Part shown: one piece after another, positions 1 through 64,000 of the stretch
Position numbering within the stretch: the stretch's first letter is position 1
Layout of the letters: each line of letters opens with the position of its first letter
Assembly: GCF_003026215.1 (NCBI RefSeq)
Contig: NZ_PYOC01000003.1
Span: 1 to 64,000, forward strand
Length of the DNA: 64,000 nucleotides
Direction of reading: 5' to 3'
DNA from: Photobacterium indicum
GTDB taxonomy: Bacteria; Pseudomonadota; Gammaproteobacteria; Enterobacterales; Vibrionaceae
Position numbers and translations under genes: made by a program
The notes under the pieces: model-generated
Told to the model about the DNA's origin: nothing
Database searches by the model: none
The model's input: only the letters and a program-made list of their open reading frames with translations

Positions 1-254
1 CCCTTAGCAGCGAACCACTTATTAGGGTCATTTGAAGAAGAAAACTTCCAACTAAAAACATTACTTCCTTGACTCCAAGAAACCATTTTCGAATTAGCAC
101 GCTCATAAGAACCACTATTCAAACATTCAGCAAGTGAAGCCTTAGTACCAGTTGAACCACAATAAAGACTGGCTGGATAGGTTAAAACATAAATATCAGC
201 TGCAGAAGAATAGAAAGGAATCAACACCAATAATAAAAATAAATACCGTTTCAT
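1..254 (-). CDS. Secreted phage protein at the pIII position, 3' end outside window
   Basis: Reading leftward from an ATG at 254, this frame stays open to the window edge, giving 84 residues of a longer protein. The N-terminus MKRYLFLLLVLIPFYSSA is a clear signal peptide, followed by a Ser/Tyr-rich exported region with two cysteines. It is the first gene after the coat-protein terminator, which is where Ff-type filamentous phages keep the minor coat/adsorption protein gene (gIII). The pIII assignment rests on position and the signal peptide only; no receptor-binding or glycine-rich domain can be seen in the visible part. Confidence 0.6.
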   Translation of the reverse strand, partial: MKRYLFLLLVLIPFYSSAADIYVLTYPASLYCGSTGTKASLAECLNSGSYERANSKMVSWSQGSNVFSWKFSSSNDPNKWFAAK

Positions 255-267
255 ATATTGCGCTCAT

Positions 268-291
268 AAAAAAGGGCGACCGAAGCCGCCC
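268..291 (-). terminator. UUCG-loop intrinsic terminator after the coat-protein gene
   Basis: Read on the minus strand, a 7-bp GC-rich stem (285-291 with 274-280, one G-U pair) closes a TTCG tetraloop and is followed by six T residues. It lies directly downstream of the major coat protein gene. Ff phages have a terminator at the same place, which lets the coat gene be made in excess of downstream virion genes. Confidence 0.85.
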
Positions 292-325
292 ATGATGTAA
301 ATAACAAAGGGGTATCGTTATTCGA

Positions 326-559
326 TTAAACAGCTCGATTAACAAATTTCTTGAATAGCTTGATACCGATAAACGCGCCCGTTACCGACAGAATGACAGG
401 CCATGTGTAGCCTTCATATTCAGTCACTTGAGCACCGACAGCAGTAAAGGCCGCCGCCGCGCCATTGCCTTCAGCAAACGAAGAGCCAGACACAACCATC
501 AGACCAGCTGCAATCAATTTATTTTGGTGAACAGTTAACGCATTTTTTAATGTAGACAT
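326..559 (-). CDS. Filamentous-phage major coat protein (pVIII-like)
   Basis: A 77-residue protein starting at the ATG at 559. It has the pVIII layout. A positively charged N-terminal stretch with a hydrophobic leader ends in SSFA, giving a signal peptidase site around residues 27-28. A short acidic, Ala-rich amphipathic segment follows (AEGNGAAAAF), then one membrane span (WPVILSVTGAFIGIKLF), and a basic C-terminus (KKFVNRAV) that would contact DNA inside the filament. The mature product of about 50 residues matches Ff pVIII. It lies between the two tiny virion genes and a strong terminator, as in Ff phages. Confidence 0.85.
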   Translation of the reverse strand: MSTLKNALTVHQNKLIAAGLMVVSGSSFAEGNGAAAAFTAVGAQVTEYEGYTWPVILSVTGAFIGIKLFKKFVNRAV

Positions 560-599
560 AGTATTGTTCTCATTATTGAGGGTTTGAAATAAGAAACAC

Positions 600-707
600 T
601 TACCCCGTGTAAGTGGTTTCAATGAATTTTTTGTACGCTAGAATCGAGAACCCAAAACACCAACCTAAACCCCAAGCCCCGAACAGATAGGCAACAATTT
701 CAATCAT
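600..707 (-). CDS. Tiny membrane virion protein at the pIX position (35 aa)
   Basis: A 35-codon frame from the ATG at 707 to a TAA at 600-602. It starts MIEIVAYLFGAWGLGWCF, one hydrophobic span, followed by a short basic tail. Its start overlaps the stop of the upstream 32-aa gene in an ATGA arrangement, so the two are translationally coupled. Ff pIX is also about 32 residues, hydrophobic and encoded directly before gVIII. The call rests on size, hydrophobicity, coupling and gene order, since such short proteins keep little sequence similarity. Confidence 0.7.
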   Translation of the reverse strand: MIEIVAYLFGAWGLGWCFGFSILAYKKFIETTYTG

Positions 708-802
708 CGTTGACCACCTTTAATCGCACCAAGGGCGAAGCAAATGACCAGACCCACGCAGAACAGAATCTTTGTAATGTCTTCGGGATTTAAGTCAGTC
801 AT
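704..802 (-). CDS. Tiny membrane virion protein at the pVII position (32 aa)
   Basis: A 32-residue frame from the ATG at 802. After MTDLNPEDITK there is a single hydrophobic segment (ILFCVGLVICFALGAI) and a basic end (KGGQR). It follows the ssDNA-binding protein gene by 3 nt and its TGA overlaps the next ATG. Ff pVII has 33 residues and sits between gV and gIX, so length, topology and position all agree. pVII and pIX cap the filament end that leaves the cell first. Confidence 0.7.
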   Translation of the reverse strand: MTDLNPEDITKILFCVGLVICFALGAIKGGQR

Positions 803-805
803 GGG

Positions 806-1135
806 TTAGCCTTGTTGTGTTGGTTTGCTTTCAAGTGACGGAACAGCCAACAAGTGCCAGCCTGAAAAGCTCACGTGTTTACCGCCATCACCTGCAAAAG
901 ATCGTTCTACGTGTTGGATCTTAAACTCGACTTTCTTATCGATAATTTTCTGTAAATCCGAACCACCGCCCATTGAATCCCACACATCAGGGGACACACG
1001 ACAATCAACCACCTCGGAGGGGTTAAACAGTTGCAGTTTCACTGTGCCAGAGTCGCGGGATTCACCCGTTTTCTCATTGGTATTCGTTTTCTTTTCGATA
1101 TCGTCAGAATCGTTGATGCGTCCTTTGATAATCAT
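806..1135 (-). CDS. Phage ssDNA-binding protein (gV-like)
   Basis: A 109-residue protein starting at the ATG at 1135, preceded by a GGAG ribosome-binding site. It lies directly after the replication endonuclease and before the tiny virion genes, the place of gene V in filamentous phages. The sequence shows alternating beta-strand-like segments (DSGTVKLQLFNP, KKVEFKIQHVERSF, GKHVSFSGWHLLAV) as expected for an OB-fold dimer that coats single-stranded phage DNA and switches replication to packaging. The assignment relies mainly on position and size; sequence resemblance to Ff pV is not obvious by eye. Confidence 0.65.
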   Translation of the reverse strand: MIIKGRINDSDDIEKKTNTNEKTGESRDSGTVKLQLFNPSEVVDCRVSPDVWDSMGGGSDLQKIIDKKVEFKIQHVERSFAGDGGKHVSFSGWHLLAVPSLESKPTQQG

Positions 1136-1167
1136 TTGAGTTCTCCAATTTTTAAAAGGGGGGACAG

Positions 1168-3264
1168 TTATTGACACAAGTCCAAGGATGAATCGAAATA
1201 ACCTACGTCATGGGCTGCGCCCACGAACGCAGGCCATTGCGACTCATCAAAAGCAAAAGCCGTAAGCTCATCGACACGTTGTAAATATTGTTGGTACTGG
1301 TCGTATTGCTCATCAGCCATACGTTGGTATTCTCCCTCGCGTTCTAGCACCTCGAAGATGTCAGTGACACCCGTCATGATGCGTTTGGTTCCACGAAGGA
1401 ATTTTTCTTTGTTTTCGGTTTTCCATTGACGGCCACGCGTCGCAAGATAGGCAGCTTTGAAGACCACACCAATCACACGAGTGTTGGCATCATCGCCATA
1501 GCGGGTTTTAGAGGTTAGGGTGGTTGTATGCTCCTCGCCAAACTCATCAATCAGCTTTTCCATGATGGTAGGCACTTGATAAACAGGCTTAACGGTTTGG
1601 TCATTACGACGTACGAACACACCGCCCATCGCAAGACAGAAGGCTTCCCAATCCGATGAATCAGCCGCACGACGGACATTTTCAAGAGTGAGCCATTCAC
1701 CCTTATCAAGGCGATTAAACACAGCATCATCCTCTTTCAAATCTTGACGAATTCGACGAAGTTCACGCCAAACGGTAACGGATGGACCACCAATAAATTG
1801 AAACTGACGGATGCGATTAACACGCGCCCAAGTAACAACACGCTCAGCGGCTTCTGTACCTTCAAGCGTGGTTGAACGGTCAGAATCGATATGTTTACCA
1901 TCGATATTTTTAGACAGGTACTTGGCGACGTAGCCAACCGCAGAGCCTTTTGACCAATCGATTTTTTCAGATGTGAAACGGTATTTCTTTGCGCCTTTTT
2001 CATTCGGTGAATCCTTCATTGCTTCTTTTTTAAAGAGGCTTGTCACCGTGGATTCATGACGCTTTTCCATGAAGAACAACAGATGCCAGTGAGGACAACC
2101 GTCGGCATGAGGCTCAACAACACGCAAGCCGTAAACTTTAATCTCAGCTTTATCGAGTGCCTTGCGAAAATCAGCAAACATCGACGTCATATAATCATGT
2201 GCGTCTTGGGTTGTTGGGCAGTCTGCGTCTAACCATTTCTGATTAACTTTGTTACTGGCCACAGAGTGAAAGCGGCTAGGGCATGTGGGTGTATAGAACA
2301 TCCCAACATGATCATTCGCTTGTGCAATACTCTCGAACCCCTTCAAACGGACAAACATTTCAGCACGTCGAATTTCAGGGTTAGAAATAGATTTTCCCGC
2401 CAACTCATTCAGCGTGAACCAGTTAGATTCGTCATCCGCATCATAAGCAATGGTGTTTTGCATCATGGATAAGTTGTCTTGGTCACGAACGCGACGACGT
2501 TGGAGCGAAAAGTTTGAGCAGTAAGACTGACCATGCTTATGAACAATTGTTAAATCACGGGCAACACGTTCAATTTCTAACGCACTGCGTTGACGTAAAG
2601 CACGACGCCACCAAAGCTCATTGGTTGCGCGGTTAATCAAACTTTGTAACTCGTTATCTTTTTCCTTTTGTTCAACCAGCTCATCACGAAACGCCAAACC
2701 GTAATCAGCCAGAATGTTACGTGCGACTTCAAAAGCAGCTTGTGTGTCATCAATGGCCGCAACCTTACGCATGACATGTGCAGACTTGGCTTTTGCAAAC
2801 TCACATAATTCTTCATCGGTTGAGGTGTAACGAAATTCCATTTTTGTCAGACGTTCGTTAGCGGATTCAACAGCACGAACGGCATCAAGGTAATCAATTT
2901 TTTTCGTCATGTTGATGAAGGCACGTGTCATCACCGGTGCAAATTCTCGATGTGACTTACACGCATCAAATGCACGAACAACCCAACTTTTTTCAGGAAC
3001 GAAAAACGTCTTCTTTGAATGGTCATCAAAACGCGGGACTAAGTGAGGCTGGGGCGCGGCATAGAATGGATTGATACCAAACTCATCATTAAAGATGGAC
3101 GCGACCACGTTGTAACACTCTGGCATTACCGCCTGAGTTGAACCAGACTTAAAGTGACAAGGTAACTTTAGTTCTAATGCTGATTTTTCTGCCAGTTCGT
3201 TACGCGTGAACCAGTTCGATTTCTCTTGCTGCTCAGCTTGAAGGACAACATCAGGCGACATCAT
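1168..3264 (-). CDS. Inovirus rolling-circle replication endonuclease (HUH, two-tyrosine type)
   Basis: A 698-residue initiator that would nick the phage plus-strand origin and stay bound to its 5' end. The HUH metal-binding motif is visible around residue 390 (PHADGCPHWHLLFFM, His-x-His) and the two-tyrosine motif near residue 445 (YVAKYLSK), as in the phiX174 gpA/superfamily I initiators. The protein is longer than Ff pII (410 aa) and has an extra N-terminal half. A 13-residue element, SNWFTxNELAxKS, occurs twice, at about residues 16-28 and 279-291, suggesting an internal duplication. Its start overlaps the stop of the upstream 74-aa gene (ATGA), so both belong to one leftward operon under the operator region at 3507-3570. 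Confidence 0.88.
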   Translation of the reverse strand: MMSPDVVLQAEQQEKSNWFTRNELAEKSALELKLPCHFKSGSTQAVMPECYNVVASIFNDEFGINPFYAAPQPHLVPRFDDHSKKTFFVPEKSWVVRAFDACKSHREFAPVMTRAFINMTKKIDYLDAVRAVESANERLTKMEFRYTSTDEELCEFAKAKSAHVMRKVAAIDDTQAAFEVARNILADYGLAFRDELVEQKEKDNELQSLINRATNELWWRRALRQRSALEIERVARDLTIVHKHGQSYCSNFSLQRRRVRDQDNLSMMQNTIAYDADDESNWFTLNELAGKSISNPEIRRAEMFVRLKGFESIAQANDHVGMFYTPTCPSRFHSVASNKVNQKWLDADCPTTQDAHDYMTSMFADFRKALDKAEIKVYGLRVVEPHADGCPHWHLLFFMEKRHESTVTSLFKKEAMKDSPNEKGAKKYRFTSEKIDWSKGSAVGYVAKYLSKNIDGKHIDSDRSTTLEGTEAAERVVTWARVNRIRQFQFIGGPSVTVWRELRRIRQDLKEDDAVFNRLDKGEWLTLENVRRAADSSDWEAFCLAMGGVFVRRNDQTVKPVYQVPTIMEKLIDEFGEEHTTTLTSKTRYGDDANTRVIGVVFKAAYLATRGRQWKTENKEKFLRGTKRIMTGVTDIFEVLEREGEYQRMADEQYDQYQQYLQRVDELTAFAFDESQWPAFVGAAHDVGYFDSSLDLCQ

Positions 3265-3485
3265 GATTGAGCATCCTGACCAACAGACTGAACAACGCCA
3301 GACCAGAATGAAAGCGAGCGACCATCAGCAATTTGAGTTGCCAAGTCAGTAATCTCGAAAACTTCTTTGTTTGAGTAAGCCTTGGCTTGTAAATACTTGG
3401 GAGCATACGCAGCGGTAACAACAACAATTTCTCGACCGTTATCAAAGAAACGAACACCGTCATTAAGTTGAATGTTGATAGCCAT
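3261..3485 (-). CDS. Small first gene of the inovirus replication operon
   Basis: A 74-residue soluble protein starting at the ATG at 3485 behind a good GGAG site. It reads MAINIQLNDGVRFFDNGRE and has no recognisable motif. It is the promoter-proximal gene of the leftward replication operon and is coupled to the replication endonuclease by an ATGA overlap. Vibrio filamentous phages often carry a small gene here, but I cannot assign a function. Confidence 0.7.
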   Translation of the reverse strand: MAINIQLNDGVRFFDNGREIVVVTAAYAPKYLQAKAYSNKEVFEITDLATQIADGRSLSFWSGVVQSVGQDAQS

Positions 3486-3506
3486 ATGTAACTCCAAATA
3501 CTTACC

Positions 3507-3570
3507 AGTCCTGATTTACCGATACTGTAGTCCTGATGAATCGATACCTCAAGACACGATTTTTGGATAC
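3507..3570. promoter_or_regulatory. Three tandem 19-bp operator repeats between rep operon and repressor
   Basis: Three direct repeats start at 3507, 3529 and 3552, that is 22 and 23 bp apart (about two helical turns each). The first two are AGTCCTGATTTACCGATAC and AGTCCTGATGAATCGATAC. The third, AGACACGATTTTTGGATAC, matches the first at about 13 of 19 positions. They fill the divergent intergenic region between the leftward replication operon and the rightward repressor gene. That placement fits binding sites for the 118-aa repressor controlling both promoters; the binding itself is inferred. Confidence 0.7.
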
Positions 3571-3605
3571 TAATGGTCTAAACTAGGAAAAAAAGGAGCA
3601 ATGCA

Positions 3606-3962
3606 ATGTATGCAAATCAACTGTTAGATGCCTATAAACAAGCTAAAAGCTATGTGCAAGACAAACAAATTGCGCATGATTTGGGTATTAGTAAGCAGAA
3701 GATGAGTAATATTAGAAGTGGAGCTAGGCAACTCACTGATAATGAAGCTATTTTTCTAGCTGAAAATTCAAACATTGATGTGCACGAAGCATTGATCTTT
3801 CTTGCGGCTGATAAAGCTAAGACTCATAAAGCCCAGCAGATATGGCAGGACATCACGGCAAAGTTAAGTAGCCAAGGATTTCAGCGCCTAAGCCTTGGTA
3901 TTACTGGATTTATGGCGTTTGGGATTGGTGTCCGCCAGTACGCATTATGTATAGCGTGGTAA
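3606..3962 (+). CDS. Inovirus repressor, HTH (DUF3693-like)
   Basis: A 118-residue protein with an N-terminal helix-turn-helix (DKQIAHDLGISKQKMSNIRSG, about residues 22-42) and a hydrophobic C-terminus (LSLGITGFMAFGIGV) ending RQYALCIAW. This layout resembles the DUF3693-type repressors of Vibrio filamentous phages. An AGGAG site precedes the ATG at 3606. It is transcribed away from the replication operon, with three operator repeats between. Its last codons are encoded by the dif-like site 3938-3965, so integration at that site determines the protein's C-terminal residues. Confidence 0.78.
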   Translation: MYANQLLDAYKQAKSYVQDKQIAHDLGISKQKMSNIRSGARQLTDNEAIFLAENSNIDVHEALIFLAADKAKTHKAQQIWQDITAKLSSQGFQRLSLGITGFMAFGIGVRQYALCIAW

Positions 3963-3965
3963 ATC
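3938..3965. other. dif-like phage attachment junction (inovirus / corticoviral prophage border)
   Basis: A 28-bp dif-like sequence. The XerC-side arm AGTACGCATTA differs by one base from the arm of the full dif at 18508. The central hexamer TGTATA is identical. The XerD-side arm GCGTGGTAAAT is diverged, with four mismatches. A good XerC arm plus matching centre and a degenerate XerD arm is the pattern of attP-type sites of dif-integrating phages. It overlaps the 3' end of one repressor gene and lies 15 bp from the 3' end of the next prophage's repressor, so it marks the border of two integrated elements. Confidence 0.75.
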
Positions 3966-3979
3966 ATGCTGAAAGCCCT

Positions 3980-4243
3980 TTAATTAGGGCTTATTACTCG
4001 TAAAGCGTTGACTAGGCGGGGGTTTTCATATTTATCTTCCAACAAATTGTGAACGACTTTGTGATCTTCTAGTTCTAAAAGGTCAGCAATAGCAAAAGCT
4101 ATGTCCCAATCCATCGAATTTTTCTTACATCTCCAGTTACTAACTCTAGCACCTGTGACATTTAATTTTTTGGCAAGCTGGTAATCGGAGGTCAAGTTAT
4201 ATCTAGCCTTGACCATATCGAGCAATTCAATTGTATATGTCAT
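3980..4243 (-). CDS. HTH repressor of the corticoviral prophage
   Basis: An 87-residue protein with a helix-turn-helix in its first half (SDYQLAKKLNVTGARVSNW, about residues 18-36). It is similar in style to the inovirus repressor but shorter and without the hydrophobic tail. It is transcribed leftward, divergently from the early gene cluster that begins at 4388. The intervening region holds a perfect 16-bp palindrome. That arrangement suggests a lysogeny repressor controlling its own gene and the rightward early operon. It converges on the inovirus repressor across the dif-like junction. Confidence 0.72.
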   Translation of the reverse strand: MTYTIELLDMVKARYNLTSDYQLAKKLNVTGARVSNWRCKKNSMDWDIAFAIADLLELEDHKVVHNLLEDKYENPRLVNALRVISPN

Positions 4244-4315
4244 GCAAATACCGTGTTTTAGCCATAAGTTGTTAAATAATAGGCGATCAAAATGTCATTT
4301 CCTATAGTAAGGGGC

Positions 4316-4331
4316 ATCTTGATATCAAGAT
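4316..4331. promoter_or_regulatory. Perfect 16-bp palindrome, candidate repressor operator
   Basis: ATCTTGATATCAAGAT reads the same on both strands and lies about midway between the divergent repressor (start 4243) and the first early gene (4388). It is a natural candidate operator for the 87-aa HTH protein. Binding is inferred from position and symmetry only. Confidence 0.6.
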
Positions 4332-4387
4332 TAAACTTACTAATATGAACCCGTACACATTAACTTGCTTTGTATGGGGATACGGAC

Positions 4388-4564
4388 ATGACACCACTAG
4401 AACATATCAAACAGTTACAAACGGAATTGAAGCAACATCGCATTAATAAACCAATTAAGAAAAAACTAAATTTCATACCGCTTGGGTGTAGTGATTACCG
4501 CTATAGCCGTACTTTTCAAGTTCAAGCACGTCGCGCAACTATCGCGAAAGGTGGTGCATTATGA
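4388..4564 (+). CDS. Small early phage protein (58 aa)
   Basis: A 58-residue basic protein starting MTPLEHIKQLQTELKQHR, mostly helical, first gene of the rightward early operon. The ATG at 4388 follows a GGGGA ribosome-binding site and is preferred over an upstream in-frame TTG. Its stop overlaps the next start. No family is recognised. Short basic first-operon proteins in small phages are often regulators, but nothing here proves that. Confidence 0.6.
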   Translation: MTPLEHIKQLQTELKQHRINKPIKKKLNFIPLGCSDYRYSRTFQVQARRATIAKGGAL

Positions 4565-4770
4565 ACATGACAACCAAAGAAACGAAATTCTATTCTCTTT
4601 GCATGGCTATTTCTGCAATAAAGCACAATAAACGTGAATCTGAAAAACATCTTAAGAAATTTAAACAAACAGGCAATGACGAATATATACAACGGGTAAC
4701 TAAAACGCTTGAGAATGATGAACTCGTTATCGAAACATTAGAAGCAATGTTGTCGGAGGTGTGGAAATGA
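4561..4770 (+). CDS. Small early phage protein, helical (69 aa)
   Basis: A 69-residue, highly charged, probably all-helical protein (KHNKRESEKHLKKFKQTGND and a Glu-rich C-terminal helix). It is coupled to its neighbours: its start overlaps the upstream stop, and its stop overlaps the ATG at 4767. No known domain is recognised. Confidence 0.6.
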   Translation: MNMTTKETKFYSLCMAISAIKHNKRESEKHLKKFKQTGNDEYIQRVTKTLENDELVIETLEAMLSEVWK

Positions 4771-4961
4771 GCACATCCGTTGAATGGTATTCCAATGCAG
4801 GTGCAACAGTTAACAAAACGTTGCCTTTCACCCCTGAATCTAATTTCTATCGTGCGGTTTCACAGTGCGTTAATTTTGCAGGTAATGAGCCATCATATCT
4901 GCGTTCTGTTATGGCAATTATTCCGGTTGATGATAAACGCCGTTTAGTGGTGATGTCATGA
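4767..4961 (+). CDS. Small early phage protein (64 aa)
   Basis: A 64-residue protein starting MSTSVEWYSNAGATVNKTLP with a few beta-type segments (VMAIIPVDDKRRLVVMS). The ATG at 4767 overlaps the preceding stop in an ATGA arrangement and follows a GGAGG site inside the upstream gene. Function is not recognised; it belongs to the tightly packed early operon that leads into the replication initiator. Confidence 0.6.
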   Translation: MSTSVEWYSNAGATVNKTLPFTPESNFYRAVSQCVNFAGNEPSYLRSVMAIIPVDDKRRLVVMS

Positions 4962-5242
4962 ATACTCAAAGAATCCCTAAGCAAGTGACTAAAGCCCCTT
5001 CGGGGGCGGCGGTTTCTTCTATGCCATTGCACGAAGTTGCGATCCCAGTAGATAAATCAATCACCGCACAGTACATGGCTGACCATGCTTATCGTGAATG
5101 TAAGCGTTCTCTAATGATTGCGCGTCAAAATCGTCTTAATGGCGATCATGAAGATGTCGCGTTTTTCTTGAATGATGCTGCTGAGTTTCGTCGCATCTAT
5201 CAGGCTTTTGCTAACGCCGTTGATGTTATGGGTGGCTTGTAA
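4958..5242 (+). CDS. Small early phage protein (94 aa)
   Basis: A 94-residue protein with a disordered N-terminus (about 30 residues) and a helical C-terminal region (MADHAYRECKRSLMIARQNR, then a segment ending NAVDVMGGL). Both ends overlap neighbouring genes by 1-4 nt, showing translational coupling. No family is recognised. Confidence 0.6.
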   Translation: MNTQRIPKQVTKAPSGAAVSSMPLHEVAIPVDKSITAQYMADHAYRECKRSLMIARQNRLNGDHEDVAFFLNDAAEFRRIYQAFANAVDVMGGL

Positions 5243-5409
5243 TGAACAGCACCCTTTATCAACTTTTGAAAAATGACATTCGAGCCAGCATTGCGCTGGC
5301 GCGAAGTTATCGATTGGCGGGCGAACGCCGCACCGCCATTCAGTTTATGGCCTATATCAAAGAGACTCGAAAGGAATTAACGGAGGTGATTGCTAATGTT
5401 GCCGCCTAA
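5242..5409 (+). CDS. Small early phage protein overlapping rep start (55 aa)
   Basis: A 55-residue frame whose ATG overlaps the TAA of the previous gene and whose last 14 nt overlap the start of the replication initiator. It reads MNSTLYQLLKNDIRASIALA, a helical, arginine-rich small protein. The C-terminal coding region contains the CGGAGG ribosome-binding site for the initiator at 5396, so its translation is likely coupled to initiator synthesis. Function unknown. Confidence 0.62.
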   Translation: MNSTLYQLLKNDIRASIALARSYRLAGERRTAIQFMAYIKETRKELTEVIANVAA

Positions 5410-7558
5410 CGATGTTCTCTATGTGGCTGGCGCTGTTCAGCCAGTCGATATTACTAAAAGCAATCAAGCCGCCTTCGAGAGCGGTTTTTTAGGATTCAAT
5501 TTTTGTGGTCCACGACCTCAAGAAGTTACACCGCAACAGTTTTGGAATTTAAATCGCGTTAACCGAGATACTGATTTTATTGCCAATAAACAAAAAGCGT
5601 ATGCTGCTTCTTTGCCTAACTATAACGCTAAACATCTCCGCGAAGCGGCGGCACGAAGTGACGAAAACAATAGGCTTGTCCAAGGGCGCAAAAGTCCGAC
5701 ACACCCACAACAAGCCCAATTAGATAAGATTCTGCGACAAGAACGCAAGCTACAGCGCGGTGATACGGTTCTATCCAGTACCGAGGCTTTCTACAATCAA
5801 GACACGTTATACACGATTACAGAAGATGGAAACAAAGCACGCGTCTTAGCGCCTAAAGGCAAGTCGAAGATTACCGAGCCAAAAATCAACCCAAATTCAA
5901 TCAGGTTGATGAATCGTGAATGGTCTGGTCAATATAAAATCCAATATCACACTCAAACACCGTCAAGTTCTGCACCCGATCCACAAGAGGGTGATCGCTT
6001 TACTGAAAGTCTGACTAAGCGTGCTGTGAGCAAAATTTTTGAATCGGGTGCTTATGTTGCAACATGCTGCGGTGGATTTACCACGTTCTTAACCCTGACC
6101 TTTACCAAAGAACAACGAAATAAATTATTTGGCGGAATGGTTGATGGTGACGCTGCGCCATATTGCACCCTGCCTAAACCACCGCTTCCAGCCAGTAAAA
6201 CTCGTGGTTCACGCTCAATGTTACGTGGTCGTCCACAACTGAAATGCACTGATGGAGCCAATACCCCGATAAACATAAAACGAAACATGGCGAAACCGAT
6301 TAATCATATTGCAGGGCCGTATTGTTACATTGATATGTGTGCCGATGACCCTGCGCTAACCGTCGATATTAATGATGATGGCTTGGTTAAAGTGATGAAC
6401 GAAAACGGTGATATTGCAGGGTCATACTCGCCATTATTTGCTAAGCCAGAAAAAGTATTCACATTAACGAAAACCGCGGAAACAACCATAGGCAAAGAGG
6501 TTTCTCGTTTTCTTGATAGCGCTAAAAAGATGTATCACCGTGGTTGGATAGCAAATCACACCGTAGAGGTTGATCTGGAAAGTGGTGCGGAATATTGCAA
6601 ACTAAAAGACAAGTCGGTGGCTGGTCATAGTAAACCAAGTGAATTTGGTCCTACTCAAGACCCTGCCGACTTTCATTACATTTGGGTGGCTGAATGTCCT
6701 GCGAATGAGAACGGTGAGCCCAACCCACATGTTCATGTTTTACTTAATTGGTTAGTGCCTAAGCCGTTATTTTCAGCCTGGTCAAAACGTATTGAAAAAA
6801 TATGGGGTAATGGCATGGCTAACTTACAACGTATTAAACAGCCCAAAGCTGCCGGAACTTACCTAATTAAAGCCGTTGGTTATGCGGCCAAAGGTGAAAA
6901 CGCCGACCAAGGGTTAATTAAAGGGAATCGTTACAATATTGCCCAATGTAGCCGCGCCCCCGCGTGGGTATGTGTTGACAGTTTTGAAGCGGGAAATATG
7001 GCAGCCATTATCAAAGAATGTGGTTACAAGTTAGAGCAATGGCGCAAACCGCTAGACCGTAGCTTGAGGCGACTTAATAAGCAGTTAGACCAAACCGTCA
7101 AGGCGAAAGCGATAGCCAAACAAGCCCAAAAGCCACAAGACGTGATCCACAAATTAACAGGCCGCATTATTCGGCTTGAGCACCAACAAAAAGCGGTTCG
7201 GAGCCAAATAAAAAGTCGTGAAGTACATGCCTCCACTAAGAACATTTTCAGTTTGTCATTTGATGGAAAAAAAGCAGAAGAAAAGGTGTGGGATTTTCTG
7301 CTCTGGGCGGCGGGTGCACGGGGCTGGTCAATGGAATCTAAATCTGATGATGATGCTTATCGCCAAACCGTCAATGAAGCCAAACAGTTTGCCCGTATTG
7401 AATACGCCAACAAGTACGAACGATTCAAAGAGAAACGCGCTTATTGGCAAAGCGTCCTAAGTGACCCATTAGTGCCAAATGAAATCGATAACGAGGCGGA
7501 GTTAGCCAAATCTATGCTAATCCGCGAACAGTATGAAATCCACGTATTAGCTGCATAG
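5396..7558 (+). CDS. Corticoviral replication initiator (HUH rolling-circle endonuclease)
   Basis: A 720-residue protein from the ATG at 5396, placed 9 nt after a CGGAGG site. The HUH metal motif is visible around residue 450 (NPHVHVLLNW), followed at about 490 by the tyrosine motif region (AGTYLIKAVGYAAKG). These are the hallmarks of superfamily I rolling-circle initiators such as PM2 P12 and phiX174 gpA. The last 150 residues are helical and rich in Lys/Gln. It heads the replication module of the prophage and is unrelated by eye to the inovirus initiator 2 kb away beyond these motifs, so two separate rolling-circle replicons lie side by side. Confidence 0.82.
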   Translation: MLPPNDVLYVAGAVQPVDITKSNQAAFESGFLGFNFCGPRPQEVTPQQFWNLNRVNRDTDFIANKQKAYAASLPNYNAKHLREAAARSDENNRLVQGRKSPTHPQQAQLDKILRQERKLQRGDTVLSSTEAFYNQDTLYTITEDGNKARVLAPKGKSKITEPKINPNSIRLMNREWSGQYKIQYHTQTPSSSAPDPQEGDRFTESLTKRAVSKIFESGAYVATCCGGFTTFLTLTFTKEQRNKLFGGMVDGDAAPYCTLPKPPLPASKTRGSRSMLRGRPQLKCTDGANTPINIKRNMAKPINHIAGPYCYIDMCADDPALTVDINDDGLVKVMNENGDIAGSYSPLFAKPEKVFTLTKTAETTIGKEVSRFLDSAKKMYHRGWIANHTVEVDLESGAEYCKLKDKSVAGHSKPSEFGPTQDPADFHYIWVAECPANENGEPNPHVHVLLNWLVPKPLFSAWSKRIEKIWGNGMANLQRIKQPKAAGTYLIKAVGYAAKGENADQGLIKGNRYNIAQCSRAPAWVCVDSFEAGNMAAIIKECGYKLEQWRKPLDRSLRRLNKQLDQTVKAKAIAKQAQKPQDVIHKLTGRIIRLEHQQKAVRSQIKSREVHASTKNIFSLSFDGKKAEEKVWDFLLWAAGARGWSMESKSDDDAYRQTVNEAKQFARIEYANKYERFKEKRAYWQSVLSDPLVPNEIDNEAELAKSMLIREQYEIHVLAA

Positions 7559-7573
7559 AGGAAACCGTAAACC

Positions 7574-7750
7574 ATGGATGAATTGAAAGTAATCACGCTA
7601 GAACTGGAAAACGAAGTGAAAAAAGCTAAAGGCAACATGTTTGCCTCAAAGCTGATTGCGCCACTGCGTTTGGTGTTGGTTTGGATGAATGGCGTTAATC
7701 AGAAATTGGCTGAATTAGAACAGCGTAGTGGAGGGCATTTCAATGGATAA
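7574..7750 (+). CDS. Small phage protein after rep (58 aa)
   Basis: A 58-residue frame starting at the ATG at 7574, preceded by GAGGAAA at the end of the initiator gene. It reads MDELKVITLELENEVKKAKG, with charged helices at both ends and a short hydrophobic middle (LIAPLRLVLVWMNGV). The next gene starts inside its last codons. Function is not recognised. Confidence 0.6.
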   Translation: MDELKVITLELENEVKKAKGNMFASKLIAPLRLVLVWMNGVNQKLAELEQRSGGHFNG

Positions 7751-8234
7751 CAACGGATGGCCGACACGCGCCTCAACTAATCCGACCGTTGGCGGTCAAC
7801 GCTGTGAATGTGGTGATGTGCGTACCTTGCACCGTTCGCGGGGTAAACGTGCAAAGTTCCTATATTCAATGTGCGATAAATGCGGCACCGACCAACGCAC
7901 CGGTGATCCGGTTCAACGTGTATTTAATCAATTCCATGTAACCAACACGGAGCTAATCGCCAGTGAGCAAGCGCAACCCGAAGAATCAATCATCATTGAA
8001 GAAACATCGCCAACATCAACAGACACAAGCGGTGAAGTCGGAGGCAATAAAAGCCCAATCGTTAAGCCAGAAAAGCCAGCAACTACCTGCCTTGCAGAGC
8101 AAACCAGCAGCCGAACCACAACCGATAATCAAACCGAAAAAGAACCGCAACAAAAGCGTATTGGTTGGGGTGCTGTGCTTTGCGGCATTGTCCTTGGCGG
8201 GCTTACTGGCGGTGCAATCGTTAAATTCAACTAA
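7743..8234 (+). CDS. Zinc-ribbon protein with C-terminal membrane segment
   Basis: A 163-residue protein from the ATG at 7743. Residues about 20-50 form a four-cysteine zinc ribbon (QRCECGDV ... MCDKCGTDQ). A long Ser/Thr/Glu-rich low-complexity linker follows, and the C-terminus holds a Gly-rich hydrophobic span (WGAVLCGIVLGGLTGGAIV). The linker and tail coincide with a second open frame (7963-8250) that also ends in a membrane span, so the true C-terminal half is uncertain. Location between the replication initiator and the packaging ATPase suggests an early/late regulator or a membrane-linked virion protein. Confidence 0.62.
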   Translation: MDNNGWPTRASTNPTVGGQRCECGDVRTLHRSRGKRAKFLYSMCDKCGTDQRTGDPVQRVFNQFHVTNTELIASEQAQPEESIIIEETSPTSTDTSGEVGGNKSPIVKPEKPATTCLAEQTSSRTTTDNQTEKEPQQKRIGWGAVLCGIVLGGLTGGAIVKFN

Positions 8235-8250
8235 CCCAATCAACCTATAG
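7963..8250 (+). CDS. Overlapping +1-frame gene with a C-terminal membrane span (95 aa)
   Basis: A GTG at 7963, preceded 10 nt upstream by CGGAG, opens a 95-codon frame fully overlapping the 3' half of the zinc-ribbon gene in the +1 frame. The product has a Lys/Gln-rich soluble part, a Pro/Lys hinge (PQPIIKPKKNRNK) and a good transmembrane helix (SVLVGVLCFAALSLAGLLAV). Its stop lies 8 nt before the next ATG and the next gene's ribosome-binding site overlaps it, which favours real translation. It may be a true overlapping gene (compare the nested Rz/Rz1 lysis genes), the frameshifted end of the zinc-ribbon protein, or an accident. Confidence 0.45.
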   Translation: MSKRNPKNQSSLKKHRQHQQTQAVKSEAIKAQSLSQKSQQLPALQSKPAAEPQPIIKPKKNRNKSVLVGVLCFAALSLAGLLAVQSLNSTNPINL

Positions 8251-8258
8251 GAAACAAC

Positions 8259-8732
8259 ATGGAACTAGAAGAACCAATCAAGCCAGAAGAAGCCGAACAG
8301 ATTGAACACCATTCAGAAGAAGATGAAAAACGGTTTACCAATAGCTTCAATGATGATGTCGATTTTGACCCAACACAAACCGACGTTAAAGCAAAAGAAG
8401 AACCCGAAACCATGTCCATTGAAGCGGCTGCGGGCATCGTATTCATGGGTTTAATGGCGGCAGAATCAACACTTAAAATGGCGGTACATAAAGACTTTAA
8501 ATTTGATGCCGACCAAGCCGAAAACGTAGCCTATAAGGTTGCGCCCTTGATTGTGAAGTACGGCGGTAAACCGCCACCATGGTTAGAACCGTATATGGAC
8601 GAAATCATGGCATTGTTTGCGATTGGTTTATTAGGGTTCAGCAGCATGATGCAAGTCAGGCAGTTAAAGCTAGAAGACATAAAATCGAAGGCGGCAGCGA
8701 ATGACGATGATAATGAAAAGGTGGCCGCGTGA
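8259..8732 (+). CDS. Acidic phage membrane protein (157 aa)
   Basis: A 157-residue protein with a very acidic N-terminus (about 50 residues), a hydrophobic segment near residues 53-67 (IEAAAGIVFMGLMAA) and a second near 120-133 (IMALFAIGLLGFSSMM). It lies directly upstream of the packaging ATPase with a 4-nt overlap. PM2-type viruses insert several small proteins into their internal lipid membrane, and this gene's place suggests a vertex or membrane partner of the ATPase. That role is inferred. Confidence 0.65.
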   Translation: MELEEPIKPEEAEQIEHHSEEDEKRFTNSFNDDVDFDPTQTDVKAKEEPETMSIEAAAGIVFMGLMAAESTLKMAVHKDFKFDADQAENVAYKVAPLIVKYGGKPPPWLEPYMDEIMALFAIGLLGFSSMMQVRQLKLEDIKSKAAANDDDNEKVAA

Positions 8733-9394
8733 AACTCCAACCTGTTAACCAAAACAATACGCTAGATAATCATCATGCGTATGCGGTTGGCATGTCTGGC
8801 TGCGGGAAAACCTCCGCAGCCAAAAAGCTGTTTGTTAAGGCAACCGACCAAGTACTTATCTTTGATCCTCTTAACGACTACCAAGGCAAGCTTGCGGGGC
8901 GTGTCGTTCGTAGCTATTCCAACCTGCGTGACTTTGCTATTGCCGTCATTGCTGGTCGTAAAACCAAGCAAGGGTTTAAGATTGCGTATTATCCGAAACG
9001 AGAAACCACCGAAGAAGATTTTGACCGTTTCTGCTCAATTGCATGGGGTGTCGGTGATGGTAAACATGCCAAACCGATAAAGGTGATTTGTGAAGAAGTT
9101 GCCGAGCATAGCCACACTACAGGCAAAGCAACGGGCTATCATGGCAAGTTATTGAGGCTAGGGCGGAAATACAACATTCACACCATCAACATGTTTCAAC
9201 GTGGTCAGGAAGTATCAAAGACGATCATTGATAACTGTCAGTATGCGTGTGTGATGATGCAAAAAGCCGATGACAGTGCGCATTATATTCAACGTAAAAC
9301 AGGGATACCTGCGAGTGAAATTATTCCTTTAGTGAAACTTGAGTACATCTTGCAGGATGGGAAGGCGTGGACGAAGGGCGTGATTTGTTGGTAA
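8729..9394 (+). CDS. Genome-packaging ATPase, PM2 P9-like (A32/FtsK-HerA superfamily)
   Basis: A 221-residue ATPase. Walker A is GMSGCGKTSAAK (about residues 22-33), the following strand VLIFDPLNDY is typical of viral packaging ATPases of the FtsK-HerA/A32 group, and Walker B is KVICEEV (about residues 117-123). A later strand (IHTINMFQRGQEV) carries the sensor-like glutamine. Its length matches PM2 P9 (about 220 aa, from memory). It would drive DNA translocation or vertex gating in an internal-membrane virion. A 184-bp AT-rich gap and a cargo gene separate it from the capsid cluster. Confidence 0.85.
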   Translation: MKLQPVNQNNTLDNHHAYAVGMSGCGKTSAAKKLFVKATDQVLIFDPLNDYQGKLAGRVVRSYSNLRDFAIAVIAGRKTKQGFKIAYYPKRETTEEDFDRFCSIAWGVGDGKHAKPIKVICEEVAEHSHTTGKATGYHGKLLRLGRKYNIHTINMFQRGQEVSKTIIDNCQYACVMMQKADDSAHYIQRKTGIPASEIIPLVKLEYILQDGKAWTKGVICW

Positions 9395-9577
9395 AAATGT
9401 TAGTTTTTTTGTTTAGCCATAATTTACACTGACAAATCTAGCCGATGATCTCGTTCCATAATTTAATTTCCTTTATAATCGATAGTTATTAATTACACTG
9501 TGTGGTTTTGATGTGAAATTCAAATGTTATTTACACCAATAGATATTCATCAAAACCACATCATAATGGAAATAAAA

Positions 9578-10195
9578 ATGAAACACCTAAGAAACGTATT
9601 TATTACTCTTGTTGTTATTCTATTTTCAACAGCAGCAACAGCAGCAACAGCAAAATGGCTAACTACTGATAATACAGATGCTATTACAGGAGAACGGACG
9701 GTCAGTGCTTTTTATTATCAATACAAGTTAGAGAAAAATATCGGTATTAGATGTGATGTAAATGGAGGAGATAAAGACATAATGCTGACATTTGATACGG
9801 ATTCGGCATTAGCTACTCCCCGTTCTAATGTGGAGGTTTTCATCAAGGTGGATGATAACGCTCCTGTAAAGTTAAGTGGTAGTTTATACACAAACTCATA
9901 CCGTTCTGGCTATGTAAATGATTCTACTAAAAATAACCTTAGTAAGATTTTTGCTCAAATGATTGCTGGCAACAATGCTTATATAAAAATCCAAAATGAT
10001 AGGAGATCAGAAGTTGTTAATTTTAAAGTTAACCTATCTGGTTTTACATCAAAATCTAAGAAAGCTCTTTCAGCATGTGATTTTAATCCGAAGAGTAAAT
10101 CTATGACTAAAGATGATAAAGATAGATTAGTTAAAATTGATGCTGAAATACGTAAGCTACAAACTGAAAAAACAACCATTAAAGCTAAATACTAA
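9578..10195 (+). CDS. Exported cargo protein (moron), VasI-like tail
   Basis: A 205-residue protein starting at the ATG at 9578 (upstream in-frame ATGs at 9524 and 9566 are less likely). A signal peptide (MKHLRNVFITLVVILF, then an Ala/Thr-rich cleavage region) precedes a beta-rich domain and a C-terminal helix of alternating Lys/Glu. The pattern VNFKVNLSGFTSKSKKALSAC near residues 145-165 resembles the end of VasI-type periplasmic proteins. The gene is distinctly more AT-rich than the phage genes around it, has its own upstream gap and terminator, and breaks the packaging-capsid run, as expected of a lysogeny-expressed cargo gene. Function unknown. Confidence 0.65.
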   Translation: MKHLRNVFITLVVILFSTAATAATAKWLTTDNTDAITGERTVSAFYYQYKLEKNIGIRCDVNGGDKDIMLTFDTDSALATPRSNVEVFIKVDDNAPVKLSGSLYTNSYRSGYVNDSTKNNLSKIFAQMIAGNNAYIKIQNDRRSEVVNFKVNLSGFTSKSKKALSACDFNPKSKSMTKDDKDRLVKIDAEIRKLQTEKTTIKAKY

Positions 10196-10253
10196 TTATT
10201 TATATACCAACTTTAATTTGGAATTTAACCTAATATCTGTTCTATGTACCGTG

Positions 10254-10284
10254 AAAAAAGGTCTGCTAATAGCAGACCTTTTTT
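10254..10284 (+). terminator. Strong bidirectional hairpin terminator after the cargo gene
   Basis: A 14-bp perfect stem (10254-10267 with 10271-10284) around a 3-nt loop, with an A-run on one side and a T-run on the other, so it can work in both directions. It isolates the exported cargo gene from the following genes. Confidence 0.9.
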
Positions 10285-10428
10285 GTAATCTCGCTTAAGG
10301 AAAGATAGCCTTATATTATGTTGTTTCCCTTTTAAACTTGCGAGACATCTCCACACTTTTTAAACCTAGATTAAATCACCTAAATTTTCGTGTTACTAAT
10401 ACTCTTAGGCGTTAATTGAGGGTACGAG

Positions 10429-10560
10429 ATGTATGGTATTAGAATTGAGTTTGAGCCTTGCCCAGAGTGCGGGCAAGAGGAAGACTTTTACGTTGATGAG
10501 GAGCGAGAAATCGTTACATGTATTTGTGGTGAGATTGTAGTTGAACCTGTTCTGCATTAA
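10429..10560 (+). CDS. 43-aa zinc-ribbon protein, candidate late-gene activator (PM2 P14-like)
   Basis: A 43-residue frame starting MYGIRIEFEPCPECGQEED, preceded by GAGGGTACGAG. Four cysteines in the pattern CPxC-x(18)-C-x-C form a compact zinc ribbon, with little else in the protein. It lies between two terminators just before the capsid gene cluster. PM2 encodes small regulators (P13, P14) that activate the late promoter, and P14 carries a TFIIS-type zinc finger (from memory). Size, motif and position make this a good candidate for the equivalent activator, though that remains inference. Confidence 0.6.
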   Translation: MYGIRIEFEPCPECGQEEDFYVDEEREIVTCICGEIVVEPVLH

Positions 10561-10588
10561 ATTTTGTGCGTTAAACCAAATTCTTTAA

Positions 10589-10624
10589 ATCCCGTAAACC
10601 TATAGGTTCGCGGGCTTTTTTCTG
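10589..10624 (+). terminator. Hairpin terminator before the capsid operon
   Basis: CCCG(T)AAACC pairs with GGTT(CG)CGGG across a small loop and is followed by six T residues. It ends transcription of the 43-aa zinc-ribbon gene upstream of the structural operon. Confidence 0.75.
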
Positions 10625-10694
10625 TTTGCCTTAAAACCGAATCACCTGTTTTCCTATTGGCTCTTAACCACGTTTATACAGAGAGCTAATAAAC

Positions 10695-10808
10695 ATGAAT
10701 GCAAAAACTAAAGGGTATGCAGTCACAGCAGTGATTGCACTGCTTGTCGCTGCTGGCGTTGTCTGGGCATCAAATAATGTTGATGCCGTTGAAGACCAAA
10801 TCGGCTAA
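10695..10808 (+). CDS. 37-aa single-span membrane protein at head of capsid operon
   Basis: A 37-residue frame (ATG 10695, TAA 10806-10808): a short basic start (MNAKTKGY), one transmembrane helix (AVTAVIALLVAAGVVWA) and an acidic tail. It is 9 nt from the capsid gene, with the GGGG ribosome-binding site of the latter between them. Proteins of this size and topology are typical internal-membrane components of PM2-like virions. Confidence 0.65.
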   Translation: MNAKTKGYAVTAVIALLVAAGVVWASNNVDAVEDQIG

Positions 10809-10817
10809 GGGGTAAGC

Positions 10818-11651
10818 ATGGAATTGTTAAGCACAAACTTCGCTCCACGCCCTAAAGAACTTGATCCGATTGAAGGTGTAGGTTGGGGCAATCGTGCTTC
10901 ACTGCGCATGGTTTCGGGTCCCACTTATCACAGCATCGAATTGGTGACGGATATTACCGATCCAAAAGACATTGAACGCGTTGAAGTGTCTTTGAATGGT
11001 TCTGCTAAATACAGTATTTCAGGCGAAACACTGGTTGCACTGCAAGCCCACCGTAAAAACTACGCTCAAGAAGGTCGTTATACCATTTCATTTGGTGATG
11101 CGACGCTGCGTACCAAGATTGGTGTTCGTCAAACTGACCTCGTTACCTTAGCGGGTGAAATTTGGTTTATTCACATCACACTCAAAGCCAAAGATTCGTC
11201 AGTAAAAGCACCATCAATGCGTGCCCGCGCCCATGTGCTGCCAGCACAAGCCGAACGCTATTACATGCCGCGCTTGTATGAATTGACTTGGTTTGCTGCC
11301 GCATCAGGGCGTACGCCTTTCGACTTTTCAGAGCGTAGCGCTGGCTTAAACCTCAAACGTATCCACTTCAAAGATGATTCCATTCAACGTGTTCGTGTTA
11401 TTCGTGATACCTACGAAGAAATGAACATCACCAAAGATGACAACGCTTACGATCTTGCTCAATCGAAGAAAGAGCAAACAGTGGGTTGGTTTAGTCTCGA
11501 CTTTATCCGTTACGGCTTTGGTGCTGATGGCATGTTAAACACTGCCGCCCGTAGCCAATTGTGCTTCGAGCTGGATAAAAACGCAGTCGGCAGTATTCCG
11601 GTGATTGTTGAAGCGGTTGAACAGGTCAAGCCATTGCCGAACGCGGCATAA
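10818..11651 (+). CDS. Major capsid protein, double-jelly-roll (PM2 P2-like)
   Basis: A 277-residue protein, close in length to PM2 P2 (269 aa). The N-terminal third follows the P2 pattern: a substrate-like strand (YHSIELVTDI), a strand-turn reading IERVEVSLNGSAKYSISGE, then a helix with basic residues (ALQAHRKNYAQEGRYTISFG). The P2 counterpart has IKNVRVELDG and a helix ending in HKRKIKAG (from memory). A second beta-rich half (residues about 150-270) completes a probable double jelly roll. Trimers of this fold form pseudo-hexameric capsomers over the internal membrane. It is the first large gene of the structural operon. Confidence 0.8.
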   Translation: MELLSTNFAPRPKELDPIEGVGWGNRASLRMVSGPTYHSIELVTDITDPKDIERVEVSLNGSAKYSISGETLVALQAHRKNYAQEGRYTISFGDATLRTKIGVRQTDLVTLAGEIWFIHITLKAKDSSVKAPSMRARAHVLPAQAERYYMPRLYELTWFAAASGRTPFDFSERSAGLNLKRIHFKDDSIQRVRVIRDTYEEMNITKDDNAYDLAQSKKEQTVGWFSLDFIRYGFGADGMLNTAARSQLCFELDKNAVGSIPVIVEAVEQVKPLPNAA

Positions 11652-11660
11652 GGGGACGCC

Positions 11661-11933
11661 ATGAGTTTAATGGATAGCTGGGGCGAAAGCCTCGGCGGTA
11701 TCACCGATTCTATTTTCAATGGCGGTGAAAGTTTGGTTAATGCTTGGTTTGATAGTGAAGCCGAGAAAGTCGCATCAGCCGCACCCGAAGAAAACCGCCC
11801 AAAACAAGAGCAAGCCCAACAGCCAACGGGTCAACCGATAGCGTACGCACCAATGAACAACAACATGTTGATGATTGGCGGCGGTGTTGTGGTCTTGATG
11901 ATGTTCATGATGCTAATGATGCGAGGTAAGTAA
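11661..11933 (+). CDS. Virion membrane protein with C-terminal span (90 aa)
   Basis: A 90-residue protein: an N-terminal amphipathic part (MSLMDSWGESLGGITDSIFN), a Gln/Pro-rich linker and a C-terminal membrane helix (MLMIGGGVVVLMMFMMLMM) ending RGK. It follows the capsid gene by 9 nt with a GGGGA site. This linker-plus-C-terminal-anchor design recurs in the next genes and fits structural proteins that tie the capsid to the internal membrane. Confidence 0.7.
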   Translation: MSLMDSWGESLGGITDSIFNGGESLVNAWFDSEAEKVASAAPEENRPKQEQAQQPTGQPIAYAPMNNNMLMIGGGVVVLMMFMMLMMRGK

Positions 11934-12083
11934 ATGCCACTTCTATTTTGGCCGTTATTCGCGGGCAGTATCGGCTTTGCGGGCGGATTGTTTAGCGGTG
12001 AAGCCTTTGCCCGAACGTTTAAGATTTTGCTCTTTGTTGTTATGGGGCTTTGGTTAGCCAATATCATGGGGGTGATGAAATGA
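11934..12083 (+). CDS. 49-aa virion membrane protein
   Basis: A 49-residue frame (ATG 11934, TGA 12081-12083) reading MPLLFWPLFAGSIGFAGGLF and then a second hydrophobic stretch (KILLFVVMGLWLANIMGV), so probably two membrane segments. It starts directly after the previous stop (taaATG) and its own stop overlaps the next ATG. Coupling on both sides supports it as a real gene despite its size. Confidence 0.68.
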   Translation: MPLLFWPLFAGSIGFAGGLFSGEAFARTFKILLFVVMGLWLANIMGVMK

Positions 12084-12289
12084 TCCCCGGTCTAGGTGCA
12101 TCGGCAGGCGGTTCAATGCCAATCAGTGCGGGCGGTGGTGCGGCGGGTCCATCAACCGCAACGTCTGAATCCAACATGGGTTTCAAGGTGGGTGCCATCA
12201 ACATGGGTGGCGGCAATACGTTATCCAATTGGCTTCCTGTCTTATTAGCCTTGATGGCGGTCTGGTTCTTAGTGAAAAAGGTGGGCTAA
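12080..12289 (+). CDS. Gly/Ser-rich virion membrane protein (69 aa)
   Basis: A 69-residue protein from the ATG at 12080 (ATGA overlap with the previous gene; an upstream in-frame TTG at 12050 is rejected). A Gly/Ala/Ser-rich, flexible first half is followed by a C-terminal membrane helix (WLPVLLALMAVWFLV) and KKVG. Probable internal-membrane component of the virion. Confidence 0.68.
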   Translation: MIPGLGASAGGSMPISAGGGAAGPSTATSESNMGFKVGAINMGGGNTLSNWLPVLLALMAVWFLVKKVG

Positions 12290-12699
12290 TGCGCTTACAA
12301 CTGATGCGACCGAACCGCGCTGATATTCACAGTCAATTTTTGTTATTGCGTCCAGCGTTTGATCGCGTCCAGAACGCTAAAACAGAATTTGAATTTTGTT
12401 GTGATGCAGTGAAAAACAAACACGCCAGCTTGTACCACTTAAAAAGCAAAGGTGTGTCGGTTCGGTTTGTTGGAATGGTAACGGCAGAGAATGACTACCT
12501 GATTTTAGCCATGACAGGGCGCGGGCTGACACATGCCGCGCCAACCATCATTGAGGCCGTCAAATCACAAGGCTACCGCTCGATTAAGTACCACACAGTG
12601 CGCCAAGGCATGAAACGTATTTTACAACGCTTTGGTTTTTCTATTTTAGACACGACAACACATGACACCGTGTTGTCACTCAGTTTGGAGGGTTCGTAA
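12289..12699 (+). CDS. GNAT-like phage protein (136 aa)
   Basis: A 136-residue protein whose ATG overlaps the preceding TAA (taATG). The C-terminal half resembles the end of a GNAT N-acetyltransferase: a strand (YLILAMTGRGL), a helix (HAAPTIIEAVKSQG), a strand, and the closing MKRILQRFGFSIL that corresponds to the usual GNAT tail (xxLYxxxGF). The acetyl-CoA loop is only partly recognisable (TGRGLT). Its position inside the structural operon suggests a capsid-associated or host-modifying role. The family call is moderate. Confidence 0.5.
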   Translation: MRLQLMRPNRADIHSQFLLLRPAFDRVQNAKTEFEFCCDAVKNKHASLYHLKSKGVSVRFVGMVTAENDYLILAMTGRGLTHAAPTIIEAVKSQGYRSIKYHTVRQGMKRILQRFGFSILDTTTHDTVLSLSLEGS

Positions 12700-13211
12700 T
12701 GGGTGGCGGCGGCAGTAGCTCCAGTAAGAACACCACAGAAAGTACCAATACCAGTGGTCAGAATGCCATTCAAGGTGACAATTTAGGTGTCACCATTGCG
12801 GGCGTTAATGACTCAAACATTGATGTCACCATGACTGACCACGGCGCAATGGAACGCGCCGCAGAGTTAGGCGAATTAGCCTTAACCAGCAACGTAAAAG
12901 CGTTGGGGATTGCGGCCAATTTAGGCAGTGATGCCATTGATGCGAATAAAGACATTGCCAGCGATGCGATCGCACTCAGCCGTGATACCACCAAACTGGT
13001 GAGCAATTCCCACAGTGAAAACTTGCAGTACGTGGCAGGGCTAGCGGGTAATCAAGCCAAGCAAAACACCGATAACCTTGAAACCCTCAAAGAGCTAGCA
13101 GAAATGAAAATCGACGGCGGGCAAGTGGCAACCTCAAAGCAGATGACCATTGTAATTTCAGTGATCGCGTTCTTGTTGGTTGTGGCGTTTGTGATGCGAG
13201 GTAAGAAGTAA
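12699..13211 (+). CDS. Virion membrane protein with helical ectodomain (170 aa)
   Basis: A 170-residue protein: a Gly/Ser/Asn-rich start (MGGGGSSSSKNTTES), a helix-rich middle with repeated Asp/Ala/Leu patterns (residues 45-130), and a C-terminal transmembrane helix (MTIVISVIAFLLVVAFVM) ending RGKK. The same C-terminal anchor-plus-basic-end pattern occurs in the 90-aa protein upstream. Likely a membrane-anchored virion component; start and stop overlap neighbours by 1 nt. Confidence 0.65.
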   Translation: MGGGGSSSSKNTTESTNTSGQNAIQGDNLGVTIAGVNDSNIDVTMTDHGAMERAAELGELALTSNVKALGIAANLGSDAIDANKDIASDAIALSRDTTKLVSNSHSENLQYVAGLAGNQAKQNTDNLETLKELAEMKIDGGQVATSKQMTIVISVIAFLLVVAFVMRGKK

Positions 13212-13915
13212 TGAGCTTTAAACAATTCATGCAACCGCGTCAACGTAACCAATTTCAGATTATTGGTGAATTTCTGTATGTCGAAGCCTGTAACAATAAG
13301 GTTTTATTGCAAACAGAACGCGGTGAATACCGATTACAGCAAGGCGCTCAAATCATTGATGACAACCTCAGTGGGTTAGTGTCCATTGAGAACTTGGGTG
13401 AAGCGGGCAACGTTGAAATTCTGTATGGCTTTGGGCGATATGTACCACCAACGGATGGCAAGTCTGTGACCGTGTCACAAATGCCGCCCGTTCAAGTATC
13501 TGAATTACCCGCCATGCAACTGGCTGAAAATCAGCAGGTTGCCGTTTCAGCCTTGCCTGCAATGGTGTTAGCTGCGAATCAACAAGTTGTTATATCTGAA
13601 TTGCCCAAGGTGCAATTAGAAACAGGGCAAAGAGTAAATATTTACGCCACTAACCCCGTATTAACCAAACCCGTTGGCGGTGCATCCGTTGAAACGTCGC
13701 TATTAACCATCGCCAGCGGGCAAGCGGTATTAGATGCTAATTCATTACGTTGTCACGTTTTGTTAAAAGCCAGTTTAACTAATGTGGGCGTTGTCACCAT
13801 TGGTAATGGCTTCACATTATCACCAGGGGAAAAGCAGCGAATAGACAGCTTTGGCGGTTTGAGCTTTTCGGGTACTGACAACGACACAATAGAAATCATT
13901 GAGGTGATTCGATGA
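13211..13915 (+). CDS. Structural protein with short beta repeats, probable vertex component
   Basis: A 234-residue soluble, beta-rich protein. Around residues 90-150 a ~21-residue unit is repeated about three times: variants of SELPAMQLAENQQVAV, SALPAMVLAANQQVVI and SELPKVQLETGQRVNI. The C-terminal 80 residues look like a small beta-sandwich. It overlaps the spike-like gene downstream by 4 nt. Repeats of this type suggest an elongated beta-solenoid stalk, and the position suggests a spike base, but the role is inferred. Confidence 0.6.
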   Translation: MSFKQFMQPRQRNQFQIIGEFLYVEACNNKVLLQTERGEYRLQQGAQIIDDNLSGLVSIENLGEAGNVEILYGFGRYVPPTDGKSVTVSQMPPVQVSELPAMQLAENQQVAVSALPAMVLAANQQVVISELPKVQLETGQRVNIYATNPVLTKPVGGASVETSLLTIASGQAVLDANSLRCHVLLKASLTNVGVVTIGNGFTLSPGEKQRIDSFGGLSFSGTDNDTIEIIEVIR

Positions 13916-15012
13916 CAGAGAAAACATTAAGCCAGCGTTTACCCGTTGGCGATCCACGTAACAAAGTAGAGTTTCTTGCTGATGAGTTTGAGAAAACAGC
14001 CGCCGACCTTTACGCACTGATTGATGGTTTAAGCTCTGGTTCGCAGCCAGCCGCCGTTAACTTACTGGCTAACTCACAGTTCAATGAAAATATGGAGCTT
14101 GAACCTAACTACCGTCAGTTAATTGCCGAAGCAGGTAAAACGCTCGATTTATCCCGTACCATTGGAAACGGTCGCTGTTCGATGATGGTTGCACCAGATT
14201 GGGCAGTTGAAGTACCCACCGAAAGCAATAGCGTGTCAGGGTTTAAAATTGATGGGCTGTCTGATGGCTATTACGAGGCATACCCAGACATAGATAAGGA
14301 AAGCGGAGTGCTGTCTTACTATTCGCCTAACTTTACGCTTTATCAGGTTGTATCCGTTCCTTATAACGGTAGTGCTCATCAAGCCTTGAAAGGACGAGTT
14401 TCTATGTCTGGCGTTGCCGGACAAACGGTCACTATCGGTATTGCGCGTTTATGGCATGACTACGAAGGCAAGCTAAAACTGAGTCAGCGTATGGGGGAAA
14501 AGGTTTATACCTTTACTGAGTCTGACCCATGGCTGCCAATCACCATTGAAACCGAAACCGTGGGCTGTAAACGTTATGGTGATGCCGGAACATTAGCCTT
14601 GTATATCAAGGTAGAAGGTGCGCAGTCTGGGCGAATTTATAACGCCCACCTTTGGCACACCGATAAGCATGGCGATAACCCCGCAATTTTTGCTAACTCC
14701 CACCATGGAGATGCTTACCGCCGTTCATTTGGCTGGCGAAACCAAATCAGCAGTAATGCTGAAGTTGTCACGCCTAACGTGGTGAAGTTCAATTTCAAAC
14801 GACACTTGCCGTATATTTTCGCCCCCGAACAGCATGTGATTGTAGAGAGTCGAATGAAGCCAAGCGCCCAAGTGACAGCGATTGAACCGAATTCCATCAC
14901 GCTGACATTTAGTCCCGAAGACTTTGCAAGCCAAGTTAATAGTGGCGGTAATTTTTACGGAATGATTGGAATGCAATATTCCGCCATGCCCGTTGGTATA
15001 GGTTTTTATTAA
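13912..15012 (+). CDS. Spike / receptor-binding-like protein (366 aa)
   Basis: A 366-residue protein with no membrane segment. Residues 1-40 are helical, a linker follows, and from about 50 on the protein is beta-rich with many Gly/Asn/Tyr and a carbohydrate-binding-module-like stretch. The region resembles tail-fibre modules found across phages (for example NLLANSQFNENMELEPNYRQ near residues 45-64, a common start of phage fibre domains). It lies at the end of the structural genes, before the lytic enzyme. PM2 has one large spike protein, P1, with comparable role. Assignment by position and composition. Confidence 0.55.
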   Translation: MTEKTLSQRLPVGDPRNKVEFLADEFEKTAADLYALIDGLSSGSQPAAVNLLANSQFNENMELEPNYRQLIAEAGKTLDLSRTIGNGRCSMMVAPDWAVEVPTESNSVSGFKIDGLSDGYYEAYPDIDKESGVLSYYSPNFTLYQVVSVPYNGSAHQALKGRVSMSGVAGQTVTIGIARLWHDYEGKLKLSQRMGEKVYTFTESDPWLPITIETETVGCKRYGDAGTLALYIKVEGAQSGRIYNAHLWHTDKHGDNPAIFANSHHGDAYRRSFGWRNQISSNAEVVTPNVVKFNFKRHLPYIFAPEQHVIVESRMKPSAQVTAIEPNSITLTFSPEDFASQVNSGGNFYGMIGMQYSAMPVGIGFY

Positions 15013-15566
15013 TGCGTGGGGTCTTGGGTTTAACCGTCCTTTGTGGGCTGTTTATATGGCTAAGACAGAAAAGCATTGCCACCAATCAGGGTGGCAATAG
15101 CAGTCCGATTAATGATTTTTGGTGGTCAGATTTACTCGATAATTCAGGAACACTTAACGACATGACAACAGGCTCAACGGTTCGCGGTATCCGTAATAAA
15201 AATCCGTTAAACATCGAATACAACAAGCGTAATAACTGGCTAGGCCAACAAGGCACAGACGGGCGTTTCTGTATTTTCTCTGATAACAAATACGGTTTTC
15301 GAGCGGGTGCACGTGTACTAAGAAGCTACCAGCGACGCGGTATCAATACCATTCACAGCATCGTGCATACCTTTGCCCCAAGCCATGAAAACGAAACCGA
15401 CCATTACGCCAATATGGTCAGTGAATGGATGGGTATCAGTAAACATGCGCCGATTGATGTCAGCAACGATCATGTAGCGGCGAACATCATCAAAGCGATG
15501 GCGAGAATGGAGGTCGGGCACAGCTACCCAATCAACACAGTATTAGACGGGGTGAAACTGGCATGA
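15012..15566 (+). CDS. Membrane-anchored lytic transglycosylase-like protein
   Basis: A 184-residue protein with an N-terminal membrane anchor (VLGLTVLCGLFIWL) and a lysozyme-like domain beginning GIRNKNPLNIEYNKRN (about residues 57-72), the signature of virion-associated peptidoglycan hydrolases that read GIRNxNPxNI. FSDNKYGFRAGARVLRSY, SIVHTFAPSHENETDHY and a C-terminal helix also match that family. It could open the cell wall during entry or act in lysis. Its ATG overlaps the spike gene stop (taATG), and the following 31-aa gene overlaps its end. Confidence 0.75.
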   Translation: MRGVLGLTVLCGLFIWLRQKSIATNQGGNSSPINDFWWSDLLDNSGTLNDMTTGSTVRGIRNKNPLNIEYNKRNNWLGQQGTDGRFCIFSDNKYGFRAGARVLRSYQRRGINTIHSIVHTFAPSHENETDHYANMVSEWMGISKHAPIDVSNDHVAANIIKAMARMEVGHSYPINTVLDGVKLA

Positions 15567-15658
15567 ATCCAACCGTAAAAAGCATTGGTATCAGCGTTGT
15601 CGGTGTCGTGATTGGCGCGTACACCCTAAAGTTTCTACGTAAAAAAGGATGGTTATGA
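15563..15658 (+). CDS. 31-aa single-span membrane protein
   Basis: A 31-residue frame (ATG 15563, TGA 15656-15658) reading MNPTVKSIGISVVGVVIGAY and a basic end (RKKGWL). Both ends overlap neighbouring genes by 4 nt. One membrane helix fills most of the protein. It could be a virion membrane peptide or part of a lysis set with the next two genes. Confidence 0.6.
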   Translation: MNPTVKSIGISVVGVVIGAYTLKFLRKKGWL

Positions 15659-15852
15659 TCGACTTTAAACAGAAAAGTACGCAAACAGGTTTAGTACTTA
15701 TCGCCAGCGTTGCCACAGGTATCTTAACAGGCAACACAGAACTAGCCGATGTGACTATCGGTGAATCAGGAGTTCAAGCGTCGGGCGCAATTCCAGCCGT
15801 AGCCGCCATGCTAATTGGCTTATGGGACACGTTCAGAAAAGAGAAGAAATAG
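15655..15852 (+). CDS. Small membrane protein, candidate holin (65 aa)
   Basis: A 65-residue protein from the ATG at 15655 (ATGA overlap) with two hydrophobic stretches (GLVLIASVATGILTG and IPAVAAMLIGLWDTF) and a basic C-terminus (RKEKK). Two spans, a charged tail and location right after the wall hydrolase fit a class II holin. No diagnostic motif exists, so this is topology and context only. Confidence 0.5.
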   Translation: MIDFKQKSTQTGLVLIASVATGILTGNTELADVTIGESGVQASGAIPAVAAMLIGLWDTFRKEKK

Positions 15853-15861
15853 GGGATTTGG

Positions 15862-16011
15862 ATGGAGTTATATCAAACAGTGTTAGTCGCTGCGGCTACT
15901 GGTTTTTGTTCGGCATTTGGAACTGGAATTGCAATGAAGACAGATATTACATGGATAAAGAAGTGTCTTGAATCACATGAATCCAGAATTTTACTTTTGG
16001 AAAAAAAATAG
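15862..16011 (+). CDS. Small membrane/coiled-coil protein next to the holin candidate (49 aa)
   Basis: A 49-residue frame (ATG 15862, TAG 16009-16011) behind AGGGG. One membrane helix (VLVAAATGFCSAFGTGIAM) is followed by a charged heptad-like helix (WIKKCLESHESRILLLEKK). Phages often keep a protein of this TM-plus-coiled-coil type next to the holin. Function unproven. Confidence 0.55.
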   Translation: MELYQTVLVAAATGFCSAFGTGIAMKTDITWIKKCLESHESRILLLEKK

Positions 16012-16063
16012 TAACAACAATAATTTAAATGTAAAATACCAAAAAAAATCATAGGTGAAATGT

Positions 16064-16942
16064 ATGAATAGTAAGGCGTTTGAGGTTGTAGCAAAAATAG
16101 TTGCCACTCATGGTCTAGCAGTGTTTTTGGTTATTTTTTACACTTTAATTATCTATCCAGAAAGTCAACAAGAACGTTCTGCATGGATTCAAGAGATAAC
16201 TAAAGTAAGAATGTTAGTAGATCCAGTTTCCAGACCGCTAAATACAATACAAGCAGATGCGATTTCAAAAATTGCAATAGACCAGTTTATTGCAAGGCTA
16301 AGATCATCATTTAATGATGATCTTAGTAGTTTTAGTGGTCTTAGTCGTCTTAGTAGTAGAATGAGCACGTTACAAAAAAGCACTCGTGATATTTTGAATG
16401 GGGTTCATGATGAAAATGATGTAACTAAAGAGAAAAAGAACAGTGCTTATTTTAATACCAATAAATACGAAATACTTAACAATTCGCAGAAATCAGATTT
16501 CTTCTCTTTTTATCAAAAAGTTTTTACAGAGGTTAACACTTTAGTTGAGCAAGAAAAAACGGAGAAAATGAAGTCATATAGAAGGTTATTTATACAAGAG
16601 GTGCAAAATAACGAATCTATCGTTATTCAATTAGAAAGGCTTCGATTAGATAATGGAACTTTAGAATCAATCTGGCGTGCATCACTAAAAATTGCACAAC
16701 AAGAGTGGTTTAAATCTATCAACGGTAAAGTTACACGTGGCAACTATATCGAAGTTCAATATTTTTTAAAGGAAGTATCCACTTTCCCATATTTTAATGA
16801 ATGGAAACGTGAAAATAGAGAAAGTGTTGACTTACTTTTAGGAGTCCAAGAGTTTAGTAATTATTCTGATTTTGAAAACTTAAACAATTTACTTCAAGTT
16901 GAAATGGCAAAAAAAATTAACTCATCTGCTTTCAATATTTAA
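16064..16942 (+). CDS. Membrane-anchored helical protein of unknown function (292 aa)
   Basis: A 292-residue protein from the ATG at 16064, which has an AGGTGA site; a GTG at 16055 is less likely. It has one N-terminal membrane span (GLAVFLVIFYTLIIYP) and a long, highly charged, mostly helical remainder. The coding sequence is more AT-rich than the structural genes and is followed by a strong terminator, so it may be a lysogeny or accessory gene (for example superinfection exclusion) rather than a virion gene. I do not recognise a family. Confidence 0.6.
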   Translation: MNSKAFEVVAKIVATHGLAVFLVIFYTLIIYPESQQERSAWIQEITKVRMLVDPVSRPLNTIQADAISKIAIDQFIARLRSSFNDDLSSFSGLSRLSSRMSTLQKSTRDILNGVHDENDVTKEKKNSAYFNTNKYEILNNSQKSDFFSFYQKVFTEVNTLVEQEKTEKMKSYRRLFIQEVQNNESIVIQLERLRLDNGTLESIWRASLKIAQQEWFKSINGKVTRGNYIEVQYFLKEVSTFPYFNEWKRENRESVDLLLGVQEFSNYSDFENLNNLLQVEMAKKINSSAFNI

Positions 16943-16944
16943 AA

Positions 16945-16980
16945 AGAGGCCCGCAACTGCGGTGCGGGCTTATTGTTTAA
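16945..16980. terminator. Hairpin terminator between convergent genes
   Basis: GCCCGCA (16949-16955) pairs with TGCGGGC (16963-16969), flanked by A-rich sequence on the left and T-rich on the right. It sits between the rightward 292-aa gene and the leftward lipoprotein gene and can serve both. Confidence 0.75.
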
Positions 16981-17669
16981 TTAATAGGAACAGTTCCCCA
17001 AACTATACTCACATCACTATAAAGTGCGCCTACGAGTTGGGTAGTACCGTTATCATCCACCGTAAATGCAGCCCCGTCGTAATCCCCGTTATAGCTTGCA
17101 GGGCTACAAGCTGTTGCCGTCATTGAAACCTTGAAGTAATGGTCATTCTTGGTCAACGTACCGGAAAAAGTACACATGCCATTAATCGTAATATTACCCG
17201 CTGAATCAATGTCCCATGTTGAACCATCATCTGTATTAGTGTGTGTACCGATTAACTGATTAAGAGACAAACTATCAGGCTGTTTCACGAAAGTATGAAC
17301 AAATGACTGACTATCAATGGTTGTCATTGCGCTGGCTGTATTGCCATTGAATGTCAGCGATGCTGTTTGTGATGAATCGTAAAAGCTAACACTATTAGAC
17401 CAAAGGTGAACGCCTTTAAGATCTAATGTGTCATTATTTAATGTAGCCGTATCGAATAAATACAGATTATTACTTGAATCAGCAGCAAGTACGCCATGAG
17501 TAATCTCGGTATCAATAATCATCACGGCATCATCTGATTTATAGATACCATTGGGTTGAATTGATGGAGTCGGGGAGATCGCAGTGTTTCCTGTGGCTTG
17601 TGAATCAGACGAACCGCCGCCACATGCTGATAATAACGCTACCGAAACGGCAATAACTAAATTTCTCAT
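16977..17669 (-). CDS. Prophage-encoded lipoprotein (230 aa)
   Basis: A 230-residue protein with a lipoprotein signal peptide: MRNLVIAVSVALLSACGGGS, lipobox LSAC with Cys16, then a Ser/Gly-rich tether. No Asp at +2, so outer-membrane sorting is expected. The rest is beta-rich with repeated short strands and two further cysteines near residues 165 and 187 that may pair. It is transcribed opposite to the phage late genes, typical of a lysogenic conversion gene that alters the host surface. No family is recognised with certainty. Confidence 0.7.
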   Translation of the reverse strand: MRNLVIAVSVALLSACGGGSSDSQATGNTAISPTPSIQPNGIYKSDDAVMIIDTEITHGVLAADSSNNLYLFDTATLNNDTLDLKGVHLWSNSVSFYDSSQTASLTFNGNTASAMTTIDSQSFVHTFVKQPDSLSLNQLIGTHTNTDDGSTWDIDSAGNITINGMCTFSGTLTKNDHYFKVSMTATACSPASYNGDYDGAAFTVDDNGTTQLVGALYSDVSIVWGTVPIN

Positions 17670-17764
17670 TCATAATCCCTTATATGTACAAAACTAAGGT
17701 GAGGATGATAGCCATAAAACAAGAGGCATATTAAGTTGAATGTGGATTCTTTGGGTTCACTTAA

Positions 17765-18217
17765 CTATTTGATTTTGCGTTTCTTGTAGTGTTTCTTTTT
17801 CTCTTTGGCGACTGTCTCAGATTCCGGTTGATTAATGCGGCGACCACCACGAAATGGCAGCGGCGTAACCACATTGGTTCGCACTGGAATATAGTCCAGC
17901 TCATACAGTCGTTTTAGCGCATGAAACTCGTCACAGCGAACAGCCCATGAATCCAGTTCTTTAGGGCCAAATTGGCGACCTTCGGGAGTGATAATAATGC
18001 AGCGATACTCATCAATACGAAAACCACGCCAACGGGTATCATCGGGTAAATAGCCACGGGCGCGGATGATAAGTAGCTTTTCAGCCATCGGATTTACATC
18101 AACTTTACCAGCCAACCAACGTTTGACGGTCACGGGTTTTACATGAAACCATGCGGCAGCTTGGGAAATTGAGTCAAAATGTCTCCAAAAAAGTTTGACG
18201 AACGATTCGTGCAACAT
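17765..18217 (-). CDS. Phage-type HTH regulator (DUF3653-like)
   Basis: A 150-residue protein from the ATG at 18217 (an upstream extension to 18349 is unlikely). Residues about 12-38 form a helix-turn-helix (DSISQAAAWFHVKPVTVKRW). The middle reads FRIDEYRCIIITPEGRQFGP, like the DUF3653 family found near filamentous-phage and dif-integrated elements in Vibrio. The C-terminus is strongly basic (AKEKKKHYKKRKIK). It is the last gene before dif. It may regulate the prophage or be left over from a further dif-integrated element. Confidence 0.65.
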   Translation of the reverse strand: MLHESFVKLFWRHFDSISQAAAWFHVKPVTVKRWLAGKVDVNPMAEKLLIIRARGYLPDDTRWRGFRIDEYRCIIITPEGRQFGPKELDSWAVRCDEFHALKRLYELDYIPVRTNVVTPLPFRGGRRINQPESETVAKEKKKHYKKRKIK

Positions 18218-18507
18218 GATATACCTCGCAAAATTTATTCTTATTAGAAAGTTATTTTCGATTGATAGACACATGATTGATTGGTGGTAGCGATTAAAAA
18301 TCCATTTTAACCAACACCACGAAAATAACGACATAACCATGGTTTTCATTCTGCCGATAACGTAACGAGTTCATTGATGGTTTAAAACCAAAGAAAGTTA
18401 ATTTAACTAACTGTTTCCAAAGGTTTAAATAGCCTTATCAATAAAAGTTTCGTTAGTGACGCATCAATATCAAAAATGACCTTTTAAATGTTAAATTTGG
18501 CCCCGTC

Positions 18508-18535
18508 AGTGCGCATTATGTATATTATGTTAAAT
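18508..18535. other. dif: Chromosome dimer resolution site dif
   Basis: A 28-bp site with XerC arm AGTGCGCATTA, centre TGTATA and XerD arm TTATGTTAAAT. From memory it differs from the E. coli dif at two positions and keeps the Vibrio chromosome 1 XerC arm. It is the target of XerC/XerD/FtsK dimer resolution and the usual integration site for filamentous and other integrative elements exploiting Xer. It bounds the corticoviral prophage on the right, and the island repeat A begins inside its XerD arm. Confidence 0.92.
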
Positions 18536-18650
18536 TCCGGTCGGGGCACCATAACTTCATGGGTGTGAAGTCTACTCTGTTATATCAATAGCTTATAAAT
18601 CACCAAAACGCATTGGCAAAATGAATCTTGTGTGTCTACTATAACTTCAT
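18529..18650. repeat. Island attachment-like repeat, copy A
   Basis: A 122-bp element starting GTTAAATTCC inside the XerD arm of dif, followed by CGGGGCACCATAACTTCAT, then a spacer, CTTATAAATC, CATTGGCAAAATGAATCTTG and a closing ATAACTTCAT. Copies B (36192-36276) and C (50472-50593) share the same order of blocks; A and C are equal in length, B lacks about 37 bp in the middle. The repeated ATAACTTCAT half-sites look like recombinase arms. Together the three copies delimit two stacked islands. Confidence 0.75.
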
Positions 18651-18660
18651 TGAACATAAT

Positions 18661-18758
18661 TGTATTTACCATAAAATAGGTAATTAGCACCTTACTTTAA
18701 GGTACTGCTGCAAATGGTCAGTTTGCATTGTCCTTCAAGTTCGGTACTCATTACCAAG
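18661..18758. repeat. Extended flank shared with the chromosomal end at 50644-50737
   Basis: About 98 bp beginning TGTATTTACCATAAAATAGG correspond, with scattered differences, to 50644-50737, the sequence lying between repeat C and the histidine kinase gene. Copy B lacks this flank. It shows that copy A is followed by a relic of the same chromosomal junction that is intact at copy C. Confidence 0.75.
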
Positions 18759-18914
18759 AGCTACAAAGATCAAAATCTGCAAGCACATTGCTTCGCTGCT
18801 GCTGTAGATTTCACACAGCACACGATCAAAAACGGCAAGCAATTGACTCAACAGTCGTTGCTTGCGTTATTTTTCAGGTGTTCGCTTCATCGACATGTGG
18901 CCGAACGATTTACG

Positions 18915-19175
18915 CGATGTTCTGGTATTTGTTCAGTATCTGATTCAGCTCTACCGCACGAATCGGATTCGATTTGGTCGTGCTGCATAGCGTTGGCCGT
19001 TAATGCGATAATTGAAATGTTGAATTGGCGCTGACATAAAATCCGCGTGGTGCGCTTGTAAGTCATCCAACACTGGCAAGCCATCAACACGATATCAATA
19101 TGCCCACGCTTTTCTAACTAAGCCCAATTGGATTGGTGTTGCTGTTGCCAGCAAGATACTCAACGAACGTCACGC
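18915..19175 (-). pseudogene. Decayed C-terminal receiver fragment of a hybrid histidine kinase
   Basis: On the minus strand a piece reads SIIALTANAMQHDQIES, matching IPIIALTANAMQCDQVEY of the intact kinase at 50795. Nearby pieces correspond to VLDGIQAT and AEDSNTNQLV, but the frame is broken by several deletions and stops. It sits in the same position relative to repeat A as the intact kinase does to repeat C. The divergence is considerable, so it is an old or foreign copy, not a recent duplication. The rest of 18218-19431 holds dif, repeat A and no other gene I can support. Confidence 0.72.
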
Positions 19176-19363
19176 GGTGTCTTTGACAATATGGTATCGA
19201 GGGTTTGTGTACTTTCAAGTGCTTCAGGAGGCGTTGTTTCAGTCGAAGCTTGTATTTGTTCAGTTTAATCCTAAGTTGAGTCTCTATATTTTTGACGTAT
19301 GGATAGAAACCCTGATGGCGAGAGAAAAATCAGATTAGCTAAAACAGATAATAATCACTTATT

Positions 19364-19406
19364 CTTAGAGTATTCTGCTTACATTCTGCAATCAAAATAC
19401 TCTAAG
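19364..19406. repeat. Inverted repeat downstream of the helicase gene
   Basis: Eleven-bp perfect arms (19364-19374 CTTAGAGTATT and 19396-19406) around a 21-nt loop, 26 bp after the end of the leftward 1148-aa gene. It may be a weak terminator, as there is no good T-run, or a mark of the island edge. Confidence 0.5.
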
Positions 19407-19431
19407 TAATGTGTTGTTATTTAAAGAATAA

Positions 19432-22400
19432 TCACCACACACTACTGAAATTAGAACAACTTGGATCTACGCATGCTTCAGGAGTATTAACTGTATTCAT
19501 TAAGTGTTCTTCCAGTAATAACGGCGTATTAGCTCTGATCTCATCCATGCTATTATAGATTGTCATACCATCACGAATAAGCTGGCTTGAACAAGCTTCG
19601 TGACACCAATCCTCATAGTTACCAACAATGAATAAATGGTGCTTTGCTCGTGTAACGGCAACATTAATCAAGTTAGGTTTGCTGTTTGCCCACTTGATCC
19701 CACCAGTGGTTCCCCTAGCCTTCGATGCGGCTAAACAGAAGATAACAACAGATGCTTCTTTGCCTTGGAAAGTATGAACGGTGCCGATGTTATCTTTTGT
19801 AAAATCACTGACTTCCCCCCCTTCTTTACCACCGAGTTGAGCCGCTTGCTGCATCCATTGTTTGTTCGAAGACTGTTTGTATAAAGATTTCCAGTTAGTC
19901 TGAAGTTCATTCTTCATGTGAGTAAAAGGTGTAATTAGGTAAATACCACCTTTTGCCATATCGGGTTGATGCTCAACAAGATAACGCATCAATTCAAAGG
20001 CGGAATCGGCCTCGGTATGGTTATTGTAACGTTGCCGTTTAATAGAATCTTTACTCTCAACCACGTTAAACCAGCCTGAAGAGACCGATTTCCACTTGTA
20101 AGGCACTGTAGCGATAACCATTTTATTATCGTAGGCAATACTATTAGCAATAGAGAACATAGGGTCTGTACAGCGGCGGTGAACTAACAAAGGAAGCCCA
20201 ACCTGTCGTTGGCCTATTAACGCTTTTATTGGCCCGGCTCTATCGGCTAATAACTGAGCTGAAGATTCGCTAACAAGGAAGCAGTCACCCCACGAGGTTT
20301 CACCATCTTTGTTGGATATAGCAATAAAATCAGATGCAATACCTCTGTCAATTTCGCCTTGGACTGGAACCACAGGTTCAAGCTGAATAGGATCCCCAAC
20401 AACCATAGCCTGTTTGCAGCGCTGAAGTAACCCAACGACATGATAGTTAACTGACTGTCCTGCCTCATCGAACATTGCTAAGCCTATCGTTGCTTTCTTT
20501 TGCATCAAGCGGAATTGGCTTTCTACTGATGATAGCGATGTTGACATTACTGGATACAGAAGAAATAACAGCCCCCACAATGTTTCATGGTTAGGGGTAT
20601 TTTCATGACTTTGATATTTACCGTTGATGAGCTGTGGTAGCAATTTGAAAGTATCATGATGCTCAGCTGCATTTAGCTTTATCATTGCCTCGTTAACACG
20701 CAAGGCCGCAACGAAAAGCTCACTTCTGAGCTGATTGATCCCCTTACTGCCAATTGGTGATAATTGTTGGATACGGGCTTCAGCATCATGCTCTTCTTCA
20801 TTACCTTGTAACTCAAATGCAGCCTTAGAAATTAAATGGCTACATGGATCTATTCCCCACTTATCAAAACGACTTGAGTTTAAATCTTCTAGCGCATCAC
20901 TATGGTTATCAAGCAAACCGTTAAAAGCATCCTTTGCATCTTTATACTCAGCTTCTAACTCATGTTTCCAAAGCTCTGACTTCCACCAAACCTGTGCTAA
21001 TTTTTGTAAAGCATTGAGGGATTCTAGCCAGAGCTTTTCATCTAACTGGCACCATTTTTCGACGAACTCTTCAACTAATAGTTCATCATCAGCTACTTTT
21101 TCAAGTGCTTCACTCAAGGGTGCTAAAAATCCCATATGTGTTTTTAAGAACTTTTGACTGGACGCAATACCTTGAATAAAAGCAGCAATGTTCCCTGTTG
21201 TTTTTAATTCTCCAAAGTAGTCGTTAAGCAGGCTCTGAGCTTCATCCTGAGATTTTCCTTTCAGCTGATACACCAAAGGAGACAAACCAAGGTAGTTACT
21301 TAACCCTTTAAGGTATCGTAATAACTTATTTAACCTATTGTCACAAAATGCTTTTCTATTACTACTGTTTCCTAGTACGGCACAGAACATACCCCATTCA
21401 TCGCTTTGCGATTGATGGCGGAAGTAACCGATATCATCGCGATATGATTCATGAATTTTACCTAGAGCTGGTAATTCCATTGATATGTTTTCGACCGCTT
21501 TGTTGTTACTAGATGCAACAACAATTGAAGCATCTAGAACAGCTTCCAGCGCCCTATCAGATGCCAACCAATCCTTTTCTGAAGACTCAGTTTCAAGCAA
21601 TCTAATGGTTCTAGTAACAAATCGGTCAGCAATAATATCTTTGAGTAATGTCGTTTTACCAGTACCGGGAGGCCCATTAACTGCAACGATAGGATTATCA
21701 ATTTTCTTTGTTGCTAAGTTTACAGCGCAAGATTGCAATAGACTCAAGCCATAATCAGGATTCTCAGGCCAGCGACCTTTAAAGAAGCCTCTTGTCATCT
21801 TATAGTAACTATCAACGTCTTCTCTCGCAGAGCCAAGCATCACTTGGTTATCATTACCGAGTAAATATTGGTAAAGCGCTGGAGACAATGCATTCTTGGC
21901 AGATGTCTTACCTATTTGTTCCGCAATATGATTCAAATCATCGGCAAAAAATGGGCCTAATTGATTTTGCTCGTTCCCATCAGGGTAATAACAAAAGCGC
22001 CAACGAAATGTAGTGATATCTTCTAAGTGAGGTTTAATCTTGCTAGGGTTTATCGATTCATCGTACTTATCTTGCTTGTTTACTTCTACAGCCTTAGCAT
22101 ACTTCTCCATGAATTCTCGTGATTCATGGGTTGGCCAAAACTCTCTTGCAATACAGCGATTTATTTCAATGATTGCCAACTTTAACTGTTCTGTAGTCAG
22201 AGGCTCTGCCGCATTAGTTTCAGGATCTTTTTTCCCCGAAAGATGTTTATTTAGCAGCTGATCAATTGATTCAAAACAGGTATCGACCCAATCAGTTAAA
22301 GTCATATTGGCAGGCACTGAAGACCTGCATCGTCGATAAATAGTACGGATAGTTGCAAGGTTAACGACTTTGTCTTGATCTTCTTCGGAAAGTTGCCAAG

Positions 22401-22878
22401 TTAGGTATTTCTCACCTGTAGACTCATGAGTATTTAATGTTGGAATTAAAGCGACCCCCAGTAAATAGCTTTTAGGAGTTACCGTATTAGGGTGTAAAGG
22501 CTTACCGTTTTCGCCATCCTCATTTTTGAACAAATATCCGGCACGATGGCACTGAAACATCACAAACAGTTTGCTGTCTTTCTTAATCGCAGGAAATGGT
22601 TGTTCATCATCCAACCACTTTTTATCAAAATCATCAGCAGGTTCGCTAACAATGCCTTTCTTGAAATCATAAGGGCATTCTGGAATATCAAATAACTCAA
22701 AATCCAACCAGTAATCCAGTACAGAGAGTATTTGAAAATCAGTTAACAACGATTGCCTATTCGATGTGAATTGCTGTACAACGCCCCTATTACTACTTGC
22801 TGCTTCTGACTTGTTACTCGAATGCTCAGATTGACGGCCAAACAATGTTTTTACTAATGCTTTCAGAGAGAAGCGCAT
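19432..22878 (-). CDS. Large Upf1-like SF1 helicase/ATPase, defence-island gene
   Basis: An 1148-residue protein. Walker A is GPPGTGKTTLLKD (about residues 398-410), Walker B/motif II is LAMFDEAGQ (about 800), followed by VVGDPIQLEP, a motif III region, then GTVHTFQGKEASVVIF (about 1032) and VAVTRAKHHLFIVGN (about 1075). This is the layout of Upf1/Dna2-type SF1B helicases. Between Walker A and motif II lies an insertion of about 400 residues, and the N-terminal 380 residues have no recognised domain. It is the last gene of a leftward set with two DUF262 proteins (gap 143 bp). Such helicases occur in several phage-defence systems. No nuclease domain is visible within it. Confidence 0.75.
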   Translation of the reverse strand: MRFSLKALVKTLFGRQSEHSSNKSEAASSNRGVVQQFTSNRQSLLTDFQILSVLDYWLDFELFDIPECPYDFKKGIVSEPADDFDKKWLDDEQPFPAIKKDSKLFVMFQCHRAGYLFKNEDGENGKPLHPNTVTPKSYLLGVALIPTLNTHESTGEKYLTWQLSEEDQDKVVNLATIRTIYRRCRSSVPANMTLTDWVDTCFESIDQLLNKHLSGKKDPETNAAEPLTTEQLKLAIIEINRCIAREFWPTHESREFMEKYAKAVEVNKQDKYDESINPSKIKPHLEDITTFRWRFCYYPDGNEQNQLGPFFADDLNHIAEQIGKTSAKNALSPALYQYLLGNDNQVMLGSAREDVDSYYKMTRGFFKGRWPENPDYGLSLLQSCAVNLATKKIDNPIVAVNGPPGTGKTTLLKDIIADRFVTRTIRLLETESSEKDWLASDRALEAVLDASIVVASSNNKAVENISMELPALGKIHESYRDDIGYFRHQSQSDEWGMFCAVLGNSSNRKAFCDNRLNKLLRYLKGLSNYLGLSPLVYQLKGKSQDEAQSLLNDYFGELKTTGNIAAFIQGIASSQKFLKTHMGFLAPLSEALEKVADDELLVEEFVEKWCQLDEKLWLESLNALQKLAQVWWKSELWKHELEAEYKDAKDAFNGLLDNHSDALEDLNSSRFDKWGIDPCSHLISKAAFELQGNEEEHDAEARIQQLSPIGSKGINQLRSELFVAALRVNEAMIKLNAAEHHDTFKLLPQLINGKYQSHENTPNHETLWGLLFLLYPVMSTSLSSVESQFRLMQKKATIGLAMFDEAGQSVNYHVVGLLQRCKQAMVVGDPIQLEPVVPVQGEIDRGIASDFIAISNKDGETSWGDCFLVSESSAQLLADRAGPIKALIGQRQVGLPLLVHRRCTDPMFSIANSIAYDNKMVIATVPYKWKSVSSGWFNVVESKDSIKRQRYNNHTEADSAFELMRYLVEHQPDMAKGGIYLITPFTHMKNELQTNWKSLYKQSSNKQWMQQAAQLGGKEGGEVSDFTKDNIGTVHTFQGKEASVVIFCLAASKARGTTGGIKWANSKPNLINVAVTRAKHHLFIVGNYEDWCHEACSSQLIRDGMTIYNSMDEIRANTPLLLEEHLMNTVNTPEACVDPSCSNFSSVW

Positions 22879-23021
22879 CCCTGTTCCTTCTTTTGTGACT
22901 AATGTTTGAACGCCAACCTAAGGTGTACGAACTCACGAATAGAAATAACCTTAATATATCGATTATTTCAAAAAGTTCATTTTATATCAATAATTTAAAG
23001 CCATATCTTCATCGTATATGC

Positions 23022-24935
23022 TTATACAAAACGTGTGCTAAGCTCTTTAATCATCATAGTTTCATGATCTGCGATGTTTTTAAGCCCCTCTTCGCTCCCT
23101 ACTCCCCATTGGTCATAGCTCATCATGAAAATCTGTTTAAGGCTCTCGACGGTTGTTGCTTTCTCATAATGCTCTTTCTTTGCTGTCGGCAAATAGTTAC
23201 TTAATTTAGAGTTGTTATGGCGACTTATCAGGCAAAGATTACCAAAACTATCCACACCGATTGGCAACTCATCAGATTTATTTATTGGTTCACTCCCCAG
23301 TGGGTTCTGTGGGAAGTAATGTTCAACTGATGTTCTAAAAGAAAAGCTGAATCCTGCAACACGCTTGCGTATGTAATCCATGTTTACACCAGAGAACGAC
23401 TTACCTTGCTTGAGCTGTTTCCAAAGCTTGTAATCAAGTCGATTAAAAATAAAGTTCTGAACTCCAGTACCTTGATTTAAATATGTACGATCAAGCTCTA
23501 CCTTGTGTAAGTCAACATCAGCAAACGTTAGATCTAAATAATCAGTATGTTCAGCATTATTGGCTAGTTGTCCGAATCGCCCAAAGAAGAATCGGTCACT
23601 TAACTTTTCTAAGAACGCCGTATACTCAGAGGAGTCAACATCGCCACTTTCTGTCGAATTTGCATAAAGATAGTGTAATGAAGCATTAAGCCAATGCTTA
23701 TAGACAAGAGTAGGAAAAGACACATGAAACATGGAAAGTAACATGATCAGTTGCTGGTTACGTTCTTCTGAAGCACTGTTGGTATAACTAAAAGTACGCT
23801 TATTACGTTCATAAAGTGTCAGCGTCTTTAAACTCCAGTCTTCATCGTTTTCTCGCTTGATGATGTAGCGGTCGAACAACATGCGACACTTGAGCAAATC
23901 GAGAGCGAATTGGCGAGCATTAGGTTTCTCTTCCGCAAAGGTATCCAGAAGTCGTTTATCATCTAGTGGAATGTCTTTTTTCAGTGTTACACGCAGCACA
24001 TGAAGCAAGAAGTTTGAGAAATTGATAACAGAGCCAAAAGTCCCCGCTTCTTCGTTAACATCATGAGTAGATACCTTCTTGGCGTGGTACTGAGGTGCTC
24101 CGATGATATCTGCCATGGTTCTTACTTGCTTATTGGTACTCTCTACTTTCACTTGCTGGCACAGAACCTCAAAGCTCTGAGGGATGTGATTCCAATTTGA
24201 ACCAAACACATGACTTCTGACCTTAGAATTAATCCCTAATTGAACATAGCGATTCATTTCAGAGCAAGCATCCCATACGCTTGCGAATGCATTTCGCTCA
24301 TCATCATTGGTTAGCTCTGACATCAATCGTGCTTTAAGCACTTCATGCTTTTCGAGCTGTTCACCACGGTTATTCATGATCTCAAAGTAGTGATTCAAAT
24401 CTGTATCTTCAGGAACAATCACCCGTAGAATTCTCACGTTATTCAGCAAGTAATCACTGAACTGTGCAATATCCTTTATATGGTTAGACAGGAAGCGTTT
24501 TGAAATTTCATAAGCAGACCGAATGTTGGCTTCTTCAAGCTCATCGCCTCGGCGATTCGGTTCATTAAAAAGCTTCCGTAACGTTTGAACGGATTTAGGG
24601 CGACTATCAAAACCAAGGTTCAACTTATGAATATCAGGCAGCGTTGTCGAAAACTCATTCTTTAACACAGATAGAATAATGCTTAACGTAGTATGGCGCT
24701 GCTGACCATCGATAGTCTCGTATTGATTAGCATCGCGCTTATAGGCGACTAGGCTACCAATATAGTACGTACTCTGTCCTTTACCTTTTGAAGCGATATC
24801 CCACACATCTTGAAGGAGTTGTTCGACTTCAGATTCCCCCCATGCGTAATTACGCTGATAGATTGGGATAATATAGTCATCTTGTTGGAATAACTCCGCA
24901 ACTGAAAGCTCTAGAACGCTTTGATTACTGTCCAT
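23022..24935 (-). CDS. DUF262/DUF1524 protein, GmrSD-like nuclease
   Basis: A 637-residue protein. The N-terminal DUF262 domain has IPIYQRNYAW (about residues 23-32) and the ParB-like motif TIDGQQRHTTL (about 74-84) used for nucleotide hydrolysis in the GmrSD family. The C-terminal DUF1524 (His-Me finger) region has SVEHYFPQNPLG (about 567) and GNLCLISRHNNSKLSN (about 590), the expected E-H-x-x-P and N-x-x-L elements. GmrSD-type enzymes cut modified phage DNA. Its start overlaps the end of the 447-aa DUF262 gene by 11 nt, so the two are made together. Confidence 0.78.
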   Translation of the reverse strand: MDSNQSVLELSVAELFQQDDYIIPIYQRNYAWGESEVEQLLQDVWDIASKGKGQSTYYIGSLVAYKRDANQYETIDGQQRHTTLSIILSVLKNEFSTTLPDIHKLNLGFDSRPKSVQTLRKLFNEPNRRGDELEEANIRSAYEISKRFLSNHIKDIAQFSDYLLNNVRILRVIVPEDTDLNHYFEIMNNRGEQLEKHEVLKARLMSELTNDDERNAFASVWDACSEMNRYVQLGINSKVRSHVFGSNWNHIPQSFEVLCQQVKVESTNKQVRTMADIIGAPQYHAKKVSTHDVNEEAGTFGSVINFSNFLLHVLRVTLKKDIPLDDKRLLDTFAEEKPNARQFALDLLKCRMLFDRYIIKRENDEDWSLKTLTLYERNKRTFSYTNSASEERNQQLIMLLSMFHVSFPTLVYKHWLNASLHYLYANSTESGDVDSSEYTAFLEKLSDRFFFGRFGQLANNAEHTDYLDLTFADVDLHKVELDRTYLNQGTGVQNFIFNRLDYKLWKQLKQGKSFSGVNMDYIRKRVAGFSFSFRTSVEHYFPQNPLGSEPINKSDELPIGVDSFGNLCLISRHNNSKLSNYLPTAKKEHYEKATTVESLKQIFMMSYDQWGVGSEEGLKNIADHETMMIKELSTRFV

Positions 24936-26268
24936 TTTGTATATACCCCAATGTTTTAAATTTTCCGACTAATCCATCAATTTTTGTTCCTTTAATATCG
25001 GACTCTTGTATTGGTTCAACGGTAAAAGATAAAACCTCATGAGGATGAAGTGCTTTCTTTATTATATTGAATATTCCTTGCTTTCCCATTGCTGGATTAT
25101 CTATCGATTCAATTACAACGCGGTGCTGTACTAACCGAATACGATAACTCCAAACGAAACATAACAATGCCGCTTTTTCTAATTCAGCATCACCAAATTT
25201 GTCATAATAGAAAAGCACAGCACAATAAAAGAGATTTCGGACATAGTGGTCACCTACTCGATTACGCCCTTTGTAGGTAGTGATAGTTTTCAATATTTCT
25301 GCTAGTTCAGGCTTTTCATCAATGAACAGGTTCTGGTAGGTCTTTGTATAGTGTTCAATGTATTCGAAGAATCTCTTGCCGTTGAGCATGGTTTGATCAA
25401 CCAAAAATGGGTACAACATCGTCTGCTGATCCCACTGGCGCACACGGTCTGAGTTGTACTCCTCAACCATGTAGTCCATAGCTCTTAAAGGTTCAGCATA
25501 ACGATACGTTGCCGAGCTTAAGTTAACGCCTTTGAATACATCAATGTTATTACGGCTAAAGTATTTGCCTTGTTCGCCTTCAGACCAACGTCTCAGCCTG
25601 AAAAGAACATCGCTCATGATCATTTGTAAACTAGGCGTTTTGTTATCAGGGCTAACACCACTTTCCCAACTATCAACACACGCTAATCTTTCTTGCTCAG
25701 TATTAACGGCCATTTCACGTAGATGGAAGGCTTTAAGAAGGTCGTAAGGTGCGAGAGCTTTACCACGGGCATTTTGTGAATCGAAGAATTGGAATGCTTC
25801 ACTCAAGTCATCAAGTTTTACACTTATTAACTCGCACTTATGCAATAGAAATTCGACTAACTCTTCGCGATCGACTTCACTGAGTTGCTTAAGTCGGCTT
25901 TGAATAATGGCTGCATTATGCTGCAAGTTTTTGATTGTGGTCGGTGAGTCAAAGTTATGCTCAAGTAATGTAGGGTTACAGACACGATTTTTGTCTATTA
26001 AGTTACAGAGTAACGTTAAAGTCAGTAAACGCTGTTGCCCATCAACAATTGAGAGTTGTTGAAAAGGTTGTGATTGGTTTGCTTGCTCTTCATGAATGAC
26101 CACCGTGCCAAGACGGTAACTGCTTTTATTACGATGACGTAGTACATCATCGAGTAGTTGATTTACATGTCTTGCGTGCCACTTATAAGGGCGCTGATAA
26201 TCTGGAATAGTTAAAGGGAGTTCCAGTATTGATTTAACGGAGAGGACTTGCTTCTCAATGATTGCCAT
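24925..26268 (-). CDS. DUF262 protein, GmrS-like partner
   Basis: A 447-residue protein with the DUF262 N-terminal signature: IPDYQRPYKW (about residues 22-31) and IVDGQQRLLTL (about 75-85), plus FDSQNARGKALAPYDLLKA (about 164-182), typical of this family. No DUF1524 His-Me motif can be seen in its C-terminus, so it looks like a GmrS-type nucleotide-hydrolysing or sensing subunit. It overlaps the complete 637-aa homologue by 11 nt. Two non-identical DUF262 proteins side by side suggest a two-component system, perhaps together with the Upf1-like helicase. Confidence 0.75.
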   Translation of the reverse strand: MAIIEKQVLSVKSILELPLTIPDYQRPYKWHARHVNQLLDDVLRHRNKSSYRLGTVVIHEEQANQSQPFQQLSIVDGQQRLLTLTLLCNLIDKNRVCNPTLLEHNFDSPTTIKNLQHNAAIIQSRLKQLSEVDREELVEFLLHKCELISVKLDDLSEAFQFFDSQNARGKALAPYDLLKAFHLREMAVNTEQERLACVDSWESGVSPDNKTPSLQMIMSDVLFRLRRWSEGEQGKYFSRNNIDVFKGVNLSSATYRYAEPLRAMDYMVEEYNSDRVRQWDQQTMLYPFLVDQTMLNGKRFFEYIEHYTKTYQNLFIDEKPELAEILKTITTYKGRNRVGDHYVRNLFYCAVLFYYDKFGDAELEKAALLCFVWSYRIRLVQHRVVIESIDNPAMGKQGIFNIIKKALHPHEVLSFTVEPIQESDIKGTKIDGLVGKFKTLGYIQNGQ

Positions 26269-26482
26269 TTAACTTAAATTCCATTTTTTATCAGTAGATA
26301 ATTCTATTTGTGCTTATAGCGTTGGATTTCATCATTATAGTTGTCAATTTTTTTGATAAGGCTTTCGAATTTGCTGTAACTTAGTTTCGGTACAAACGTA
26401 TCAGCAATTACGTATTGGGATGTAGATGTTTGAGTTCATGGTGATTGGTATACATTGATTATAAGGTTAAATAAATAGCACT

Positions 26483-27574
26483 CTAAACTATCATTAACCC
26501 AATTATTTCATTGACTTTTTCATACTGATTGTGTTCGTACCATATTGGTTTTATATTACAAAACATTAGTCGTTGTTCAAGCTCATAAAATTTGTCATTA
26601 TTTTCAGGTGCTTCAATAATCGCGTAGTGATCCGCAATTTTATTTCGTTCTTCACGTTCAAAAAGTTGTTCAAATGCTTTAACCGTTCTATCAACTTCAA
26701 GACTACAACCAATAAATAAAAAGGAGTGACTTAAATATAGATGTGTAAGTAATTTAGGTAATGGATAATCGATATCAACAAGACTTTGGGCATCATTACT
26801 ATATGCTCGTTGATATTCTGCTTTTGTAAAAACCCGATATTCAGGGTTATCCATATTCCCATGTAGTTTTAATAGGTATCTATCACCACGAGTCATTGCT
26901 TTAATGAAATTATGAGGATTGTTCAGCCCAACGGTCTTTTCTTTAAAGGATTTACCTTGACGGGCATAACAATCTTCAATAACTCGATCAAAGTTCGTAG
27001 TTATTACGCAAGCATTAAAAATATCTGGGAAATTCCAAACATATGAATTTTCAGGATTTGCATGTTCAAAGTCCTGCGTAAAGTAGAATTCAAACGCCCT
27101 TCCTCTAGGTTGACGTAAAATAAGGTCAAGTAAGTCTTCCAGCATGTTACCACTTAGATGCTGTTCGATAACATCATCATCAATATCGACTTCTTTAGCT
27201 TTACATTCTAGATAACGACTCCAACTCTGGCAGCCCGCACTTATTGATGCTCCAGCACCAATGAAAGGTGTCACTTTATTTGAGCGCTGTGCATTTAACA
27301 GCTCATCAAAATTTTGTTTGTTACGTGGAAATACTTCAGTATTTAATACACTTGAGAATCGTTCAAGTCTAATACGTTCACTTTCTTGATTATAAAGATT
27401 TAGGTCTCCATGAAATAAAGCTAAACTTGGCTTCGCTAGTAATACTGGGTCATCTTCACCTTTCTGAAAATAAACAGCATACCCCGATTCATCATCATCA
27501 ATAGTTTCATTTTCAGCTTTATATTCATGATAAGTTTGCAATGGTTCTAAATTATTTGTCATAGCATCAGGCAT
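26483..27574 (-). CDS. SIR2-domain protein linked to the type I RM operon
   Basis: A 363-residue protein from the ATG at 27574, with AGGA 8 nt upstream and 13 nt after hsdS. After a ~95-residue N-terminal part there is a SIR2-like NAD-binding domain: TPFIGAGASISAGCQSW (about residues 98-114), TTNFDRVIE (about 194), LLKLHGNMD (about 236), and a later SHSFLFIGCSLEVD. This is the SIR2_2-type family used in many antiphage systems for NAD depletion. The nearby restriction genes suggest a second, abortive layer of defence triggered when restriction fails; that link is inferred. Confidence 0.8.
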   Translation of the reverse strand: MPDAMTNNLEPLQTYHEYKAENETIDDDESGYAVYFQKGEDDPVLLAKPSLALFHGDLNLYNQESERIRLERFSSVLNTEVFPRNKQNFDELLNAQRSNKVTPFIGAGASISAGCQSWSRYLECKAKEVDIDDDVIEQHLSGNMLEDLLDLILRQPRGRAFEFYFTQDFEHANPENSYVWNFPDIFNACVITTNFDRVIEDCYARQGKSFKEKTVGLNNPHNFIKAMTRGDRYLLKLHGNMDNPEYRVFTKAEYQRAYSNDAQSLVDIDYPLPKLLTHLYLSHSFLFIGCSLEVDRTVKAFEQLFEREERNKIADHYAIIEAPENNDKFYELEQRLMFCNIKPIWYEHNQYEKVNEIIGLMIV

Positions 27575-27587
27575 GGTTCAATTCCTA

Positions 27588-29243
27588 TTAAAGCGACTTG
27601 GCAACAATCGCATCAGCAAGGTGAATTTGAGTTATTTGACATTGATTTAATTTCAGTCTTAGGTTTTCAATAATTGAAAATATTCGATTCACTTCGTTAA
27701 CTACTTCCAGCTGCACCTGCTTATCTGCAGGAACTGGAATACTAACGTTCTCAACGACTTTTTTACTGATTTTCGGCATTGTGCCTGAAGTTCCAGTCAT
27801 CTGAGACCACATTGACTCTCTAGAGCTGGAGGCTGAAAGTACTAGTGATAAATATTCAGAGGCAATAAGTTCATTTGTTCTTAACTTCATCATAAGATCT
27901 GGATATATGTATCCTGAATAATCTTTATCGACAATAACATTCGAGCCAACAAAAGTAGCAGAATTACCTCGTTGAATTAAAATGTCGCCTTCCTTTAGCC
28001 ATAGATGAGATTCAGGATCGACGTCAACATCAACAAACTTAGACTGTTCAACATTAAGATATCCATAAGAAGTAGCACCAAGTTTTAGTACTTTACAGTC
28101 AGTTGGTGTTGGGGCCTCTTTTGGTGAAACCCCGTTTCTTGGCCCAAAACATAATAACTGTTTAACTGTTTTCATTTCGAAGTTACCGAAATCAACGAAC
28201 TTACCCGTAATCGCCAATTGCAATACGGTTTGTTTTAGCAGGTCAATGCAATACTCTGTTGTTAATAAAATATCAAAATGTTCGCTTACTCGTGCCCAGT
28301 TTTGCGTCAGTTCACCTGCATCCGTGCTATTGGTAAGCGTTGCAAACAGAACTTCTGCTAACGTTTTTTGCGCATCAATATTAGATTTGGTTTGCTGTTC
28401 CAGTTGATCGCAAAGTGCCATTAGTTCATCGACTTTGGTGACAATGCGGAGTTGTTCAGCTAAAGGAGCTAATGGAATAGGAGCTGATTTCAATTTATCT
28501 TGAGATATATTCATCTGGCTTTCAGCCATGCCTGACTTTGCCGAATCTAAATATTCAGCAGTTGCCCCAGCATTCAAACATAACGATATATATCGCTCAC
28601 ACATTTTAATATCAACCAAGTGAAATCTGATGATTTTATCTGAAATCATTAATCTTGGGCGTGTACGTTGAACTAAACAAGAAACGCCAACTCTATTTTT
28701 GGGGCCAGCCCTAGTAATCAAAATATCGCCAGTCTTAACCTCATATTGATGTTTAGGTTCTTTATTAACTGGAAGCACTTTATTTTCATGCTCTCGGTAT
28801 TCCATAGATTGAACTGCGGTAGTCTTCAATACTCCCCACTTTTCATCTGATGGCGACGGTTCAGGAGGGCAAGCTGGGCTCCATCCTGCATCCATTACTG
28901 TAATCAAATTTTGAAGGCTTACCCACTTCCAACCTTTAGGTTCTCCAAAAGGCTTTTCTTCATCAGTGATCTCAGGAAAAACTTTTTGCTTTTTGATTTT
29001 ATTCTCTTTCACCAACAGCGCTTTTTCTTCTGCAATACGCTCAAGAAGTACAGGTGCGGGCTCATCGTTGAGATCTTGAGGTAATAACTTACCGTGTACG
29101 GCCAATTCTAAAATCAATTCACGCAGCTTCTTTACGCCATAAAGCTCAAGTTTTTTTCCGTTACCACGTCCTGATGCCAATTTGGTTTTAATCGCAGATG
29201 TCCAAATGTCGATATTGTCGGTGATTAGCGTTTCTACAGACAT
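27588..29243 (-). CDS. hsdS: Type I restriction-modification specificity subunit
   Basis: A 551-residue HsdS. It begins with the extended N-terminal helix found in long HsdS proteins (KLRELILELAVHGKLLPQDL, about residues 36-55). There are two target-recognition domains (about 105-260 and 360-520), separated by a conserved coiled region (PLAPLAEQLRIVTKVDELMA, about 250-270) and closed by a similar helix (QLEVVNEVNRIFSIIENL). Two TRDs define a bipartite recognition sequence, which cannot be read from the protein. It overlaps hsdM by one base and is followed by the SIR2 gene. Confidence 0.88.
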   Translation of the reverse strand: MSVETLITDNIDIWTSAIKTKLASGRGNGKKLELYGVKKLRELILELAVHGKLLPQDLNDEPAPVLLERIAEEKALLVKENKIKKQKVFPEITDEEKPFGEPKGWKWVSLQNLITVMDAGWSPACPPEPSPSDEKWGVLKTTAVQSMEYREHENKVLPVNKEPKHQYEVKTGDILITRAGPKNRVGVSCLVQRTRPRLMISDKIIRFHLVDIKMCERYISLCLNAGATAEYLDSAKSGMAESQMNISQDKLKSAPIPLAPLAEQLRIVTKVDELMALCDQLEQQTKSNIDAQKTLAEVLFATLTNSTDAGELTQNWARVSEHFDILLTTEYCIDLLKQTVLQLAITGKFVDFGNFEMKTVKQLLCFGPRNGVSPKEAPTPTDCKVLKLGATSYGYLNVEQSKFVDVDVDPESHLWLKEGDILIQRGNSATFVGSNVIVDKDYSGYIYPDLMMKLRTNELIASEYLSLVLSASSSRESMWSQMTGTSGTMPKISKKVVENVSIPVPADKQVQLEVVNEVNRIFSIIENLRLKLNQCQITQIHLADAIVAKSL

Positions 29244-30745
29244 TATTTACCCTCGCCTGAAGACTCTTTACCTGAAGATAAGGCAGCGGCCAAGACATTT
29301 TTCAGTTGGTTGCGTAATTCACTGATCTCTTGCTGTTGCTTACTGTAGCTTGCCAATAACTCTTCAGGATTATGGTTTACTATTTCACCTTGGTATGGAT
29401 TTTTAATATCAAGGTTGAAGTTGCGCTCGATGATTTCATCAATCGACACTTTCCATGCTTGATTGTTTTCAACACGGCTAGCAAAGCCATCGTCTTCATT
29501 GCCCCACCAATCTAGCTCAGACTGGAACTCTTCAAACTTCATTGGCTTGGTTTTACTGTAGTTTTTAACGCCTGTTGGGTATGGATGCTCGTAGAACCAT
29601 ACATCTTTGGTTGGTTCACCTTTGGTGAAGAACAATATATTGGTTTTAATACCCGTGTATGGGTTAAACACACCATTAGGTAAACGAACAATGGTGTGAA
29701 GGTTACATTCTTCCGTCAGCATCTTTTTGATTTTGGTTTTTACACCTTCGCCAAAAAGTGTTCCATCTGGCAATACAACGGCTGCACGGCCCCCTTTCTG
29801 TCCATTAACTGGCGAGGCAAGAATTTCAATAATCAGCTGTAGGAACAAATCCGCCGTTTCGCGGGTTTGCATTTCCGCCGGGAAATTCTTCTCGATACCG
29901 TCCTCTTCTGTTCCACCAAATGGCGGGTTAGTAACAATTACATCAACTTGCTCATCCCAACTTGAAAGAGGTTTAGCTAATGTGTTCCCGTGCTTAATCT
30001 GTACTGGTACTTCAATACCATGAAGTAACATGTTTGTAGTACATAGCAAGTGAGGTAACTGTTTTTTCTCAACACCATGAATTTGAGATTGAAGCGCTTT
30101 ATGATCGCTCGCAGACTTCACGTAGTTAGTTTTAACGTGATCAAATGAGCACGCAAGGAAGCCACCTGTACCACATGCAGGATCCATAATGGACTCACCC
30201 AACTTAGGATCAGTAACTTTGACGATGAACTTGGTGATGGCGCGAGGGGTATAGAACTCACCTGCATTACCCGCACTTTGCAGGTCTTTTAGAATTTGTT
30301 CGTAGATATCACCAAATAAGTGGCGTTCACCAGAGTCGGTAAAGTCGATTTCATTTAGCTTGTTGATCACCTGACGCAGCAATGTACCGTTTTTCATATA
30401 GTTGAAAGCATCGCTAAAAGCTTCTTTAACGACAAAACCACGAGGATTTTTATCAATAGGCGCTGTCAGGTTTCTCAAATCATAAAACAAACGAGCGTTA
30501 ACGAATTCTAGTAACTCTTCGCCTGTCATACCTTGGTCATCGGCAGCCCAGTTGCGCCATAGGTACTGCTCAGGGATTGGCGCTCGGTAATCATCTAGTT
30601 CAAACTCTAGCTCTTCTTCTTGCGCATCAAACACTTTAAGGAATAGCAGCCATGACATCTGCCCTAAACGCTGTGCATCTCCATCTACACCCGCATCTTT
30701 ACGCATGATGTCTTGAATTGATTTAATTGCTGAACTTACCGACAT
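29243..30745 (-). CDS. hsdM: Type I restriction-modification methyltransferase subunit
   Basis: A 500-residue N6-adenine methyltransferase. The SAM-binding motif I is DPACGTGGFL (about residues 194-203) and the catalytic motif IV is NPPFGG (about 272-277), preceded by the HsdM N-terminal helical domain (AQRLGQMSWLLFLKVFD). It overlaps hsdS by one base. Together with two HsdM and one HsdS it forms the methylating trimer that protects the host. Confidence 0.92.
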   Translation of the reverse strand: MSVSSAIKSIQDIMRKDAGVDGDAQRLGQMSWLLFLKVFDAQEEELEFELDDYRAPIPEQYLWRNWAADDQGMTGEELLEFVNARLFYDLRNLTAPIDKNPRGFVVKEAFSDAFNYMKNGTLLRQVINKLNEIDFTDSGERHLFGDIYEQILKDLQSAGNAGEFYTPRAITKFIVKVTDPKLGESIMDPACGTGGFLACSFDHVKTNYVKSASDHKALQSQIHGVEKKQLPHLLCTTNMLLHGIEVPVQIKHGNTLAKPLSSWDEQVDVIVTNPPFGGTEEDGIEKNFPAEMQTRETADLFLQLIIEILASPVNGQKGGRAAVVLPDGTLFGEGVKTKIKKMLTEECNLHTIVRLPNGVFNPYTGIKTNILFFTKGEPTKDVWFYEHPYPTGVKNYSKTKPMKFEEFQSELDWWGNEDDGFASRVENNQAWKVSIDEIIERNFNLDIKNPYQGEIVNHNPEELLASYSKQQQEISELRNQLKNVLAAALSSGKESSGEGK

Positions 30746-30828
30746 GATTATCTCTTTATTTCGTTGGGGTATTCATCATTTTTGTAGCGTGGAAAGTCTC
30801 CGACAACTGCAAGCTTTATGATGAATAA

Positions 30829-30858
30829 AGGCTTGATTGAATAGATTCAACCAAGCCT
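30829..30858 (-). other. Perfect intercistronic hairpin between hsdR and hsdM
   Basis: AGGCTTG (30829-30835) pairs with CAAGCCT (30852-30858), and after one mismatch TTGAAT pairs with ATTCAA around a 2-nt loop. It lies in the 169-bp gap between hsdR and hsdM. With no T-run on the minus strand it looks more like an attenuator or mRNA-stability hairpin than a full terminator, and would separate R expression from M-S. Confidence 0.55.
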
Positions 30859-30914
30859 GAAATTTGTGTGGGATTATAGCGAATTACACGCGTTATTTCT
30901 AAGGTAGCAGCGCA

Positions 30915-33374
30915 TTAAGCGGACTTAATTTCACGATAAATTTCTGACTCTAATTCGTTAACTGCTTCTATGTATCCTTGTTTACCGCCAAACCCTTTCT
31001 TAGCGATTTCAAGAGGACGCCCGATTTCAACAATTTGCTTTGCTTTAAGCGCATCCTTAGATTCAATAGCCTGTACACCTTCGTCGGCATATTCATCTAG
31101 TAAGGCATTTAGTACCCTTTGAGCAACGTCTGAATACTTGGTGAAGTAGTTACGTTTCTTCACATTGTTTGCTCGTTCTTTACGCGTTAATGCTGGTTGA
31201 TCGAACACGACGTGGCAAATCATATCGAATGGGTCGAGGTCTTTACCGACTTCTTGCTCTAGTGCTTCCCAAATGATGCCTTCGTTTGACAGTTCATCGA
31301 TAATGGCCTGCTTACGCTCTGCGTCGTTCCACTTTTTGGTAAAATCATCAAGCGAAGCAAATTGTTTAGCGATGGTTTTACGGGTGTAATCTTTAAAAGA
31401 TTCGGTAACAAGCTTGCCGTCAGTATCATAATATTGAACACGCTCGGCAATCTTCTTCACGGTTACACCAGACACATGGAATTTAATGTAGCGAGATTCT
31501 TCTTCAGTACCCCATTCAGGCTCTGGTGAGCCAGTTCCAGCGTTATCGCCATTGGTGTCAGTTTCTTCTAAACCATCATCTGGGTTCTGACCACCTTCCT
31601 CTGTATCTCTTATTTCAGGTTCTGTTCGGTCGCCCCCCTTATCAATATCATCAACGCCTTCTGGTGTTGTTACTATGACTTTTTCAGGGATGCCGTCAAA
31701 GCGCTCATCCGCAAACAGTTCGGTGGCTTTTTTGAAATCGAGAATGGTAAACCACAGCTTGCCATAGCGGTCATCAATACGTGTACCACGACCAATGATC
31801 TGCTTAAACTTAGTCATCGATTTTATGTTCTGATCAAGTACGACAAGTTTGCACGTTTTGGCATCGACACCTGTTGTCATCAGTTCTGAGGTGGTCGCAA
31901 TCACAGGGTAAGGCTTTTTAGGGTTGATGAAGTTATCTAACTGGGCTTTACCTAAATCATCATCTCCCGTTATTTTCATTACATATTTTTCGTTTTTCGC
32001 AACTTGCTCTGGATTCATGTTAACCAGAGCCCGACGCATACGTTCAGCATGATCGATATCGTTACAGAACACGATGGTTTTCGACATTGGGTCGGTACGC
32101 TTCAAATACGATGTAATTGTTTTGGCTACAAGCTCGGTACGTTCATCGATGATTAACGTACGGTCAAAGTCTTTTTGGTTATAAACTCTGTCTTCAATAA
32201 TTTCGCCGTTTTTATCAACCTGTCCTTTGGTTGGTCGCCAACCTTGACCATCAACATCAAAATCTATGCGTACAACCTTGTAAGGTGCTAGGAAACCATC
32301 TTCAATGCCCTCTTTGAGGGAATAGGTATAAACTGGATCGCCAAAATAATCGCTATTAGAGACTTCATCAGTCTCTTTGGGGGTGGCTGTTAAACCAACT
32401 TGGGCAGCACTACTAAAATATTCAAGAATTTCACGCCATGCGCTATCTTCAGCAGCACTACCACGGTGGCATTCGTCGATAATGATAAGATCAAAGAAAT
32501 TAGGATCGACTTGCTTGTAGGCTTTCTGCGACTCTTCTGGCCCAGTCAACGCTTGATACAAAGCTAAGTGAATTTCAAAAGCAGGATCAACTGTTCGGCC
32601 TGTTACTTTTGTCATCGCAGAGCCAAACGGTTGGAAGTCATTAATACGCGTTTGATCGATAAGTATATTACGGTCAGCAAGGAAGAGAATGCGCTTCTTA
32701 TTGCGTGCTTTCCACAAACGCCAGATGATCTGAAATGCGGTATAGGTTTTACCTGTACCTGTTGCCATCACTAATAACGCACGGTTTTTACCCGAAGATA
32801 TGGCTTCAATGGTTTTATTGATCGCCTGTAGCTGATAGTAACGCGGCGACTTACCGCTACCATCGTCATAGTAATCTTGTGTAATGATTGAGCGTTGCGC
32901 TTCTGTGTAGCCTTTCCAAGCGCAATACTTAGCCCAAAGTTCTTGCGGTGTGGGGAAGTCTTCTAAACGTATTTCTGATTCAAGCTGGTTTTCCTCAGGC
33001 GTACCAATTTTGGTTTTATCGTGGAAAATAAAACCATCACCATTGGATGCAAAGATGAAGGGAACCTCAAGTAAGCGAGCGTAATCAAGCCCCTGCTGCA
33101 TACCCTTGCCAATTTCATGCTTGTTGGCTTTCGCTTCAACAACGGCCAACGGCATACTTGGCTTATGGTAAAGCACAATATCAGCTTTCTTGACGGTTTT
33201 ACGTACACCCATCTGACCACGAACAATCACCTTACCATCTCGAAGAGCAACTTCTTGACGAATCTGCGTCATGTCATCCCAACCAACCCCTTTGATGGCT
33301 GGCATAATGAACTTTGAAATGATGTCAGTTTCAGTAAGGTTCTTTTTGTTGATGTTCTGATCTGATACGCTCAC
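30915..33374 (-). CDS. hsdR: Type I restriction enzyme motor/nuclease subunit
   Basis: An 819-residue HsdR. The N-terminal PD-(D/E)xK nuclease is visible ([20 protein letters not shown], about residues 63-82, D-x(n)-ExK). The SF2 motor follows: [14 protein letters not shown] (about 203-216), [20 protein letters not shown] and, further on, IIGRGTRID. The acidic linker before the EcoEI_R_C-type C-terminal domain (about residues 595-630) is rich in Asp/Glu/Gly. It translocates DNA and cuts unmodified sites. In this order (hsdR, then hsdM, hsdS) it is the promoter-proximal gene. Confidence 0.92.
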
Positions 33375-33507
33375 CGTGCCCCCTTAAATAATTGGGATAA
33401 TACGCTTGCGCATAATATACGAAATGGCGTTTTGTGCCAAACTTCCAATGCATTTAAGTGAGTAATGTCTAGATTACAAGTGATTGCTTTAAGATATACA
33501 TCTAAAT

Positions 33508-34884
33508 TTATATCTTAAAGAGTGATATTACTTTCTGACGGTATTGACCAATCAATTGATAATCTGGCGCCTTGTATAGTTCATTTGAATTACCATTGTT
33601 ACTTAGGTTGGTATTTGTTCGCCCATCAAAGCGTAGTGACAGTTCACTAATACCATTTGGCTGAGACTGTCCTGTTTGACCACCATGGCTATAGTTAGCA
33701 GCTTCATTTTCTAACTCATAGATAACATGAGTGTCAGGTAAATCGCTTTGAATTCTATTTGCATACTTAACCAAGTTGGCTTCTGCGAAAGTGTAGAACC
33801 ATGCCTCTTGGTTTACTGAGGCGTTTACCCGCAAAATTCTGCCAAGCACTTGTCGATAGTACATTTCGGTTCTTACGTGGCTTAAATAACAACACACTTG
33901 AAGTCTCGGAATATCTGTACCTTCTGAAATCATCCCTACACTTACAATCCATTCGGTAGTTTGCTTTCTATAACTATCAATGATCTCAGATGGCATCGAG
34001 TCTTGATGTGAAACCATTACAGTACTTTGACCAAATTCGCTTTGAAGCATTTGTGCTAATTCAATGGCATGTTCAATCGAAGAAGCTACAACTAAACCAC
34101 CTGCATCTGGATTTTGTTCTCGTAACTCAGATAATTTTGATACACCTTGAGAAAGGATATGCTTCATCGTTTCTTGTTCAGAAATGATTGATTTGTAAGC
34201 TAAGTCTGAACCAGAAAAAGCATCTGTCAGGCTACCAAATATTTTGGCATCTTCTTTCCCTGATGTAACGGTGATCCTGTCATTATCAATCAGTACAATT
34301 CGTGGTTGACGACAAACGGCATCGGCAACAGCCTTTTTCAAACCATAAGTGAAATCACATTCAATTTGGTTATCATCAAGATACCTACCTAGTGTTATCG
34401 GTAGTCGATCCGAACGCCACGGTGTTCCAGAAAGCCCCAATGTATACGTTGCATAGTCACAGATATTAATCAAGATTTGAGCACCCCAAGCATTAGCATT
34501 TGCAAGACGATCCCCGGCGCAATGATGAAGCTCATCAAAAATCACTAATACACGATACTCACGTAATATTTGCCAAAATTCTGGTGTGAGCGTTAGTAAG
34601 CTTTGATAAGTATACACTCCACCTAATGCTCCTATTGAACCATTAAAACTCCGGCTTAGATGGCGTTCAAAAGTACGTCGGATTCCCTGCTCTACTTCTT
34701 TTGTGGGACAGAAACATATGACGAAATCTATCTTATCTTGCTTAACTAATTGCAACGCTACTTCAGCAGCCATTGTGGTCTTACCCGCAGCAGGAGTCGC
34801 TAAACACATAAAGTGTTTTAAGTAATTATTGTATTTCTGTAGTACTTGTTTTACGCAAGCAGATTGCCATTTTCTTAGCTTCAC
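33508..34884 (-). CDS. DEAH-type SF2 helicase of a two-gene defence-like pair
   Basis: A 458-residue SF2 ATPase with Walker A ATPAAGKTTMA (about residues 30-40), DExH box VIFDELHHC (about 113-121), motif III LGLSGTPWRSD, and motif VI YYRQVLGRILRV (about 350-361). It has little beyond the two RecA domains, so it needs a partner. It overlaps the upstream winged-helix gene by 4 nt (ATGA). The pair lies between the C-protein-like regulator and hsdR. I do not recognise a named system. Confidence 0.75.
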   Translation of the reverse strand: MKLRKWQSACVKQVLQKYNNYLKHFMCLATPAAGKTTMAAEVALQLVKQDKIDFVICFCPTKEVEQGIRRTFERHLSRSFNGSIGALGGVYTYQSLLTLTPEFWQILREYRVLVIFDELHHCAGDRLANANAWGAQILINICDYATYTLGLSGTPWRSDRLPITLGRYLDDNQIECDFTYGLKKAVADAVCRQPRIVLIDNDRITVTSGKEDAKIFGSLTDAFSGSDLAYKSIISEQETMKHILSQGVSKLSELREQNPDAGGLVVASSIEHAIELAQMLQSEFGQSTVMVSHQDSMPSEIIDSYRKQTTEWIVSVGMISEGTDIPRLQVCCYLSHVRTEMYYRQVLGRILRVNASVNQEAWFYTFAEANLVKYANRIQSDLPDTHVIYELENEAANYSHGGQTGQSQPNGISELSLRFDGRTNTNLSNNGNSNELYKAPDYQLIGQYRQKVISLFKI

Positions 34885-35432
34885 CCTTGCACCCTTTTAC
34901 AATCAGTAAGAATTGTCTCGATGGCAGTAACTTGCCCTAGTAGCCTTGAACACTTTTCACGCGCTTGCATAAAGTAAATTTCAAGCTGAGGTTTCAGTTC
35001 AGGCAGTTTTTCATGTAGGCGTTGATATTCTTCCGACTCAGCAATACTTGATGATAAATCGACCTGATACTGTTGCAGTTCTGCTTGAAGGAATGAAACA
35101 ACAGCACCAACATCAGCTCCTTTAGGGAGTTCATGAGGTGCGCTTTGATCTTCACTTAAGCAGAGCAACACGATGGTGGATTTATTAAACAAATCAGTTT
35201 TTTTATACGTCGCATTTCGTACTGTGTTGCCTTCTTGCTTTAGTAACAACCCTTTTTGCAGCAACCTTGTTATCTGTCGATAGACAAACTTACGAGCTTC
35301 GATCTTGCAAGCCTCGTTTCGATTACAGCTAAGGTAAGCATCTCTCAGTTCAAGGACGGTGAACTCGTCCATCTCGTTTGCAACCAATAATGCATGCATT
35401 TTTTCATTAATCTTAAAGACTTGCTTTTCCAC
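34881..35432 (-). CDS. Winged-helix/coiled-coil partner of the DEAH helicase
   Basis: A 183-residue protein. The first 75 residues look like a winged helix (ALLVANEMDEFTVLELRDAY, ARKFVYRQITRLLQKGLL). The C-terminal half is a long predicted coiled coil (SFLQAELQQYQVDLSSSIAE and onward). It overlaps the helicase start by 4 nt. A likely role is DNA recognition or dimerisation for the helicase. Its promoter region faces that of the rightward regulator gene. Confidence 0.65.
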   Translation of the reverse strand: MEKQVFKINEKMHALLVANEMDEFTVLELRDAYLSCNRNEACKIEARKFVYRQITRLLQKGLLLKQEGNTVRNATYKKTDLFNKSTIVLLCLSEDQSAPHELPKGADVGAVVSFLQAELQQYQVDLSSSIAESEEYQRLHEKLPELKPQLEIYFMQAREKCSRLLGQVTAIETILTDCKRVQG

Positions 35433-35502
35433 AGTTACTTTTACTCACGTATTTGACTTTAAAAATGTCTACATGGGTATGCCACTCAGCTCACAAACCC
35501 AA

Positions 35503-35555
35503 TACTTAGGATTGCTAAGTATACCTGAATGGTAAAAACTTAGAAAATCTAAGTT
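35503..35555. promoter_or_regulatory. Two symmetric operators of C-protein type
   Basis: TACTTAG-GATTG-CTAAGTA (35503-35521) and AACTTAG-AAAAT-CTAAGTT (35537-35555) are two perfect 7-5-7 palindromes with centres 34 bp apart, upstream of the 101-aa HTH gene at 35583. A partial third element, CTAGGAT, follows. Paired palindromes ahead of an XRE gene are the hallmark of restriction-controller (C protein) autoregulation. The divergent helicase pair promoter lies on the other side. Confidence 0.75.
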
Positions 35556-35582
35556 ATCTAGGATTTATATAATGAAGTTTTC

Positions 35583-35888
35583 ATGTATACAGAAAACCCT
35601 TTGCCGATACGACTCAAAGAAGCTCGTAAGGCAGCAGGTATCAGTCAGAAAGAGTTGGGGATTCGCTTGGGAATGGACCCAAGCTCTGCGAGTGGGCGTA
35701 TGAACCACTATGAAAAAGGCAGACACATGCCTGACATTGCAACCCTTCGTCGTATCGCTGACGAGTTGGGTGTTCCACTCTCCTACTTTTTCTGTAATTC
35801 GGACAATTCGGCGAAGTTAGCTTGTTTGATTGAAAAGCTATCAGAGGAAGATAAGAAGGAGCTTATTAGAAAGCTTGAGGGTGGTTAA
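35583..35888 (+). CDS. XRE-family controller (C-protein-like) regulator
   Basis: A 101-residue protein with a classic HTH at residues about 9-63: IRLKEARKAAGISQKELGIR, SASGRMNHYEKGRHMPDIAT, IADELGVPLSYFF. This is the XRE/Cro pattern including the small-protein layout of restriction controllers. The last 25 residues form a charged helix. Two 7-5-7 palindromes lie directly upstream. It is divergent from the helicase pair and the whole leftward restriction block, so it may delay or balance their expression; the target genes are inferred. Confidence 0.8.
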   Translation: MYTENPLPIRLKEARKAAGISQKELGIRLGMDPSSASGRMNHYEKGRHMPDIATLRRIADELGVPLSYFFCNSDNSAKLACLIEKLSEEDKKELIRKLEGG

Positions 35889-36191
35889 GATACCTGACCT
35901 TATCCAATAAAGTTTAGTTAAAGCAGAAATAAACTGTTATCTATTCCTATTGAGTAGAAGCCAGTTAATGAGATGCAGGCTGTCAGATTTGACTACGTCA
36001 TGAACGCCAAAATGTCACGCTGACATGAGTCATATAATTAGAATGAACCTTTTATGCGTTTTAATGCTTTGAAATTACCTGATTTCAGGTGGTTCATGAG
36101 TTTGAGCTCCTTACTTAGGTTAACCTAATACTATTAAATTCTTAAATGATGTTCTCAGTAATTATTCACCATCTTGGTGAACTCCAGAAAA
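35889..36191. other. Intergenic stretch before island repeat B
   Basis: About 300 bp, AT-rich, with no supported gene on either strand. It contains ATTACCTGATTTCAGGTGGT (36073-36092), with the short inverted repeat CCTGA/TCAGG, and leads into repeat B. Confidence 0.6.
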
Positions 36192-36276
36192 GTTAGATTC
36201 CGCTCGGGGCACCATAACTTATAAATCCCCCAAACTCATTGGAAAAATGAATCTTGTATGACTACTATAACTTCAT
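36192..36276. repeat. Island attachment-like repeat, copy B (attL of the GInt island)
   Basis: An 85-bp copy: GTTAGATTCC, CGGGGCACCATAAC, then TTATAAATCC, CATTGGAAAAATGAATCTTG and the closing ATAACTTCAT. It matches copy A closely except for a ~37-bp internal gap, and ends 25 bp before the first recombinase gene. The side facing the recombinase genes differs from copies A and C, as expected for the left attachment site of the island. Confidence 0.75.
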
Positions 36277-36300
36277 AGTCTTATGCAGATAGGATCACCA

Positions 36301-37767
36301 ATGTATAGCGTTAGTAAGGTTTACAGTGAAGACCAGCGACACTCCACTTGGGTGCTTGAGGACACCGAGACCTGCATGCCTGTCTTACACCCGACGTTGT
36401 TTATGTTGTCTAAATCTGGTCATGCTCAGTCAACACATGAGAAAGATCTCCGTGCGATCAGTTTCTTTTATACATTTTGGGAGCGTAAATTTGGGCACTC
36501 TTTCTGCTATTCCTTAATTGCCAATAAATATGACCTCAGTGAGCCTATTAGTGAGCTGGAGAATTTCTTTGATTGGCTTTGTACCAAGCAGCATTTAGAT
36601 GATATCCCTCTTGATGAAACGGTACACCATATAAATTCTGCGCCAACAAAGTTTAAGCAGACAAATGCTAAGCGTGTCCAAGTTGTTGCCCGATTCTTCA
36701 AATATCTCATCTCTCACTACATCACACTCAAATACCAAGACTTATCGGTGAAAGAATGCCGCAAGATACGGCAGGATTACCGTGATGAGTTAGCTGAGTA
36801 TGAAAAAGAGTTAAAATTACTATTGAAGCAAGGCGGCAAAGGCACTGGCACATATTCGGTCTATAAAAGTATTCCCGATTTGATGCGCAGGGCGATTATT
36901 GTAATCTCCACCCCATCTACCCCATCACGGCCTAATAATCGTAATCCATTTAAGCATAAAGATGAGTGGATGCAGCAATTCATCCAGCTTCGAAACGACC
37001 TTATGATACGGCTATACTTCAATTATGGCCTAAGGCGTGGAGAACTGTTACTCCTCGATATTGATTCGGTAAAGATGTCAGCGCCAACACCTTCTGGTGA
37101 GGTTAAATATCTCCTTGCCGTGACTAGCCTTGATGATGATTACATTGATCCTAGAAGTTATGAGCCATCAATTAAGACTGCATATTCACATCGGGTTTTA
37201 AGCCTTACTAAACGCGACTACACGCACCTGAAAGGGTTTATTAATCAGTACCGCGCAAAATTATTTGATGATGATATCGAGAATCATAAGGTTTTGTTCA
37301 CCTCATCGCAGTCTCCTTATAAACCAATATCAGTATCTAGAATCAAGGATATTTTCAATATTCTCGACGGGACAATAACAAAACACTATCCAGATTTCCG
37401 CAACACAGCCATTTATGAATCATTACCCCGCCTTACACCTAAGGTTGCGAGGCATACATGGGCATACGAAATGTTGAAATACAATTATGCCAAGGAGTAT
37501 GACGCCTCAATAAAAATAGCAGCTCATACAGGTGGAGAGTTTATTGGTGAGAAACAGATTATGGAAAACGTTGTTGATTCTCTGAGAAATCTTGGCGGTT
37601 GGTCTGATTACAGTGACATGCCGAGAAATTACGGCAAGCGTTTCTTTGCTGAGCAGGCAAACCAGAAGAATATTCGTAGGGTTAATGAAGATGCCAAGAA
37701 GGTAAAGGATGAATTGGAGTCCATCATAGAAACTGAGAAAACTGAGGATATTTTCTATGCGTTCTAA
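36301..37767 (+). CDS. ginA: GInt tyrosine recombinase, first of three (GinA-like)
   Basis: A 488-residue integrase; the ATG at 36301 has AGGA 7 nt upstream, an earlier in-frame ATG lies at 36283. Catalytic elements are visible: FNYGLRRGELLLLDID (box I Arg, about residue 240), TPKVARHTWAYEM (box II, with Lys in place of the usual His, about 380), then AAHTGG and a C-terminal Tyr region. It is followed with overlaps by two more recombinases and a small HTH gene, which is the ginABCD order that defines GInt islands (from memory of that literature). Confidence 0.72.
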   Translation: MYSVSKVYSEDQRHSTWVLEDTETCMPVLHPTLFMLSKSGHAQSTHEKDLRAISFFYTFWERKFGHSFCYSLIANKYDLSEPISELENFFDWLCTKQHLDDIPLDETVHHINSAPTKFKQTNAKRVQVVARFFKYLISHYITLKYQDLSVKECRKIRQDYRDELAEYEKELKLLLKQGGKGTGTYSVYKSIPDLMRRAIIVISTPSTPSRPNNRNPFKHKDEWMQQFIQLRNDLMIRLYFNYGLRRGELLLLDIDSVKMSAPTPSGEVKYLLAVTSLDDDYIDPRSYEPSIKTAYSHRVLSLTKRDYTHLKGFINQYRAKLFDDDIENHKVLFTSSQSPYKPISVSRIKDIFNILDGTITKHYPDFRNTAIYESLPRLTPKVARHTWAYEMLKYNYAKEYDASIKIAAHTGGEFIGEKQIMENVVDSLRNLGGWSDYSDMPRNYGKRFFAEQANQKNIRRVNEDAKKVKDELESIIETEKTEDIFYAF

Positions 37768-39325
37768 TGCGATAGCTATACCTTCCTTTGATTGTTTTAG
37801 TGCCGCTCAGAAGAAGGTGATAAATGCTCTTGAAATACCGAACAAATTTGTTTTTATGGCGGCGGATGAATTTGATGATAAATACGTTAAGACGACTGGT
37901 GATTCATGGAAGTTTCGTTATTCAGGTGCTGATTTGCACCTTGACTTTAGTAGCTTTGAGTGTGGTTACCAGAAGAAATTATGCAAATACCTAATACGTA
38001 GATACGTTATCGACCATATTCCTTTTACCACCAAGACATTATTGTATGGGTTTAAGCAGATATTCATTTGGCTCAAAGAACAAGGGGCTTCTTTCTCAGA
38101 AAAAACATTTATACCACTACTCCAGAGCGGTGAATACTCAAGTTTCAAAACAAGGAACGAAACATTCTTTTATTTATTGTTCATGTTAAGGGAGCTAGGT
38201 TCCATTGACTTCCCTGCTATTGGCGAAGATATTGAAGATGACTTGGTAGTATTGCCTCGGCCTGATAATGACAATTGGGGTATCTATCAGAATGCGGGTG
38301 AAGCAATCCATGAGCGGCGAATCTCACAAGTTGTCAAAGGGCTTTGGCGGATGAGTAATAACATCCAGAAAGGCACCGAATTTTCCAAAATGGAACTACG
38401 AAATAACTCGTACTTGGGAATTGCCTATGTTGCAGGGCCACGAGCAACGCAGTTCGATAAATTGAAGGTGTCTGACTTTAATGTAGACACAATAAGAAAG
38501 GCTGGAAAAGCTACCCGATATTCCTTGAAAATCCCTTATGCAAAAAAAGGTCGTGTTGTTGATGTTACTGAGAGAATGGATATCGCCCTGCCAGAAGAAG
38601 TCGGCGTGATACTTGAGACTTATATTTCAGCACATGAACTTGATGATACTGACAAGCTATTTCCTAGTTTTGCTCAATCGAGTGATTCAATAAATAAATG
38701 CATAAGTAAGTGCTTGGATGTTTATTGTCAGGATGATGTTAAAATTTCATTGAGCCAATTTAGGCATAATGCTGCCCACTCACTAGCAATGCGTGGTGCT
38801 TCAGCCGAAGATATCGCCTATATCCTTGGTCACACCTCTCTTGTTGTTGCTAGGCATTATATTATGGCAACACCAGAGTTGGCATTAGTTCGATTAAGAG
38901 CGCTTGGAATGAATCAAGCGTGGAAAAGTATCATTCAACTAATGACGACTGGCGAATTGGTTTTTTCAGATAGGTGGACAGGACGAAAAGTTGCTGGAGT
39001 TATAGGTGGACAGCTTCACTATCACGTAGGTGGCTGTGACAGAGATTGTGCAGAATGCCCTTTTGCTGAAGTTCGAAGTTGTTATTCATGTTTATTCTTC
39101 AGGCCATTTATTGATGGTGATCATCTTGCAGTTCTATACAGCATCCAGAAGGAAATAGTACAGACTGTTACCTTATCTGATGATATTGGTGACATGGGTA
39201 ATCCAGTTATCCCCCTACTCACCGTAATGAGGGGTGATGTTATGTCAGTAATGAAGCGACTTGAAAAGCGATACGGTAAAGGCTTCGGCAATTATAATGA
39301 TATCGAATTTGTTGAGGTGCAATAA
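37757..39325 (+). CDS. ginB: GInt tyrosine recombinase with Cys-rich tail (GinB-like)
   Basis: A 522-residue tyrosine recombinase overlapping the first by 11 nt. Visible motifs are AGPRATQFDKLKVSDF (box I Arg, about residue 234), SQFRHNAAHSLAMRG (box II, about 334-348) and YILGHTSLVVARHYIM with the nucleophilic Tyr (about 355-370). After the catalytic domain a cysteine cluster (GGCDRDCAECPF, SCYSCLFF; about 425-455) is a probable zinc finger. Such an appended metal site is seen in recombinases that work as sets. Confidence 0.75.
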   Translation: MRSNAIAIPSFDCFSAAQKKVINALEIPNKFVFMAADEFDDKYVKTTGDSWKFRYSGADLHLDFSSFECGYQKKLCKYLIRRYVIDHIPFTTKTLLYGFKQIFIWLKEQGASFSEKTFIPLLQSGEYSSFKTRNETFFYLLFMLRELGSIDFPAIGEDIEDDLVVLPRPDNDNWGIYQNAGEAIHERRISQVVKGLWRMSNNIQKGTEFSKMELRNNSYLGIAYVAGPRATQFDKLKVSDFNVDTIRKAGKATRYSLKIPYAKKGRVVDVTERMDIALPEEVGVILETYISAHELDDTDKLFPSFAQSSDSINKCISKCLDVYCQDDVKISLSQFRHNAAHSLAMRGASAEDIAYILGHTSLVVARHYIMATPELALVRLRALGMNQAWKSIIQLMTTGELVFSDRWTGRKVAGVIGGQLHYHVGGCDRDCAECPFAEVRSCYSCLFFRPFIDGDHLAVLYSIQKEIVQTVTLSDDIGDMGNPVIPLLTVMRGDVMSVMKRLEKRYGKGFGNYNDIEFVEVQ

Positions 39326-41850
39326 TGAAAGAGAACTTAGAGATACTTGGACAATTCATTGCCGAGCAAAAGATTCGTTGGGACTTAATGAATCAAGCGT
39401 ATAATTCAAATGTTTCTTGGGATAAAGATAAGCAACCTCTAGGAGCAAAAGGTGTCGCTTGGTTAAGTGGTACTGGAAATGGTGCGAAAGCTCAGTTCCA
39501 TCAAGTTGGAAAGATTAACAAGATAAAAGAAACATTCGATATCACTGATAAGTATTATCAGGACTTTATGAAGGCGTTTTTCGTATCATCTTTTAACCCT
39601 AACAAAGATGCGGAGACACCATCAGCTTCAAAGTTGAGGGCGGCTAACTTATTATTACGCCAGTTATACTATTCGTTGAAAATGACAACGGGACAATCAA
39701 ATCCAATTTATCTTTCTAGTGAGGTGTTCAACCATGCAATGGGTATGATTGCTGAAGCTAAAGCCAAAGACATAACTAACCTTAAGAACTCTGCTATTGG
39801 GTTGCAGTCAATATCAAGGTTTTTAGATGAGAAGAAGTTTGTATTAACTGAAATTAGTTTCGTTTCAAAATATGGCTCACATAACACTACTAACACCAAG
39901 AAGCGACAGAAAGCGATAGACGTCAAACTGGCCGAAGAAGGCACATTAAATATTAACGATGCTGATGATGACAAAGATAAGTTAATATCAATAAAGGCTT
40001 TCCTCAACGTTATTGCATTGATAAACATTGTAGAGGATGATGGTGAAATTATTCTGTTAAACCTGTTGCTCATGTTAATTATTACTGGCTTTAGGTTTGA
40101 TGAAGCAGCCTCATTAAAAAAAGGCTGCACCGAGCGCGTCCCTATTAAGGGTGATGCATTGAAATTGGCGAAGAAGTTTAAGCTGTGCGAATACAACTTA
40201 AAAATTAATTACCTTGGGATGAAAGGTTCTAAACAAACTGTCCATTGGGTTGAGCCTAATGCAATCCCCTTAGTGGAAGCAATTGTTGCTGCCGTAGAAG
40301 GAGTGACTGAGCCTTATAGAAAAGTTCTTATTCGGGAGAGAAAGTTTGGATTTGCCGATTTCTTGCCTCCTGAAATTCACAAAATTGATGGCGAATTTGT
40401 TGAGCTTGATGATGTATGTGATTATTTACTTAAGTCTTCAGCAAGCGGCAAATATTGGTCAGATATACGCGACAAAGGAAAGAAAGCGCTAACCAATATT
40501 GGTATTCTCCCGGTCGAGCAAGAAAAGAATGTCGGTGTAAAAGCCTCAAGTAAAACGCTTACATACTATTCTAAAGATGATTTGAATAAGGGCTTTATCA
40601 AATTAGCTCAAGATAAAAAGCACCTGAAGGAAAATAGTCAATTCAATAAAGTGGTTGTTCACCAGAAAAAGAAATATCCTGTTGATTATGAAGAGCTTTT
40701 GTTCATAGTGCCCTATGGTGGTTCAAACCTTGGTCGTGGTCGTGTATATAAGAATTTCATCATTTATATCACTCATCCAGCAATACAACGTTTTCTCGGC
40801 ACTGCGGGAGGAATGTCTATCTTCAAGAAATACAAGTTATTTGACGAGGATGGCAACCCTACAGAACTATTAACTCACATGCCGCGCCACAATATTAACA
40901 CCTTTCTTGCAATAGCAGGTATTACTGACCATTTGCAAGCGATGCTTATGGGCCGACGTGACATAAGGCAAAATGAGGCTTATAAACATCTTAGCCTTGC
41001 TCAGGAATTAGAATCACCGTTGCCTGATCTTCTAGGTGATTTGGATGAAGGACATCAGTTTGATTTTTTCTCAGATACCAACAACCCTGTTATTCAAGAA
41101 AGTGATTCAAATGATGTAGTCGATGATCTAGACGAACTCTTTAGTGACTCACCATTAGATGAAATGGAGATGACCAACCCTGTTAAATATACCAAAGTGA
41201 CAGGACAAATTGTATTTGACCCAGATATCTCATTAGAGAGCAATTTTAAAAAGTCGCTTCACACTTACGGCGATAAAGATGAACAGGCAAAATATCTTGC
41301 AGATATGGTATCCGAAGATTTTTTACCAGAATTAAACGATGCCTACAATGAATTATTGAATGAAGGTAAGAAAGAAGAAGCTGAAGAATTATTAAGACGA
41401 CACGCTGAACTTAATCCACTAGTCCTTGGCACCTGTACGCGTAATTTGGCTCAATGGGGATGTCCATTTGGTGCAAAATGTGTGAATGGTGAAGAATGTG
41501 GATATCATGCAATGACAGGTCGAAGTGGCGAATTAGAAACCATCGTTAAACATTCTATTAACGCCAAGAATAACCTTCAGAAGTTAGAACTGATTGCTGA
41601 AAAAGATGATGCCTTTAACTACTCACTGAATAAAGCACGTAATTCAGTTTCGATTCTAGATAAGATGAAGAAAAAATCTCAGGAGGCGTTAGCTAAAGGC
41701 ATTATTGTCACGCTTATTGACAAACCTACTCCAGAACAACTTGGTGCCTTTAAAAAGCCTACAACACTTGCTGATTATTTCGCTATTGAACATCAGCGCA
41801 ACAAGAAAGGCTATTCTTTAGATGATACTGTAGTTGAAGAGGATAAATGA
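39325..41850 (+). CDS. ginC: GInt tyrosine recombinase, large (GinC-like)
   Basis: An 841-residue recombinase whose ATG overlaps the previous stop by 1 nt. Box I is ITGFRFDEAASLKKG (Arg about residue 254), box II HMPRHNINTFLAI (about 521-533), followed by LMGRRDIRQNEAYKHLS with the probable nucleophile Tyr (about 558). A C-terminal Cys cluster (LGTCTRNLAQWGCPFGAKCV, then ECGYH; about 698-725) suggests zinc binding, as in the GinB-like protein. The N-terminal 230 residues would bind arm sites. Together the three proteins probably act on repeats B and C. Confidence 0.75.
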   Translation: MKENLEILGQFIAEQKIRWDLMNQAYNSNVSWDKDKQPLGAKGVAWLSGTGNGAKAQFHQVGKINKIKETFDITDKYYQDFMKAFFVSSFNPNKDAETPSASKLRAANLLLRQLYYSLKMTTGQSNPIYLSSEVFNHAMGMIAEAKAKDITNLKNSAIGLQSISRFLDEKKFVLTEISFVSKYGSHNTTNTKKRQKAIDVKLAEEGTLNINDADDDKDKLISIKAFLNVIALINIVEDDGEIILLNLLLMLIITGFRFDEAASLKKGCTERVPIKGDALKLAKKFKLCEYNLKINYLGMKGSKQTVHWVEPNAIPLVEAIVAAVEGVTEPYRKVLIRERKFGFADFLPPEIHKIDGEFVELDDVCDYLLKSSASGKYWSDIRDKGKKALTNIGILPVEQEKNVGVKASSKTLTYYSKDDLNKGFIKLAQDKKHLKENSQFNKVVVHQKKKYPVDYEELLFIVPYGGSNLGRGRVYKNFIIYITHPAIQRFLGTAGGMSIFKKYKLFDEDGNPTELLTHMPRHNINTFLAIAGITDHLQAMLMGRRDIRQNEAYKHLSLAQELESPLPDLLGDLDEGHQFDFFSDTNNPVIQESDSNDVVDDLDELFSDSPLDEMEMTNPVKYTKVTGQIVFDPDISLESNFKKSLHTYGDKDEQAKYLADMVSEDFLPELNDAYNELLNEGKKEEAEELLRRHAELNPLVLGTCTRNLAQWGCPFGAKCVNGEECGYHAMTGRSGELETIVKHSINAKNNLQKLELIAEKDDAFNYSLNKARNSVSILDKMKKKSQEALAKGIIVTLIDKPTPEQLGAFKKPTTLADYFAIEHQRNKKGYSLDDTVVEEDK

Positions 41851-42308
41851 TGGGTGATTTAAGAGGATCTGCACTCGATGAAGCAGTCGCTGTTGAGTTA
41901 GAGCTAATCAAGGCTGAAGGTAATGTTGAAGAAATAACACCGATATTGGTACATAAGCGTCTTGTAGCTAAAGGACTTATTACAGGTCAGGTTAGCACCC
42001 TTACTCCTAGAAAAGGAATGATTGAGAAGGTAAATGCCGAATACCTGAGTGGGCTTGGTTTCACTAAGCGCGATATGGATCTTTTTAAATCCAGAAATAA
42101 CAAGCTAGCATTTAGAGCAAACATCGAAAGACTTAGAGAAGAAAAACAAGAACTAGCTAACCAGCTAGCAACTAACACATACACAATGATCGCAATAATA
42201 AGGCTGCTCAAAACCAACACTAATATCCCTATTGAAGCTATCTTGAGTTCTTATTTGGTTAAGGAACTTAGGACGGTAGAAAACATGAAGGATGATGATG
42301 TCGAATAA
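41847..42308 (+). CDS. ginD: Small HTH/coiled-coil protein of the recombinase operon (GinD-like)
   Basis: A 153-residue protein overlapping the third recombinase by 4 nt. An N-terminal helical DNA-binding-like part (ITPILVHKRLVAKGLITGQV, about residues 28-47) is followed by a coiled coil (FRANIERLREEKQELANQLA, about 89-108) and a C-terminal helix. Small HTH proteins complete the four-gene recombination module of GInts. The next small gene also has HTH plus coiled coil, so which of them is the functional GinD is uncertain. Confidence 0.6.
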   Translation: MMGDLRGSALDEAVAVELELIKAEGNVEEITPILVHKRLVAKGLITGQVSTLTPRKGMIEKVNAEYLSGLGFTKRDMDLFKSRNNKLAFRANIERLREEKQELANQLATNTYTMIAIIRLLKTNTNIPIEAILSSYLVKELRTVENMKDDDVE

Positions 42309-42753
42309 TAAAAGTCAGAATGGCACAAGTAGGTCTGATGAAATATTCGCAGACTTTCAGGAATGGAAAAAGCATGTGTCTGATGATGAAATTCGGGAAA
42401 TTATTAACGACGATGATTGTCTTAACCGAACGGAAATTTCCAAAGCCTTGGATTGCTCTCGTTCTGCTGTTTATTCAAATAGAATGCAAAACGCAATTAC
42501 AGAATTCGAAGATGAGAAGCGAAAAGAAGGCATCCTTCCTAAAAAGTCTGAGCAAGACGTTAGCAAAGACTCAAACAAAAAAAGCTCTAATTCCAATAAA
42601 GGTGAAGCGCTAGCTGAATTTAATGGCTCCAACAATGAACTCCTCTATCTAAGGAAGAGGAACTCTGACCTTGAAGAAGAGAATATGATACTGAAAGCTG
42701 AGTTAAAACGATTTGGCGAACTAGGTGCGCTTATTTCTGATGAGCTTGACTAA
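42298..42753 (+). CDS. KfrA-like HTH/coiled-coil protein
   Basis: A 151-residue protein (ATG at 42298; two in-frame ATGs lie just upstream), overlapping the previous gene. It has a helix-turn-helix (NRTEISKALDCSRSAVYSNR, about residues 44-63), a Ser/Lys/Asn-rich linker and a C-terminal coiled coil (ELLYLRKRNSDLEEENMILK). This resembles plasmid KfrA-type proteins and the accessory gene seen after recombinases in Vibrio islands. It probably helps recombination or regulates the operon. Confidence 0.62.
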   Translation: MSNNKSQNGTSRSDEIFADFQEWKKHVSDDEIREIINDDDCLNRTEISKALDCSRSAVYSNRMQNAITEFEDEKRKEGILPKKSEQDVSKDSNKKSSNSNKGEALAEFNGSNNELLYLRKRNSDLEEENMILKAELKRFGELGALISDELD

Positions 42754-44770
42754 TGCAAGATAAGTTAACAGCATACATCCGAGTTCGTACCATTTGGAAA
42801 GAAGGTGACCGTTTTTTCATGAATGGAAAAATAGTCAGACGTGATAGTTTGCAGGTTGCTACTGCTCTATCTTATGTTGCCGTTAACGTGCATATGGATA
42901 GTCTACATGCTAAACCTAAGAAAGGAGATTACTGGAACATATGAATATCGCACCGAGACATATTCGAACAACTATGAGAGAACAAGGGTTTACTTCGAGA
43001 ACCCATCTAGCCTTGAACTAACAATGCCAAACGATATTGATGAAATGATAACTTTTATTTCTGATAGCAAAGAGTTTTATCGAATTGGCAGGAAGACTAT
43101 GGTGGATGCACAGGATGTATTGCGAGAAGAGTTATTCCCCTCAATTATCAATAAAGACCTAGAGAAATTAAGGACAGCGTTTACCGATAAGCAAGTAGAA
43201 ACCTTGATCAATGGCTTTGAGCGTTTTGAAAACCTACGCCATTCGATTTGGCTCTCACAGCATCACATTCCTCCAAATATCCAACAGAAACTCTTCAAAT
43301 TAAACAAGTCATTTGATCCGCGAGATATAAAGAACAATCCTTATGAGTTGGTAACGCTAGGATTATCCTTCGAGCAGGCAGACAAGATAGCAAAAGAGTC
43401 ATTTGGCTTTACTGGAGACCATCCATATCGACTTATAGGTGCGACTAATGATGCACTGAAATCTATATCAAAATGGGGAAACACATGGGCAACCGCTGAC
43501 CAAGTATTACCGCTAGTTCGGAAACGGCTTAAACTTGACGTTAATGAGTTTGACCTTACTGAAAGCGCAATGTCATTAGCCGTTCGCAAATTTGGCTTCA
43601 CTGAAATAAACGGCAGATTCCACCACGGAACCTATTTGTTTATGGAAATGGTGATAACTCATCGTTTCAAAAGTATGCTTTCCACAAAAGCAGAATGGAC
43701 TGACTTGCACCCTGAAGTTATTAATAAGGCGATGGAGAACAACCCATTTTCACTCACTGAAAAGCAAGCTGAAGCTGTATTTAAAGCTCTTGAATACAAC
43801 CTCGCTACAATAATTGGTGGCGCTGGTACAGGTAAGACAACGGTATTGCGTACTGTCTTAAGAGCCTTTCATGAATTAGGCTATAACATCCATGCAGTTG
43901 CGTTGGCTGGTAAAGCTGCGATGACGTTAAAAAAGTCAGTTGGTTTTCAAACATCAACCATTGCAAGATTTCTCGGCCAGAAGCCTCTGGTAGAAGGAAA
44001 GCATGTCGTTATTATCGATGAGGCATCAATGGTTGATTTACCAACCATGTTTCAGATAGTGCTTCACTGTAGCCCAGACGTTCGTTTTATATTGGTAGGT
44101 GATGATAACCAGCTTGCATCTATTAGAGCTGGATTGGTTCTAACTGATATGGTTCGTTCTGGAGTGATGCCTGTAACTGAGTTAGATATAGTGCAAAGGC
44201 AGGAAGGGGCTACGGGTATTCCAGATTATAGTCGCAACAAACAACATGAAAGATGCCATCAATAAATATTGCCAAGCCACTTTTAATGGGGCATCGGAAC
44301 CCTTAATAGTTGATATGGGTTACAGGAAATTCGGTACTAAGTTCAGAAAAGGTGACCCAGTAATATTTACTAAGAACAACTATGAAGTCGACATCCAGAA
44401 TGGAACCTTAGGAAAGCTCATTAGTGTAACGCCCGATGAGAAGAAGGGTTCATTTGGTGAGGTCGTACTTGATGAGGGAAGGACAGTTTTATTAACCCAA
44501 GATTTGTTGGCAAAGTTGGATTTGGCATATGGTATAACGCTCCATAAAGGCCAAGGTTCACAATTTAAACGGGTATTAGTTGCTGTTGAGAATAGTGGTC
44601 TAGTTGACCATTCATGGGTATATACAGGCATCACAAGGGCAGAAGTAGAATTACATTTGTTTGGGGCAGAGTATAAGTTAATTAGCGCCATTACAGGTCT
44701 AAGCGCAAAATATAAACGGCAGACATATCTGGCGGATTTACTAAAAGAGCACATCGAGCCTTTGGCATAA
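42753..44770 (+). pseudogene. Broken RecD2-like helicase
   Basis: Three overlapping frames together give one RecD2-type SF1 helicase. Codons 42753-42944 encode the OB-like N-terminus (IWKEGDRFFMNGKIV, AKPKKGDYW). The +1 frame continues with TYEYRTETYSNNYERTRVYF and runs to 44265, including Walker A IGGAGTGKTTVLRT, VVIIDEASMVD and LVGDDNQLASI. A third frame (44246-44770) carries KFRKGDPVIFTKNNYE and YGITLHKGQGSQFKR, YTGITRAEVELHLFG. Two frame changes separate the parts, and the stretch between motif III and the FRKGD segment is shorter than normal, implying an internal deletion too. Sequencing error could explain one frameshift but not the missing region. Confidence 0.78.
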
Positions 44771-44924
44771 GGCGCTTGGATCGGTTGAATTAAGCGGAGC
44801 GCAGCGTAGACAATTCAATCGGCGCGAGTGCCAAAACTCTGCCGAACGGCAGTGATGCGAAGCATCAAGCAGATCAGGTGTACTTACTCTTACACGATCT
44901 GACACTTTGTCTCTTAAGACAGTG
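44771..44924. repeat. Array of five consecutive hairpins, structured noncoding region
   Basis: Immediately after the helicase remnant there are five adjoining inverted repeats. The first is a ~21-bp imperfect pair (44771-44791 with 44812-44832) sharing the core TTGAATT/AATTCAA. The others are CTGCCG/CGGCAG (44839-44852), GATGC/GCATC (44854-44866), AGATC..GTGTA/TACAC..GATCT (44871-44900) and CACT..GTCT/AGAC..AGTG (44903-44924). The sequence is GC-richer than its surroundings. It lies between convergent genes and could be a structured RNA, a folded recombination site or a dense terminator block. I do not recognise a family. Confidence 0.6.
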
Positions 44925-44990
44925 CAGGCTTTATCATATTAATTGTACAATATAATTTATTCTAATATATTTGGCTTTTATGCTCTGAGA

Positions 44991-45566
44991 CTAATCTTTT
45001 TTCTCTTCATTATCGTCATCTGGGTCTGGGAGCGTCGCTATTCGATCTTTTAACCTATTTAAACCATTTACATCTGCATAGTCAATGTAAACCCCTCTCT
45101 TCCCATGAGCTTCTCTATGTTCATCCATCCTCTCCTTGGCTTCGTCCGTAACCACAATATCTTCGTTTGTGAATGCAAGCAAATGGATTGCACAGCGAGC
45201 GTTCTTTGTTGTATCCTCAGAATGATCATCTGCCATATCAGCTGAGAATGTTTTTCCACTTTTCACATCAATGCGCACTTGTAACTTACCTCGACCTTTA
45301 GTTTTGAGTCTTGAAAAGTCGGGTAGATCTTCTGGGTTCGCACCAGTCAAATCACACGTAAGTTGAATTGCATCATCTGTTTTGGCGGAAACGACAAAGT
45401 CTCGGCCACCATCAGAAGCGTTAGTAAACGTCTCGCGCTTAACATCCATACCTTTTATTCGTATAGCAAGCTCATTAAACACATTTACTGTTCTAAGTTC
45501 TGAACGTTTTGGCTTTTCATTATCGTATGGTTTTCGCTTTGATTTCTTAGATTTATCATCACTCAT
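44991..45566 (-). CDS. Cassette protein of unknown function (191 aa)
   Basis: A 191-residue, highly charged soluble protein. Basic start (DDKSKKSKRKPYDNEKPKRS), a beta-rich middle (RDFVVSAKTDDAIQLTCDL, GRGKLQVRIDVKSGKTFSAD) and an Asp/Glu-rich C-terminus (PDPDDDNEEKKD). It overlaps the 157-aa gene by one base, so both are translated together. No family is recognised. It closes the four-gene leftward cassette of the GInt island. Confidence 0.6.
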   Translation of the reverse strand: MSDDKSKKSKRKPYDNEKPKRSELRTVNVFNELAIRIKGMDVKRETFTNASDGGRDFVVSAKTDDAIQLTCDLTGANPEDLPDFSRLKTKGRGKLQVRIDVKSGKTFSADMADDHSEDTTKNARCAIHLLAFTNEDIVVTDEAKERMDEHREAHGKRGVYIDYADVNGLNRLKDRIATLPDPDDDNEEKKD

Positions 45567-46039
45567 TATCCGTCCACCTTGATAAACGCATAATCATCAT
45601 CCTCGAAATCTCTTTGTTTTTTGTAGAACAAATTAAGAACATTAAGGAATGTGATCATAACAGTAATACTATCTTTCAGTGTTTGTGCACCATCACAAAC
45701 AGCATCATACAGTTCAACAGCAAAACACTCATCACCACTAGGAGCTTTGTTGCCCCCCTTGCTAGACAAGTCATCATTTTGTTTGATCACCAAGTCCTTA
45801 TAGGTGCACTCCAATTTCAAAATGATTTTTGCTACATCTTCATTGCGGAAGTGATCGATAGTGAAACTTTTATCGGAGTCAGGGGCGAAATAGACCTTTG
45901 TGGAAATAATTTCGAACTCATTTGCAAGCATATTCAAAATAGCGTCTGGAGCAGCTACGCTGTCAATACGCTCTACGCCGCGCTCATTTAACCTGTCGCC
46001 TTCTGACTGATATAAAGCTAATGTTAGTTTTTGAGACAT
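45566..46039 (-). CDS. Cassette protein of unknown function (157 aa)
   Basis: A 157-residue protein (MSQKLTLALYQSEGDRLNER) with a mixed alpha/beta first half and a helical C-terminus. No motif is recognised. A perfect 21-bp palindrome lies 12 bp upstream of its start, so its two-gene operon is probably under its own operator. Transcriptionally it can be separated from the nuclease and HEPN genes by the 430-bp gap. Confidence 0.6.
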   Translation of the reverse strand: MSQKLTLALYQSEGDRLNERGVERIDSVAAPDAILNMLANEFEIISTKVYFAPDSDKSFTIDHFRNEDVAKIILKLECTYKDLVIKQNDDLSSKGGNKAPSGDECFAVELYDAVCDGAQTLKDSITVMITFLNVLNLFYKKQRDFEDDDYAFIKVDG

Positions 46040-46051
46040 GTTAACCTCTCG

Positions 46052-46072
46052 TTAGTATCACTGTGATACTAA
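46052..46072. promoter_or_regulatory. Perfect 21-bp palindrome ahead of the two-gene unit
   Basis: TTAGTATCAC and GTGATACTAA are perfect complements around one central base, 12 bp upstream of the ATG at 46039. A site of this length is a clear candidate repressor operator. No obvious HTH protein sits in the cassette, so the binding partner is unknown (possibly one of the two small proteins). Confidence 0.75.
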
Positions 46073-46468
46073 GCCACTTTATGCCTTTATTTTAAAGATG
46101 TTAAGAGCCAATTATCAGTTCTAATACAGTCATCAAGCAATGCAGTAAAAGCAGTTGCTTTATTGCTAATACAGTTAGAAAAATTTAACGACACTTACTG
46201 GTGAACGTTTGTGCGAAGGATGGATCGTGAAGTGTGATTACTCTAACACGTAAGGGCATAAACGTGCCAGATAAAGAGGCTGGCACGAAGTGGGACAAAA
46301 AAGAGCTAGAAGTTATGCACCCGCTCGTGAGGTTCAGATTAGCAAAAGTAAGTCAAATCACTGAGAGAGCAAAACGCAAGACTTGCCCTCAATTGTGTGC
46401 TCAGATCACACATCCAATGAACATTAATTCATGCATTTTAGAGTTGTGATTACTGAGTTTTCAATCAG
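46073..46468. other. Noncoding gap within the cassette
   Basis: About 400 bp between the two-gene unit and the HEPN gene. On the plus strand a GTG at 46234 opens a 71-codon frame (MITLTRKGINVPDKEAGTKW) without a good ribosome-binding site; I regard it as unproven. No other feature is seen. Confidence 0.5.
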
Positions 46469-47671
46469 TTAACTATCCACCAAAAGAGCATCAACAATTT
46501 GAAGATCAACATCTTTAATTACACTACGTACTAGCTCAATAAGCTCAATAACATCTTGTTGGGATACATCAACAGAGAATCCGTCTGCTTTCTTACCATT
46601 GCGATGTACAATATCATGTCTTGTGAATACTGATGGTCGCAGCTTAGACAGTTTGTCTTCTGGAAACTCGCAAGCTAGAACTTTCTTGTACAACTCTTTT
46701 ACTATGTCGATGTTATGAAAAGAAATCTTGTCGATTTCATCATTTAGTGTTTTTTCTAACGAATCAAAGAATGAGAACACATCCTTTTTTGCAATTTTCT
46801 CTTTAAATGATTGATGAGACTCAACAAATCTACGCTTAATCGCGCTTCGATTTAGTACATTACGCTTCATCGTGTCTGACAGATACGCTTCCATTGTCGT
46901 AATGACACTGGCAAAAACCATTCTTTGTAGAATCACGTTGTTAGCAGACTCATTCAGCGTAGATAGTTCATCCAGTGACGTACAAAAATGCTCGTGAAAC
47001 TTCGTCTCTCCTGCTTGAACTTCAGCGATATCATCAAAATCACTAACCCATCCACCGTTAACTAAGTCTGTTATATCAAGGACACACTCAGCATCATCTG
47101 AACAATTTTCCAACAACACAACTGCATACGTTTCAGCATACATACACGGAAAAGTTGAACCCGCAAAACCCTGATTATCATCATAAACACTGTGAAATGC
47201 AGACAATATGAACGACAACAATGGTTTCCCTTCTATGTTTACTTTTGGGTTAAAGTAATCTGTATCGAAATCTGTACTCGATTTATTGAAAGTTTTGGGA
47301 AGAGTACGCAGCCAATCTTGAAATCCATGCTCTTCAACAACTTTCAAATCAGCTGTTAATTGCTCAGAATCGTCAGCATAAATGCTGTCAGGATTATCTC
47401 TGCAAGACTCAAGAGACTCTTTCATCTCAGCAATCCAAGAGGTTTTTACTTCATTGAAGTCCAATTCAGCTGATCGCAAATCGTAACCAGCTAACTGTAG
47501 GCGGCGCTTAAGTGCTTTCGCATCGACTTTGTAACCAATGAAATCGTCTATCTCTTCATCATCATGTACATCTCGAACCCTATCCTGTTTTGTAAAAAAC
47601 CACTCATCAAAAGTGTTATTCCAAGACAATAGTTCTTGATTATTGATGTTTATATCTGCGTAACTTCCCAC
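46469..47671 (-). CDS. HEPN-like protein (putative RNase) of the cassette
   Basis: A 400-residue protein. The C-terminal third is helical and ends with the segment SVFTRHDIVHRNGKKADGF (about residues 357-375), which contains the R-x4-H motif (RHDIVH) of HEPN domains, in the variant with the following RNG seen in the MAE_28990-like group. A helix with conserved acidic positions (SVITTMEAYLSDTMKRNVLN, about 255-274) precedes it, as in HEPN four-helix folds. HEPN proteins are usually metal-independent RNases in toxin and abortive-infection systems. The N-terminal ~230 residues are unassigned. It follows the 680-aa PD-(D/E)xK gene by 54 bp. Confidence 0.68.
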   Translation of the reverse strand: MGSYADININNQELLSWNNTFDEWFFTKQDRVRDVHDDEEIDDFIGYKVDAKALKRRLQLAGYDLRSAELDFNEVKTSWIAEMKESLESCRDNPDSIYADDSEQLTADLKVVEEHGFQDWLRTLPKTFNKSSTDFDTDYFNPKVNIEGKPLLSFILSAFHSVYDDNQGFAGSTFPCMYAETYAVVLLENCSDDAECVLDITDLVNGGWVSDFDDIAEVQAGETKFHEHFCTSLDELSTLNESANNVILQRMVFASVITTMEAYLSDTMKRNVLNRSAIKRRFVESHQSFKEKIAKKDVFSFFDSLEKTLNDEIDKISFHNIDIVKELYKKVLACEFPEDKLSKLRPSVFTRHDIVHRNGKKADGFSVDVSQQDVIELIELVRSVIKDVDLQIVDALLVDS

Positions 47672-47725
47672 TTAACTCTCCAGCTAAAAACAATCTGCAC
47701 TTATTTGATCAGCAATGTGAATGAC

Positions 47726-49768
47726 TTACATAACCATATCCATTTTGGCAATCTGTTCCTCATAATCTGCTGATTTAAAAACTCTGAAGTTATGTTCTTG
47801 TTCCATTCGATAAGTTGGACTTGCATCTTTCAGCACAAATCTGCGCTGCAATATTTTGAACGAGTCTTGATGGATTGGAGGAAGCTGAACGTTACTATAC
47901 TCAAAAGAGTCTTCAATCTCGCTAAGCTGAGGAGGGCTTGATAAGTAGGTTTGAAGATTATTTTTCAGCTCTTCCAAATCTGCATACAATTCATACCATG
48001 CAATATCTCTCATATTACCTTGCTCACACGGAACTGACATCAAACTCATAGTCTTTGACTCAAAATATGCTTTCAATATTTTTTCATCAACAACTGGAAT
48101 CCCATCAAACTTATAACCAATAAACATTTGAGCGCTATTCACAATACATTGAGCAAATTTATATTGCTTCGTTGAGTCAAACTCCCATCCTAAGCGCTCA
48201 AATACCAACTCTATGTTATCCTGTAAGAACTTTGTTTTTCTGTTTACTTGAATACCCGCATATTCAAGAGTATCAGCAGTACGCTGCTTCATTATTTCAG
48301 AATCGACAGTGAGTGTGGCTTTAAATTCACCAACGATTATCAGGTCGTCAATACGAGCCAATAAATCAAACTCTTCCTCTCCTGACGGGAGTTTGATGCG
48401 TTTTCCAACTGCTTGGTCATAATCCTCTATAAATTCGTTCTGAACTAACTGTTCGTTTAGCATATCAATAACAGTCTGTTCGTACTTATACCCCTTCTGA
48501 CCTAAATCAATGCCTAGTTCAACACACCACTTTTCGATAAGTCTTGTCATTACGGGTGAAACTAAAGCACTCACCGATATCGCATACTCATTATTGGATT
48601 TTTTGACTAATGGTTGACACCATAGGTCAGACGTCTTGTCTGCTTTGAATGTCATAAAATCCAGAATATTTGTGATTTTTTCAGAATCTAGACCTGTAGC
48701 TTTCGTCAATGCCAACTTTAATGAAAATGCTTGTACTGTGGGACAAAACTCCAAAAGTTTGTTAAGACTGAATGCACTATCATCTTCTGGAAATCTCTCC
48801 ATAAGATCACCAGACATTAGCATTAAACATCTCATTACTGACAATGCATCTCTAATAGCAAAGCCCTTGTCATGTTCTTTGATTAACCACTCTTCGGGAT
48901 AATATTTGAGCATATCAGTAGTAGTGATCTGCCAGTGAGTGTTCCGTGATAAAGTCATCTCGTCGGCATCTTTCACATTTACGACTTCAACAAGCTTTCT
49001 TTTTCCTCGTTTTCTTACGACCACATATTTGTCATTAGAGAAAGTTGCTTGAATTGTAGGATCACTTGCAATGTGTCTTTTTTGAGAACCGAGTCTTTCT
49101 CGACGAATTGCACTACTTTCGAATGAAAACTCAAAATCAGACGCTGGCTGCTTAACACAATAAATTTTCTGCTCTTCATCGACTCGAATAATGTCATAGT
49201 CAGACCAAAACAAGCACTGCCACACATGTGAATATAATTCGTACAATTGAGACAAGTCGATTTCACGACGAATAAAGTTCATTAAATCAATGGGATCTGA
49301 TGACGCTTTAATCAGTTCATTATCATCGATTCGCTTCTGGCACATACGAATTGCTGGCTGTAGCCCATCAACACATCCATGAGAGATTTCTTGAAGTGTT
49401 AATGAGTTCCCCATGTAGTTGGCATTTATCTTAATGCCAAATGCGCTAGTTCTAACCTCTGCAAAAGCAGCTTTCATAGCAACTGCAAGTTCTCTATTTG
49501 ACATTGCCAGATAAGCTAACATCAACTTTTCATTAGTCGTTTTGGGGGCTCTTAAGTAGATTTCGTCCAACATTGTGCGGATTTCAGAGAGCAAACTATC
49601 GATAATGTACCCAGCTGCAAAAACTTTTCCGTCACGTTTCGAAGCTTTGTCTTTAACTTTCCCCCACTCCTCACCCCACTTATCTAATTTAAAGCCAAAT
49701 CGTGTTGGTGGTTTGATTTTGTTCTTGATTATTTTTTCGACAAAAACGTCTTTTACTTTATCACTCAT
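47726..49768 (-). CDS. Large PD-(D/E)xK nuclease-like protein of the cassette
   Basis: A 680-residue protein without a recognised N-terminal domain (about 420 residues, helical). Around residues 435-485 there is a PD-(D/E)xK-like core: an acidic helix (GYKYEQTVIDMLNEQ), then SGEEEFDLLARIDDLIIVGE and EFKA, in which Asp and E-x-K are spaced as in the restriction-endonuclease-like fold. The C-terminal 190 residues include a coiled region. It is the first gene of the leftward cassette, followed by the HEPN gene. Nuclease plus HEPN suggests a defence system that senses with one protein and cleaves nucleic acid with the other; no named system is recognised. Confidence 0.65.
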   Translation of the reverse strand: MSDKVKDVFVEKIIKNKIKPPTRFGFKLDKWGEEWGKVKDKASKRDGKVFAAGYIIDSLLSEIRTMLDEIYLRAPKTTNEKLMLAYLAMSNRELAVAMKAAFAEVRTSAFGIKINANYMGNSLTLQEISHGCVDGLQPAIRMCQKRIDDNELIKASSDPIDLMNFIRREIDLSQLYELYSHVWQCLFWSDYDIIRVDEEQKIYCVKQPASDFEFSFESSAIRRERLGSQKRHIASDPTIQATFSNDKYVVVRKRGKRKLVEVVNVKDADEMTLSRNTHWQITTTDMLKYYPEEWLIKEHDKGFAIRDALSVMRCLMLMSGDLMERFPEDDSAFSLNKLLEFCPTVQAFSLKLALTKATGLDSEKITNILDFMTFKADKTSDLWCQPLVKKSNNEYAISVSALVSPVMTRLIEKWCVELGIDLGQKGYKYEQTVIDMLNEQLVQNEFIEDYDQAVGKRIKLPSGEEEFDLLARIDDLIIVGEFKATLTVDSEIMKQRTADTLEYAGIQVNRKTKFLQDNIELVFERLGWEFDSTKQYKFAQCIVNSAQMFIGYKFDGIPVVDEKILKAYFESKTMSLMSVPCEQGNMRDIAWYELYADLEELKNNLQTYLSSPPQLSEIEDSFEYSNVQLPPIHQDSFKILQRRFVLKDASPTYRMEQEHNFRVFKSADYEEQIAKMDMVM

Positions 49769-49950
49769 TGGATCAATTCCTTAGTTTTATAAGGCGTATG
49801 ATACCAGTAGAGCATTGCTCTTTAAATCAGATAGTTACGCAAATGAACAGTTAGACACAGTGTTTGTTTTTGGACAGTTTCTTGATACGAACCAGAGAAT
49901 TGAAATCGTTTCAATGGCATGATTTATCGTAGATTTTTCTGGGAGGCTCT

Positions 49951-50109
49951 ATGACGGACTTATACACCAATAGCAATTCGAAGCAAGATTTCATCAGACA
50001 TGGAATCATCACTAGCATAGAAGATGGTATGGACGTTTTTATAGCATCCGCATTCTTCACCGAATCTAGTGTCATTGGGGTCACGTCTTGCGTTTTGCTA
50101 ATCCATTAG
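49951..50109 (+). pseudogene. N-terminal remnant of a PLD-like/helicase defence protein
   Basis: A 52-codon frame with a GGGAGG ribosome-binding site. It reads MTDLYTNSNSKQDFIRHGII and then IEDGMDVFIASAFFTESSVI, the start typical of phospholipase-D-like N-termini (x-I-A-x-AFFT) found on helicase-type defence proteins, and then breaks off after about 42 residues into unrelated codons. It is a truncated remnant. The rest of 49769-50794 holds repeat C and its flank and no further gene I can support. Confidence 0.55.
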
Positions 50110-50471
50110 ATCATGAATCGCAAAAATAGTTTTCAGCAACTCTGATTTTCATTGGCCCTAACAAACTTTGAGGCAAAAGCCGTTTTAAAGCAATTTGTCA
50201 GATCTGGTCGAGTCGTGATTTGAACGTTGACTGATAACATCTAACTAATCCATCTAAACACCATTCAAGGGCAGGTTTCAAGGGCATGACAATCTGTAAG
50301 TTTCACGAAATTAACTTCATGGAAAAACGCTGAAATTTGCTGACATCAGCCATTTTTGACCTATTAACCATAACTTCATGAAGTGATTTTTTCATGACTT
50401 TCCTCCAAGCCCCCTATTCCTGTGGCTTTCAAGCACTCACACACACATGAAGTTGGTTTCGGTGCTTAGAA

Positions 50472-50593
50472 GTTAAATTCCCCGGGTGGCAGCGTAACTT
50501 CATATACTATGACCCTATCTATATATATCAATAATTTATAAATGTGTATTTTACATTGGTAAAGTCAAGGAACCGTGTGTAATGTAACTTCAT
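50472..50593. repeat. Island attachment-like repeat, copy C (attR of the GInt island)
   Basis: A 122-bp copy: GTTAAATTCC, then GCGTAACTTCAT, ATATCAATAATTTATAAAT, CATTGG and a closing GTAACTTCAT. It is the most diverged copy but keeps the order, spacing and length of copy A. Additional TAACTTCATG half-sites lie at about 50371-50382. To its right the sequence continues into the chromosomal kinase gene, so it marks the right border of the islands. Confidence 0.7.
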
Positions 50594-50643
50594 GATGAAT
50601 TCCTTGTGGGTCATTATAATTCATGTCTATTTAACAGTATTGA

Positions 50644-50737
50644 GTATTTACCATAAAATAGGTAATTAACACCGTACTTTAAGCTCTTCTGCAAATGGTC
50701 AGTTTGCCTTGATCTTCAAGTTTGGTATTAATTACAG
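50644..50737. repeat. Chromosomal flank also present beside copy A
   Basis: This 94-bp stretch downstream of the histidine kinase gene matches 18661-18758 in order, with scattered substitutions. Here it is contiguous with the intact kinase gene, so it is the parent-type arrangement of the junction found decayed on the left. Confidence 0.75.
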
Positions 50738-50770
50738 AGCTGTTAAGTGCAACAGCATTTAACAGCTCTG
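50735..50770 (-). terminator. Hairpin after the FIST-kinase operon
   Basis: CAGAGCTGTTAA (50735-50746) and TTAACAGCTCTG (50759-50770) form a perfect 12-bp stem, 24 bp after the end of the kinase gene on the minus strand. The following T content is modest, so termination is likely but may be leaky. Confidence 0.7.
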
Positions 50771-50794
50771 CAAGACCATTAAGTTCTAGTTCGT

Positions 50795-52870
50795 TTAGGC
50801 AATGTGCTGGTATTTATTCAGTATTTGATTAAGTTCGATTGCTCTTATTGGTTTAGCTAAGAAATCATTCATTCCAGCTTTTTTGTATTCAACTTGATCG
50901 CACTGCATTGCGTTTGCTGTTAGTGCAATGATTGGTATGGTGATCTCTTCTTCTCGTAATAGCTTGGTAGCTTGGATCCCATCAAGTACTGGCATTGAAA
51001 TATCCATCAAAACAATATCGAAATAATGTGTATCATTCTCTAAGGCCTTTATAGCTTCCTCACCATTATTTGCAATTTGTACTCGGTGACCACGCTTTTC
51101 AAGCATTAATTTAGCAACCAGTTGATTTGTGTTGCTGTCTTCCGCAAGCAAGATGTTTAATGATCGCGTTGATATTGGGTATTGCTCTGGAAGCTCTTTT
51201 TCTGTCGTATTAACTATAGATGTTATTGGTATCGAGACGGTAAAACAACTGCCCACATTTAGCATGCTATCTAATGAAATATTACCATCCATTTTTTTGA
51301 TAAGATGCATGCTAATTGCGAGACCTAAACCCGTACCACCATAGCGCCGTGTAATACTTCCATCTGCTTGGATAAATGGATTAAACAATGTTTTTTGTGC
51401 ATACGGTGCTATGCCTATTCCTGTATCGATAACGGCAATCTCAATATGATTGTTAACTGCTTTTACAGAGACTCTAACAGAACCAACATTGGTGAATTTT
51501 ATGGCATTCCCAATAAGATTGAACATGACTTGAGTTATTCGATTTTTATCACCCTGCATACTGTCTGGTACAGATGGATCGATTGTTGTCGTTAAGGTGA
51601 TATTTTTTCTTTTTGCTTGTTCGTTTAGTTGATTAACGACGAGGTTAACACTGTCTGCAATACATATCTCTGTATTGAATAGCTCAAATTTACCTGACTC
51701 AATCCGTGATAAATCGAGGATGTCATTGATAATTGTAAGTAGCAATTGAGCAGATTGTTCCATCTGGCTCACCCACTCCATTTGTTTACTGTCGAGCCCA
51801 GAAGCAACTAACGTGTCCATTAAGCCCAGCACTGCATTTAAAGGCGTGCGTATTTCATGACTCATCATCGCTAGAAATTCAGATTTTGCGTTATTCGCTG
51901 TTTCTGCCTGCTTTCTGGCGAGTTGTAATTCAACTAAACGCTGTTTTCTGTTTGTAATATCTTTTGCGGTACCGCGATAGCCCAATAATTTACCTTGTTT
52001 ATTAAAGTAAGGTGTCCCACTTAGCGTGATCCATAAAGCGCCTTCATCTTCAGGTAATTTCCATTCAATATCTTCGAATGTCTTTTTGCTTTTTAATTGT
52101 TCTAATAACTTTACGCGTAATTCAGATTGCTCACCAAAGATATCTAATATGTTGTCATTATCGATGACATGATTAGCAAGATGTGGGGCCGAGATATAGG
52201 TAAATTGATAGTTGGTATCGACTTCCCAAAACCAATCCCCGACTGTTTTGGCGAAATCTTTAAATCGTTGCTGGCTGTGTGTGAGCTCTTGTGTTCTTGC
52301 TGTTACTAAAGATTGTAAACGTTCGCGGTAATCAATATCTATGATTGCACGTTCTAATAACGGTCTAAATCTGTCGAGTACTCTTCGGCACTGAGGTGTA
52401 AATTGCCCTTTTTTAGAATGCACAAATAATAGTACAGCATCGCCAGAGCTGACTTTCACTCCCGTCATTAACGCTGAATTACAGTATTCGAGTATTTCAG
52501 GAGAAACCTCTTTAAACTCTGTAACATCTTTTGGGGAAAATAAAGCGATACTTTCACCGTTAATACAACGTACAAATGTTCTATCAATGGCCCATGAACT
52601 TGATTCAAATGCACTACATGTTGTAACTAGCTCTCTTAGCGGGCCGGTTTCGTCGTCACGAGTAAGGGCAAGTGCGTGCTCAAAGCCTATGTATTTTCGC
52701 AATACAGATAATAAGCTATTGAATACCTGACGCTTATTGTTTGCACCCGCCATAGCGGAAATACCCGCTAGAATAGCTGAATTTTCTTCACGTAATTGAC
52801 ATTCTCTTTCTTGGCTTCGTAACAAGTCAAGTAATGTCTCTTGTAATTTTTCTGACTCAGAATTTAGCAT
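50795..52870 (-). CDS. Hybrid sensor histidine kinase (GAF/PAS-HisKA-HATPase-REC)
   Basis: A 691-residue kinase; the ATG at 52870 (AGGG 6 nt upstream) is preferred over 52876. A coiled and GAF-like N-terminus (about residues 1-190) is followed by a PAS domain (about 205-310, FAKTVGDWFWEVDTNYQFTY). The dimerisation helix MSHEIRTPLNAVLG carries the phosphorylated His near residue 337, the ATPase has NLIGNAIKF, DTGIGI and GGTGLGLAI, and the receiver has DIVLMDISMPVLDG with the phospho-Asp near 621. No HPt domain is present, so a separate phosphotransfer protein is expected. It overlaps the FIST gene by 14 nt, indicating that the FIST protein controls it. Confidence 0.85.
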   Translation of the reverse strand: MLNSESEKLQETLLDLLRSQERECQLREENSAILAGISAMAGANNKRQVFNSLLSVLRKYIGFEHALALTRDDETGPLRELVTTCSAFESSSWAIDRTFVRCINGESIALFSPKDVTEFKEVSPEILEYCNSALMTGVKVSSGDAVLLFVHSKKGQFTPQCRRVLDRFRPLLERAIIDIDYRERLQSLVTARTQELTHSQQRFKDFAKTVGDWFWEVDTNYQFTYISAPHLANHVIDNDNILDIFGEQSELRVKLLEQLKSKKTFEDIEWKLPEDEGALWITLSGTPYFNKQGKLLGYRGTAKDITNRKQRLVELQLARKQAETANNAKSEFLAMMSHEIRTPLNAVLGLMDTLVASGLDSKQMEWVSQMEQSAQLLLTIINDILDLSRIESGKFELFNTEICIADSVNLVVNQLNEQAKRKNITLTTTIDPSVPDSMQGDKNRITQVMFNLIGNAIKFTNVGSVRVSVKAVNNHIEIAVIDTGIGIAPYAQKTLFNPFIQADGSITRRYGGTGLGLAISMHLIKKMDGNISLDSMLNVGSCFTVSIPITSIVNTTEKELPEQYPISTRSLNILLAEDSNTNQLVAKLMLEKRGHRVQIANNGEEAIKALENDTHYFDIVLMDISMPVLDGIQATKLLREEEITIPIIALTANAMQCDQVEYKKAGMNDFLAKPIRAIELNQILNKYQHIA

Positions 52871-54065
52871 ACTCATCCCTATGAAAAAGAACGGCGGAAA
52901 TCATTAAGTTTCCATGAGCGTTTTCACCACCAATAAATTGCCCTTGCTCTCCAAAAGTAAAAGGACTAACAAACGGAGCTTGATGCATGGCGTGATTCAC
53001 ATAACTGGCGACTTCATGCATTCTGTCTTGTACTTTTAACATGCAACCAGCGCAGTAAATGGTAATGCCACCAATAGGGTCTAATTCGCCTTTCCTGCCA
53101 ACATCATTGGCTGAGTCAATCACTCTACCCGCCCTGGTAATTAGACGTTCATCGGTTCCCATCATACAAAAAACGGTTTCAGATTCTTCTACCGTTGCGA
53201 AAAGCTCTATTCCACCGCGTTCTGTAACTTTTAGTGGATGCGCAAGTTTGTAATATTCGAGCTCATGCACTTTCCCCACCACGCGTCCTAAGGGGTTAAG
53301 GCTACTCTCGTTAATGATATTGCTTGCTTGACTTAAATTTTTGTCTAACCATTTTTCATAAATATTTATAGCGGGTTCGTTATCTAATTCAACAATCTCT
53401 CGGCCTTCAACTCTTGTCACAACCGCTGATTGATTGGTATTGGCATAGCCAGAATGAAATGAGTAACTTACTTGGCAAGATGGGTAAAAAACGCAAACAC
53501 CTACCCCATGCTGACTGGTATGCTCATGAGTAAATAGCTTCCAATTTCCGCTAACAAAATCATCCGCCGCACTACCACCAATAATCGGTATTGACGCGCC
53601 TAACTCATGCTCAATACCTTTAATAACATCTTCTTCATTCCCTGGAGTGGCATGTAGCAAAATCAATGCCGGAAGTTCACCAGGGCGCCCACTATTTTCT
53701 ATTGCTCTTAATACTGCTTGTTGAGCCATTTCGAATGGGGATTGATTAGTAGAAACTAACGCAGTTCCAAATGCACCGTTGTAATCACACATAGCCCATA
53801 AAGCAATGCTATCGCCATAGTTATAACCCTCGTCAGTCATGACTCCTCGGCAAGATGAACACCCCAAAACTTGGGCGTCAGGGTATTGTTCATGCAATAT
53901 GTTCTTTATCAGAGTTTCATCATGGTGCTCTGAAAAATACGCCAAGACTAACTTAGGGTTCGTGATTTTTTGCTGTAATTTGCAAATTGCATCTAAAATA
54001 GCGCTTTCAGATGAATTAATAGCAGAGATGCTGGTTGCGATATCCATTATTCTTCTTTCTGTCAT
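52857..54065 (-). CDS. FIST-domain sensor protein (NosP-like)
   Basis: A 402-residue FIST protein (start at 54065, or 54047 with a better GAAGA site). FIST_N motifs are visible: QVLGCSSCRGVMTD (about residues 74-87), LHATPGNEEDVIKGIE and IPIIGGSAADDF (about 150-175). The FIST_C part includes VNHAMHQAPFVSPFTFGEQG and HGNLMISAVLF near the end. FIST proteins sense small ligands. Those encoded next to hybrid kinases include NosP, a nitric-oxide-binding haemoprotein that inhibits its kinase. The operon overlap with the kinase supports that model; haem binding cannot be seen directly. The setting beside oxidase genes would fit NO/redox sensing. Confidence 0.78.
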   Translation of the reverse strand: MTERRIMDIATSISAINSSESAILDAICKLQQKITNPKLVLAYFSEHHDETLIKNILHEQYPDAQVLGCSSCRGVMTDEGYNYGDSIALWAMCDYNGAFGTALVSTNQSPFEMAQQAVLRAIENSGRPGELPALILLHATPGNEEDVIKGIEHELGASIPIIGGSAADDFVSGNWKLFTHEHTSQHGVGVCVFYPSCQVSYSFHSGYANTNQSAVVTRVEGREIVELDNEPAINIYEKWLDKNLSQASNIINESSLNPLGRVVGKVHELEYYKLAHPLKVTERGGIELFATVEESETVFCMMGTDERLITRAGRVIDSANDVGRKGELDPIGGITIYCAGCMLKVQDRMHEVASYVNHAMHQAPFVSPFTFGEQGQFIGGENAHGNLMISAVLFHRDEYAKF

Positions 54066-54204
54066 TACTTTTCTACATAAGTAACATTATTACATTTGCA
54101 TCCAGCAAAGGATTGAGTTTTTTATGGTTTTTTGATTAAAGTCTGCTTTGTTTTTGCCGTTATTCATTATCATCTTTCGAGTATGCAGCAAATGAAGGGA
54201 TGCA

Positions 54205-54960
54205 ATGGCTAATCAAGTGATTTTGGTAACAGGCGGCGCGAATGGCATCGGTAAAGGAATTTGCGAATTCTTAGTTAAGAACAGTCCTGCGATAAATAGC
54301 ACCAGTGGAAATGAGACAATTGTTATCGCGGTTGATATTGATGAAAATGCGGGGTTTAAATTAGTTTCTGAGGAGCCTCGTATTCGTTTTCGATGCGCTG
54401 ATGTTTCTAATGAAACTGAAATGTCGTTGATCATTAACGAGATCACGACACAGTATGGTCACCTAAATGGCTTAATCAATAATGCTGCTATCTCCAATCC
54501 CTACAATTCACCGCTTGAAGAATTAGATTTAATAGAGTGGCACCGGGTTCTGAATATTAACCTTACTGCGCCATTATTGATGAGTAAATTGTGCTTACCT
54601 TTATTAAGAAAAGCGAGAGGTTCCATCGTCAATATTAGCTCTACTCGCGCACAACAGTCTGAACCTAATACGGAATTATACAGTGCTTCTAAAGGTGGTT
54701 TAGTGGCTTTAACGCACGCTTTGGCAAACAGTTTAGGGCCCGAGATTAGAGTTAATTGTGTTTCTCCCGGTTGGGTCAACACAACCAATGAACTACTAAG
54801 GGATATTGATTCTAGCCAACATCCTGTAGGTCGGGTTGGCGATATAACAGATACTGCTGCAATCGTTAACTTTCTTCTTAGTGAACAGTCTGGCTTTATT
54901 ACAGGGCAAAATTTTACTGTTGATGGTGGAATGACAAAGAAAATGATTTACGTAGAATAA
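54205..54960 (+). CDS. Short-chain dehydrogenase/reductase
   Basis: A 251-residue classical SDR. The nucleotide-binding motif TGGANGIGKG lies at residues 9-18, NNAA (LINNAAI) near residue 93, the catalytic Ser in IVNISSTRA (about 149) and the Tyr/Lys pair YSASKGG (about 159-165). The C-terminus ends with the familiar TGQNFTVDGG. Substrate cannot be read from the sequence; sugar, alcohol and fatty-acyl substrates are all possible. It is a single gene with its own terminator. Confidence 0.85.
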   Translation: MANQVILVTGGANGIGKGICEFLVKNSPAINSTSGNETIVIAVDIDENAGFKLVSEEPRIRFRCADVSNETEMSLIINEITTQYGHLNGLINNAAISNPYNSPLEELDLIEWHRVLNINLTAPLLMSKLCLPLLRKARGSIVNISSTRAQQSEPNTELYSASKGGLVALTHALANSLGPEIRVNCVSPGWVNTTNELLRDIDSSQHPVGRVGDITDTAAIVNFLLSEQSGFITGQNFTVDGGMTKKMIYVE

Positions 54961-54984
54961 AATAATTATCACATGCAGAAAACC

Positions 54985-55017
54985 AAAGCAATAAGCCTAT
55001 TTGGGGCTTATTGCTTT
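54985..55017 (+). terminator. Intrinsic terminator of the SDR gene
   Basis: AAAGCAATAAGCC (54985-54997) pairs with GGCTTATTGCTTT (55005-55017) around a short loop, 25 bp after the stop codon. A perfect 13-bp stem with a T-rich 3' end. Confidence 0.85.
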
Positions 55018-55080
55018 CTAATGTTTAGTTTTTATTATGTTAAAACAAGGCGGGGATAATCAACCCCCACAGAACCAGAT

Positions 55081-55119
55081 GATTAACATTTAAGCTATTT
55101 GAATGTTAATCATTTTTTT
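55081..55119 (+). terminator. Second rightward terminator overlapping the 3' end of the next gene
   Basis: GATTAACATT (55081-55090) pairs with AATGTTAATC (55102-55111), followed by seven T residues on the plus strand. It overlaps the stop codon of the leftward 147-aa gene, so it also forms a stem at the end of that message. Confidence 0.7.
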
Positions 55120-55553
55120 ACAGTGAATGTAGCTATTGTGGTTTGATTTCCTTGCGTAATTGTTGCCTTCCAATCCATTTCATCATGAATACAGGCTGGA
55201 ACACTAAAATCACCCACCCAATACTCGCCTTTTTGTTCAAAAACGACGGGGATTGTACCCATAAACATATCAACACCCTCAACAACACCTGTTGGTTTAA
55301 CATCAATGTTGCCGATTTGTAGTACAAGTGGCGACTCAGCTGTAGCAGGTAATGGGGCTAATGTTATATCTGCAGTCTCGTCCTGCTCAACAATTAAGCA
55401 CTTTTCTTCACTTATTACACAGTGAATAGCCTTTTGTTCTGCTGATTGCCCTTCTTCATAGGTGACTGTTCTCCAAACAAATGCTGAAATTAACACTGCC
55501 ATTAGGACAATAATTTGAATTAATCGTGATTTTGTTAATTTTTCTGCTGCCAT
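55110..55553 (-). CDS. Membrane-anchored protein divergent from ccoN
   Basis: A 147-residue protein starting at the ATG at 55553 (MAAEKLTKSRLIQIIVLMAV). It has one N-terminal membrane span and a periplasmic domain of about 110 residues with three cysteines (AIHCVISEEKCLIV, VPACIH) and a beta-rich body similar in style to copper-binding or FixH-like periplasmic domains. It is divergent from the ccoNOQP operon, so a role in oxidase maturation is possible, but it is a conserved hypothetical of unknown function. Confidence 0.65.
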   Translation of the reverse strand: MAAEKLTKSRLIQIIVLMAVLISAFVWRTVTYEEGQSAEQKAIHCVISEEKCLIVEQDETADITLAPLPATAESPLVLQIGNIDVKPTGVVEGVDMFMGTIPVVFEQKGEYWVGDFSVPACIHDEMDWKATITQGNQTTIATFTVKK

Positions 55554-55713
55554 AATTACACTTAATCCCGTGTTACATGGTTCAAAGTTTTCACATAAAT
55601 GTTGCTTAACCGTAAACAATGTGTGGGCATCAGCCTGTCAATCGCTTGTTAACTAACGTATTATGCACACTGAAAATGCCACTTTTACAATAAAATAGCA
55701 ATTTGATTGTTGA

Positions 55714-55730
55714 GTTGTTTAAAAAACAAC
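55714..55730. promoter_or_regulatory. 17-bp palindrome in the ccoN upstream region
   Basis: GTTGTTT-AAA-AAACAAC is a perfect inverted repeat about 97 bp before the ccoN start, in the divergent intergenic region. It could be a regulator site or part of a promoter. I do not see a matching FNR box (TTGAT-N4-ATCAA) in this interval. Confidence 0.5.
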
Positions 55731-55826
55731 AAGACTATCAATAAGCTTTGGGTGGCATTGCGACAACTTGTTGTTCGCACAAGGAAATATAAGTGTAGTT
55801 GAACAATATATAGTGGAAGTAGCAAC

Positions 55827-57254
55827 ATGAGCCAAGTAAAGCAGCTTGAACAAAACTATAACTATACGGTCGTTCGCCAATTTACCCTAGCTACCATACT
55901 ATGGGGAATTGTCGGAATGAGCGTTGGTGTATTGATTGCAGCTCAGCTGGTATGGCCGGCGCTAAACTTCGATACTCCTTGGTTGACATACAGCCGTTTG
56001 CGTCCTCTGCATACTAATGCAGTAATTTTCGCATTTGGTACCAGTGCGTTATTTGCTACGTCTTATTACGTAGTACAACGTACATGTCAAACAAGATTAT
56101 TCGGTGGGAAGTTAGCCGCGTTTACCTTTTGGGGTTGGCAAGCAATAATCCTTTCAGCGGCAATTACATTGCCAATGGGATGGACCACAGGTAAAGAATA
56201 CGCAGAACTGGAATGGCCGATTGGTATCGCTATTGCAGTTGTATGGGTAGCCTATGCCATTGTCTTTTTCGGTACTATGATTAAAAGAAATACGTCGCAC
56301 ATTTATGTTGCGAACTGGTTCTTCGGTGCCTTCATTCTAACGGTAGCGGTACTTCACATAGTGAACAACCTTGCTATTCCTGTTTCTATGAGTAAGTCAT
56401 ATTCGATTTATTCTGGAGCTGTGGATGCAATGATTCAGTGGTGGTACGGTCATAACGCTGTAGGCTTCCTGCTTACTGCGGGCTTCTTGGGTATGATGTA
56501 TTACTTCGTACCAAAGCAAGCGGGTCGTCCTGTTTACTCGTATCGTTTATCTATCGTACACTTCTGGGCACTAATTTCTCTGTACATCTGGGCTGGTCCT
56601 CACCACCTTCATTACACAGCACTACCTGACTGGACTCAGTCGTTAGGTATGGTGATGTCGCTTGTTTTATTCGCACCTTCTTGGGGCGGGATGATCAACG
56701 GTATCATGACCTTATCTGGTGCATGGCATAAACTTCGTTACGATCCGATTTTGCGTTTCCTTGTTGTTTCATTGTCTTTCTACGGTATGTCTACCTTCGA
56801 AGGCCCAATGATGGCAATTAAAACAGTAAACGCCCTATCTCACTACACGGACTGGACCATTGGTCACGTTCACTCTGGTGCGTTAGGTTGGGTTGCAATG
56901 GTTTCTATCGGTTCTGTGTATCACCTAATCCCTAAACTGTTCGGCCAAGAGCGTATGTATTCGATCAAATTGATCAACGTTCACTTCTGGTTAGCAACAA
57001 TTGGTACGGTTCTGTATATCGTAGCAATGTGGATCTCTGGTGTGATGCAAGGTCTGATGTGGCGTGCAGTAAATACCGACGGTACATTGACTTACAGCTT
57101 CGTTGAATCGCTGCAAGCCTCTTATCCGTTCTACTTTGTTCGCTTTGTTGGCGGGTTAATCTTCTTGTCTGGTATGTTCTTGCTTGCGTATAACGCATAC
57201 AAAACAATTTCAGCACCGAAAGAAAGCCTAAAAGCAATTGAGCAACCAGCATAA
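55827..57254 (+). CDS. ccoN: Cytochrome cbb3 oxidase subunit I (CcoN)
   Basis: A 475-residue polytopic haem-copper oxidase subunit, the catalytic core that reduces oxygen with high affinity. It contains the conserved His ligands in helices (for example [16 protein letters not shown] near residue 58, [12 protein letters not shown] near 208, GPHHLHYT near 258, [15 protein letters not shown] near 345) and about 12 transmembrane segments. It is the first gene of ccoNOQP; cbb3 enzymes serve microaerobic respiration. The next gene starts 12 nt on. Confidence 0.95.
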
Positions 57255-57266
57255 GGAGTTCGACAG

Positions 57267-57875
57267 ATGAGTAATCGTCACGCAATAGTTGAAAAAAATG
57301 TCGGCCTTTTGGCAATCCTTATCATCATCGCTATTAGCTTTGGTGCGCTGGTTGAAATTACGCCGCTGATTTATCAAGAGCAAACGACTGAACCAGTAGA
57401 AAATCTTCGCCCTTATACGGCATTAGAGATGGAAGGTCGTGATATTTACATTCGCGAAGGCTGTAACGTTTGTCACAGCCAAATGATTCGTCCGTTCCGC
57501 TCTGAAACAGAACGTTATGGTCACTACTCTGTTGCGGGTGAAAGTGTGTGGGAACACCCATTCTTATGGGGTTCAAAACGTACAGGTCCTGATTTGGCAC
57601 GTGTTGGTCAGCGTTACTCTGACGATTGGCACCGTGTTCACCTTCGTGATCCTCGCGCTGTTGTTCCTGAATCAAATATGCCTGGTTTCCCATGGCTAGA
57701 AGAAAATGTACTTGACGGTAAATTAACTTCTAAGAAACTTGCAATCTTTAAAGATAACTTCGGTGTTCCGTACACTGACGAGCAAGTTGCAAGCGCTGGT
57801 GATGACGTTAAAGGCAAGACTGAAATGGATGCAGTTATTGCTTACCTTCAGTCTCTTGGCCATGCGATGAAATAA
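57267..57875 (+). CDS. ccoO: Cytochrome cbb3 oxidase subunit II, mono-haem cytochrome c (CcoO)
   Basis: A 202-residue protein with one N-terminal membrane anchor ([20 protein letters not shown]) and a c-type haem motif [12 protein letters not shown] (about residue 66). It passes electrons from CcoP to the CcoN active site. Typical length and the GCNVCH motif make the identification safe. Confidence 0.95.
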
Positions 57876-57884
57876 GGAGATATC

Positions 57885-58058
57885 ATGGATATTATAACTG
57901 TTCACAGTGTCTGGACTGTTGTGCTGTTCATTAGCTTTATTGGTATTATCCTTTGGGCTTATAGCAAGCGCCGCAAGTCTGAGTTCAGTGAAGCTGCAAA
58001 CCTTGTGTTTGCTGACGAAGAACAAGATTTAGCCACGCGTGGGAAAGACAGGAGCTAG
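57885..58058 (+). CDS. ccoQ: Cytochrome cbb3 oxidase small subunit (CcoQ)
   Basis: A 57-residue frame between ccoO and ccoP with an AAGGAG site. It reads MDIITVHSVWTVVLFISFIG, one membrane span (WTVVLFISFIGIILWAY) and a charged tail (SKRRKSEFSEAAN). CcoQ/FixQ is a non-catalytic stabilising subunit of about this size with the same RRK after the span. Confidence 0.85.
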   Translation: MDIITVHSVWTVVLFISFIGIILWAYSKRRKSEFSEAANLVFADEEQDLATRGKDRS

Positions 58059-58063
58059 GAAGC

Positions 58064-59044
58064 ATGAGTACGTTTTGGAGCCTATGGATCTCTATTATCA
58101 CTATTGGCACTTTAGTCATTATGGGTTGCCTACTTTTTTGGTGCAGCCGCGACAAGATGGGTGTCGAAGAAGGTGAAGATATGGGACACGAATACGATGG
58201 TATTCGTGAAAATAACAACCCACTGCCCAAGTGGTGGTCGTACATGTTTTGGGGCACGATTGTCTTTGCTGTACTTTACCTTTTCCTTTACCCAGGGTTA
58301 GGTAACTACAAAGGCTTTTTAGGCTGGACAAGTTCTGACCAAACGGTTCGTTCACTTGAAGAGTCAAAGGCATCACTTGCTAATGCTCAGCAGAACAAAC
58401 AGTTGAATCAGTACGCACGAGAATTGGATGAAGCCGAGGCTAAATACGGTGAAACATTCAAAACTCTAGCTTACGATACCTCAGGCAATACCCTACTTCC
58501 TATTACTGACATCGCTGCTAATTCAGAAGCGATTAAAGTAGGCCAGCGTCTGTTTATTCAGAACTGTTCACAATGTCATGGTTCAGATGCTCGTGGCCAA
58601 GCTGGATACCCTAACTTGACAGACAATGCGTGGTTATATGGTGGTGAAGCAGAAACCATCAAAACAACCATTATGGAAGGTCGTCAAGGTGTTATGCCGG
58701 CTTGGGGTGATGCACTAGGTAAAGATGGCGTTAAAGAAGTAACAAGTTATGTTCTTGGTCTATCGGGTCGTAAAGTGAATGCAAAAGAAGCAGCAGCGGG
58801 TAAAAGTCGTTTTGTTGTATGTGCAGCATGTCACGGTACGGACGGTAAAGGTAACCCTGCGTTTGGTGCACCTGACTTAACAGATAGTAACTGGTTGTAC
58901 GGTGGTTCTCGTCGTGCAGTTGAAGCTACTATTATGCATGGTCGTCATGGTGTAATGCCAGCATGGAAAGATGTGTTAGGTGAAGAAAAAATTCAGCTAA
59001 TTTCTGCCTATGTCTGGAATCTAAGCGAAAAGACCGATAAGTAA
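58064..59044 (+). CDS. ccoP: Cytochrome cbb3 oxidase subunit III, di-haem cytochrome c (CcoP)
   Basis: A 326-residue protein with two N-terminal membrane spans, a linker that includes the conserved YDGIRENNNPLPKWW (about residues 44-58), and two cytochrome c domains with CSQCHG (about 168) and CAACHG (about 253). The two domains resemble each other, a likely internal duplication. It takes electrons from the bc1 pathway. Its stop is followed by a hairpin terminator. Confidence 0.95.
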   Translation: MSTFWSLWISIITIGTLVIMGCLLFWCSRDKMGVEEGEDMGHEYDGIRENNNPLPKWWSYMFWGTIVFAVLYLFLYPGLGNYKGFLGWTSSDQTVRSLEESKASLANAQQNKQLNQYARELDEAEAKYGETFKTLAYDTSGNTLLPITDIAANSEAIKVGQRLFIQNCSQCHGSDARGQAGYPNLTDNAWLYGGEAETIKTTIMEGRQGVMPAWGDALGKDGVKEVTSYVLGLSGRKVNAKEAAAGKSRFVVCAACHGTDGKGNPAFGAPDLTDSNWLYGGSRRAVEATIMHGRHGVMPAWKDVLGEEKIQLISAYVWNLSEKTDK

Positions 59045-59111
59045 TATTACTCGTTAATAATCAGTTACATGTTTATTAGCAATGTGTGATTTATTACCGA
59101 GACATAATACC

Positions 59112-59136
59112 TAGCCCCTGTTAACTTCAGGGGCTA
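59112..59136 (+). terminator. Hairpin after ccoNOQP
   Basis: TAGCCCCTG (59112-59120) pairs with CAGGGGCTA (59128-59136) around a 7-nt loop, followed by ATTTC. It probably ends or attenuates the ccoNOQP transcript before the assembly genes. Confidence 0.7.
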
Positions 59137-59165
59137 ATTTCATCTAAATATCAAAGGTTGTCATC

Positions 59166-59660
59166 ATGCAAAAAAAACCATGGTATAAGCAGTTTTGGCC
59201 TTGGTTTGTCATCGCTCTTCCTGCATCTTCTGTTGTTTATAGTTTAACGGCTGTTTATATTTTCTCTCAAAACCAAGTCGACCTTGTTGCTGAAGATTAT
59301 TACAAAAAAGGCAAAGCGATTAATGTCGATATTTCACGCCTTCGCGTAGCCGATGCATTAAAACTTCATGCAACAGTGGCAGTAGAAGAAAATCAAATTG
59401 CGGTTAAATTTGATAAAGGAGAACTCAGAAGTAATCCTAATTTACGTGTTACTTTTACTCACCGTACACTTGCTAATCAAGACTTTACTCAAATGGTAAG
59501 TGCCGATCTTAAAGGTACCTATCACTTTAACTCGCCAGAGCCACTACAAGGCCCATGGTTTATCGAAGTTGAAGCGTTTGATGGTGACTGGATGTTACAA
59601 GGTCGTGTAAACTTACCTACTTCCGATCCGATTGCGTTGTACGGGCAGAATAAGGGATGA
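59166..59660 (+). CDS. ccoH: FixH/CcoH-family cbb3 assembly protein
   Basis: A 164-residue protein with one N-terminal membrane helix (WPWFVIALPASSVVYSLTAV) and a periplasmic beta-domain. The motif LVAEDYYKKGKAIN (about residues 41-54) is characteristic of FixH/CcoH. It helps assemble cbb3 oxidase with CcoI. Its end overlaps ccoI by 4 nt. Confidence 0.88.
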   Translation: MQKKPWYKQFWPWFVIALPASSVVYSLTAVYIFSQNQVDLVAEDYYKKGKAINVDISRLRVADALKLHATVAVEENQIAVKFDKGELRSNPNLRVTFTHRTLANQDFTQMVSADLKGTYHFNSPEPLQGPWFIEVEAFDGDWMLQGRVNLPTSDPIALYGQNKG

Positions 59661-62068
59661 CAAAAGAAATCAGCAGAGATACCGACTGCTATCATTGCGG
59701 CGATCCTGTTCCACAGGGTTGCCACTATGAAGTAGACATTTTAGGTAAAGCACGAGACATGTGCTGCCCAGGATGTGAAGCTGTCGCGACAACCATTGTA
59801 GAAAGTGGCCTTACTTCTTATTATGAATATCGTACTGCCCCCGCAGAAAAAGCTGATTTAGTACCACAGCAACTTAAATCACTCTTACTTTATGATCATG
59901 AAGAAGTTCAACAAGAATTTGTACGTAATCTTGATGATTGCAAAGAAGTGTCACTTTCACTTGATGGCGTATCCTGTGCGGCATGTGCTTGGCTTATTGA
60001 AAAACAACTTTCGCGAGAAGTGGGATTAGTTTCAATTCAAGTTAATACGACCACTCACCGCGCCTTATTAAAGTGGAACCCTGAACAAACTAAACTCAGC
60101 ACCCTACTTTCGGCAATTCATCGCCTTGGCTATAAAGCAGCTCCTTTTGAGGCTGATGCGCAAGAACAGCAATATCACAATACAATGAAACAATACCTGT
60201 ATCGGTTGGGTATTGCGGGCATAGCCACTATGCAAGTAATGATGATTGCTGTGGCACTATATTTTGAAGTGTTTAGCGATCTAGACACTGAATTTAGAAA
60301 CTATCTTCGCTGGGTTAGCTTAATTTTTGCTACCCCGGTACTACTGTATTCTGCACTGCCTTTTTACATGAGTGCATGGCGAAACCTACGAGCTCGAACG
60401 CTTGGGATGGATGTGCCAGTTTCAATTGCCCTACTTTTCGCCTATGTTGCCAGCCTTTACGCGACAGTCGCTGAAAAAGGTGAAGTGTTCTTTGAATCCA
60501 TTTCAATGTTTACTTTCTTCCTATTACTGGGTCGTTTCCTTGAAATGCGAGCCCGCCGGCATGCAGCTGCTGCCAGTGCAAACTTATTAAAGTTAGTTCC
60601 TGCGATGGCTACATTAGAAGATGGAACTCAAGTCGCAGCGAAAACACTAAACATTGGTGACGTTGTCACTGTTCTGCCTGGTGAAAGCTTGCCTGCAGAT
60701 GGCGATATTATTCAGGGCGAAACCGCGATTGATGAATCAATGTTATCGGGTGAACCAATGCCAATTGCTCGCTCAGCCGGTGAGCCAGTTTTTGCAGGTA
60801 CAATTAATGGCGATGGTAATATCACGATTAAAGTTACCAAAGATCGTCAGAATTCATTAATTTCTAATATTGTGCGCCTTCAAGATGAAGCACAAATGTC
60901 TAAACCCAAGGTGGCTGTGCTTGCCGATATAGTCGCGCGGTATTTTGTCGCAGGGATCTTGATTATTGCTGCGGGTACTTGGCTTTATTGGCATCAGCAA
61001 CAACCAGAAGATGCACTATGGATCACCTTAGCCGTATTAGTTGCAACCTGTCCTTGTGCGTTATCTTTGGCAACACCCACCGCACTCACTTGTTCTACCT
61101 CTAGTCTCGGCCGCTTAGGTATTTTGCTTCGTAGAGGCCATGTATTAGAAACGCTTTGCAAGGTGAATCAATTAGTCATTGATAAAACAGGCACACTAAC
61201 TGAAGGTAATATCCGTTTAATCAATACTCAGTTATTTACTCACGTGGCAGAAAACGATGCCTTATCTTATTCCGCTGAATTAGAACGTTTTGCCAATCAC
61301 CCCATCGCTCGCGCATTTACACCGCATAGAGACCAAGCCTTTGCCTTTGACCACGTCGACAATGTGATTGGTTGTGGCCTTAAAGGTGTTAAAAATGGGC
61401 AAGAATGGCGTATTGGCCAGATTAAATTTGTACTTGAGGGGAATACGAACGCCGAATTTTTAGTGAATCAAGCAGATAATAGTTATCAAGTTTGGCTATC
61501 GTGTGACACTCAACTTGTCGCAGCATTCAAATTAGATGATCCTATCCGCGAAGACAGTGCTGAGTTAGTTCGACAATTCCAGCGTGCAGGTATTCAAGTC
61601 ACGATGTTAACTGGCGACAATTCCGTTAACGCGCAGCTTGTTGCCGATAAACTGAATGTCGATAAGTTGGTATCTGGCGTTACACCAGAAGGCAAATTGG
61701 ATTACTTACGCAGTTTAGATGACAAAGATGTGGCACTAATGATTGGTGATGGTGTGAATGATGCCCCGGTTCTGGCGGGTGCGCACCTTTCTGTTGCGAT
61801 GGGTGGCGGTACAGACATTGCCAAGTCTTCAGCTGATATGGTGTTATTGGGCGACCAATTAACCCGTATCTTACAAGCTCGTCGATTAGCGTTGAAAACT
61901 AAAAAGATTATTCGCGAAAACCTTGCTTGGTCCTTAGGGTATAATCTGATTATATTACCTCTTGCTGTTGCTGGGATGGTTGCGCCGTACATTGCCGTTG
62001 TTGGCATGTCTGCAAGTTCGATCATTGTTGTATCAAATTCTTTAAGGTTGTTAAAAGAAAATGGCTAG
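59657..62068 (+). CDS. ccoI: Copper-transporting P1B-type ATPase for cbb3 assembly (CcoI)
   Basis: An 803-residue P-type ATPase. The N-terminus has a cysteine-rich metal-binding segment (DCYHCGDP, MCCPGCEA; residues 10-42) and a second, GVSCAACAW (about 103). The transport motif is CPCALS (about 465), the phosphorylation site DKTGTLTEG (about 509) and the HP motif NHPIA. It exports Cu(I) across the membrane for the CcoN active site. It overlaps ccoH and ccoS, so the three are translated together. Confidence 0.93.
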   Translation: MTKEISRDTDCYHCGDPVPQGCHYEVDILGKARDMCCPGCEAVATTIVESGLTSYYEYRTAPAEKADLVPQQLKSLLLYDHEEVQQEFVRNLDDCKEVSLSLDGVSCAACAWLIEKQLSREVGLVSIQVNTTTHRALLKWNPEQTKLSTLLSAIHRLGYKAAPFEADAQEQQYHNTMKQYLYRLGIAGIATMQVMMIAVALYFEVFSDLDTEFRNYLRWVSLIFATPVLLYSALPFYMSAWRNLRARTLGMDVPVSIALLFAYVASLYATVAEKGEVFFESISMFTFFLLLGRFLEMRARRHAAAASANLLKLVPAMATLEDGTQVAAKTLNIGDVVTVLPGESLPADGDIIQGETAIDESMLSGEPMPIARSAGEPVFAGTINGDGNITIKVTKDRQNSLISNIVRLQDEAQMSKPKVAVLADIVARYFVAGILIIAAGTWLYWHQQQPEDALWITLAVLVATCPCALSLATPTALTCSTSSLGRLGILLRRGHVLETLCKVNQLVIDKTGTLTEGNIRLINTQLFTHVAENDALSYSAELERFANHPIARAFTPHRDQAFAFDHVDNVIGCGLKGVKNGQEWRIGQIKFVLEGNTNAEFLVNQADNSYQVWLSCDTQLVAAFKLDDPIREDSAELVRQFQRAGIQVTMLTGDNSVNAQLVADKLNVDKLVSGVTPEGKLDYLRSLDDKDVALMIGDGVNDAPVLAGAHLSVAMGGGTDIAKSSADMVLLGDQLTRILQARRLALKTKKIIRENLAWSLGYNLIILPLAVAGMVAPYIAVVGMSASSIIVVSNSLRLLKENG

Positions 62069-62288
62069 TCTTTACTTATTAATACCTATTGCCATTATTT
62101 TTGTATGCATCGCAGTTGCTATCTTTTTATGGGCAGTAAAATCAGATCAATTCGAAGATCTTGAACGCCAAGGCTTCGATATTTTGTTTGATGAAACAGA
62201 ATCTAAGTCAAAAAGTGCACCTTCTGCTGAAGAAATAGAGCCGACTACAAAGACGATAGAAAACCAAAATACTGGCGATAAATCGTGA
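62061..62288 (+). CDS. ccoS: Cbb3 oxidase maturation protein CcoS
   Basis: A 75-residue protein with one membrane span (LYLLIPIAIIFVCIAVAIFL) followed by WAVKSDQFEDLERQGFDILF, the CcoS signature (W-A-x-x-x-x-Q-F-x-D-L). It is needed for haem/copper insertion into CcoN. It overlaps ccoI by 8 nt and the next gene by 4. Confidence 0.9.
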   Translation: MASLYLLIPIAIIFVCIAVAIFLWAVKSDQFEDLERQGFDILFDETESKSKSAPSAEEIEPTTKTIENQNTGDKS

Positions 62289-62962
62289 ATATAGATTTCT
62301 ATGCTGCTTTTGCTATCGGCCTGATGGGCGCAGGACATTGTATTGGTATGTGTGGTGGTGTAGCCGCCGCACTAACCTTAGGTATGCCGGGTCAAGAACG
62401 CAATAATCGTTGGCTTTACTTACTGGCCTATAATATAGGGCGCTTATTTTCTTATTCTATTGCCGGTGCCATTATAGGTGGTGCTTTCGCAGGCATGGCA
62501 GCTTACAGTGGTTATTCAAGTGCATTGATTTCATTGCGCTTATTTGCCGCTTTAATGATGATCGGCTTGGCACTATACCTTGGTCAATGGTGGCAAGGCA
62601 TCACAAAAATTGAGCGTCTCGGGCAATTCCTTTGGAAATACATCTCCCCGACGGCGAAATCTTTTCTACCTTTGAAATCACCATTATCAGCACTACCCTT
62701 TGGGGTTCTCTGGGGCTGGTTACCTTGTGGTTTGGTGTATTCGACTCTTAGTTGGGCTGCAGTCTCTGGCAGTGCCATTGGTGGTGCTAGTGTGATGCTT
62801 GCTTTCGGTTTAGGCACACTGCCCGCGATGTTATTGATTGGTTCAGTTGCTGAACATGCAAAACAACTTTTAAAAAACCTCTACTTTAAACGCGCGAGTG
62901 CCTTGCTGTTATTGGCGTATGGCGTTCATACTGGTTACATCGCAATCAAACAAATGTTGTAG
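62285..62962 (+). CDS. TauE/DsbD-like membrane protein of the cco assembly cluster
   Basis: A 225-residue polytopic membrane protein with the motif GLMGAGHCIGMCGGVAAALT (about residues 13-32) and PFGVLWGWLPCGLVYSTL (about 138-155), typical of the DsbD_2/UreH-like family that sits next to cco or copper genes. The paired Cys near residues 19-23 and 148 suggest metal or thiol chemistry. In Vibrionaceae it is the usual gene between ccoS and fnr. It probably supports copper delivery to the oxidase. Confidence 0.85.
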   Translation: MNIDFYAAFAIGLMGAGHCIGMCGGVAAALTLGMPGQERNNRWLYLLAYNIGRLFSYSIAGAIIGGAFAGMAAYSGYSSALISLRLFAALMMIGLALYLGQWWQGITKIERLGQFLWKYISPTAKSFLPLKSPLSALPFGVLWGWLPCGLVYSTLSWAAVSGSAIGGASVMLAFGLGTLPAMLLIGSVAEHAKQLLKNLYFKRASALLLLAYGVHTGYIAIKQML

Positions 62963-63005
62963 AGTTTTTATTACTCGTAATATTACTTCATAATATGTTA
63001 AAATA

Positions 63006-63019
63006 TTGACCTACATCAA
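63006..63019. promoter_or_regulatory. FNR-binding site upstream of fnr
   Basis: TTGAC-CTAC-ATCAA matches the FNR consensus TTGAT-N4-ATCAA at 9 of 10 defined positions. It ends 17 bp before the fnr ATG, a place near or downstream of the promoter that suits repression. It supports negative autoregulation of fnr under anaerobiosis. Confidence 0.8.
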
Positions 63020-63036
63020 ATTGGTTAGACAGGCTT

Positions 63037-63789
63037 ATGATTTCAGACAAACTTACAACCAAACGTATCCAGTCAGGGGGATGTGCTATTCACTGTCAGG
63101 ATTGCAGTATTAGTCAGTTATGTATTCCATTCACACTGAATGAGTCTGAACTTGATCAACTCGATCAAATTATCGAACGGAAAAAACCTATCCAGAAAGG
63201 ACAAGAGCTTTTTAAAGCTGGCGATGAGTTAAAATCTCTTTACGCTATCCGCTCTGGTACGATCAAGAGTTACACCATTACAGAACAAGGTGATGAGCAA
63301 ATTACAGCTTTCCATCTTGCTGGTGATCTTGTTGGTTTCGATGCTATCAATGAAATGATGCACCCTAGCTTTGCACAGTCTCTTGAAACATCAATGGTAT
63401 GTGAAATCCCATTTGAAATTCTAGATGACTTATCAGGCAAGATGCCAAAGCTACGTCAGCAAATCATGCGTTTGATGAGTCATGAAATCAAAGGTGACCA
63501 AGAAATGATTTTACTGCTTTCTAAAAAGAATGCAGAAGAGCGCTTAGCGGCTTTCCTTTATAACTTATCACTGCGTTTTTCGCAGCGTGGTTTTTCACCT
63601 CGTGAATTTCGTCTAACAATGACACGTGGTGATATTGGCAACTACCTAGGTTTAACGGTTGAGACTATCAGTCGTTTATTGGGTCGATTCCAAAAATCAG
63701 ACATGCTAAGTGTTAAAGGTAAATATATTACAATCCTTGATCACGACGAGCTAGCTCGCCTTGCTGGTGTTAGTAAAAAAAGCATCTAA
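63037..63789 (+). CDS. fnr: Oxygen-responsive transcription regulator FNR
   Basis: A 250-residue CRP/FNR-family regulator. The N-terminal cysteines [16 protein letters not shown] (C16, C20, C23, C29) and a later Cys near 122 (MVCEIPF) are the [4Fe-4S] cluster ligands as in E. coli FNR. The cNMP-like sensor domain is followed by the C-terminal HTH ([17 protein letters not shown], about residues 206-222) with the E-x-x-S-R of FNR recognition helices. It switches genes on loss of oxygen. An FNR box sits in its own upstream region. Confidence 0.95.
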
Positions 63790-63810
63790 TCAATAACTAT
63801 TTGTTTTCAG

Positions 63811-63847
63811 AAAAAGTGATACGACTATTGATGCGTATCACTTTTTT
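63811..63847 (+). terminator. Intrinsic terminator of fnr
   Basis: AAAAAGTGATACG (63811-63823) pairs with CGTATCACTTTTT (63834-63846), with a T-run extending to 63848. A strong 13-bp stem 22 bp after the fnr stop. Confidence 0.9.
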
Positions 63848-63982
63848 TATATTTTTTGTTATATCCTCTCCCTTTAATACCTTCTATACGTTACAGTTAA
63901 TGTACTAATCTGATTAGACACAGTTTTACCTGCTATCATTCAGAAAGGTATTTTGCCAGCACAGTTGTGTAAGGGGGCAGTT

Positions 63983-64000
63983 ATGAAAAAATACAATAAT
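63983..64000 (+). CDS. uspE: Start of probable uspE, cut by the window edge
   Basis: An ATG at 63983 with AGGGGG 8 nt upstream opens a frame reading MKKYNN to the edge. In Vibrionaceae and Enterobacteriaceae fnr is normally followed by uspE, whose N-terminus reads like xYxNILVV (E. coli MAMYQNMLVV, from memory). Six codons are visible, so the call rests on synteny and start context. Confidence 0.5.

What the first reader, a model, noticed from the sequence alone, without database searches (positions are those of the whole stretch)
3966..18507. A PM2-like tailless membrane-containing prophage bounded by dif sites
Rolling-circle initiator, P9-like ATPase, double-jelly-roll-type capsid protein and many single-span proteins identify a corticovirus relative. 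The flanks are a dif-like site and a full dif, which implies integration through host XerCD rather than a phage integrase; no integrase gene is present in the element.
Basis: partly seen in the sequence, partly recalled or inferred. Interest (0 to 1): 0.75.

Follow-up and report, generated by a model that had tools for sequence, protein, structure and literature searches.

The report
Capsid-coding prophage parked at chromosome dif
A small tailless, membrane-type prophage sits exactly at the bacterium's chromosome-separation site and has no integrase of its own; comparison with about a hundred relatives suggests it borrows the host's own recombination enzymes, with a small phage protein as a likely helper.

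Summary
Confirmed. Window 3937-18535 holds a 14,571-bp PM2/NO16-type (P2 capsid) prophage in a Photobacterium, between a perfect dif (18508-18535) and a half-degenerate dif (3937-3964), directly behind a filamentous prophage. A relative carries a similar filamentous phage joined to an intact dif without the element: an empty site. No integrase was found inside.
Prophages of this kind at dif are published (NO16; Steensen 2024), so the element is a new member of a known kind. Steensen left open whether host XerCD or phage integrases do the job. I scored 98 P2-type loci in Vibrionaceae: integrase only 55, DUF3653 gene only 40, both 0, neither 3. Of 35 loci with a full dif, 0 have an integrase and 34 have DUF3653. 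The two modules swapped at least 11 times on the capsid tree (quick method). The central 6 bp agree between the flanking sites in 20 of 22 pairs (shuffle mean 4.4).
Best reading: host XerCD integrates these phages, and the HTH-DUF3653 protein encoded beside the attachment site (named "SAH hydrolase" in NO16) belongs to that module, perhaps as a Xer activator. That role is inference. PM2 itself has a matching, weaker arrangement.

The parts
3937..3964 (+). left attachment site (attL): near-perfect XerC arm AGTACGCATTA, centre TGTATA, degenerate XerD arm GCGTGGTAAAT; also encodes the C-terminus of the neighbouring filamentous phage's DUF3693 gene
18508..18535 (+). right site (attR) = intact dif AGTGCGCATTA TGTATA TTATGTTAAAT, by inference that of chromosome 1
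3980..4243 (-). phage repressor-like HTH protein, 56% identical to NO16 gene 6
5390..7558 (+). replication initiator (probably HUH type; 47% identical to the NO16 large ORF)
8729..9394 (+). packaging ATPase, PM2 P9-like
10818..11651 (+). major capsid protein, PM2 P2-like double jelly roll
11661..11933 (+). small protein matching PM2 P8 weakly (7e-4) and phrog_12673
12699..13211 (+). PM2 gp j-like protein
13211..13915 (+). virion-region protein shared with a V. cyclitrophicus tailless prophage (phrog_12829)
13912..15012 (+). candidate spike protein, placed where P1 is in PM2 (position only)
   Evidence: inference
15012..15566 (+). lysin, PM2 P5-like / endolysin family phrog_873
16055..17669 (.). 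accessory genes near the right border (295-aa protein on +, 230-aa protein on -), function unknown
17765..18217 (-). HTH-DUF3653 protein, 150 aa, GAGG upstream of its start; 61% identical to NO16 'SAH hydrolase'; proposed helper of Xer recombination
18218..18507 (.). partly conserved intergenic stretch between the DUF3653 gene and attR, with a TAACTAACTGTTTCCAAAGG box in most of 11 aligned elements; candidate accessory or operator site
1..3962 (.). part of a filamentous prophage adjoining the element (coat protein 326-622, ssDNA-binding protein 806-1177, replication protein 1168-3264, DUF3693 regulator 3606-3962); the contig begins at window base 1

Best explanation
[quoted passage not shown] Its circular genome is predicted to carry one attachment site (XerC arm AGTGCGCATTA, centre TGTATA, degenerate XerD arm GCGTGGTAAAT) between its repressor gene and its DUF3653 gene. 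Strand exchange in the 6-bp centre leaves an intact dif on the right, so the host keeps dimer resolution, and a half-degenerate site on the left, which may keep the prophage stable. Shown here: junctions, empty site, lack of an integrase, matching centres, and mutual exclusion of integrase and DUF3653 across relatives. Inferred: that XerCD performs the reaction (the confidence below is for this), and that the HTH-DUF3653 protein assists it (about 0.5). The site anatomy (good XerC arm and centre, poor XerD arm) is what is described for TLC phage, whose integration is XerD-first and FtsK-independent, so an activator encoded by the phage would be expected.
For: Perfect dif plus attL with identical centre. 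Empty site in G030:C7: the left flank 3401-3964 aligns over all 564 bases (77%) to L110 up to the last base of an intact dif; of the right flank, 18649-18754 follows at 88%; the inner ends of the element have no match. 98 complete P2-type loci: full dif in 35, integrase in 0 of 35 and DUF3653 in 34 of 35; no full dif in 63, integrase in 55 of 63. Central hexamer identical in 20 of 22 site pairs, the full dif sites having 12 kinds of centre; 10,000 shuffles gave mean 4.4, maximum 11. Capsid tree: at least 11 module changes on starred branches; in 11 independent pairs dif went with DUF3653 in 10.3 on average and against it in 0 (sign test median p 0.002). In 52 Photobacterium genomes, of 29 DUF3653 hits at E up to 1e-12, 25 share a contig with a dif, all 25 lie within 20 kb and 20 within 1 kb. 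DUF3653 also occurs, in a shorter form, in two filamentous (Zot-bearing) prophages that start at a dif, 8-9.4 kb from it (L249, L250). TLC anatomy: PMC4246890, section read.
Against: No circular form, excision or XerCD dependence was observed. Steensen et al. write that tailless prophages at dif 'regularly carried integrase genes', which I did not see in 35 loci. Six complete loci have DUF3653 but no full dif in the fetched stretch (L038, L042, L154, L157, L208, L214; for L038 a dif with the same centre lies further along the contig); L042 is the nearest relative by capsid (98%) and ends in a dif-like site with a 7-bp centre. In 15 of the 37 loci with a full dif (35 complete, 2 not) no second site with up to 5 arm mismatches was found, and 2 of 22 pairs have different centres. 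Of all 74 DUF3653 hits, weak ones included, 46 lie within 20 kb of a dif, and the family rings in 2 of 14 control genomes. The V. cyclitrophicus record L006 has neither DUF3653 nor integrase. pTLC has no detectable DUF3653, so homology of DUF3653 to the TLC activator is not supported. DUF3653 could be only a transcriptional regulator: its confident part is an HTH.
Confidence: 0.85

Rival explanations
1. The element is inserted at dif by XerCD, but DUF3653 is only the lysogeny regulator that belongs to this phage type (the counterpart of the LexA-like repressor and excisionase seen in integrase-type relatives) and takes no part in recombination.
For: Its confident part is an HTH that resembles HigA/Cro-type regulators only weakly (best Foldseek E 0.33). 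Integrase-type relatives L005 and L151 are annotated with a LexA-like protein and an excisionase instead, so whole control modules may be exchanged together.
Against: A repressor-like gene is already there at 3980-4243. DUF3653 lies within 1 kb of a dif in 20 of 29 stronger hits in Photobacterium, occurs also in two filamentous prophages that start at dif, and is never found with an integrase in 98 loci.
Confidence: 0.35
2. The element was inserted by an integrase of another element in trans, or by homologous recombination between dif-like sequences of tandem prophages, rather than by XerCD acting on a phage site.
For: The element lies in a tandem array with a filamentous prophage, and a tyrosine-recombinase gene (37757-39325, Pfam 8.8e-9) flanked by two recombinase-like genes under Pfam's cut-off lies about 18-23 kb away (36283-41850).
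Against: Those genes belong to a separate island that lies between copies of another 28-mer (18664 and 50646). In the surveyed loci with paired sites the junctions are dif-type 28-mers with a covarying centre in 20 of 22.
Confidence: 0.05
3. The segment is a decayed, domesticated remnant that can no longer move, dif being just where it got stuck.
For: Some relatives at dif are truncated or reduced to fragments (L048, L115, L243). Activity cannot be judged from sequence.
Against: The core genes here are open reading frames with relatives, and NO16, a relative, is inducible and forms plaques (PMC9966536, first part of the results read).
Confidence: 0.1

Closest known systems
Vibrio phage NO16 ('Asemoviridae'; filed under Corticoviridae in the record)
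   Same: Same gene order; initiator 47%, repressor 56%, DUF3653 61% identical. Its own site GGTGCGCATTA TGTATA ATGTGGTAAAC lies between the repressor and DUF3653 genes, as predicted for this element. XerCD route proposed by its authors (PMC9966536).
   Different: 10.6 kb against 14.6 kb; capsid only 19% identical; host Vibrio. Its DUF3653 gene is annotated S-adenosylhomocysteine hydrolase.
Tailless prophages of Vibrio cyclitrophicus, e.g. 10N.286.49.B11_PE003 (PQ189336)
   Same: Capsid 63%, initiator 49%, DUF3653 52% identical, same synteny; cargo near the border; no integrase in that record by my HMM.
   Different: The authors could not decide between host recombinases and phage integrases (PMC11630473).
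Pseudoalteromonas phage PM2 (Corticoviridae)
   Same: P9, P2, P8, gp j, P5 and gp k homologues in the same order. The presumptive dif reported in PMC9966536 lies at 747-774 between gp a and gp c; gp a is a borderline DUF3653 (2.5e-4, under cut-off).
   Different: P12 initiator gave no blastp match; 10.1 kb; known as lytic; the site has the opposite orientation and a poor XerC arm.
TLC phage of Vibrio cholerae and other dif-using elements (IMEX)
   Same: Good XerC arm and centre with degenerate XerD arm, and use of host Xer recombinases (PMC4246890).
   Different: Filamentous satellite, not a capsid phage; the pTLC record has no DUF3653 by my HMM or in the five pTLC ORFs scanned with Pfam, and no dif-like site within 9 mismatches.
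Jorvik (Rhodobacter membrane phage)
   Same: No predicted integrase; dif-like att sites; XerCD proposed (PMC10589892, passages).
   Different: Alphaproteobacterial; integrated beside RuBisCO operon genes.

Membership tests
PM2-type tailless phages (Vinavirales, P2 capsid) | double jelly-roll P2 capsid protein | tested here: met
PM2-type tailless phages (Vinavirales, P2 capsid) | P9-like packaging ATPase | tested here: met
PM2-type tailless phages (Vinavirales, P2 capsid) | rolling-circle (HUH) initiator | tested here: inconclusive
   PF23343 27.0 bits, just under cut-off 27.8; strong match to the NO16 ORF, none reported to PM2 P12
PM2-type tailless phages (Vinavirales, P2 capsid) | internal membrane and circular dsDNA virion | not testable with these tools
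   needs virions
NO16 group ('Asemoviridae') | initiator, repressor, DUF3653, ATPase and capsid in NO16 order, dif-type site between repressor and DUF3653 | tested here: met
   (capsid by position; it gave no blastp match)
NO16 group ('Asemoviridae') | capsid close to NO16 | tested here: not met
   19% identity; the capsid belongs with the V. cyclitrophicus/Photobacterium set, so I do not file it in that family
IMEX (elements that integrate through XerCD at dif) | flanked by dif and dif-like site with matching centre | tested here: met
IMEX (elements that integrate through XerCD at dif) | no own integrase | tested here: met
IMEX (elements that integrate through XerCD at dif) | XerC/XerD dependence | not testable with these tools
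   needs mutants
TLC-type IMEX with a XafT-like activator | homologue of the TLC activator | tested here: inconclusive
   pTLC holds no detectable DUF3653; the paper that defines XafT is not held, so I could not tell which pTLC gene it is

The most novel reading that the evidence does not exclude
P2-capsid phages of Vibrionaceae carry one of two interchangeable integration modules: a tyrosine integrase, or a dif-like site plus a DUF3653 protein that works as a Xer recombination factor and is shared with filamentous phages. PM2, the textbook lytic type member, keeps a relic or working copy of the second module.
Probability: 0.5. Interest if true: 0.75.

Novelty: new member of a known kind. Interest (0 to 1): 0.58.

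Why it matters
Whether tailless prophages at dif use host XerCD or their own integrase was left open in 2024 (PMC11630473). The mutual exclusion of integrase and DUF3653 in 98 loci, with at least 11 swaps on the tree, makes XerCD use very likely and names one gene, DUF3653, to test. If DUF3653 is a Xer factor, it would be a shared tool of capsid phages and filamentous phages for entering the chromosome terminus without spoiling dimer resolution. It would also correct a marker gene now called SAH hydrolase, and suggests looking for lysogeny in PM2.

Tried and rejected
Recalled idea that the TLC activator XafT is a DUF3653 protein: tested on pTLC, not supported; the PNAS paper is not held. Searching papers for 'XafT' gave only unrelated papers among the 15 of 48 listed; 'DUF3653' gave one paper, in which a passage mentions such a protein in a deleted region next to a Zot gene but nothing on Xer; this says little about print as a whole. 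Structure of the DUF3653 protein: pLDDT 65.8, best PDB matches HTH regulators at E 0.33 or worse, not informative. The capsid model has low confidence (pLDDT 62.5), so the fold rests mainly on Pfam and sequence. Defence-gene search of three accessory ORFs (16055-16942, 16977-17669, 9524-10195): no hit. I first took the second dif-like 28-mer near 18664 for the end of another phage; it proved to be a feature beside most dif sites.

Rows dropped before the count of 98: I did not fetch G123:C177, G116, G287, G292 and G243:C11 (tiny contig or weak partial hits); the two short G005 contigs (L061, L062) were left out and L046 has no capsid gene by HMM; of 111 loci with a capsid gene, 13 with less than 6 kb on a side were set aside. 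The second capsid element of G034 was not scored apart. L048 (truncated capsid) is among the 98 but not on the tree. Some loci are near-identical or lie in one genome. Thresholds (DUF3653 30 bits within 10 kb, integrase 45 bits within 8.5 kb) were set; the lower integrase hits in loci with a full dif (L048 31 bits, L189 27, L239 23) lie beyond a flanking dif-type site. The Fisher value ignores relatedness; the tree test is the fairer one, but it used the quick method and warned of long branches. In one search the printed labels of the pair L194/L204 are reversed (L204 has DUF3653, L194 integrase).
Full report
WHAT IS THERE. The window is a dif region of a Photobacterium. Of the 52 genomes of its genus, 47 have exactly two dif sites at up to 2 mismatches, often with centre TGTATA in one and TGTACC in the other; the window holds the TGTATA one at 18508-18535. 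That this is chromosome 1 is inferred: the genes beyond it (histidine kinase, cytochrome oxidase) lie beside dif on the larger contigs (3.5 and 3.8 Mb) of G008 and G050. The nearest named relatives by capsid are P. profundum and P. frigidiphilum (98%). Between a half-degenerate dif at 3937-3964 and the perfect dif lies a 14,571-bp element with a P2 capsid gene, a P9-like ATPase, an NO16-like initiator, a repressor, a lysin and a DUF3653 gene. To its left is a filamentous prophage (coat protein, ssDNA-binding protein, replication protein) that runs to the contig start.

JUNCTIONS. In G030:C7 (taken to be P. profundum ATCC BAA-1252, because G030:C11 has the same length, 89,956 bases, as the named contig) a similar filamentous phage end runs directly into an intact dif followed by the chromosomal flank. 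The window's left flank aligns over all 564 bases up to the last base of that dif (77% identity). Of the right flank, 18649-18754 matches behind it at 88%, while the 113 bases between do not align. The inner ends of the element find no match.

NO INTEGRASE. Twenty-five ORFs of the element were scanned with Pfam and none matches a recombinase or transposase family. A local integrase HMM, which finds the integrases of relatives, finds none inside.

SURVEY. P2_N was found in 21 of 52 Photobacterium genomes and in 90 of 296 Vibrionaceae genomes that included Photobacterium. I fetched the surroundings and scored 98 loci with at least 6 kb on both sides. Integrase only: 55. DUF3653 only: 40. Both: 0. 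Neither: 3. A full dif was present in 35: 0 with integrase, 34 with DUF3653. Without full dif: 63, of which 55 have integrase, 6 have DUF3653 and 2 have neither.

COVARIATION. Of 37 loci with a full dif (35 complete, 2 incomplete), 22 also have a second, weaker site in the same orientation on the other side of the capsid gene; in 15 none was found at up to 5 arm mismatches. The 6-bp centres are identical in 20 of 22 pairs, although the full dif sites have 12 kinds of centre; 10,000 reshufflings gave mean 4.4 and maximum 11. Xer strand exchange predicts this.

TREE. On the capsid tree (97 rows, quick method, with long-branch warnings) the module changes at least 11 times on starred branches, 16 times on the best tree. 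In 11 independent pairs the presence of dif follows the DUF3653 module in 10.3 of 11 on average and never the other way. L047 (DUF3653, at dif) and L050 (integrase, elsewhere) have capsids 94% identical. So one virion type uses two exchangeable integration modules.

DUF3653. The gene beside attR (17765-18217, minus strand) encodes an HTH-DUF3653 protein. In 52 Photobacterium genomes, of 29 hits at E up to 1e-12, 25 lie on a contig with a dif, all of them within 20 kb and 20 within 1 kb; the other 4 lie on contigs without a dif. Weaker hits are more scattered: 46 of all 74 within 20 kb. Shorter forms also occur in two filamentous prophages with Zot-type proteins that start at a dif, 8 and 9.4 kb from it (L249, L250). 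In NO16 the gene is called SAH hydrolase, but its only Pfam match over cut-off is DUF3653 (2.2e-15), and NO16's dif-like site lies between it and the repressor gene, the arrangement predicted for the circular form of this element. PM2's presumptive dif, noted before in PMC9966536, lies between gp a and gp c; gp a is a borderline DUF3653 (2.5e-4, just under Pfam's cut-off). The PM2 site was the only one at 5 or fewer arm mismatches in its genome, 0.017 expected per shuffle.

MECHANISM. Predicted attP: good XerC arm, centre equal to the host's, degenerate XerD arm. For TLC phage this same anatomy is described, with XerD-first exchange without FtsK (PMC4246890, sections on VGJ and TLC read), and XafT is described as the XerD-activating factor of one V. 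cholerae element (passage in PMC9765430; that this is TLC comes from the cited title). By analogy I propose that DUF3653 does this job here. It is not by homology: pTLC has no detectable DUF3653. The stretch between the DUF3653 gene and attR is partly conserved in 11 aligned relatives, with a box TAACTAACTGTTTCCAAAGG in most, a possible binding site.

LITERATURE. NO16 and XerCD: PMC9966536 (abstract, first part of the results, section 2.5, passages and first part of the discussion). Tailless prophages at dif in Vibrio, mechanism 'inconclusive': PMC11630473 (abstract, passages and two result sections). Jorvik: PMC10589892 (passages). PM2-like prophages with and without integrases: PMC1950889 (passages). 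So the element is not a new kind. I saw no mention of the two-module pattern or of a DUF3653-Xer link in what I read or in the listings; most listed papers were not opened.

VERDICT. The element itself is a new member of a known kind; the comparative pattern behind it is the more interesting result, and the Xer role of DUF3653 remains to be tested.

Noticed in passing
18664-18691 (-) and 50646-50673 (-): An inverted dif-like 28-mer GGTG(C/T)TAATTACCTATTTTATGGTAAAT lies within 250 bp of 76 of 102 dif sites in the 52 Photobacterium genomes. Role unknown.
   Followed up: partly
18664-50673: A 32-kb island lies between two copies of that 28-mer: PADLOC matches to type I restriction-modification, ThsA-like and HEC-06/SspE-like defence genes, and three recombinase-like genes (36283-41850; one over Pfam's integrase cut-off, two under it). 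Diverged relatives of the three (30-32%) lie near a dif in G030 (L111), also between two copies.
   Followed up: partly
18700-19100: Fragments resembling the end of the histidine-kinase gene 50795-52876 lie on the dif side of the island, as if the island had split the region (seen by eye).
   Followed up: no
3606-3964: The filamentous phage's DUF3693 gene ends inside the attachment site, so its last residues change with what is integrated next to it (compare L110).
   Followed up: partly
L042:2930-2958: The nearest relative of the element by capsid ends in a dif-like site with a 7-bp instead of 6-bp centre; it is not on either contig that holds a full dif in that genome.
   Followed up: partly
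L148:3558-3989: NO16 gene 7, used as 'SAH hydrolase' marker in a published survey, is an HTH-DUF3653 protein by Pfam.
   Followed up: yes
L045, L187, L188, L228: A second class of elements has the opposite orientation at dif, with a poor XerC arm and a good XerD arm, like the PM2 site.
   Followed up: partly
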